From assembly GCA_958009085.1 (NCBI GenBank), contig OY253679.1:818334-857846 (forward strand): a stretch of DNA of 39,513 nt, given 5' to 3'. Below, in pieces: positions 1 through 39,513 of the stretch. Made by a program: the position numbers and the translations under genes. Source of the stretch: Protoeuglena noctilucae (Eukaryota; Chlorophyta; Pedinophyceae; Marsupiomonadales; Marsupiomonadaceae). The stretch's first letter is position 1, and every line of letters starts with the position of its first letter. The notes under the pieces were generated by a model, which was not told where the DNA came from, made no database searches, and saw only the letters and a list, made by a program, of their open reading frames with translations.

Positions 1-1160
1 ACCGCCGCCCTTCGACGGCGACCGAGCCTCTTCAGCGACTGATTCGACCGGGGCCGACCGGGCCGGCCGCGGCAGCGCGTCGCTGCCGCGCCCGGCTCCA
101 CCCCTCCCCAGCCCACTGCCACTCACCGACTACCCGCCCGGTTCGCGGAACCGAGGCGTTCGCCGGTCCGGGTACGTCTGCTCTGCAGGCGTTTCCCTCA
201 CAGGAGGCGACCCAGGGCGCCCGGCGGGGGGAGGCGGGGCGGGCCCTGCCAGGGGAAATCAGCCATTATGGGGCCCTTCAGCTCACCCCCCAGGGGAGCC
301 GTGCCAGCCCCCCCCCCCCGCCGGCACCCGGGCGCGCCGGATCCCGCGGACCCCGCTCCTCGACAGCATCCCCCATCGCCCCCCTCCTGCCGGCGTCGCT
401 GCCGCGCCCCCCCTCGGCGAGCGCGCGCAAGGCGGTTTCTCCCGGCCCGCTGCCGCGTCGCTGCCGGCCCCGCCCGCGGCGCTCCGGGGACCCCGCCGCC
501 GCCGCCGCTGGTCGCGATGTCGTCATTACTCCTGCCCTCATCCATCACGCGCGCCTCCCGCGCCCGCGGAGCTGTCTGCGCCGCGCTGCGGACCCGACAG
601 CGCGCGCCTGGCCGCGCCATGCGCCCGCGCGGAGTGGGCCGATCCGGCCCCACCGATGGTCGCGCCCGCTTCACCCAATGCATTCCCATCGTCTGCCATC
701 GGCCGGGCCGCCGAGCTCGGCCGTCGACGCCGCGGGACGCTCGACGTCGCTCGGCGTCGTGCGAGCGCTCGCCATTGGCTGCGCCAGGGGGCTCCGTCCC
801 CGAGCGACACTCGCGCATCTTCACGCTGCGCGGGGCGCGGCCCGTTTCGCGCACCCGGAGCGACGCGGCGGCCCTGCCTGAGGATCCGCAGCCACGGAGC
901 GGCGCCGGTCCGTGCCACCCGAACCGCAGCTTGAATTCCTCGACGCCCCCCGCCTCCGCGGCACCCCAGGGCACCCGAGTCACGCCATGGAAACCACACC
1001 CTCGGGCGCATGGGGCCTCCCGTGCCAGACGTGCCACCTGCACGCGCATCCGTGCCACCCACAGCCGCGTCGCCTCTCTACCCGGCCACACGCCCCCAGA
1101 CTGGCCTCCGTGCAAACTCTCAGGGTCCCTGCGCGACGATGCCTTCCAGCGCGTTCGCAA
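1..1160. other. Gene-free GC-rich flank
   Basis: No gene could be supported here. Open frames on both strands are long only because the DNA is so GC-rich; their translations are low-complexity Pro/Arg/Ala or Gly/Arg with no recognisable domain or conserved splice pattern. I see no copy of this stretch elsewhere in the window, unlike the sequence from 1161 onward. There are no telomere-like short repeats at the end. Confidence 0.6.
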
Positions 1161-1500
1161 CTGGCCACTCCCTGACACTTCCAACAGCACGACGCTGGGC
1201 GCCGCAATGCGACACCCTATGCCCTGCCAGGCCGGAACCCTACCGCGCCGCGCCCGGCCCCGCGAGCCCTTCCCCGCCGCCTGCCTACCACTGAAAACAT
1301 GCTCCGGCCCCGCCCCGCCCGCTCCCCGGCGCCCCTCTGCCCTCCCTGCAACGAGAGGTGGGTGGCAGACCCCCCCCAGCTCCCCCGCCGCCGGGCCCCC
1401 CACCCCAACGCGACCTGCCCCAGGCTCAGCGCGAGTGCCCGATGCACCCACCCGCTCCGCTCCCCGACCTGCGCTCCGCGGGTGTAGCCGCCCGGCCCGA
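1161..1500. repeat. Dispersed repeat, left copy
   Basis: This roughly 340-bp segment recurs almost unchanged, in reverse complement, at 33178-33513. Its right part (about 1448-1500) also recurs in reverse complement at the extreme right end of the window (about 39461-39513). It directly abuts the tandem array that follows. No coding potential beyond low-complexity open frames is seen. Confidence 0.85.
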
Positions 1501-4500
1501 CGCAGCCACGCCGCCCCGCACCTGACCACCACCGCCCCCGGCACTCGCCTCGCGCCTGCCCCGCCCCGCGCGGCCTCCTCCATCCCCTGACATCCATCGC
1601 CGCCCCACCCGGCCCTGACGCGTGCCCCATGCATAGCCGCCCCGCACACTGCAGCTGGTTGCGCTCGCCTCCGCAGCACATGCGTGTAGCCTGCGACCCC
1701 CGCCCTCGCCTTCGCCGCACGAAGCGCTGCCTCTTCGGACCCCAGGGACCACCGCCGCCGGCTCTGCCACGCGCCCCAATCCTGCCTGCCTCACGCGCTG
1801 CGCCCCGCAGTGCCACGCAGCGCTCGCCATGGGCAGCGCCCTCCTGTAGCTCCTGCGGCCGCACCAACGACCTCGCCCCTCGCTCACGCCCCGCATCCCA
1901 CCCACGCCGCACCCCCACGCCGCCCCGGCCCGTCCGCCCACATTGTCAGCGCTCCCCGCCCTCGCCATGCTTGCTCGCAGCCCGCAGCCCACGCCTGCAG
2001 CCTGCAAAGCCCGCCCTCGCCTCGCTGCAAGCTTCCCTGCGTTGTGCGGCCCCGCGCAGGCCTCCGCCGCCCTCGCTCACGCCCCCGCATCCCACCCACG
2101 CCGCACCCCCGCGCCGCCCTGCCCCGTCTGCGCACACTGGCAGCGCTCCCCACCTCCGCCACGCTCGGTCGCCGCCTGCAGCCCACACGCGCACCCCCCA
2201 ACGCCCGCCCTCGCCTCGCCACACGACGCCTTGCCTCTGTAGACCCCAGGGTCCGCCTCTGCCGGCCCTGTCACGCCCCCAAGCCCGCCCGTCTCCCACG
2301 CAGCGCCCCGCAGAGCCATGCAGCGCTCGCCACGCCCGGCGCCCTGCCGCAGCTCCTGTGGCCGCACCAACAACCCCGCAACTCACCCAGGCCCCCCCTT
2401 TCTCGCATGCCACACCCCCTCGCCGCCCTGCGTCCACCGGCAGCGCTCGCCACCCCCTGCCAAGCGCCACGCTCCGTCGCTGCTTGCAGCTCGCACGCGC
2501 ATCCCACGACGCCCATTCTCGGCTGCTGCACGATGTGCTGTCTCCAAGGACGCCAGTAACCGCCTCTGCCGCCCCCGCCGGACGCCCCAAGCCCGCCCGT
2601 CCGCCATGCAGCGCCCCACAGCGCTCGCCACGCCCTGCGGCCCCTGCAGCAAGCCTGTGGCCGCTCCCACCACCCCGCAACTCACCCAGACCCCCCCTTA
2701 TCCGCATGTCACAACCCCTTGCCGCCCTGCCCCGTCTGCCGACACGGGCAGCGCTTGCCGCCCCCTGCCAAGCGCCACGCTCCGTCGCTGCTTGCAGCTC
2801 GCACGCGCATCCCACGACGCCCATTCTCGGCTGCTGCACGATGTGCTGTCTCCAAGGACGCCAGTAACCGCCTCTGCCGCCCCCGCCGGACGCCCCAAGC
2901 CCGCCCGTCCGCCATGCAGCGCCCCACAGCGCTCGCCACGCCCTGCGGCCCCTGCAGCAAGCCTGTGGCCGCTCCCACCACCCCGCAACTCACCCAGACC
3001 CCCCCTTATCCGCATGTCACAACCCCTTGCCGCCCTGCCCCGTCTGCCGACACGGGCAGCGCTTGCCGCCCCCTGCCAAGCGTCACGCTCCGTCGCTGCT
3101 TGCAGCTCGCACGCGCATCCCACGACGCCCACCCTCGCCTCGACGCACAACGCCCTGCCTCCGATGACCCCAGTGACCACCGTCGCCGGCCCTGCCACGC
3201 GCCCCAAGCCAGCCTGCCTGCCTCCCACGCTGCAACTGGCAGCGCTCGCCACGCCCGGCGCGCCTCCTGCAGCTCCTGTGGCCGCACCAACGACCCCACC
3301 CCTCACTCGCTTCCCGCGTCCCTCCCACGAAGCAGCCCCTCCCCTCCCTGCCCCGTCTGCCGACACGGGCAGCAGAGCGCTCCCCGGCCCCGCCACGCCC
3401 GGTCGCCGCCCGCAGCCCACGCCTGCAGCCTGCAACGCTCGCCCTCGCGTCGCCAAACGATGCCCTGCCACCATGGACCCCAGTGACCACCGCCGACGGC
3501 GCTGTCACGCGCCTCATGCCCTCCGGCCTGCCCCACTGCACCACGCAGCGCCCAGCCACGGACGCCACGCCTCACACCCCTGCGTCAGGCCCTGTGCCCC
3601 CTCTCGCGACCCCGCGCCTCATCCAGACCCCGCATCCCGCCCACACCGCACCCCCACGCCGCCCTGGTCCGTCCGCCCACTCCGGCAGCGCTCGCCGCCC
3701 GCAGCCCACACGCGCACCCCCCAACGCGCGCCCTCGCCTCGCCACACGATGCCTTGCCTCTGTAGACCCCAGGGTCCGCCTCCACCGCCCCCGCCACGCG
3801 CCCAAAGCCCGCCCGTCTGCCACGCTGCGCCCCACAGCCCTCGCCACGCCTGGTGCCCTGCCGCAGCAGGCCTGTGGTCGCTCCCACGACCCCGCGTCGC
3901 AGCCAGCTCCCCAACCCCACCCACGCCGCACCCCCACGCCGCCCTTAGCCGTCTGTCAGCACCAGCAGCGCTTGCCGCCCCGCCACGCGCCGCGCTCGGG
4001 TCGCCGCCTGCAGCCCACACGCGCAGCCCGCAACGCCCGCACTTGCCTTGCCGCACGATGTGCTGCCTCCGACGACCGCAGTGACCACGCGCCTCATGCC
4101 CTCCGGCCTGCCCCACAGCGCCCCGCTGAGCCCGGCCGCGCTCGCCTCGCCCCGCGCCCCCTGCAGCAGGCCCTGTGGCCGCTCCACGACCCCATCCCTC
4201 GCTCACGCCCCCACATCCCACCCACGCCGCAGCCCCACGCCGCCCTGCCCCGTCCGCCGACACCGGCAGCGCTCCCCGCCTGCGCCCCCGCCACGCTCGC
4301 GTCGTGGCCGCCCGCAGCCCACGCCTGCAGCCTGCAACGCCCGCCTCGCCTTACAGCAAGCTTCCCTTCATCCAGCGGCCCTGCGTAAGCCCCCACCGCC
4401 CCCGCCACGCGCCCAAAACCCGCCCGTCTGCCACGCAGCGCCCCACAGCGCTCGCCACGCCTGGTGCCCTGCCGCAGCAGGCCCTGTGGCCGCTCCACGA

Positions 4501-5100
4501 CCCCACCCCTCGCTCACGCCCCTCAGCGTCGCATGCCGCGGCCCCTCCCGCCCTGACCCCTGTGCTGCGTCCTCCACACTGCTGCCGCCCTCACCTTCCT
4601 CTGGCCAAGCTTGCATACCACACGCACGTCCCGCCAGCCCCACCATCGCGCTCCCCCATCATTCAAAGCCCCCTTTCGTCCCAGTCGGCATCTGAAGATG
4701 ACCTGCCACCCTCCTGCGCCCCGCGGCCGCTCCAGACCTGCGCCTTGCACAAGCCTCCAGCCTGCTCCACCCCTCAGCCCTGCCCACAACGCTGCCTGCA
4801 GCCCCTGCTCTGCCAACCCCAAACCCCTCTCCACCGGACCCGTCACACCTCTGCACGCAGTCTGTCCACGGGCCCGGCGCAGTAGAGCAGTGGTGACGGC
4901 CCCGCAGCCGGACCTGGCAGCCGCATCGGCCCCCGCCACGCCCCCTGCACGCCCCGCACACCTGCACGCTCGCACGTCTGCAGCCGCCACCGACGATGCT
5001 TCCGGCGGCGGTCTAGCACCACGCGCCGCGCTCGGTCGCTGCCTGCAGCCCACACTCGCCACCCGCAACGCCCGCCCTCGCCTCGCTGCACGATGTTCTG
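1501..5100. repeat. Satellite-like array of ~300-bp degenerate units
   Basis: Diverged units repeat at about 280-320 bp spacing. Recurrent landmarks are a phrase like CTGTGGCCGCTCCACGACCC (near 2353, 2646, 2954, 3273, 3866, 4165 and 4478) and a block containing CATCCCACCCACGCCGCACC. Long open frames (for example 2318-4084) are Pro/Ala/Arg/Ser-rich by-products of base composition; the same array is open in several frames at once, which argues against a protein. The array fades out near 5100. A near-identical inverted copy lies at 37014-39513. Function is unknown; a centromeric, subtelomeric or simple satellite nature is possible but not shown. Confidence 0.85.
2461..3076. repeat. Two identical 308-bp tandem copies
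   Basis: 2461-2768 and 2769-3076 appear identical base for base. A third, partial copy starts at 3077 and differs first by GCC to GTC inside CAAGCGCCACGC and then diverges after about 60 bp. The inverted right arm has only one of these two units, so this is a recent expansion or contraction, or an assembly difference. Confidence 0.9.
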
Positions 5101-5502
5101 CTCCTTAGGACTTCTGCACCCCCACTACGTGGGCCCACCAACCGCCACTAGTCTACCCGCCTCCCATGCTGCGCTGACTTCCGCTCGCCCGGCACCCCCT
5201 GTCTCGACTCCCACGACCCCGTGCGTCACCCAGCCTGCACTGGCTAGCATTGCACCGCTGCCTGCAGCTTGGCCACCTCCATGGCTGAGTCTTTAACTTG
5301 TCATGTAATGATCCTACTCGCCAGCTTCCCAGGTGTCGAGGCCTGAGCTGAATTCCGGGGTCATAGTGTTAGCGAGCGAGACCGCGTTAACCCAACTTGC
5401 TACGTCGCATTCAGCGTGCAACAGCGTGGTGTCGACGGATGCCAGGAATGCAGGGGTGGGGAGAGGTCTATGTTCCGCACACGCAGGGCTCTCCCATGGC
5501 CG
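5101..5502. other. Intergenic, 3' flank of ELP4
   Basis: Sequence between the satellite array and the ELP4 stop codon. It is less GC-rich than the array and contains no supportable gene. It presumably carries the ELP4 3' untranslated region and terminator, but no clear polyadenylation signal was identified. Confidence 0.5.
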
Positions 5503-7538
5503 TCACGACGCATCCATGGCCTCCCCCATGGCCGCCAGGCGCACGCAGCCCCGCCCCTGCTGCACCATGAAGAGCGTGCTCGGCGGCGGCCCGCTGCAGA
5601 GCCCCGTGCTCCCCGCGGGAGTCTTCAGGACCTGCGCAGAGCACGGGCGGGGAGCAGGGCCGTGAAAACGCCGACGGGCTGGCTGCAAAGGGTCCTTTGC
5701 CCCCCGGCACCTACGCGTCTGCCACCCGACCTCGCACATCCCCGCCGCGTGCCACGACGCGTCCCTCCGGGCCGACAAGAACACGTCCCCGTCCTCCGCC
5801 AGGGGTGCCAGGGAAATCGCGGCCGTGCTGCATGCCGAAAGGGAATGGCGGGTGAGTGGTGATCTCTGCGCGGCTGCCCCACTCGCTCCGTGGACATGCA
5901 TCGCTAACCCATCGCCACCCTGCCCCGTCACCGCCCCTTGCCTCAGGTGCACCTACCCATCGCCACCCTGCCCCGTCAACGCCCCTTGCCTGAGGTGCAC
6001 GGCTGACGTGATGGCCCACGGCGGGAGGCCCCCGAAAGACACCGTCACCAGCGCAGCCCCCGTGGACCCCCTCAGCGAGCTCCGCAGTGCTTGCAAGAAC
6101 CCAAGCGACTCGCTGGGGTCGCTCGGGAGCCCCGCATCGCCCAGGGAAAGCACCGCCAGCCGTGCCACGTCGGCCTCTGCCCCGTCGCGCGGGTCACCCG
6201 CCTGAGGGACCTGGGGGCGAGAAAGAGCACGTTCTTGAGGAAAAAGTGGGCGCACGGGGTGGAGACGCGCGTTACACGGGGGGCTGTATGGAGAGGGCAT
6301 GCGAGGTGAGACTCGCCTCGCCCGCTTGCTCAGCAGCTCTCGCTGCCAGCCGCTTGGCCACCAGAGGATGCAGCGCCCGCGCCCCAGACGCCGCCCTAAT
6401 CGCCGTCCCAGACACTGCCCCAATCGCCGCCCCACCGGCACTCCTCGCAGCCCCGCCCCCTGTGCCCAGTGCTCCCCCCGCCGTGCCAACCCCGCCTCCC
6501 CGGCCCCCTGGCACCTCCGACCGCGGCGCGCACCCCTCCAGAATTCGCATGCAGGCAGCCCGCACCGCCCCCGCCGCGCCCCCTCCCTCCCCTCCGCTCA
6601 GGTCCGCCCCGCCCAGTCCGCATGGCCCGCACCCCCGCACAACGCACACCGCCTGTCCCGCCGGCGCCCGCTCCGCGTCTCCCGTGCCCATCCGACCGCC
6701 CAGGTCCCAGTCCTCGCACCGACGCTTGGACGCCCCCGCACGCAACGCCGCCTCTGGGGTCTTCGCCCCCTGCCCCTCCACCCTCGCCCGGTGCCCCGTC
6801 CCGGCCGCCGACGATGCCTGGCCCCTCGAAGGAACAGAAGCTGAGACTGCGCCTGCCGGGCCTTGCGCCCCGTCTGCGGTCGCAGGGGCGGGGCAGCGCG
6901 GTCGCCCTGCGCCGGGCACAGCGGCCGTGCCTGCGCGCCGCTCGCCCATCGCACCCGACCCCGGCCTGCCGTCCGGCCCCGCCGGGAGTCCCTCGGTGTA
7001 CCGGCGGTACTGCCAGGCAATCCTGAGGTCCCCGCCCTGGGCGGCGCCTGATGCGAGCTCCTCAATGTCGACGTCGTGCGAGGGGGCGGAGGCCGTCCCA
7101 GCCGCGGCGGCCGCGGCGGCCCGAGAGCGGCGGATGCTCGGGAGCCAGGCCATGAGGGCGTCGCGGGCTGCGGCTCCGGAGGCGGCGGGGGGCAGGGGCG
7201 GGGCGTCGGGGCCGCAGAGGAGGGCGCTGTGCCCGTGGTGGATTCCCTCGGCCAGGAAGCACCGGGCGATGGACACGTGGTGCTCGGTGCAGCCGTCCTC
7301 CACGACGAGGAGGAGGGAGCCGAGGGGGAGACCGCCCCCGAGCACTGCGGACGGGAGCGGGCGCAGGAGTGAGCGCCCGGGCTGTCCGCAGGCCGGGATG
7401 GGTGGGAATTGTCTGGCATAGATGAGATCGTGCTGCACGGATGGCGCCGGACTTCAGGGCAGTCGGGGAGGGCCCGCCCGCACCTGCGTCCAAGGACTGG
7501 AGGCCCGTGGAGAGCAACCGCTGGCCCTCATAGCCCGG
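5503..7538 (-). CDS. ELP4: Elongator complex protein 4 (5' end unresolved)
   Basis: Inactive RecA-like subunit of the Elp456 ring of Elongator, which acts in tRNA wobble-uridine modification in the cytosol. Modelled exons, read right to left: 7538-7484, 7344-6317, 6210-5990, 5827-5731, 5631-5503 (509 codons plus stop; all phases close). Family signatures in order are STGLQSLDA joined to VLGGGLPLGSLLLVVEDG, then FLAEGI, then IAWQYRRY, later VARLAVLSLGD and ALVTVSFGG, and a short C-terminal strand region. Between IAWQYRRY and VARLAV is a long Ala/Gly/Pro-rich stretch holding a faint CEDWDL block where plants have a C-x-DFDL-type motif; a hidden intron there is possible. Introns 2 and 3 start with GC. 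The last donor (GTCGGG) is weak. The first exon with the start codon, upstream of 7538, was not found. It is head to head with the complex I gene. Confidence 0.8.
5908..6000. repeat. 48-bp tandem duplication over an ELP4 5' splice site
   Basis: 5908-5952 and 5956-6000 are 45-bp near copies (two mismatches, period 48 bp). Each contains, on the minus strand, a potential GC donor (AG|GCAAGG). The one used in the model lies at 5989. Using the second, at 5941, would keep phase but add an in-frame TAG. Confidence 0.85.
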
Positions 7539-8111
7539 CTATGTCCCCGGGACAGCGGATTGCATCCGCGCGATGTCTCGAAGCAGACCGGTCGCGTATG
7601 GTCGCAGAAGCACGCAGCGGACGAGGCCGCGGGGTAATTGATGACGCCGGCGGCGCCCCGGGATGCGCCAGGTCCCTGCGACACCACCACGGCGTCCTCA
7701 TCGACGTTTGGGGGAAGGCAGGTGTGAAGGAGCGGAGGAGAGCGAGATGGATGCCCCGCTCTGGCAGATCTGACGCGAAGCGGCGCGGGCGCAGGAGCTT
7801 CTGCTCGCCAGCTGGGTCACGCGCTGCGCAGTCCTTTGTCACTCTCTCCTGGCACGTCGGGGCGACGCGTGCCGCCTTCCGGGCTCGACAGGGCTGGGCT
7901 AGGACAGGGCTGGGGTAGCAGGGTGCAGCAGGAGCGCGGCGAGGTGCGCTGTGCAGCTCGGCGGCCTGCTTACGATCTCACATTCCCTTGATCGCCTCGG
8001 ACGGGGCGTCGAAAGCCTCGCGCGGACCCTCAGACTCCTGTCGGCGTTGCGTGCGGCCTTCGCAGGCTTGCAGGCCAACGGCGCCTTCTCGCTTCACTCG
8101 CAGGGGCGACA
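7539..8111. other. Intergenic / unresolved ELP4 first exon
   Basis: Divergent interval between ELP4 (-) and the ESSS-like gene (+). It should contain the ELP4 start codon and first intron. A minus-strand segment around 7640-7710 (VSQGPGASRG) resembles the start of ELP4 proteins, but no convincing donor joins it to 7538, so it is not called. No other gene is seen. Confidence 0.4.
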
Positions 8112-8599
8112 ATGTCTCTTCTGGGCCGCTCGGGCGCCGCGGTGGCCCGCCACCTGGGTCGGAGGGGTGGGCCGCTCTACCCGGGCGGGTTTTGGAGCGA
8201 GGGGACGCAAAAGACGCCGCAGGGCTTCCTCTACGGGGAGACGCCTGGACCTCGCGTGATTGAAGCGTGGGAGTTTCCGATGAAGCTCATTTGCGGCCTG
8301 ACCCTGGCGTCGTTTGCACTCCAGAGCATCTTCGTCACCGGGGTGCGCGGCTGGCTCCCGCGCCCGTGCGACCGCGATCTGAGGGCTGCCATACATCGGT
8401 CGCTGCGCACGGCAGCTGCGTGTCGCCACGATGCGGCTCGCGCGAGACCGTCCAAAGCGGTTTTCCCGGAGCGCTCACGCCCGCGCCCCACCCGCAGGAC
8501 TCGATGTACACGTGGGCGATGAAGGAGGCGGAGAAGCGCATGGAGATCGCCAAGGCCACGGGCGTCCCGCCGCCGGGCATGTCGAACCCCGAGATGTAA
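8112..8599 (+). CDS. NDUFB11: Complex I subunit NDUFB11/ESSS-like
   Basis: Predicted accessory subunit of the mitochondrial NADH dehydrogenase membrane arm. Exons 8112-8342 and 8498-8599 give 110 residues; the intron is GT-AG, phase 0. The N-terminus is basic and hydroxylated (SLLGRSGAAVARHLGRRGG), as in mitochondrial presequences. One membrane segment covers about residues 57-76. After the intron comes a charged helix (YTWAMKEAEKRMEIAKATG) that matches the C-terminal pattern of mammalian ESSS, where a WNMRL-type start of the membrane helix is followed by WSRREAERLVKYREANG. The start is the first in-frame ATG. The stop TAA is embedded in TGTAA. It converges on ORC4, with only 155 bp between stop codons. 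The assignment rests on a short protein, so another small inner-membrane subunit is possible. Confidence 0.65.
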
Positions 8600-8754
8600 G
8601 CGCTCTCGACGCAGGGGCGTGGCTCCGCGCCCGGGCCGCGGCGCGCCGATCTTTGAGCCCGACCCCTAGTAGACTTTTGAAGCGAGTTGCATGTCGCGGC
8701 GTTTTCAAGCAAGCTTTGCGCTGGCACGCGCGGCGCGTTGGCGGGCGGCCCCCG

Positions 8755-11700
8755 TCACGCCTCGACGGCCTCCCGATGCAGCCACTCCAGCAGGATTGGC
8801 GTCGTGTCGCTCTCACGCGCCCGCAGCGCCGCCTCGACCCTCGCCACCGACGGCACCAGTCGCATCGGGGCCCACGGGGAGGCGAGGAGCGGCGTGTCGG
8901 CTTGGGTTCCCCCCTCGGCGGGCACCACGACCCCCGCAGCCTGCAGCGTCCCGAGGATCCCCAGCACCTGCTCCCCGCTGATCCGCGGCACGCTCGTCTT
9001 GCCCGCCTGCGACCTCGCCAGCTGCGCGAGCTGGTCCGCCACCCTCACGGGGTTGAAGGTGTCGCGGCCCCGCTGGTCCAGACGGCAGCACGCAATCACG
9101 ACGAAGAACTCGTACACTGCGGGGCGAGGGAGAGAATGAGACAAATGGGCACGGGTGCGGCCACCAGCGGCGCCCGACACCGTGCAGCGGAGGTGGCAGG
9201 TGCGGAGAGGCAGGGACATGGGCGATGCGTGCCACTCACGGCTGCACCCGTCGAGGTACTCGTCGGCCACGGCCCTCCTCCGCGCCGCCGCCACGTGCGC
9301 CAGTGCGCCCAGCATCCCCTCCACCGTCAGCACGAGCCCGGCCGCCCCCACCCCGCCCCGGACGGCGTGGGCGCGCGCGGCGTCCAGGGCCTGCCCGCAC
9401 GCGGACCGCACCTCCCGCGGGTCGTGCGTGAGAGCTGCGAGGTCGTCCCACGCCGCCCGCACGCGTGAGTCGACCAGGCACGCCTCCACGGACGCCGCAT
9501 AGGCGGTCCACAGCGGAGACGCCAGCCACGCGGGGGGAGGGGCGTCGGGGCTGTCAGAGGCCACGGCGTCGGCCTGCGTGGTGGGAGGGTGGGGCCGAGG
9601 CTTCCGTGAGGCAGAGGGTGTGGTGTTGTGAAAACGAGGCATTGCGTGGCTCATGGTGTGATTACTAGGAGGTGCGGCAGGCGCCAGAGAGAGCGCGGGC
9701 TTAGTAGAAGAAGTCTCCGCCCGTGGCAAGTCCACCAAACTTGCGACGCGCCCTCACCGCCTGCAGGAGCATCTCCCGTGCCAGGGCCCACGGCGCGGCG
9801 CGCACCAACGCTGCTCGCGGGGCCGGCGCAGGGTGCCCAGGCGCCGCCTGTGCCTCCGTGGCGCTCCACTGCACCGCACCCCTCGCCGCCAGCGCCTTCT
9901 CGTACCCCGGACCCAGCCGCTCCCTGCTGAGCTCGCTGCTGGCCAGGGGCGGTGCCGTGACCAGCACCATGCGCTGGGACAGCCGGGACCGCACCCGCTT
10001 CTCCAGCAGGCCCGTGAAGCCCAGGTGGCTCGTCACCAGCACCAGGGCCGCCTGCGGGAGCAGACGGGCGAGGGCGGTTAACACCCGCCACCGCAACTAG
10101 CGCCCCCGCCCTCGCGCCCACCCCACGACCCCGCCCCTCGCCTGGATGTCGGCGCAGTGCATCGAGTCCAGAACGTCGTACAGCAGCCCAGCGAGCCCCC
10201 TCTGCCCCGGCTGCGCCGCGTGCCCTGGGGCACCCTGCACGAACGCCTCAGCCTGGTCGACCACCAGCACTGCGCTGCGGCCGTAGGCGCGGAGGCGGCG
10301 GAGGAGGCCGAAGACCAGCTCGAGGTGGTCCTGGTAGGACAGGCGGTCGGGAACAGGGATGGAGAGCTGGGAGCTGCGGGTGGGGAGCCTGGGCATTAGC
10401 TGACGAGGTGGGGCGGGGTAGCCCGGGGCAGCCCAGGGCGGGTGGGTCTCAGCAGGCGCAATGGCGCCGCAGGGAGCGGCGGGGCAGCCAAGAGGGGAGG
10501 GGTACTGAGCGGCCAGCATACTGTCTCTCTTCTCCCCTACGGCTGCGGTGCATGAACCGACGTCGCCCATCGCCCCTCACCACAGCTGTGCTGCCATGCT
10601 CTCCACGGCCGCATGCTCCGTCCTCTCCCGCGCCCCCGACAGCCGCACCACCGCCACGCGCGGCCCGCCGACCATCGCATCGAGGTTCAGCGCGACCCTG
10701 TCGTCCCCGGAACCCTCCCCCGTGTCCCCGCTCTCGCTCTCGGCCCCACTGCTCTCAGACCTCTCGCTCCCGGCCCCGCCGCTCTTAGAGCTCTTCCTCT
10801 CAGCCTCGCCGCTCTCAGAGCTCTCGCTCTCGGCCCCGCTGCCCTCAGAGCTCTCGCTCTCTGACTCTGTCCCCGACGCGCTCCCGCTCGCCCCGTCGTC
10901 GTCCGTGCCCTCCCGCCGCGTACCTCCTGCCGCCCTCCTCGGACCCGCGCCATTGATCTCATCCTCTTGCGACTTGATGATGAGATCCTCGGCATCGTCA
11001 GTGTTGAAGCTCGAGGAATCGGAGGTGGCCAATGTCGAGGATGCCGCGTCAGACCCCGCCGTGCGGAGGGTCTGCGCCTCCCCTGACCCCACGGGGCCGG
11101 GCAGGCGGGTGCCGGCGGTGGTGGAGGCCAAGGGAGGGAGGGCGCCGTCGATGGATGCGACGCTGAGAGCAGCTGCCTGCGGCAGCGCAGGTGCTCGCGG
11201 GGGGCTGCCGCCCTCCCCATCGCCATGCAAGCTGGATTCCTCCTCCTCTCTTGCATCCACGCCCGCCGCACCCTCAGCGGACCCCTCGCCATGCAAGCTG
11301 GACTCCTCGCCCTCCCCCGCAGCCATCCCCGCCGCCTCCTCCTCCGCCCGGTCCCTCGCGGCCCGCTGCGCCAGCACTTGCTCGATGGCCGCCTCCACCA
11401 CGTGCGTCTTGCCTGCGGGCGAGCGGCGCCGAGGCGGCTTCCACGTCGGCGAGACGCCAACACCGGCGACCCTCACTGCATCCCACCGTGGCACGACGGA
11501 CAAACACTGTGGTAGACACGTCATAGAATGGCACAAATGCCACAACTTGGAACCTAGCCCTCGCACGCTGGTCCGAGGCAGTGGAGGGACTCACCCAGGC
11601 TGACCCATCCAAAGTGACCCTAGCTCACCTGACCCCCGAGGACCCAGCACCAGGACGCACGCCGTGCCGCCGTCCATCACCGCCCGCGCCAGTGAGGCCG

Positions 11701-13302
11701 CCAAAGCGTCGCGGGGGCGCCTGCGTGCAAGCAGGGACGCCCCGTGAGCAAGGCGCACGAGCGGCATTGGGCCCAGCGTCGGCAATGGCGCTCTGCGCTG
11801 TTCTGTTGACTCCTCTGCCCCATGTCTTCCATCAACCATTTACAAGCCGCCCTCTCAGCTGATGCCATGTCCGGCATCACCGCGACCCTCGCCTGAGCCT
11901 CTCTGGCAGCGGCGCCAGGCCCCACCCCGGGCACCGCAGGGAACCCCCCAGCCAACACCGCGTGGCCTCCAGGGGACTGGACTCGAGGTGCCCTCTGCGT
12001 GCACGACGTGAGACGTGAAGTCGCATAGCCGAGAGAGGGAAGGGCTGGTGCGCTTGTCTGTCCCGGCTGCCTTCCCACCTCCCTCCATCTGCCAGCAGCC
12101 TCTAACCCCGCCCCGCTCACCTCCGCAACGCAGCAAACGCCCTAGCCTGCGCCAGGCGGGCCTCCTGCAGCGGATCCGCCTCCCGCACACGCTCCACTGC
12201 CGCTTGCCATTCGCTCGCATCACCCGACGCAGTCGCCGTGTCCCCTGCGCTCTCCTCCCCTCGCCCCCGCACCCCATCTCCGCTGAGCCCCCAATCGGCA
12301 TCATCAGTCGGGACCCTCTGCGTCATCGCCAGCCTGAATCCCCCGCCGTCCTCACTGCTGCTCGCATCCAGGTCCACTCCCGGTGTCGGGGTCCGCGGCT
12401 CTGACTGAGTGGCCGGCACCACGCCGCTCGACAATTGCCCGCCCCCAAAAAGCGACCCGCCACTCGCCAAGCCCGCGCCACGCTCGCCCCGCGCCCCTGC
12501 GCTCGCCCCTCGGCCCTTGGCGTTCGGGTGCGGCGTGCGCCCCGCTTTGCCCCGCCCCTTCTGATGCCTGGTCCGCCCCTCGCCTCCTGACGACTGCCCG
12601 CTCGTCTCGCTCCGCCCGCTCTCCTCCCCTTTGGCCCCAGACGAAGACTCGCTTGTCGCATTCCCACCATTGCTCTCCTCCCCTCGAGCCCTCAGCGTGC
12701 CGGGACTCTGCGCCGCGTGCCCGTCTCCTTGCACCCAGTCGGGACCTGCACACGCCATGTTGCCATCGCTGTCCTCCCCGACTGTGGTGTTCTCGACCTG
12801 AGGCGACGTAGCTGGGCACGGGTCGTCACAGCTCTCGCGTCAGGGGAGCGTATTTTGCAGCTGAACTGCGTACCTGCCCGCAGCCACGTCCTTGTACTAC
12901 CCCCTGGTACAAGGGCGCCCACCTGCATCCCACGCCACTCACCGGCTGCGTCAGGGGAAGGACTTCCTCCACTTGCACCGCCTCTGCCACGTCCGCCACG
13001 ACCCGGTAGCCGTTGCACGAGGCGCCCGGGGCTGTGCATGCGCCTCTGTTCAGCCGGGGAGACGTGCGACGCTTGCTTGAGGGGTGGTCGCACCCCGGTG
13101 CGGACGGCGCAAGGTCACCCCAGCCGCGCTTCCTGTCCAGCCGCAGGTCATGTCCATGCGGGGCGGTAGGCGGCGTCACGAAACCAACTGGAGGGCCCAT
13201 GCTCCTCCGCGAGAGCCCGGGGTCCGTTGGGAGGCAGGAGGGGCGCCCTGGGCGGGCGAGCTTGGTGGCGGGTGTGGAGTTGCGTTGCCCTGGGGGATCC
13301 AT
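8755..13302 (-). CDS. ORC4: Origin recognition complex subunit 4, with extended disordered regions
   Basis: AAA+ subunit of the nuclear origin recognition complex, which loads MCM helicase. Exons, right to left: 13302-12943, 12797-12121, 11720-11629, 11412-10581, 10373-10142, 10051-9758, 9573-9240, 9116-8755 (1060 aa; all phases close). Walker A is GPRGSGKT (about 372-379), split by an intron. Walker B is VLVVDQAEAF (about 689-698), with Q where the family has E. LLEKRVRSR (about 746-754) matches the ORC4 LLEKRVKSR signature. The C-terminal part aligns with the ORC4 winged-helix region (start SLYEFFVVIACC). Two expansions are unusual: a roughly 370-residue low-complexity N-terminus and a roughly 240-residue acidic Ser/Glu-rich insert between Walker A and B. 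The intron at 10141-10052 is GC-AG, and alignment across it is gap-free. The first exon (13302-12943) is less certain; an alternative start is the ATG at 12758. Confidence 0.88.
10724..10870. repeat. Coding minisatellite in ORC4 acidic insert
   Basis: On the plus strand, a block like CTCAGAGCTCTCGCTCTCGG recurs about every 30-33 bp. On the coding (minus) strand it yields runs such as ESSEGSGAESESSESGEAE. It is part of the acidic insert of ORC4 exon 4. A second in-frame duplication (minus-strand product SSLHGDG / SSLHGEG) lies near 11223-11300. Confidence 0.8.
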
Positions 13303-13964
13303 GAGGCCGTCTTCGGGGGCCACCGAGGGGTTTTGCTTGAAGCTCGACCGTGGCGACGCATAATGCGCGTTACGGACGGCGGCCTTGTCTGCGGCGGCGC
13401 GGGAGCGGAGTGGGTTGCTGGCCGGCAAAAGGTTTGGCGCACGCAAGGTGCGAGATGTGCGCTCCCAGCCGCCCGCGCACCAGTAATGCCGTTAAAAGAC
13501 GAGTGAAGGTTTATCATGATGTCCCTTTCTCCATCGCCGGGCCCTTGACCGCGCGGTTTCTTCATTGCGCAGAATGCAGCGCAGCCCCGCGCTGCGCGGG
13601 CCGCGAGTTTGGCACAATGTGGGCCTCCGCCGTGCTGAGATTAGGTCAAGAAGTGCCTCGCCGCTGTCTCGCGGCCCGAGAGTCGCGCACCGAGGAGGCG
13701 CGCGACTTCCCGCCAACGAGTTCAAGCGCGTGACAGCTCACAGACTCAGCGGCGAGGGCACGCGACGAGGCGGGTTAATAAGGAGGGAGAAGCGCATAAT
13801 GTTGCCATCGCAACGTGCGCGCTGTCTCTCTTACAGGCCCGTATTGACACAATTGTTCTGGCCAGCCCGTCGCAAGTATTTTTGGCGTGCTGAGGCCCGT
13901 GACGAGCGTGCTCGGGCCGCGAGACGCGACTGCATCAGCTTCTTAGCAAGTGCGCTGAAGCTTT
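13303..13964. other. Divergent promoter region ORC4 / helical-repeat gene
   Basis: No gene seen. It separates two divergently transcribed genes and should hold both promoters. CGCATAATG occurs twice (near 13356 and 13794), and an E2F-like site is present at 13433. No TATA box is convincing. Confidence 0.5.
13433..13440 (+). promoter_or_regulatory. Candidate E2F/DP binding site
   Basis: TTTGGCGC fits the E2F consensus WTTSSCSS. It lies 131 bp upstream of the modelled ORC4 start codon. E2F control of ORC genes is established in plants and animals; its use here is inference from one 8-bp match. Confidence 0.4.
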
Positions 13965-16900
13965 ATGAAAAAATTCCCTGTCTTCGCGACCTCTTGCGGC
14001 TCTGCTGGGATCCATCGCCCCGTGGGCCGCGCAAGGGAGGCGCGTAGCTATGCGCTGCTGCGGCGGGGACACATGACCGTTGCACTCTCACGCGAGATGG
14101 AGCGAGGGGCGCGGGAGATGTGGCGGGCCGCGCTGGACGCGCTTGCGACGCACAAGCGTCGCTTCCACGCCTCGGCAAGCGCGTTTCATCTCGGTCGCGC
14201 GGGCCACCATGAGCGGATGGGGTCGCGACATCAGGGTGCGCCAATGAAGGGGACGTGGAGGCCCACACCCGCCGAGGCGTGGGCTGCAGCACGACCTGTC
14301 CGGGCTGGGGAGCACGCTCCCCGCCCAGACGGCCTCTTGAGGAGCAGGACATGGCCGCGGAAGGATGCCGGCAACGTATTGGAACCTCCACGCCTAGTTC
14401 TGGGCCAGCTGTCGTCGTCGGAGCTCCAGGATGCCCGGTGAGGGACTCGCGGCGATGCTCCGCTGCCCCTGCGTCCCTTGTGTTTATGCTGCGACAAATC
14501 TGCGCTCCCTGCGTTCCCACCAGAGTTATACAGGCGTTGCACGAAGCGGTGGATCACCTGGACGCTGGGCCGAGCGGACTGCCGGGTGCAGCCAAGGCAG
14601 TGGCCTTCCTTCAGCGCCTGTGCGGCCGGGTGCCGCCGGCTCTGATGCGAAGCGTGTTCGAGACCGCATACGACAGCCTGGCGGGGAACGACGTCCCAGG
14701 CGGGCCTCGCACGGTCGCGGAGCTGCTGCTGGTGGCGAGCGTAGGCGACTACCGCCCCCCCGCGGCGGTCACCGAGGCCCTGGCGCGGGCCTTGGTGGCG
14801 TCATTGCATCGTCCAATCAACCACGAGAGCTCCGCAGCGGGGGGCGCGTCGCCGGAGCCGCCTGGTTCTCTGCGAGGGCCGCCACACTCTGACGAGGGCC
14901 GGTTCGTCTCTGCGGGCGCGCTGTTGGCCGCGGCGGCCCTGTGCCCGGGGGCCGCGACGACGGAGGCTGCGGGAGTCGCTCTGGAATGGCTGGCGACGTG
15001 CGGGGACGCCGCGGGTGTCAAGCGGGGAGCCAAGCTGCTCCGGGCAAGTGGCGCCTGCGCTTTGCCGGGAACCGCAGCTCTACCGCGAGCCGACGCGTCT
15101 TTGACTCGCACGACGGCTACCGTTGCGATTGCGCCATGGCGGCCTCGTCGCCACCCAGCGCCTGGCACAGACAACGACATCGGTGTTCTGACTCGCAGGG
15201 CATCGTGGCGCTAGGGCAGCACCCGCCGGTGGATCCTGACCTCGTTCGCGCTGCTGTACTCCGGGTATCGCAGGTGGGGCACGCCTTGCCACCCGCCGGT
15301 ATGACTTGCTCACGCCATCCCCACGGACCTGATGCATAGCTACCGGCATCACTTCGCCGCTTACAAGTCAGGCCATGTCTTCTGACGATTGCAGGGAATC
15401 ATCGACGACGCGGTGGTCCCCTCAGGGCACCGCGCGCACCCCACGCCTTTCTGGGCCCGTGTGTCCCCACCAGCGCCCCGCGCCGGCCCCAGGTCTCGCC
15501 TGGGCCCGGCTGCCAGCGATGCGGGGGGCCAGCCGGGGGGGCTGGAGCTGCTTGCCGACATCCACGCCAGCTGGGCTGCGCTGGCGTGGGCGATTGAGGG
15601 ACGGGGTGCTGACATGGGCGGAGGTGTGCCAGGCGGGGGAGTGTTCGGGAGAGGCAGCAGGCCGACGGTGCAGGGCATGTTCGCTGCGGTGGAGGGCGCG
15701 GTGGGAAAGCAACTGGGGGCGACCGTGGCGGTGGGAGGGGGCGGCGGTGCGGGCGCCATGTGGGCGGTGGCGGAGCTGGTGGGGGCCTATGCGCGTGCGG
15801 GATTCGTCCCGGAGGCAACGACCGTGGAGATGATGGGGAAAGTGGTGGAGGAATGGTGAGCTTGATGTGTGTGAGGGGGCATGTTGAGACCCCCCATTCT
15901 CCGCCCTTTGATGCGTGGCCCCGCTCGGAAGCATGGTGAGTTTTGACTCTTCTCTTCTCCCTGTTCAGAGTGCGCATCTACTTCTGCCGTCTCCTCCGTT
16001 GCAGGTCCCTCCATGCCCCTGCCCCCGCCCTCGCTGCCGCCATCGCCGCCCTCGCTCCCCCGCCCCCCGCCACGCCCTTCCCGCTGCCCCCCTCCGCCCT
16101 CCCCGCCCTCTCCGCCGCCTTCGCCTCCGCTGCGGGGTCCCTTCCGGACGACGCCTTCGCCGCCGCCGTCGCGTCCCTCGGTCGCCTGGGTGCGCCCCTG
16201 ACGCCACCCCTGGCAGCCGCGCTCGAGTGGGAGACCATGAGGAGGTGCGAGGCGCGGGCGCACGGGGGGCCGCACGTACCGGCGGAGAGCCTCGCGGACT
16301 TGCTCTGGGGCCTGGGGGCGCTCGGGGTGGTGCCGGACGCGGGCGCAGCGGCACGGGTGGATGCTTGGGTAAGGGCGAGTATCGGCAGCGGGGCACACCG
16401 GGACGAGAAGACAGGGGGTCAGGGCCGGGGAGCAGAGACAGGCAGCGTTTCGCTCGAAACGTCGGTTAGTAGCGGGGAAGGGCGGGAAGGGGCGGGGCAA
16501 ATGTCCCATGTGGGGTGCCCTGGGGACCATGGCCAAGGTGGCGGCGGCGCGCGCACGTCAACTTTGGCTTCTCTCCATTACCCTGCTATCCCGTTGTTTG
16601 CCTCTGCCCGCGAGCTGCCAGGCTCCGCACCGCCTGCCGCCCGGCTATGCGCCGCCGCCTGGCGCTTCCTCGGTCCTGGGCTCTCTCGAGCTACTCGCGA
16701 GGCTTTCGCGGGGGCCATCGCCGCTGCGCTGCCCTCGGCGCCGCCCGCCGACGCCGCGGCGTTGCTGACGGCGCTGGCAGCGGTGGATGTGGACGGGAGG
16801 GGCGCGGGGGCGGCGCTGCGCGACGAGGTGTTGCGCAGGGAGTGGGCGTTTGGGTCCGCGAGCGAGTGGCCGAGTGCGGTGGAGCTGCTCGGGGTGTTGG

Positions 16901-17836
16901 GGGCCCGGGGGGTCGCAGGCAGCGACGCGGCCGTGGTGGCGGTGCTGATGCGGTCGGTGGAGCAGGCGAGTGGGGCGGGCAAGCGACGGTCGTCTCAATG
17001 AGCTTTACCTCGCCGCATTTCAGCGCCACATGCAGTGCGGGCGCTGCGGCTTGGGCGGATCCACCAGCACCTGTGACGGACTACACGCTCGTCCTGCGCA
17101 GGCAGCCGTGTCCGGCCTCCTCTCTGCGTCTCCCGCCGGGGCCGAGGCTGCTGCGCGCGCGCCCCCGGCGCTCTGCGGCGCCCTCCGTCTGGGAGACCCT
17201 CAGGCGCGCGCCTCAGAGACCCACGGCGCGTCCCAGGGCACCGCGCTCACGGCCGCCCTGGGCACGGGGGCGCATGCGGCGCTCGAGGCGCTGGCTCGAG
17301 CCATGGCCGACGCGGTGCAGAGCCACCCGGGGTCTCTCCCCGCTGCGTCCCTGGCCGCGTGCCTGCGCGGCTGGCGGCAGCTCGGGCACCGGCCGCCGCT
17401 CCCGGCCCTGTGGGCGGCCGTGGCGTGCGCGCTGGTGCGGGACGGGGCCCGGGACGCTCCGCAGGGGACGGTGGCGTTGCTCGAGGAGCTGGCGGGGGCG
17501 CGGGGAGTGGGGGTCGGCTGGGCAAGCGCAGGCGACGTGCTGGGGCCAGAGGCGCTGCGGGTGGTCGACATGGCGCTGGCCGAGCGACTCGGGTGAGGGA
17601 TCGCACGGCAGCGGCGGGGACAGTGCTAGCACGTCTGCTGCGAGGCGTGAGCCGTATATCTCCCTCTGAAATGCTGCAGGGCGATTCCCGACGGGGTGGC
17701 ACGGCGGGGGAGGATAAGAGATGTGGCCCCGGCGGACGTGGCGGAGCTGGCCACGCGTGCGGTCGCGGCTCTCCGTGCGTTGGGGGCCCAAGGCCGGCTG
17801 TCGTGCGAGGCGTTTGGGGCGCTTGTGATCGCGTGA
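13965..17836 (+). CDS. Unrecognised helical-repeat protein (possibly organellar)
   Basis: Function not recognised. Modelled exons: 13965-14437, 14524-15043, 15199-15273, 15395-15855, 16005-16368, 16615-16965, 17102-17592, 17680-17836 (963 aa; phases close). After a basic N-terminus, the protein is a chain of Ala/Leu-rich helical pairs, for example LADLLWGLGALGVVPDAG and VAELATRAVAALRALGAQG. The LxxLLWGLGxLG rhythm resembles algal octotricopeptide/FASTK-type helical repeats found in organellar RNA-binding proteins. No C-terminal RAP domain is visible. Introns 2 (donor at 15044, a perfect GCAAGT) and 6 (donor at 16966) are GC-AG. The boundary between the fifth and sixth exons (16369-16614) is the least certain, and the start could instead be ATG 14073. 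The gene is head to head with ORC4 and 244 bp upstream of RPL35 on the same strand. Confidence 0.6.
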
Positions 17837-18080
17837 GACAACGGAGGACGCTCTCTGCGCGCCACCGGGCCGCCTCGCCCCATGGGACGCGCGCTTGTTA
17901 TTTCTTAAGCCAATGCTTGACGGTGGCTCGACCGATGGCTTGAAAGCGTCTCTCTCAGAAATGCCCGAACCCTGCTGCGGGGAGGGTAATTGCCGCACCC
18001 GACAGTCGACTGCAGGCGTGCCTCGCCCCCAGCGCCCTTTTCCATTTCTTCTTCAGAGGTCGCAGGAAGAGGAGGGCAGG
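17837..18080. other. Intergenic, RPL35 promoter region
   Basis: Short spacer between the helical-repeat gene and RPL35 on the same strand. A pyrimidine-rich stretch (CCATTTCTTCTTC near 18040) lies about 40 bp before the RPL35 start codon, similar to pyrimidine-rich leaders common upstream of ribosomal protein genes. No gene seen. Confidence 0.4.
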
Positions 18081-19210
18081 ATGGGTGAGCATCTCTTTGA
18101 CGTCCCCGCGCGTTCCCTGTCCCGGACAGCGGTCCTGGGACGTGGCGACCGCTTTCGCGGCACCACGTGCGATCGTCGCACATTTGGGCGCCCCGTTCGG
18201 CCCGCCCCGCTTCTCCCGACGCGGAGAGGGCGCGCGGGAAGGCTGGGAGCCCCGTTGCACAGCTCCCCGTGCGCAAAGTTGCTTGTATTGTCCTTTGGGC
18301 TCGTCTCGGCGCCTCGCTCTGCCTGCGGAAGCCGCACCGGCCGGGCGCTGGTCCAGACCCCGGCACCTGGGTCGTGCGCTGGGCCTTCCGCGGGCTCTCG
18401 TTTCCCAGGACGCTTGGTTGACTCCGTTGGTTCTCGGGCGCGCGCTCGTTTCGGTCCCTAAACGCCGCCCTCGCGGTTGCGTGCCCGCAGCGAAGGTGAA
18501 GGCGTACGAGCTTCGGTCGAAGTCCAAGGAGGACCTGAAGGCGCAGCTCAGGGATCTCAAGGTCGAGCTCGGGGGCCTGCGGGTCGCCAAGGTCACGGGG
18601 GGCGCGCAGAACAAGCTCGCGAAGGCGAGGCGCCGCGGCCGGCCTACGCCCCGGTCCCCCCGCGCCCGCCGCCGCGCTGTGCTCGCGCCGAGCTCGCGCG
18701 TTCCGTTACGCCCCGCAGATCCGGTCGGTGCGCAAGGGCATCGCGCGCGTCCTGACGGTGTTCAACCAGAAGCAGCGGGAGGCCCTTAAGAATGAGTTCG
18801 CGGGGAAGAAGTGGGTCCCCCTGGACCTCCGCCCGAAGAAGACCAGGGCCATCCGTCGCAGGCGAGCGTGCGGCGGGCTGCGGCGCGCCGGTGCGGGGCG
18901 AGGCGGCGGGGCAGGGCGTGCCCGAGCCGAGGATGAACATCCACGTATTTGCTACTCTCGAGGCGACGCCCGATGACGACATGCTTGTCACCAAGATCGT
19001 TGAGGCTCGTGGACCGGCCCCAGCCAGCCCCCGCCTCGCCCCGTGCGCGCTAGTCGCTGGCTCCGGCGTCCTTCCCAGACCCAGGCCCCCTGAGCCTCCT
19101 GCCGCCCCGATGTCTGCAGGCTCACGCGCAACCAGGTTCAGCTCAAGTCGGTGAAGGCCGTCAAGAAGGCCTCTAACTTCCCCATGCGCAAGTACGCCGT
19201 CAAGGCATGA
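18081..19210 (+). CDS. RPL35: 60S ribosomal protein L35 (uL29)
   Basis: Component of the large cytosolic ribosomal subunit near the peptide exit tunnel. Exons: 18081-18084 (only ATG plus one base), 18491-18624, 18719-18861, 19120-19210, giving 123 aa, the same length as the human protein. Diagnostic stretches are [53 protein letters not shown] and the C-terminal MRKYAVKA. Intron 1 (406 bp, GT-AG) follows four coding bases. Introns 2 and 3 both begin with GC (donors 18625 and 18862), and both junctions restore the conserved protein without gap (AK/IRSVRKG and IRRR/LTRNQ). The gene converges on NVL 232 bp downstream. Highest-confidence call of the window. Confidence 0.97.
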
Positions 19211-19442
19211 GAGGGGCGCAGTTGCGACATGTGTGTTGGGGGGCTGGGGCGAGGGGTGGCCCAGCCGACGCCGCGGTCTCCGCCGAGGGTGGAGTTCGGC
19301 CGTGGATAGCGTGTGGGAGGGGCAGGTTTGGTAGAAGCGCGCAGGGGTTGTCGGCGCGTGGGACCGGGGCAGCCTGACCTGGGCCATGCTCCGGAGTGAG
19401 TTGAACGCTTCAAATCGCTACCCTTCCCCTTCGGTCCGCCTT
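19211..19442. other. Convergent intergenic RPL35 / NVL
   Basis: 232-bp spacer between two convergent stop codons; it should contain both 3' ends. No gene seen. No TGTAA-type polyadenylation signal typical of some green algae was found here. Confidence 0.5.
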
Positions 19443-23494
<4,052 letters not shown>

Positions 23495-23830
23495 CGTTAC
23501 GTGTCGAGCGACTTGCCTCCAGACGGCACCCCGCGTCGGCGCCCCGAATGCGGTCAGGGCCGCCCCGCTGAACGACGCTGCGAAGCCACCGTCCCGTCGT
23601 GAACGCGGCGCGGGCTAAGAGTTGTCTGTGTCAGAGCGAGGTCGTGCAGCACGCTGGCGCCAGGAAGGGCCATACCCAGCTTGGTGCGGGCAGCGGCTGC
23701 TAGGGACGACGGCACCACTGTGTAGCGGTATCCCGCTGAATAACTCCGTTCTTTCAACGTCAAGGATGCAAACCTTCTGCTTTGAACGCAGCGCCTGACC
23801 TAGTCCAGACCCAAGCCTCGTGGGTGGTCC
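23495..23830. other. Intergenic kinase 3' / NVL 5'
   Basis: 336 bp between two genes transcribed in the same (minus) direction: the kinase 3' end and the NVL promoter. No gene or distinctive motif seen. Confidence 0.5.
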
Positions 23831-26800
23831 TCATGGGTGGTTCACGTGCGGCGCGTGCCCGGCATGCGGCGAGGGTCCCTGCTTGACGTCCACCGGCCGC
23901 CGCATCCCCCCCTGGCCCTGCGCAGGCACGTTCGCGTACACGGGGGCAGACCGGTGGGCCAGGCGGTCCCCATTGGCGGCCTCATGGGCCTCCGAGCCCG
24001 CCACAGACTCGCCGCCGCTGCCGTCCGCGGACGTCACGTGCACGTGCGCCGGGAGCGGGTGCGGCGGGTGCGGGTGCGCGTGCGGGTGCGGGGCGCCCTG
24101 GTCTGAAGCTGCGACTGGCCCCGCCGCGGCGCCGTCCCGCGACGGTATCGGCCCGCTGGCGGGTCCGTGGGGCGGGGCGGTGGCGGCGGCGGCTGCTGCG
24201 GCGGCGACGGCCTGGGGCGCGAGGGGCAGCTGGGCGGCGGCCGAGGGGTTGGCGGGGTTGGCCATGACGAGGTTGTGGGGCAGCGACGAGGCGGGGGCCA
24301 GGAGCGGGGGGCTCGCGGGCCGGGAGGACTCCTGCGAGACGAACCCGGCCGTGGACTGGGGCGCCTTGCCGCCCGCGTGGGCCGGGTGCATGGGCCGCAT
24401 GAGGTGCCCCGTGCGCGCCATCTCCAGCACCTGCTGCATCACGTGCTGCAGGGAGCGCTGCGGGAGGGAGCGGGCGCGTCGTGGTCATAGCACGGCCTTG
24501 TCAGCTCGTCTCTCGCCCCGCAGTCCGCACCCATCCACCCCAGGCGTCTCTCACCTGCAGCCCCGCCACCTGCAGGGCCATGTCCTCCAGCACCGGGAAC
24601 AGCCTCTCCGCGGCCTCCGCGACGCCGCTCGCGTACGCCCCGGCCACCGCGGCGCCCCCCGCGCCCCGCCCCCCCGCCGCCGACGCCACCAACGGGCTCG
24701 GCCCCGGCTGCCCCTGCGTACCCCCCGACACCTCCGGCTGGCTCACTCCGGACGCCTGCCGCAGCGCCGCCGACGGTAACGCCGCACCCCGGCTCATCTC
24801 CGCCACCGAGTAGGACCGCACCATGCCCACGTCCGACGGGGGACCGCCCTGCACCGACCGAGCCTGTGGGGGGACGACGAAGTGGCGGAGCTCGTAACGC
24901 TTCCCTCGCCCCTCGCCCCTCACCCCCTCCCCCCGCCCCCATCGCCCGCACCTGCCTCCCGTCCCCCTCGTCCTGCACCACCGCGAACCGCTTCCGCTCC
25001 TTCTTCCGGCGGTCGGCCTCCCTCGCGCCCCGGGGAGGCGTCCCCATGGCGTCGCCGTCCAGCGAGGGAGGCGCCTGCGCGGGGGGTGTCTGAGCCAGGG
25101 GCGGCCTGCCCGTCCCCGTGGGGTGTGCTGGGGGCAGCGGGGCGGCCAGGGGGGCGGGGCCCTGGAGCGGCACGGGCGCGGGGGCCGGGGCGGTGGTGGG
25201 CGTGACGGGCGCGGAGGCCGTGTGCGTGGGGGTCGGGGTGGGCGCGGCGGACGAGGCGGACGAAGCCGTGGAGGGCGGCTGCTGCGACGTCATGTGGCTC
25301 AGGCGCGAGAGGGGGTGGCCGTCGCTGGGGCGGTGCGCCGGGGGCGGCGCCTGGGCCTGTGCTTGAGGCTGGGGCTGGGGCTGCGGGGGTGGCAAGAAGG
25401 GAGGGGAGAGTGAGGATGGTGGGAACCAGGTCATGGCGAGAACGACTGGCAATCAATGCAACTCAGTGGCTCAGCAACTGGGCAGCAGTAGCGCACTGTG
25501 AGTGCGCCGCCCTCGCCTGCTGCGGGGCTCCCGCGGGCGTGGGGGGTGCGGGATGAGAGGGTGGGAAGGGTGCACCTGCCGGGGGGGCGGCGGGGAAGGA
25601 CGGGGTGGGGAGGGAGCTCGGGGTGGGGAGGGCGTCTTGGGAGGTCGCCTCCGAGTCGAGGACCACGAAACGACCCAGGCGCTGCGAGGGAGGGGCGGGG
25701 CGGGGCTGCTCGCTTTGGGAAGGGAGCAAGCGGCGGGCGCGCGTCACATTGAGCGTGGGGGGCAACCAGCGCTGCACGGTCCAATGCGAGCGACTGGACC
25801 CAGCGGTTGTCAAGCCATCAAGCGCGCAGGTGTCAGTAAACCCCTCTCGCGCCCCTCGCCTTGGTGCGTGTGCTGGGCGCCGTAGGTGTCGGGGGGCCGT
25901 GGTCGCCCTCGCCCTCCGCGGCTGGGAGGGGACACTGCGGGGATGGAGCGAGGTTTTCGGTGAGACGCGGTGGGTGGCGAATGATTGATAAGGACAGTCA
26001 CTGGGACACGGACGGGTCGGGTCTCGGACCACCACCACCACCCCCCACCCACCACCCATGCCCTCACCGGCTTGCCCCCCTCCAGCCCCCCCGCGATGCT
26101 CGCCCGCCGCGACCCCGCCTCAGACCGAGGGGGCGTCTCCCCCACGGGCGTGCTGCCCTCGGGGGTGGCGCGGCCGGGCGTGGTGGCGCCCTCCTCGGGG
26201 GCCCACGCGCGGACTGGGGCCGACCCCACCACCTGCCCCTGCGCCTGGGGCGGACCGGCGCCGGCGCCGGCATTTGCACCGGCACTCGGGCCCGGAGGCG
26301 ACGCCCCGCTCGCGTTGGGCACCGTCAGCGCCGTCAGCCCCGCGCGGTGGCTGGCCACGCGCCCCGCGGCCGCGTTGGCCGCCGCGCTCTCCGACACCAC
26401 CGGCACGCCGCTGGGGATGCTCGGGAGCGTCCCCATGGACTCGGGCATCCCCACCGACGCCGGGACCGTCGCCGATCCCCCCAGCGACTCCTCCAGCCAT
26501 GTGGGGTGAACTGGCCCCACGCCCACGCCCACCCCCGCGCCTGCAGCCGCCAGCGCCGCCGGCCGCGCCTCGTCGTGGCTCACCGACCGCAGGTGCGGGG
26601 CCGCCGGGGGCAGCGGCGGGCGCTCCGTCACCGGCCCCGCCCTCACCGCCCTCCCCGGCGGGTCCACCTGTAACGACGCCCGCGCCAGCCCCGGTCCCCC
26701 GGGCACTCCCTCCGGCGCGTGCATGGCCGCCAACAGCGGCTGCGTCACCGCGCGGCTCATCTCCCGGCCCCTCTCCGCCCCCAGCTGCTCGCTCTTCTCC

Positions 26801-28961
26801 CGCACCAGCGCCGTCCCTGTGCTGGGTGCCTCCAGCCCCGCCCGCGTCCCCGTGTCGCTCGCCGCGTGGCCCAGCTTGGGGCCCGGGGAGGGGGTCGCGC
26901 GGGACGGCTCTTGGGGGAAGTCGTTGAACTGAGGCGGCGACAAAGAGAGAGGGGGTTGTTTACCAGGGACGACCTCACTTGTGGGTGCCTCCACCCTACG
27001 CCTGCCACCCTCCCCACATGCACGGGCACCGCGTCTCAGACCCCCGCCGCCCCCGCCACTGCCCCAATGCTAACACCACCCGCCCCTCACCCCGTCCTCC
27101 CCGATGGCCTCCATCTTGGCCGCCTCCGCCTTGATCCCCGACAAGTCGAAGTCCCACCCCGACACCCCCCGCTTAACCTGCGTCTGCCGGCTGCTCTCCA
27201 CCACCGCGGCGGGGGCCACGGAACGGCCCTGCACCTTGGACTTCTGATCCCTGGGGTGGTGCATAAGGGTGGGTTAAGCAGATGGGTGGCACAGGTGAAG
27301 CTATCACTATACGACGCGCCCTGCTAGGTGCACCAAGCACTGCTGCGAGTGATGTCTCAGCAAAGCTCTAGGAGCAATCCATCGCCCCTTGGCGCGCACG
27401 CGGCCCCTCACTGCACGCGCTTCCACAGCGGGTCGACGTGAGCGAAGAGGGCCTTGACGACCCCCCGTGCGTCCGGGGCTGCCTTGAAGAACCGGTGCTC
27501 CAGGAGCTGCTTGGCGGTGGGGCGCTCGGCGGGGTCCTTGTGCAGGCACTGGGGAGGGGGACGCGGGGGCGCAGGGCGAGGGTGAGAGTGCATGCGCAGG
27601 TGACATGCGCAGGTGACAGTGCGCGTGGGTGTAACCCTCGAATCCCTCGCTCGCCTGTGCCACCACGTCCTTGAACCCCTTGCTGAAGCTCTTCTTGGTG
27701 TCCCCGTCGTCCCCCGACTCCAAGTTGGGCGGCTCGTCGCGGATGATGCGCATGAAGACGTGCATGGGGGCCAGCTGCGGGTCGGGAGAGACTGACGGGT
27801 GTCGACGGCGAAGAGAGCTCTCTGTCTGCCAGTCACGACACACATCTTGCCCTGCTTTACATCTGCGCTGACCAATTACCACGCCCTGAGTGACCCGGTT
27901 ACGCCCATGCCCACCCCTCGCCTTGGAGAAGGGCGCGTGCCCGTGCGCCATCTCGAACAGCGTGATGCCGACCGACCAGATGTCCGCGGCCGACTTGTAG
28001 GCCACCGAGGCCCCCTGCTCCGCCAGCAGCACCTCCGGGGCCATCCAGCACGGCGTCCCGCACATGGTCTGCCGGCCGCCCAGGTCGTGGCCCCAGGACC
28101 CCCGGCGCTCGAGGGTGGCCACCACGCCAAAGTCCGCCAGCTTGACGGCGCCCGTGTCGGCGTCGAGGAGGATGTTGCCCGCCTTGATGTCGCGGTGGAT
28201 GAGGTTGTTGCGGTGCATGTACTCGAGGCCCTTGAGCACCTCCCGCATGATGGCCGCAATCTGAGGCCACGAGGCGGGGACACCCGGGTCGCCCTGGCCG
28301 CGCCAATCACCGTGTCAGGATCCGATCGCACGTGTAACACGATGCAGCGGACAAAGCCGGCCCTCTCCCTCTCCCTCTCCCTCCCATCCTGCCCTGCCGC
28401 CGCTCACCGAGCGCTCGTCCAGCCCCTTCTCGTGGGCAGGGACCTTCATCAAGTGCAGCACGGAGCCCCCGGACACGAAGGGCTCGATCATCCAGAGGTC
28501 CTTCTCGTGCACGAAGGAGGTGTGGAGCGTGAGGATGTTGTCGTGCTGGGCGTTGCGCATGGCCTGGGCCTCCTTGACGATCTCGTCCAGCTTCATCGGG
28601 GCGTTCTCGAGGTCAATCTTCTTGACCGCGACCGTGCGGCCGTTGGTGCGGCATCGCGCGCGGAACACTGGGAGGGAGGGGAGGCCTCGAGGGGTGCGGC
28701 CCGCAGCGGCGCCGGGGAGCGGGATATTTGCAGGAGCGACATCCCGACGATCGGAAATGCACGCGAGACGCACCGCGGCGCATCGCGGCGGCGCGGCCGC
28801 GTCTCACCCGTGGCGCTGAAGCCGTGCCCGCACTCCTCGAGGACGTCGTAGCCGTCCGCCGTCGTGGGCCACTCGACGTCCTCGTCGTCCTCTGTCGTCT
28901 CCACCATCGCGCGCCGGGACCCGTGGCGCACGAGGTCGAGGATGCTGTGCGACTGCTTCAT
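23831..28961 (-). CDS. STE20/SPS1-type kinase, FRAY/OSR1-like, with long tail
   Basis: Predicted Ser/Thr kinase of the germinal-centre (OSR1/SPAK/Fray) branch. Exons, right to left: 28961-28808, 28667-28408, 28260-27922, 27774-27655, 27548-27412, 27250-27091, 26928-26068, 25771-25517, 25380-24952, 24863-24555, 24457-23831 (1216 aa; all phases close). Kinase marks: Gly loop CGHGFSATVFRA, VAVKK (Lys about 67), HRDIKAGN (about 160-167), DFG (about 181-183), GTPCWMAPE (about 206-214), and DPAERPTAKQLLEHRFFK closing the fold near 325. The long tail keeps marks seen in plant FRAY-like kinases: SGWDFDL (about 367-373), LGRFVVLDSE (about 709), a second RFAVVQDE (about 893) and RLFPVLEDM. The rest is Ala/Pro/Ser/Gly-rich. 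Introns 3, 4 and 8 are GC-AG. The junction before exon 8 is the least certain. It shares a divergent 884-bp region with TyrRS. Confidence 0.9.
28361..28385. repeat. CCCTCT hexanucleotide microsatellite
   Basis: Four CCCTCT-like units in kinase intron 2 (28407-28261), on the plus strand. Purine-rich on the transcribed sense. Simple repeat; no function proposed. Confidence 0.8.
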
Positions 28962-29845
28962 CGCGGCGGCACCCTGGAAGCGGCCCTGCAGGCCCAGCGC
29001 GCGCGCGGGATCGGCGAGCCGGCGGGACGCAGAGTCGACACAGCGCGCTTCCGAGACAAGAGTGCACGGCGGAGCGAGACAGGGGCGCCGGCGCCGGAGC
29101 GCCTGATCAGCACTCGAGGCCGCAAAGCCCCGCGAGGGATCTCGTCTGGGGCACGGCGTGGCGGAGGCGCATCCTCCATCCGTTACCAGCCGCCCCTTGA
29201 GGACGAGAATGTGCTTCCGAGGACCCCGCCCTATCCGGACCCGGGAGCCCGCTCACCTACGGCCCGCGCTACGTCCCGAGCGCAGCGAGTACTCGGCGGC
29301 CCGCAAAGCGCCTCTGCGCCCTGGCCTGCGCACGCCCGCTGGAGCAGAACACAAGGGATCGGGAGACCAGGTCGCGGGCGGCCTGTCGCACCCGCGGAGC
29401 GCAGAATGCGCGGGGCAGCGGGCCCCGGGCGAGGGCCGTTGACCTGCGAGACGAGCGCCTGTCCACAATGTTTTATTTCTTCCGTGAGAGCGACCGGCGC
29501 CCCAGTCATCGAGCGCGCCCGGGCGCGGCACGCGGGCACTGGCGAAACTTGACCTACCGATTTCAGGCCTGATGCGCCAAGCAGATATCGCGACCCGTTC
29601 CCTCTCCTCTCTGTTGTCGCCGGCCCGGACTCAGAGCTCCCTAGCCCCCCTCATCGCCGCAATCCACTCCTTCGCACGCTCGTCGGGAGAATTGTGTTCC
29701 AGCGCCTTGCTCGCCGCGACCTGCGCGCTCCGGGATCGCCGGTCGCCCTCTGCTTTCCTCTCCCGACCCAGCCCAGGCGCGCGCCCTGGTCGCCGGCGCT
29801 AGGAGCCGAGGCACATTATCCGCCGCGCCAGCCCTGGGCCACCCG
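28962..29845. other. Divergent intergenic region kinase / TyrRS
   Basis: The longest non-repeat spacer in the gene block (884 bp). It must contain the promoters and leaders of both genes. Scattered open frames on both strands are GC-rich by-products with no recognisable product. I see no RNA gene, repeat or clear promoter box. Confidence 0.5.
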
Positions 29846-32039
29846 ATGCGGGTCGTGACGCGCGTGCTGAGCGCGGCGCCCGCGGCGTGCGGAAGGGCCG
29901 TGGCCTCCGCCCCGCGCGATCCCCTGGCCCGCCTGGCGGCAGGCAGGGCCCCGGTGGCAAGCGCCGCGCCGTGTCCCAGCGCCCGGCGCGGCCCCGCGGC
30001 CGCCCGCGCCCGGACCTCCGTCGCTCGTGAGGAGATGCGTGCGGACGAGGCGTCCACGTCGAGCCCGGCCGCGTGGTGGCGGGGCCGCAACGTGGTCGAC
30101 GTCCTTCGCGAGCGTGGCCTCGTCAACCAGGCGAGCAGCGTCTTGCTCGTCCCTCCCGGGCCAGCGTGCCCCGCCCATCCCCGCCCGTGCCAGCCACCAT
30201 CCCTCGCATCCTCAGGTCACGGCGGAGGACGACCTCCGCGCCGCCGCGTCCTCCCGCCGCCTCCGCGCCTACTGCGGCTTCGACCCCACGGCCGACTCCC
30301 TGCACCTGGGCAACCTCCTCGGCATCATCGTGCTCTCCTGGTTCCAGCGGTGCGGCCACGAGCCCGTCGCGCTCGTGGGCGGCGCCACGGCGCGCGTGGG
30401 GGACCCCTCCGGACGCAGCACCGAGCGCCCGGTGCTGACGGAGGAGCAGGCGAGTGGTATGATGGGGGCCATGTCATGGGCGGGGGTTGATTGGTGAATG
30501 CAGACTGCGACACTTCTTGTCCTCATCATTCCCCTTAAGGTGCTTGCTACCGTGCCTGTGCACCCCTCGTCTGCGACCACCACCCCAACCGACCCCTCTC
30601 GTCTGTCTCAGGTCGAGGCGAACACGCGTGGCATCCGGGAAGTCCTCACGCGCATCCTGGGTCGCACCACCCCCGGCGCCGCCGCCGCCCCGTGCACCGT
30701 GATGAACAACCTGGAGTGGTTTGGTCCCATGGGATTCCTCGAGTTCCTCAGAGACGTCGGCAAGTTCGCACGCGTGGGCACCATGCTGGCCAAGGACTCG
30801 GTGCGCACGAGGCTTGAGGCGAGTGGGGCGGGGATGTCGGCATGCGGGACTGTGTCAGGGCATGTGGGGGCCGCGTCACGCGTGCGACAGTCCACCGCGT
30901 CTGCCCGCAGTCGGAGGCCGGCATCTCCTTCACGGAGTTCACCTACCAGCTCCTCCAGGGCTACGACTTCGTCAAGCTGCACCGGGACCACGGGGTGGAC
31001 GTGCAGGTGGGGGGGTCGGACCAGTGGGGCAACATCACGGCGGGCACGGAGCTCCTGCGGAAGATGTCAGGGGACGGGGCGGAGGCAAACGCTGGGGCTG
31101 ACGGCGAGGGCGCGGCCCCGTCCGTCTTCGGCCTCACCTTCCCGCTCCTGCTGGACGCGAGCGGCAACAAGTTCGGCAAGTCCACGGGGGGCGCCATCTG
31201 GCTGTCCCCCGACAAGCTCTCGCCCTACCAGTTCTACCAGTACCTCTTCAAGACTGAGGACGCGGACGTCGTCAAGGCGAGGGGCTGGCCGGCTGGGTGG
31301 GCAACGGATTGTGACGCACTTGTGCACCGTGCTTCGAGCCCAATCTGGCCCGCCCCAAATGGGTGACATCCTCACAGCGCCCGTCTCCACCGCAGTTCCT
31401 GCGCATGCTGACCTTCCTGCCCATGGAGGAAATCGACGCCCTGGAGGCATCCATGGGCGCCCCGGACTATGCCCCCAACACGGCGCAGCGGCGGTTGGCC
31501 GAGGAGGTCACGCGGGTGCGTGGGACGCCGGCCGCGGTGGGGTGCTGGCTGGGCACGGTCGGTGCCCACATCGGAAAGAACGTCCCCTCGGACCCTTGCA
31601 GTTTGTGCATGGGGAGGAGGGCCTGGAGCAGGCCGTGCGCGCGACGGAGGCGATGCGGCCGGGGCAGGACACGCGGCTGGACGCCGCGGCGCTCGAGGCC
31701 ATCGCGAGGGACGTGCCCTCGACCTCGCTCCCCCGGGACCAGGTGGTGGGGCGCCCGGTGGTGGACGTGGTCGTGGCGGCGGGGCTGCAGCCGAGCAAGG
31801 GGGCGGTGCGGCGCCTCGTGCAGAACGGCGGGCTGCGGTGAGGCTTAGGGGGAAGGTGCGCTGGCGCAGTGGTCGGGGTCTCAGTGGCGAAGTGGGTGGG
31901 CTCGGTCTGCCCATGCAGGGTCAACAACCAGCAGGTGCAGGAGGCCGACGCGGTCCTGCAGGAGGCGGACGTGATCGAGGGGCGGCTGGTTTTGCTGGCG
32001 GCGGGGAAGAAGAACAAGCTGCTCTTGCGCGTGGATTGA
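29846..32039 (+). CDS. Tyrosyl-tRNA synthetase, organellar (bacterial type)
   Basis: Class I synthetase that charges tRNA-Tyr in mitochondria and/or plastids. Exons: 29846-30130, 30216-30449, 30612-30818, 30911-31276, 31396-31515, 31602-31837, 31919-32039 (522 aa; all phases close). The first 75 or so residues are rich in Ala, Arg and Ser with almost no acids, typical of an organelle presequence. Then come [16 protein letters not shown] (HIGH-class motif HLGN, about 125-128), [31 protein letters not shown] (about 274-287), KFGKST (KMSKS-class, about 329-334) and a C-terminal S4 RNA-binding domain (about 455-520). The order and motifs match E. coli TyrS end to end. The [19 protein letters not shown] block is plant-like. 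The first four introns all begin with GC (30131, 30450, 30819, 31277); the last two are GT. RbcX-like follows 149 bp downstream. Confidence 0.95.
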
Positions 32040-32188
32040 GGATACGACCTGACGCGTGCCAGCGGGGCTTTCCCGGCCCGCTTCTTGAATCCTCATCAGC
32101 GATGAGCATGGTTTCGCGATCCATTCCTACCCTTCCGGACCATACCTCCGCGAATCCTCAGTGCCAAATTTCTCTGCCGGCGGCGTGT

Positions 32189-33030
32189 ATGGATATGGCG
32201 GGCTGGGTGAAGCTAAACCCTCAAGTCTGTGGCGGCCCTACGCTTCGCCGATCCCCGCGGCCGAGGACGTGCGCTGTATGCCATCGCCTGGAGCCACGCG
32301 GGACGGCGCGTGCGCTGCGATGCAGGGCGAGAGAAGAGGAGCTGCATGGAGACACTGTCTATCGGATGGAGACAAGGCGCCTGGCGCGCATGCTGCTGTT
32401 ACGACAGTCTCTGAAGAACCTACTGCAGGTGAGCATCGGCGCCGTAGGGGCGAGACTGCCCTGTGGCTTCGGCGCAAGCGGGGCAGGCACCTCCCGCTGG
32501 TCCGTGCACTGCGCCGATCCTCGTTTTCTCTTGTCTGCATTGCAGTTCTTGCAAGAGACTAATGGGGAGATGCACATGAGGCTGCACAACTACATCGCCG
32601 ACCATCCGGTGGTGATGTCTGATGGCTCGGCCACGGCGGACCAGTGGATCGCGGAGCTGGCAGCTCAGCCCCTCACCAGGTTGAAGAACCCAGGGCGCGC
32701 GAGCTTCGTGTCGGCGGCGGCCATGGAGGCTGCGCTTGGCGAGCGGGAGGTTAGCCCCCGGTGAGCGAGGCGTGTTGCATGTGTTCGCATGGGTGGCATC
32801 GCTGTGAGCGGCTCGGCCGGCTTTACACACCGAGGCTGTGAACACGCAGGGAGGTTGCCGAGCGGCTCATGCTGGTGATGCAGCGCACCAGCGAGGAGAT
32901 GAGTTCGGACATCCTCAGCTTCTACAAAGAATCGAAAGCCCAGGTTATGCGGGAGGCCCTGATGAGAACAGTGAAACTGGACGACGACGACGAGGGTGAT
33001 GAGCAGGAGGAGACCGGGAGCCAGGAATAG
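32189..33030 (+). CDS. RbcX-like Rubisco assembly chaperone
   Basis: Probable plastid chaperone that stabilises Rubisco large-subunit dimers. Exons 32189-32428, 32546-32760, 32850-33030 give 211 aa; both introns are GT-AG and phases close. The first 60 or so residues (many Arg, few acids) could be a plastid transit peptide. Then helices like those of RbcX: LLLRQSLKNLLQFLQETNGE followed by MHMRLHNYIADHP (compare family patterns of the type QL..TNPPLYxWLHNFVA), then VAERLMLVMQRTSEEM, and a C-terminal QVMREALMRTVKLDDDDE tail (plant RbcX has LMRDYVLETS there). An Ala-rich insert of about 30 residues precedes the fourth helix. Similarity is recognisable but not strong, so another plastid helical protein is possible. 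Confidence 0.6.
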
Positions 33031-33605
33031 GGAGTGTCATGAGGGGCAGGGGCACGGCGTCTCGGCGAGCAAGCGGGGGGCGTGGGACGGTAGCATGGGG
33101 CATGACGAGTGGAGGGGACGTGAGTCACTGCCCGCGACTCCAATGGAGGGGCAGGCAAGCACGGAGCACGCGTCAGGGCCGGGCGGCTACACCCGCGGAG
33201 CGCAGGTCGGGGAGCGGAGCGGGTGGGTGCATCGGGCACTCGCGCTGAGCCTGGGGCAGGTCGCGTTGGGGTGGGGGGCCCGGCGGCGGGGGAGCTGGGG
33301 GGGGTCTGCCACCCACCTCTCGTTGCAGGGAGGGCAGAGGGGCGCCGGGGAGCGGGCGGGGCGGGGCCGGAGCATGTTTTCAGTGGTAGGCAGGCGGCGG
33401 GGAAGGGCTCGCGGGGCCGGGCGCGGCGCGGCAGGGTTCCGGCCTGGCAGGGCATAGGGTGTCGCATTGCGGCGCCCAGCGTCGTGCTCTTGGAAGTGTC
33501 AGGGAGTGGCCAGCGGCTTCCATATAGGGACAGGAGGGAACATGCACAAGGGTCAGGGCGTCAGCCACTGACGCTGTGTCCACTGTGTCGTGTCGTGGTG
33601 CATTC
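33031..33605. other. Intergenic RbcX-like / WDR33, occupied mainly by a repeat
   Basis: 575 bp between two plus-strand genes. More than half is the dispersed repeat at 33178-33513; the remaining 5' and 3' parts must supply the RbcX 3' end and the WDR33 promoter. No other gene seen. Confidence 0.5.
33178..33513. repeat. Dispersed repeat, internal inverted copy
   Basis: Reverse complement of 1161-1500, nearly identical across about 336 bp. The right edge is sharp: homology stops after GTGGCCAG at 33513. On the left edge a short GCACGCGTCAGGGCCGGG matches sequence that lies about 130 bp further into the left copy (near 1620-1640), so this copy carries an internal deletion relative to both arms. 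No flanking target-site duplication was recognised. Confidence 0.85.
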
Positions 33606-36600
33606 ATGCTTCCCCTCGCTCCCCCCATGCCATCCAACCCAGACACAGCTTGTGAGGAGGGAAGGGATCCTGTTGGTGGAGAGGGGGATTCAAGGAAACC
33701 ACGGCGCCCCGCCATGGTGCCCCCCAAGCCCCCGGGCGGGCGGGGCGCGCCGCAGCAGCAGAGGAAGGACGAGTCCTCGTCCGTCGTACCGCACCAGGAT
33801 CATCGGGGCATTGATAACATCGTCACCGGGGAGGAGGACTACCAGCGCACGTCCAAGCGCCGCGCCCTGGACTTTACCGCGAGCGTCGTCAAGACCCTGA
33901 CGGTGAGGAGTCGTAAAGCAGCACGCAGCAAGCTGCAAAGCAGCATATCCGGCGCCGCAGGAGCGTCGGGGCCGTCCCGAACGCCTGCGGCCGCTGCTTG
34001 CCCCGATGCCGAGGTTGCAAGGGAGTTTTCGTGACGATGAAGGGCCGATTTTGAACATTCGATCCCATTTATGCAATCGCTTAGCCGCACAGCCCGCCAC
34101 CCGCGCGCCCCGGCGCGTACGTCGGCCCGTCCCTCCAGGCCATGTGCCGCCCGATCGCGCGCGCGGCCCCGCGCCCGCGCCTCCTTCCGTGCCGCCTCTC
34201 GCACCCTGCATCTCTCACCGCCCCTCCAGGCCCGCCAGGTGGCTCCGCTGAGCGAGGGCGGCCCCGCCGTGGAGCCCACGCCTGCCGGCCTGCAGGACCT
34301 CCTCCTCCCCGGCTACTACCACTCCTGTCCCGCCTCCAGCGCCTGCGTGCACCCCGTCGCCAGCTTCCAGGCCCGCACGGGCGTCAACTGTGTGGCCTTC
34401 CTGCCCGAGGGCGGCCGGCTGGCGTTCGGGGCCCGCAACGGCACGGTGCGCGTGGTTGACGCGACGTGGCCCAGCTCCAACGACAAGGCTCCGCACGGGA
34501 TGCAGGTCCACACCGAGTCGGTCACGGCCATGCGGTGGATGCGCACGGGGTTCTACATGCTCTCGGGTGAGCGCAGGGGGCATCGCTGTGGTGGGGCGAG
34601 GGGCCATGCGCGGAGGGCGGCCGGGGCCAAGCAATCGCTGTGCAGTTGCGGTTGCCGATGACTACTCGCGCCTCCTCACCTCTCCTCTCGCCGCCCCTCT
34701 GACCGAGATCGCCCCCACCCCCGCGCGCAGGCGACCGTGCGGGCAACGCCCTGGCCTGGCGCCCCGAGCCCGGCCTCCTCGTCAAGACGCGCGTGCTGCC
34801 CCTGCACCCCAAGGAGGCCATCTGGGACATGGCCTGGGGCCCCAGCGACCGCAAGTTCGTGACGGCGTCCAACGACTGCACCGTGGCCGTCTGGGACCTG
34901 GAGCGGCTCGTGGCGTGCGCGCCGGGGGGGGAGGGCGGGGCCAGGGAGCTGCTGCTCAGGTGAGCGGGGTGGTATGAAGCGGGGAGCTGCTCACTCTTTC
35001 TGCCTGTTGCCGCAACGCCTCGCCTCTCATGACGGGCGTTGCTCCCCCCAGCGGCCACGGCAAGGAGGTCCGCAGCGTGGACTGGCACCCCTCCCGCGCC
35101 CTGTTTGTGTCGGGGGCCAGGGACGGGGTCATTCGGTTCTGGGACCCCAGGACGGGAGACACGGCGGCGTCAGGTGAGGGGCTGTGGGTGTGGTGGGTGT
35201 GAGGGCGTGAAAGACCTGACGGGGCAGTCGGAGAGAGTGGGTGTGGAGGAGACGCTCTAGAGCAGCGGAGGTGTCTGGACACGTTCGCTGTGTCGCATGG
35301 CGTCCCCTTGTTGCCTGCAATCTCACCTGTTCTGTCCCCGGCGCAGTCAACGCCCACGTGGGCTCCGTCACGTGCGTGCGGTGGTCCCCACTCTGCGACG
35401 ACCTGCTGGCCACGTGCTCCTTCGACCAGACGCTGAGGGTGTGGGACGCGCGCATGTGCCGGGACAGGTGCGGGGTGCGCCGTCTGTGCAGGGCTCGTGA
35501 CGAGAGAAGCAACAAGGGCATGCGACGAGCGCATGCGGTCGTTTTGATAGCACAGATGTACACAGTCGAGGGCGCATGGCAGCCTCGCGACCGCGGCCGA
35601 GCGAGTCACAGCCGGACATGCAAGGCAGACTGCATCCCGCCTCGTTGGCCCCGCAGTGAGCCCCTAACCATGATGCGCCACGGCTTCGACTCGGCGCAGC
35701 TGGCGTGGCACCCCGTGCACGAGGAGATGATTGCCACGGTGGGGCAGCAGAGGGAGTCGGGTGAGAGGGTGGCGGGTGGCAGGAGAGGGTGGCAGCGTGA
35801 CGAGAGAGTCCCCGTGATAAGATACTTGCATGCGTCACCCTCACCTTCACTCTCCCACCATGCTCGGTGCAATGACCTGCCCATTGAGTGCCCAGCAAAG
35901 GCGCCCTGACCAAGTCAACCCACGTGCGCTCCTCCACCCCCGCCCCAGGCGTGAGCGCCCTGGCCGTGTGGATGTGCGACGGGCCCCCGGACCCACCCCC
36001 CGTGGCAGAGGCCTTGAATGTGCACCAGGTGGCGGTGCGGTGCCTGGCTTGGCACCCCCTGGGCCACGTGCTGGTGAGGGCGGGTGGGACGTGAAGGATC
36101 GCGACGGTCGCATGCCTGACACGGGCCGGGCTTGCCTGTGTATGCACCAAGCGACGGCCTGCTGTAAGCTACTTCGCTATGCGCCACTCACTGGCGTCAC
36201 CCCAAGGGTGGGAGCCCGTGCAGTGCGTCACCCTCACTCACCCACCCCCACCTGCACCCCGTCAACTGCAGTGCACCGGTGGGCAGGACGAGATCACAGA
36301 CGGCCTGCGCTTCGGCCCCGCTATGGGGTCAGGCGCGCTGCAGGGGGGCTGCGTCAACTTTTGGTCCCGCGCCCGCACCGGCTGGTCATGGGTGGGGCCA
36401 GAGTTCCGGGACGTAACGTTTGGACAGGTAAGGGTGAAAGTGCGTGATGACAGAGAAACAAGGGAGGACTCGGGGGTCTGCAAACAGCACAAAGATGCGG
36501 TTTGCGTGGCGTGCTTGGGACAGGCGATGGTCAGTAGCATGATTGGTAAAAGTGCTCTGTAACTTTCCTGCCGCTTCAGGAGGGTGTGCGCGCGGGCGCC

Positions 36601-36807
36601 TCGGCGGCCACAGGCATGGCGGGGGCGGGGGTGGGCGTGGCTGGCATGGGCGGGAGGGGTCGTGGGGCGGTGGGGCCGGGGCGGGGGGATCGGAGCTGGG
36701 GCGCGTGGGGCGGGGCGCGGGCCGGGGTGGCGGGACCCGGGAGGACCAGGTGGAATGGGCTGATGGAGCATGGAACAGCCGGGTGGTGGCATCCCAGGCC
36801 TTCTTAG
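33606..36807 (+). CDS. WDR33/FY/Pfs2-type mRNA 3'-end processing factor
   Basis: WD40 subunit of the cleavage and polyadenylation specificity factor; in animals WDR33 contacts the poly(A) signal. Exons: 33606-33902, 34230-34566, 34731-34959, 35052-35173, 35347-35467, 35657-35760, 35949-36073, 36272-36427, 36580-36807 (572 aa; all phases close, all introns GT-AG). Before the propeller is RRALDFTASVVKTL, matching the family KTIDYNPSVIKYL motif. Blades include GARNGTVRVVD, FVTASNDCTVAVWD, GHGKEVRSVDWHPS, CSFDQTLRVWD, LAWHPVHEE and LAWHPLGHVL; the last two match WDR33 almost word for word. The tail is Gly-rich, as in animal WDR33. Start is ambiguous (ATG at 33606, 33627 or 33714). The stop lies 6 bp before the assembly gap, so a longer spliced tail cannot be excluded. 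Confidence 0.9.
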
Positions 36808-36813
36808 TATGCT

Positions 36814-37013
36814 NNNNNNNNNNNNNNNNNNNNNNNNNNNNNNNNNNNNNNNNNNNNNNNNNNNNNNNNNNNNNNNNNNNNNNNNNNNNNNNNNNNNNNN
36901 NNNNNNNNNNNNNNNNNNNNNNNNNNNNNNNNNNNNNNNNNNNNNNNNNNNNNNNNNNNNNNNNNNNNNNNNNNNNNNNNNNNNNNNNNNNNNNNNNNNN
37001 NNNNNNNNNNNNN
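36814..37013. other. Assembly gap of exactly 200 N
   Basis: A run of 200 unknown bases, a length that suggests a placeholder. Gene sequence lies to its left and inverted array sequence begins immediately to its right, so the physical link between them is not proven by sequence. Confidence 0.99.
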
Positions 37014-39513
37014 CGAGGCGAGCGCGGCCGGGCTCAGCGGGGCGCTGTGGGGCAGGCCGGAGGGCATGAGGCGCGTGGTCACTGCGGTCGTCGGAGGCAG
37101 CACATCGTGCGGCAAGGCAAGTGCGGGCGTTGCGGGCTGCGCGTGTGGGCTGCAGGCGGCGACCCGAGCGCGGCGCGTGGCGGGGCGGCAAGCGCTGCTG
37201 GTGCTGACAGACGGCTAAGGGCGGCGTGGGGGTGCGGCGTGGGTGGGGTTGGGGAGCTGGCTGCGACGCGGGGTCGTGGGAGCGACCACAGGCCTGCTGC
37301 GGCAGGGCACCAGGCGTGGCGAGGGCTGTGGGGCGCAGCGTGGCAGACGGGCGGGCTTTGGGCGCGTGGCGGGGGCGGTGGAGGCGGACCCTGGGGTCTA
37401 CAGAGGCAAGGCATCGTGTGGCGAGGCGAGGGCGCGCGTTGGGGGGTGCGCGTGTGGGCTGCGGGCGGCGAGCGCTGCCGGAGTGGGCGGACGGACCAGG
37501 GCGGCGTGGGGGTGCGGTGTGGGCGGGATGCGGGGTCTGGATGAGGCGCGGGGTCGCGAGAGGGGGCACAGGGCCTGACGCAGGGGTGTGAGGCGTGGCG
37601 TCCGTGGCTGGGCGCTGCGTGGTGCAGTGGGGCAGGCCGGAGGGCATGAGGCGCGTGACAGCGCCGTCGGCGGTGGTCACTGGGGTCCATGGTGGCAGGG
37701 CATCGTTTGGCGACGCGAGGGCGAGCGTTGCAGGCTGCAGGCGTGGGCTGCGGGCGGCGACCGGGCGTGGCGGGGCCGGGGAGCGCTCTGCTGCCCGTGT
37801 CGGCAGACGGGGCAGGGAGGGGAGGGGCTGCTTCGTGGGAGGGACGCGGGAAGCGAGTGAGGGGTGGGGTCGTTGGTGCGGCCACAGGAGCTGCAGGAGG
37901 CGCGCCGGGCGTGGCGAGCGCTGCCAGTTGCAGCGTGGGAGGCAGGCAGGCTGGCTTGGGGCGCGTGGCAGGGCCGGCGACGGTGGTCACTGGGGTCATC
38001 GGAGGCAGGGCGTTGTGCGTCGAGGCGAGGGTGGGCGTCGTGGGATGCGCGTGCGAGCTGCAAGCAGCGACGGAGCGTGGCGCTTGGCAGGGGGCGGCAA
38101 GCGCTGCCCGTGTCGGCAGACGGGGCAGGGCGGCAAGGGGTTGTGACATGCGGATAAGGGGGGGTCTGGGTGAGTTGCGGGGTGGTGGGAGCGGCCACAG
38201 GCTTGCTGCAGGGGCCGCAGGGCGTGGCGAGCGCTGTGGGGCGCTGCATGGCGGACGGGCGGGCTTGGGGCGTCCGGCGGGGGCGGCAGAGGCGGTTACT
38301 GGCGTCCTTGGAGACAGCACATCGTGCAGCAGCCGAGAATGGGCGTCGTGGGATGCGCGTGCGAGCTGCAAGCAGCGACGGAGCGTGGCGCTTGGCAGGG
38401 GGTGGCGAGCGCTGCCGGTGGACGCAGGGCGGCGAGGGGGTGTGGCATGCGAGAAAGGGGGGGCCTGGGTGAGTTGCGGGGTTGTTGGTGCGGCCACAGG
38501 AGCTGCGGCAGGGCGCCGGGCGTGGCGAGCGCTGCATGGCTCTGCGGGGCGCTGCGTGGGAGACGGGCGGGCTTGGGGGCGTGACAGGGCCGGCAGAGGC
38601 GGACCCTGGGGTCTACAGAGGCAAGGCGTCGTGTGGCGAGGCGAGGGCGGGCGTTGGGGGGTGCGCGTGTGGGCTGCAGGCGGCGACCGAGCGTGGCGGA
38701 GGTGGGGAGCGCTGCCAGTGTGCGCAGACGGGGCAGGGCGGCGCGGGGGTGCGGCGTGGGTGGGATGCGGGGGCGTGAGCGAGGGGTGGAGTCGTGGAGC
38801 GGCCACAGGGCCTGCTGCGGGGGGCGCGGGGCGAGGCGAGCGCGGCTCGGCAGCGTGGCGGACGGGCGGGCTTGGGGCGCGTGGCGAGGGCGGCGGAGGC
38901 CTGCGCGGGGCCGCACAACGCAGGGAAGCTTGCAGCGAGGCGAGGGCGGGCTTTGCAGGCTGCAGGCGTGGGCTGCGGGCTGCGAGCAAGCATGGCGAGG
39001 GCGGGGAGCGCTGACAATGTGGGCGGACGGGCCGGGGCGGCGTGGGGGTGCGGCGTGGGTGGGATGCGGGGCGTGAGCGAGGGGCGAGGTCGTTGGTGCG
39101 GCCGCAGGAGCTACAGGAGGGCGCTGCCCATGGCGAGCGCTGCGTGGCACTGCGGGGCGCAGCGCGTGAGGCAGGCAGGATTGGGGCGCGTGGCAGAGCC
39201 GGCGGCGGTGGTCCCTGGGGTCCGAAGAGGCAGCGCTTCGTGCGGCGAAGGCGAGGGCGGGGGTCGCAGGCTACACGCATGTGCTGCGGAGGCGAGCGCA
39301 ACCAGCTGCAGTGTGCGGGGCGGCTATGCATGGGGCACGCGTCAGGGCCGGGTGGGGCGGCGATGGATGTCAGGGGATGGAGGAGGCCGCGCGGGGCGGG
39401 GCAGGCGCGAGGCGAGTGCCGGGGGCGGTGGTGGTCAGGTGCGGGGCGGCGTGGCTGCGTCGGGCCGGGCGGCTACACCCGCGGAGCGCAGGTCGGGGAG
39501 CGGAGCGGGTGGG
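37014..39513. repeat. Inverted copy of the left satellite array
   Basis: Reverse complement of about 1448-4149 of the left side, essentially identical over long stretches (for example 37014-37680 against 3483-4149). Two length differences are seen: one 308-bp unit fewer than the left (only one of 2461-2768 / 2769-3076), and about 105 bp present near 38785-38890 that the left arm lacks near 2073. The copy runs to the last base of the window, matching left position about 1448. Open frames across it are composition artefacts. Confidence 0.92.

Follow-up and report, generated by a model that had tools for sequence, protein, structure and literature searches.

Frequent GC-AG introns in a green alga occur predominantly at donors with otherwise intact U1 pairing

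Results

A window with many GC-AG introns

The window (the whole stretch of 39,513 nucleotides that was analysed, C12:818334-857846, in a genome of 26.3 Mb and 26 contigs) carries genes for TyrRS, RPL35, NVL and a kinase, together with gene models assigned to a putative ORC4, a putative ELP4 and a helical-repeat protein. Among seven open reading frames of the window scanned against Pfam, those of TyrRS and the kinase alone gave matches, and an Rfam scan of the window gave no match at the gathering threshold. The window is rich in GC (71.2%, versus 66.1% in 20 sampled 10-kb regions on 20 contigs). The source genome is that of a chlorophyte and, as judged from its protein sequences, probably of a pedinophyte: in a quick PRP8 tree (30 rows chosen from 120 matches) it pairs with Pedinophyceae sp. 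YPF-701 with an SH-aLRT of 100, a placement within Pedinophyceae given by one gene tree with one named member, and the best named match of TyrRS is also YPF-701 (68%).

Two features of the window's architecture can be described separately. At the window ends, positions 1447-4569 and 37014-39513 hold the same repeat-rich sequence in opposite orientations, with 99.7% identity over 641 bases and 91% over 2.1 kb, and the right-hand copy directly follows 200 bases of N (36814-37013); the pair arose either through a segmental inverted duplication or as an effect of assembly around the gap. The model that spans the putative ORC4 gene (8755-13157, minus strand) carries a long acidic low-complexity insert and is possibly two genes fused by the model.

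A preliminary description of positions 5503-36807 had listed 17 introns that begin with GC instead of GT. All 17 donor coordinates bear GC, and the motif reported for them was confirmed: GCGAG is present in 15 (5989 and 15044 read GCAAG), and AG precedes 16 (15044 is preceded by GG). Sixteen of the listed donors were called as introns by our gene hidden Markov model (HMM), with donor posteriors of 0.84-1.0 (Table 1). The seventeenth, at 18862, was missed by the HMM, which placed a doubtful RPL35 donor at 18898 (0.54) instead; removal of the intron at 18862 restores the RPL35 frame, and the joined frame follows what we take to be the pattern of the RPL35 family. Of the nearby cuts that yield this joined protein, just one has an AG acceptor, and its donor is GC; a GT-AG cut is not among them. 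The same description held that junctions in conserved genes restore the family alignment without gaps and that no GT alternative does so. At the four TyrRS sites and at RPL35 18862 no nearby GT-AG cut yields the same protein, and the NVL junctions at 22357 and 20162 fall in gap-free stretches of the alignment with human NVL; the gene model is the sole basis for the other listed donors. Its total of 58 introns could not be reproduced, as the HMM called 28 GT and 16 GC introns in 5503-36807 at a donor posterior of at least 0.9. At a posterior of at least 0.5 the calls were 32 GT, 22 GC and 1 AT, some of them doubtful, including several extra GC calls that sit in repeats or low-complexity stretches. 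The firmest GC intron absent from the earlier list lies in the putative ORC4 model (Table 1).

Table 1. GC-AG introns in the window, with two GT-AG introns of TyrRS for comparison. A slash marks the exon-intron boundary at the donor.
Feature	Position	Strand	Donor...acceptor	Evidence
TyrRS intron 1	30131..30215	+	cag/GCGAGC...CAG	Removed in P0157; HMM donor posterior 1.0
TyrRS intron 2	30450..30611	+	cag/GCGAGT...CAG	Removed in P0157
TyrRS intron 3	30819..30910	+	gag/GCGAGT...CAG	Removed in P0157
TyrRS intron 4	31277..31395	+	aag/GCGAGG...CAG	Removed in P0157
TyrRS intron 5	31516..31601	+	GT-AG, comparison	Removed in P0157; HMM donor at 31537 moved by hand
TyrRS intron 6	31838..31918	+	GT-AG, comparison	Removed in P0157
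NVL intron	22135..22357	-	cag/GCGAGA...CAG	Gap-free versus human NVL; HMM posterior 1.0
NVL intron	19983..20162	-	gag/GCGAGA...CAG	Gap-free versus human NVL; HMM posterior 0.99
NVL N-terminal intron	23279..23393	-	gag/GCGAGG...CAG	HMM posterior 0.88; beyond the aligned part
Kinase intron	27775..27921	-	aag/GCGAGG...CAG	HMM posterior 1.0
Kinase intron	27549..27654	-	cag/GCGAGC...CAG	HMM posterior 0.91
Kinase gene, low-complexity C-terminal part	25381..25516	-	cag/GCGAGG...CAG	HMM donor 0.95, acceptor 0.78
RPL35 intron	18625..18718	+	aag/GCGAGG...CAG	HMM posterior 1.0; junction after GGAQNKLAK
RPL35 intron	18862..19119	+	cag/GCGAGC...CAG, phase 2	Continuous joined frame; missed by HMM
Putative ORC4 intron	10052..10141	-	cag/GCGAGG...CAG	HMM posterior 0.97
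Putative ORC4 intron, not in the earlier list	11721..11892	-	cag/GCGAGG...CAG	HMM posterior 0.99
Putative ELP4 intron	6211..6316	-	gag/GCGAGT...CAG	HMM donor 1.0, acceptor 0.89
Putative ELP4 intron	5828..5989	-	cag/GCAAGG...CAG	HMM posterior 0.91
Helical-repeat gene intron	16966..17101	+	cag/GCGAGT...CAG	HMM posterior 0.99
Helical-repeat gene intron	15044..15394	+	cgg/GCAAGT...CAG	HMM donor 0.84, acceptor 0.70; weakest of the 16 called

The GC-AG introns of TyrRS are very probably removed

The public protein P0157 (sources jgi and lgn; three contigs, the longest of 1959 nt) is identical at 522 of 522 residues to the TyrRS model, that is, to the product obtained when six introns, four GC-AG and two GT-AG, are taken out. 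Since the start-to-stop span of TyrRS in the genome is 2194 nt, the P0157 contigs cannot contain the gene with its introns, and we infer that they were derived from RNA. Less probably, P0157 comes from an intron-free copy of TyrRS elsewhere. When all cuts within 40 nt of the four GC junctions were considered, each junction had a single cut that combines this product with an AG acceptor. It was GC-AG in all four cases, and no GT-AG cut yielded the product. On this comparison of sequences, the four GC-AG introns of TyrRS are very probably spliced out. Protein searches with PRP8 and LUC7 returned relatives only, with no identical product among the matches listed.

GC donors make up about a fifth of the introns

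The gene HMM was re-estimated over nine rounds, with 20 regions that lie outside the window as training data. It has eight donor classes (GT, GC and six decoy dinucleotides) of equal starting weight; the remaining starting values were taken from a first model, whose training data were these 20 regions plus the window, and the HMM is to that extent not wholly independent of the window. The first model had a single donor matrix and no exon context, was seeded with TyrRS codons, and began with a preference for G at +1 and for AG at the acceptor and with even frequencies at +2. It ended with 29% C at +2 and many low-confidence calls, and the eight-class model lowered this share. After nine rounds the expected introns outside the window numbered 303 for GT and 74 for GC, against 15 for GA, 17 for GG, 6 for AT, 12 for CT, 4 for TT and 14 for AC. 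With 74 expected introns versus 4-17 for each decoy dinucleotide, the GC donors are not a product of chance.

At a donor posterior of 0.9 and an acceptor posterior of 0.5, GC donors made up 50 of 278 GT and GC introns outside the window (18%, 14-23%), while the decoy classes together received 14 calls in the same sample. At least one GC intron was found in 18 of the 20 regions, with no heterogeneity detected between regions (p=0.65), and all 50 GC introns end in AG, an ending that the model favours. The usual share of GC donors is 1-2%. GC donors thus account for roughly one intron in five in this alga, far above the usual level and not near the 1% at which the preliminary observation would have failed. 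The window itself lies above the sample (16/44 versus 50/278, p=0.008), and the earlier count of 17 in 58 deviates less (p=0.07); an excess may be expected here, as the finding was picked by eye and the window is richer in GC. The high use of GC donors reported earlier is confirmed and extends beyond the window; the figure of about 29% given for it is less secure, with a share nearer 18-28%.

Genes with conserved products gave a similar picture. In ten chaperonin genes (10 of 14 listed loci), 11 of 40 introns begin with GC. This count drops an N-terminal call with an AC donor in locus L033 (posterior 0.34). In locus L030, CCT alpha lacks the seven residues that separate two short calls (33 nt GC, 39 nt GT), and these were merged into a single GC-AG intron of 93 nt; the figure is 11/41 if they are left unmerged. 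In alignments with solved structures all 11 chaperonin GC junctions are gap-free, including the one for which the two calls were joined by hand. The structure check covered the set except L031, L032 and L038 (9 GT introns); among the other GT junctions, that at residue 358 of L035 lies in a gapped stretch, and those at residues 156 of L033, 144 of L037 and 461 of L036 lie near gaps. The analysed part of PRP8 (2053 residues) has 13 introns, of which two are GC, both gap-free against three proteins. Matches of the Twinkle-like protein of locus L007 to solved structures were too weak for its junctions to be judged.

PRP8 (locus L029) also shares 90% identity with two metagenome proteins, P0001 and P0002. 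The alignment with P0001 is gap-free at 11 of the 13 intron positions. It has a gap in a variable part of the protein (2037), and P0001 diverges before ARKW (342), as though reading through an intron. If the 14.9-kb contig of P0001 is genomic and its gene was called unspliced, nearly all of these introns have been lost in a close relative.

Could the GC introns be artefacts, with coding sequence taken for introns or with errors in the assembly? Some calls do fall in the decoy donor classes (54 of 421 over all posteriors and 14 of 294 at 0.9), and for individual low-confidence sites an artefact is possible. Against this reading, independent public contigs give the TyrRS product without its introns, and introns that could be read through (open and a multiple of three in length) are 3 of 51 for GC, compared with 21 of 229 for GT. 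As an account of the phenomenon as a whole, artefact has a negligible chance of being correct.

C at +2 is accompanied by AG in the exon and by strong pairing at the remaining U1 positions

We compared GC and GT donors outside the window, in statistics that rest on model calls. AG lies upstream of 47 of 50 GC donors and of 134 of 228 GT donors (p=3.7e-7), and all five other tested U1 positions are matched in 44/50 GC versus 56/228 GT donors. Seen from the sites, AG/GNGAG has C at +2 in 37 cases and T in 55 (37/92 C), whereas sites without AG have C in 3 and T in 94 (3/97 C). On the intron side, +3 to +5 read GAG or AAG in 47 of the 50 GC donors. Because training gave the model a preference for GC donors that follow AG, the comparison was repeated with calls of the first model: at a posterior of 0.9, AG precedes 30/37 GC and 75/164 GT donors (p=1e-4; donors without AG, 7 GC to 89 GT), and at 0.5 the contrast is weaker (45/74 versus 119/262, p=0.025; 29 to 143). 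A hand count in the chaperonins gave AG before 11 of 11 GC and 17 of 29 GT donors. Predicted pairing with U1 averages -6.2 kcal/mol for GC donors, -10.6 for the same donors reverted to T in silico, and -8.3 for GT donors.

The G at +3 had been described as unusual; it is not particular to the GC donors, since the GT donor matrix of this genome has the same G at about 92%. NAG/GCGAG thus equals the general donor consensus of this genome apart from the C at +2. Donor context was the one feature that set the GC introns apart: outside the window, GC and GT introns did not differ significantly in length, phase, intron GC, host GC3 or position within the gene; a phase bias suggested by the window, where 13 of 16 GC introns are in phase 0, was rejected, as the counts outside are 30/50 and 118/228 (p=0.35).

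The GC introns have the properties of U2-type GC-AG introns: they begin with GC, end in AG and match U1 strongly at the remaining positions, as expected of this type, and removal from mRNA is indicated by the four TyrRS introns. Their donors are unlike the U12 donor ATATCC (consensus as quoted in PMC3033335). A search for U12 RNA gave no match, and its control matched nowhere either.

No intron family among the sampled introns

In Micromonas pusilla CCMP1545, GC donors are reported for 43.5% of introner introns and 9.7% of regular introns, and 79% of GC donors are tied to one introner-element type (PMC4815162). By analogy, mobile introns with a GC donor might have multiplied in the present genome. 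When 443 introns called in the window and the 20 regions (320 GT, 88 GC, 35 other) were compared all against all, no such family emerged in this sample of about 1% of the genome, and we regard the introner explanation as highly improbable. The 15 non-self matches comprise eight stretches of 18-29 nt, four that stem from two neighbouring near-copy pairs, two from the terminal repeat of the window, and one match of 70%. The near-copy pairs are adjacent introns at 6166/6272 of locus L013 (92% identity over 91 bases) and 7873/7955 of locus L007 (85% over 41), perhaps the result of local tandem duplication.

A canonical U1 5' end and a single LUC7 locus

The preliminary description had raised altered tolerance of the U1 snRNP as one cause and had proposed inspection of the U1 5' end and of U1-C. 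A single U1 locus was found with the Rfam model (41 scored of 427 candidates) and a DNA search; its score of 65.9 bits is just under the Rfam cut-off of 69.5, and its 5' end, ATACTTACCTG, is canonical. A TATA-like box lies about 30 bases upstream of this gene (L001 1467-1501). The U6 gene found keeps ACAGAGA. The U1-C zinc finger, split over two exon pieces, agrees with its family, and the U1-C gene itself has a GC-AG intron according to the model. A changed U1 RNA thus finds no support, and pairing of the GC donors with a U1 snRNA that is variant or modified is very unlikely, given the one locus with its canonical 5' end.

A change might instead lie in the proteins associated with U1. A search with PF03194 yielded one LUC7 locus only (C1:730690-731383). 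Among the 36 relatives listed for it, two, from Symbiochloris and Myrmecia, carry the source name Luc7-like protein 3. In human, LUC7L2 favours intron-sided and LUC7L3 exon-sided donors. A lone LUC7L3-like protein, with no LUC7L2-type partner, might make recognition more dependent on the exon side and so widen tolerance, in keeping with exon-side AG in 47 of 50 GC donors. Yet the same donors are equally strong on the intron side (GAG or AAG at +3 to +5), the exon-side preference of the LUC7L3 type enters here as general background, for which a literature search on LUC7L2/LUC7L3 donor-side preference returned no match, and the LUC7L3-like assignment follows the names of relatives. We consider a changed set of U1-associated proteins unlikely; its more specific form, in which the LUC7L2 type was lost and the remaining LUC7L3 type shifted donor choice to the exon side and opened +2 to C, is slightly less likely again. 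If it were true, independent explosions of GC-AG introns in algae would share a cause in the U1 protein set and not in base composition.

Discussion

We favour, with a probability of about 0.7, the reading that GC-biased substitution puts C at +2 where the remaining U1 pairing suffices, and that the resulting introns are ordinary introns of the major spliceosome. In the proposed mechanism, 5' splice sites would be recognised by a canonical U1 snRNP, which would tolerate a single A-C mismatch at +2 if the pairs at the exon AG, +1 G, +3 purine, +4 A and +5 G are intact; selection would be relaxed at such sites, and GC-biased substitution could then take T to C at +2. We infer that the driving force is a substitution bias and that tolerance is set by total U1 pairing. 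Directional drift from GT to GC, the other cause raised in the preliminary description, fits a GC-rich genome in which C at +2 seldom occurs outside donors with otherwise intact U1 pairing, so that the earlier interpretation is partly supported. The direction of drift also agrees with the comparison of window (71% GC, 16/44) and sample (66% GC, 50/278), which is one comparison only. Against drift alone, GC donors in the sample do not rise with intron GC (p=0.46) or host GC3 (p=0.63), and we grade this reading slightly lower because the sampled genome has 66% GC, not 71%.

High shares of GC-AG introns have been published for other algae, and the phenomenon is to that extent less novel than the preliminary description implied. 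Iwata and Gotoh (2011; PMC3033335) give 39.6% for Aureococcus anophagefferens, 22.2% for M. pusilla and 7.7% for Chlorella sp.; as quoted from that paper, the shares were related to high GC content, the U1 5' end was unaltered, and the origin was called an "enigma". The question so described in 2011 (PMC3033335) is why GC donors reach a fifth to a half in some algae. Base composition alone is not sufficient, since at similar GC content the published shares lie far apart: M. pusilla has 22.2% at 65.9% GC and Micromonas RCC299 2.7% at 64.1% (PMC3033335). Van Baren et al. (2016; PMC4815162) report GC donors at 25.6% in RNA-seq-based gene models of M. pusilla CCMP1545, mostly in introner elements, and at 1.5% in its relative RCC299. 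A limited search of the pedinophyte literature found no report on GC donors in pedinophytes, and GC-AG is absent, by term search, from the main text of one recent pedinophyte paper (PMC12574857). In practice, many genes of this alga would be broken up by gene finders that accept GT donors only.

A close parallel is M. pusilla CCMP1545, likewise a GC-rich green alga with a high share of GC donors; the phenomenon is linked to introners there, whereas here the sample holds no intron family and the share is about 18-28%. Aureococcus, M. pusilla and Chlorella sp. resemble the present alga in combining many GC-AG introns with a canonical U1 5' end, and they belong to other lineages; relative to the algae of Iwata and Gotoh, we add a measured dependence on donor context and one product seen free of its introns. 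Emiliania huxleyi also has a very high share (50% GC donors, as quoted in PMC4815162) but is a haptophyte, and Globodera shows a clade-specific rise in GC-AG introns too, but it is an animal with a far lower share (non-canonical sites 3.46-3.56%; PMC4901422). The present alga is a further lineage with an oddity already described. Its clear context rule makes the cause easier to test and, in a lineage without a mobile intron family in the sample, helps to separate the contribution of base composition from that of changes in the U1 proteins.
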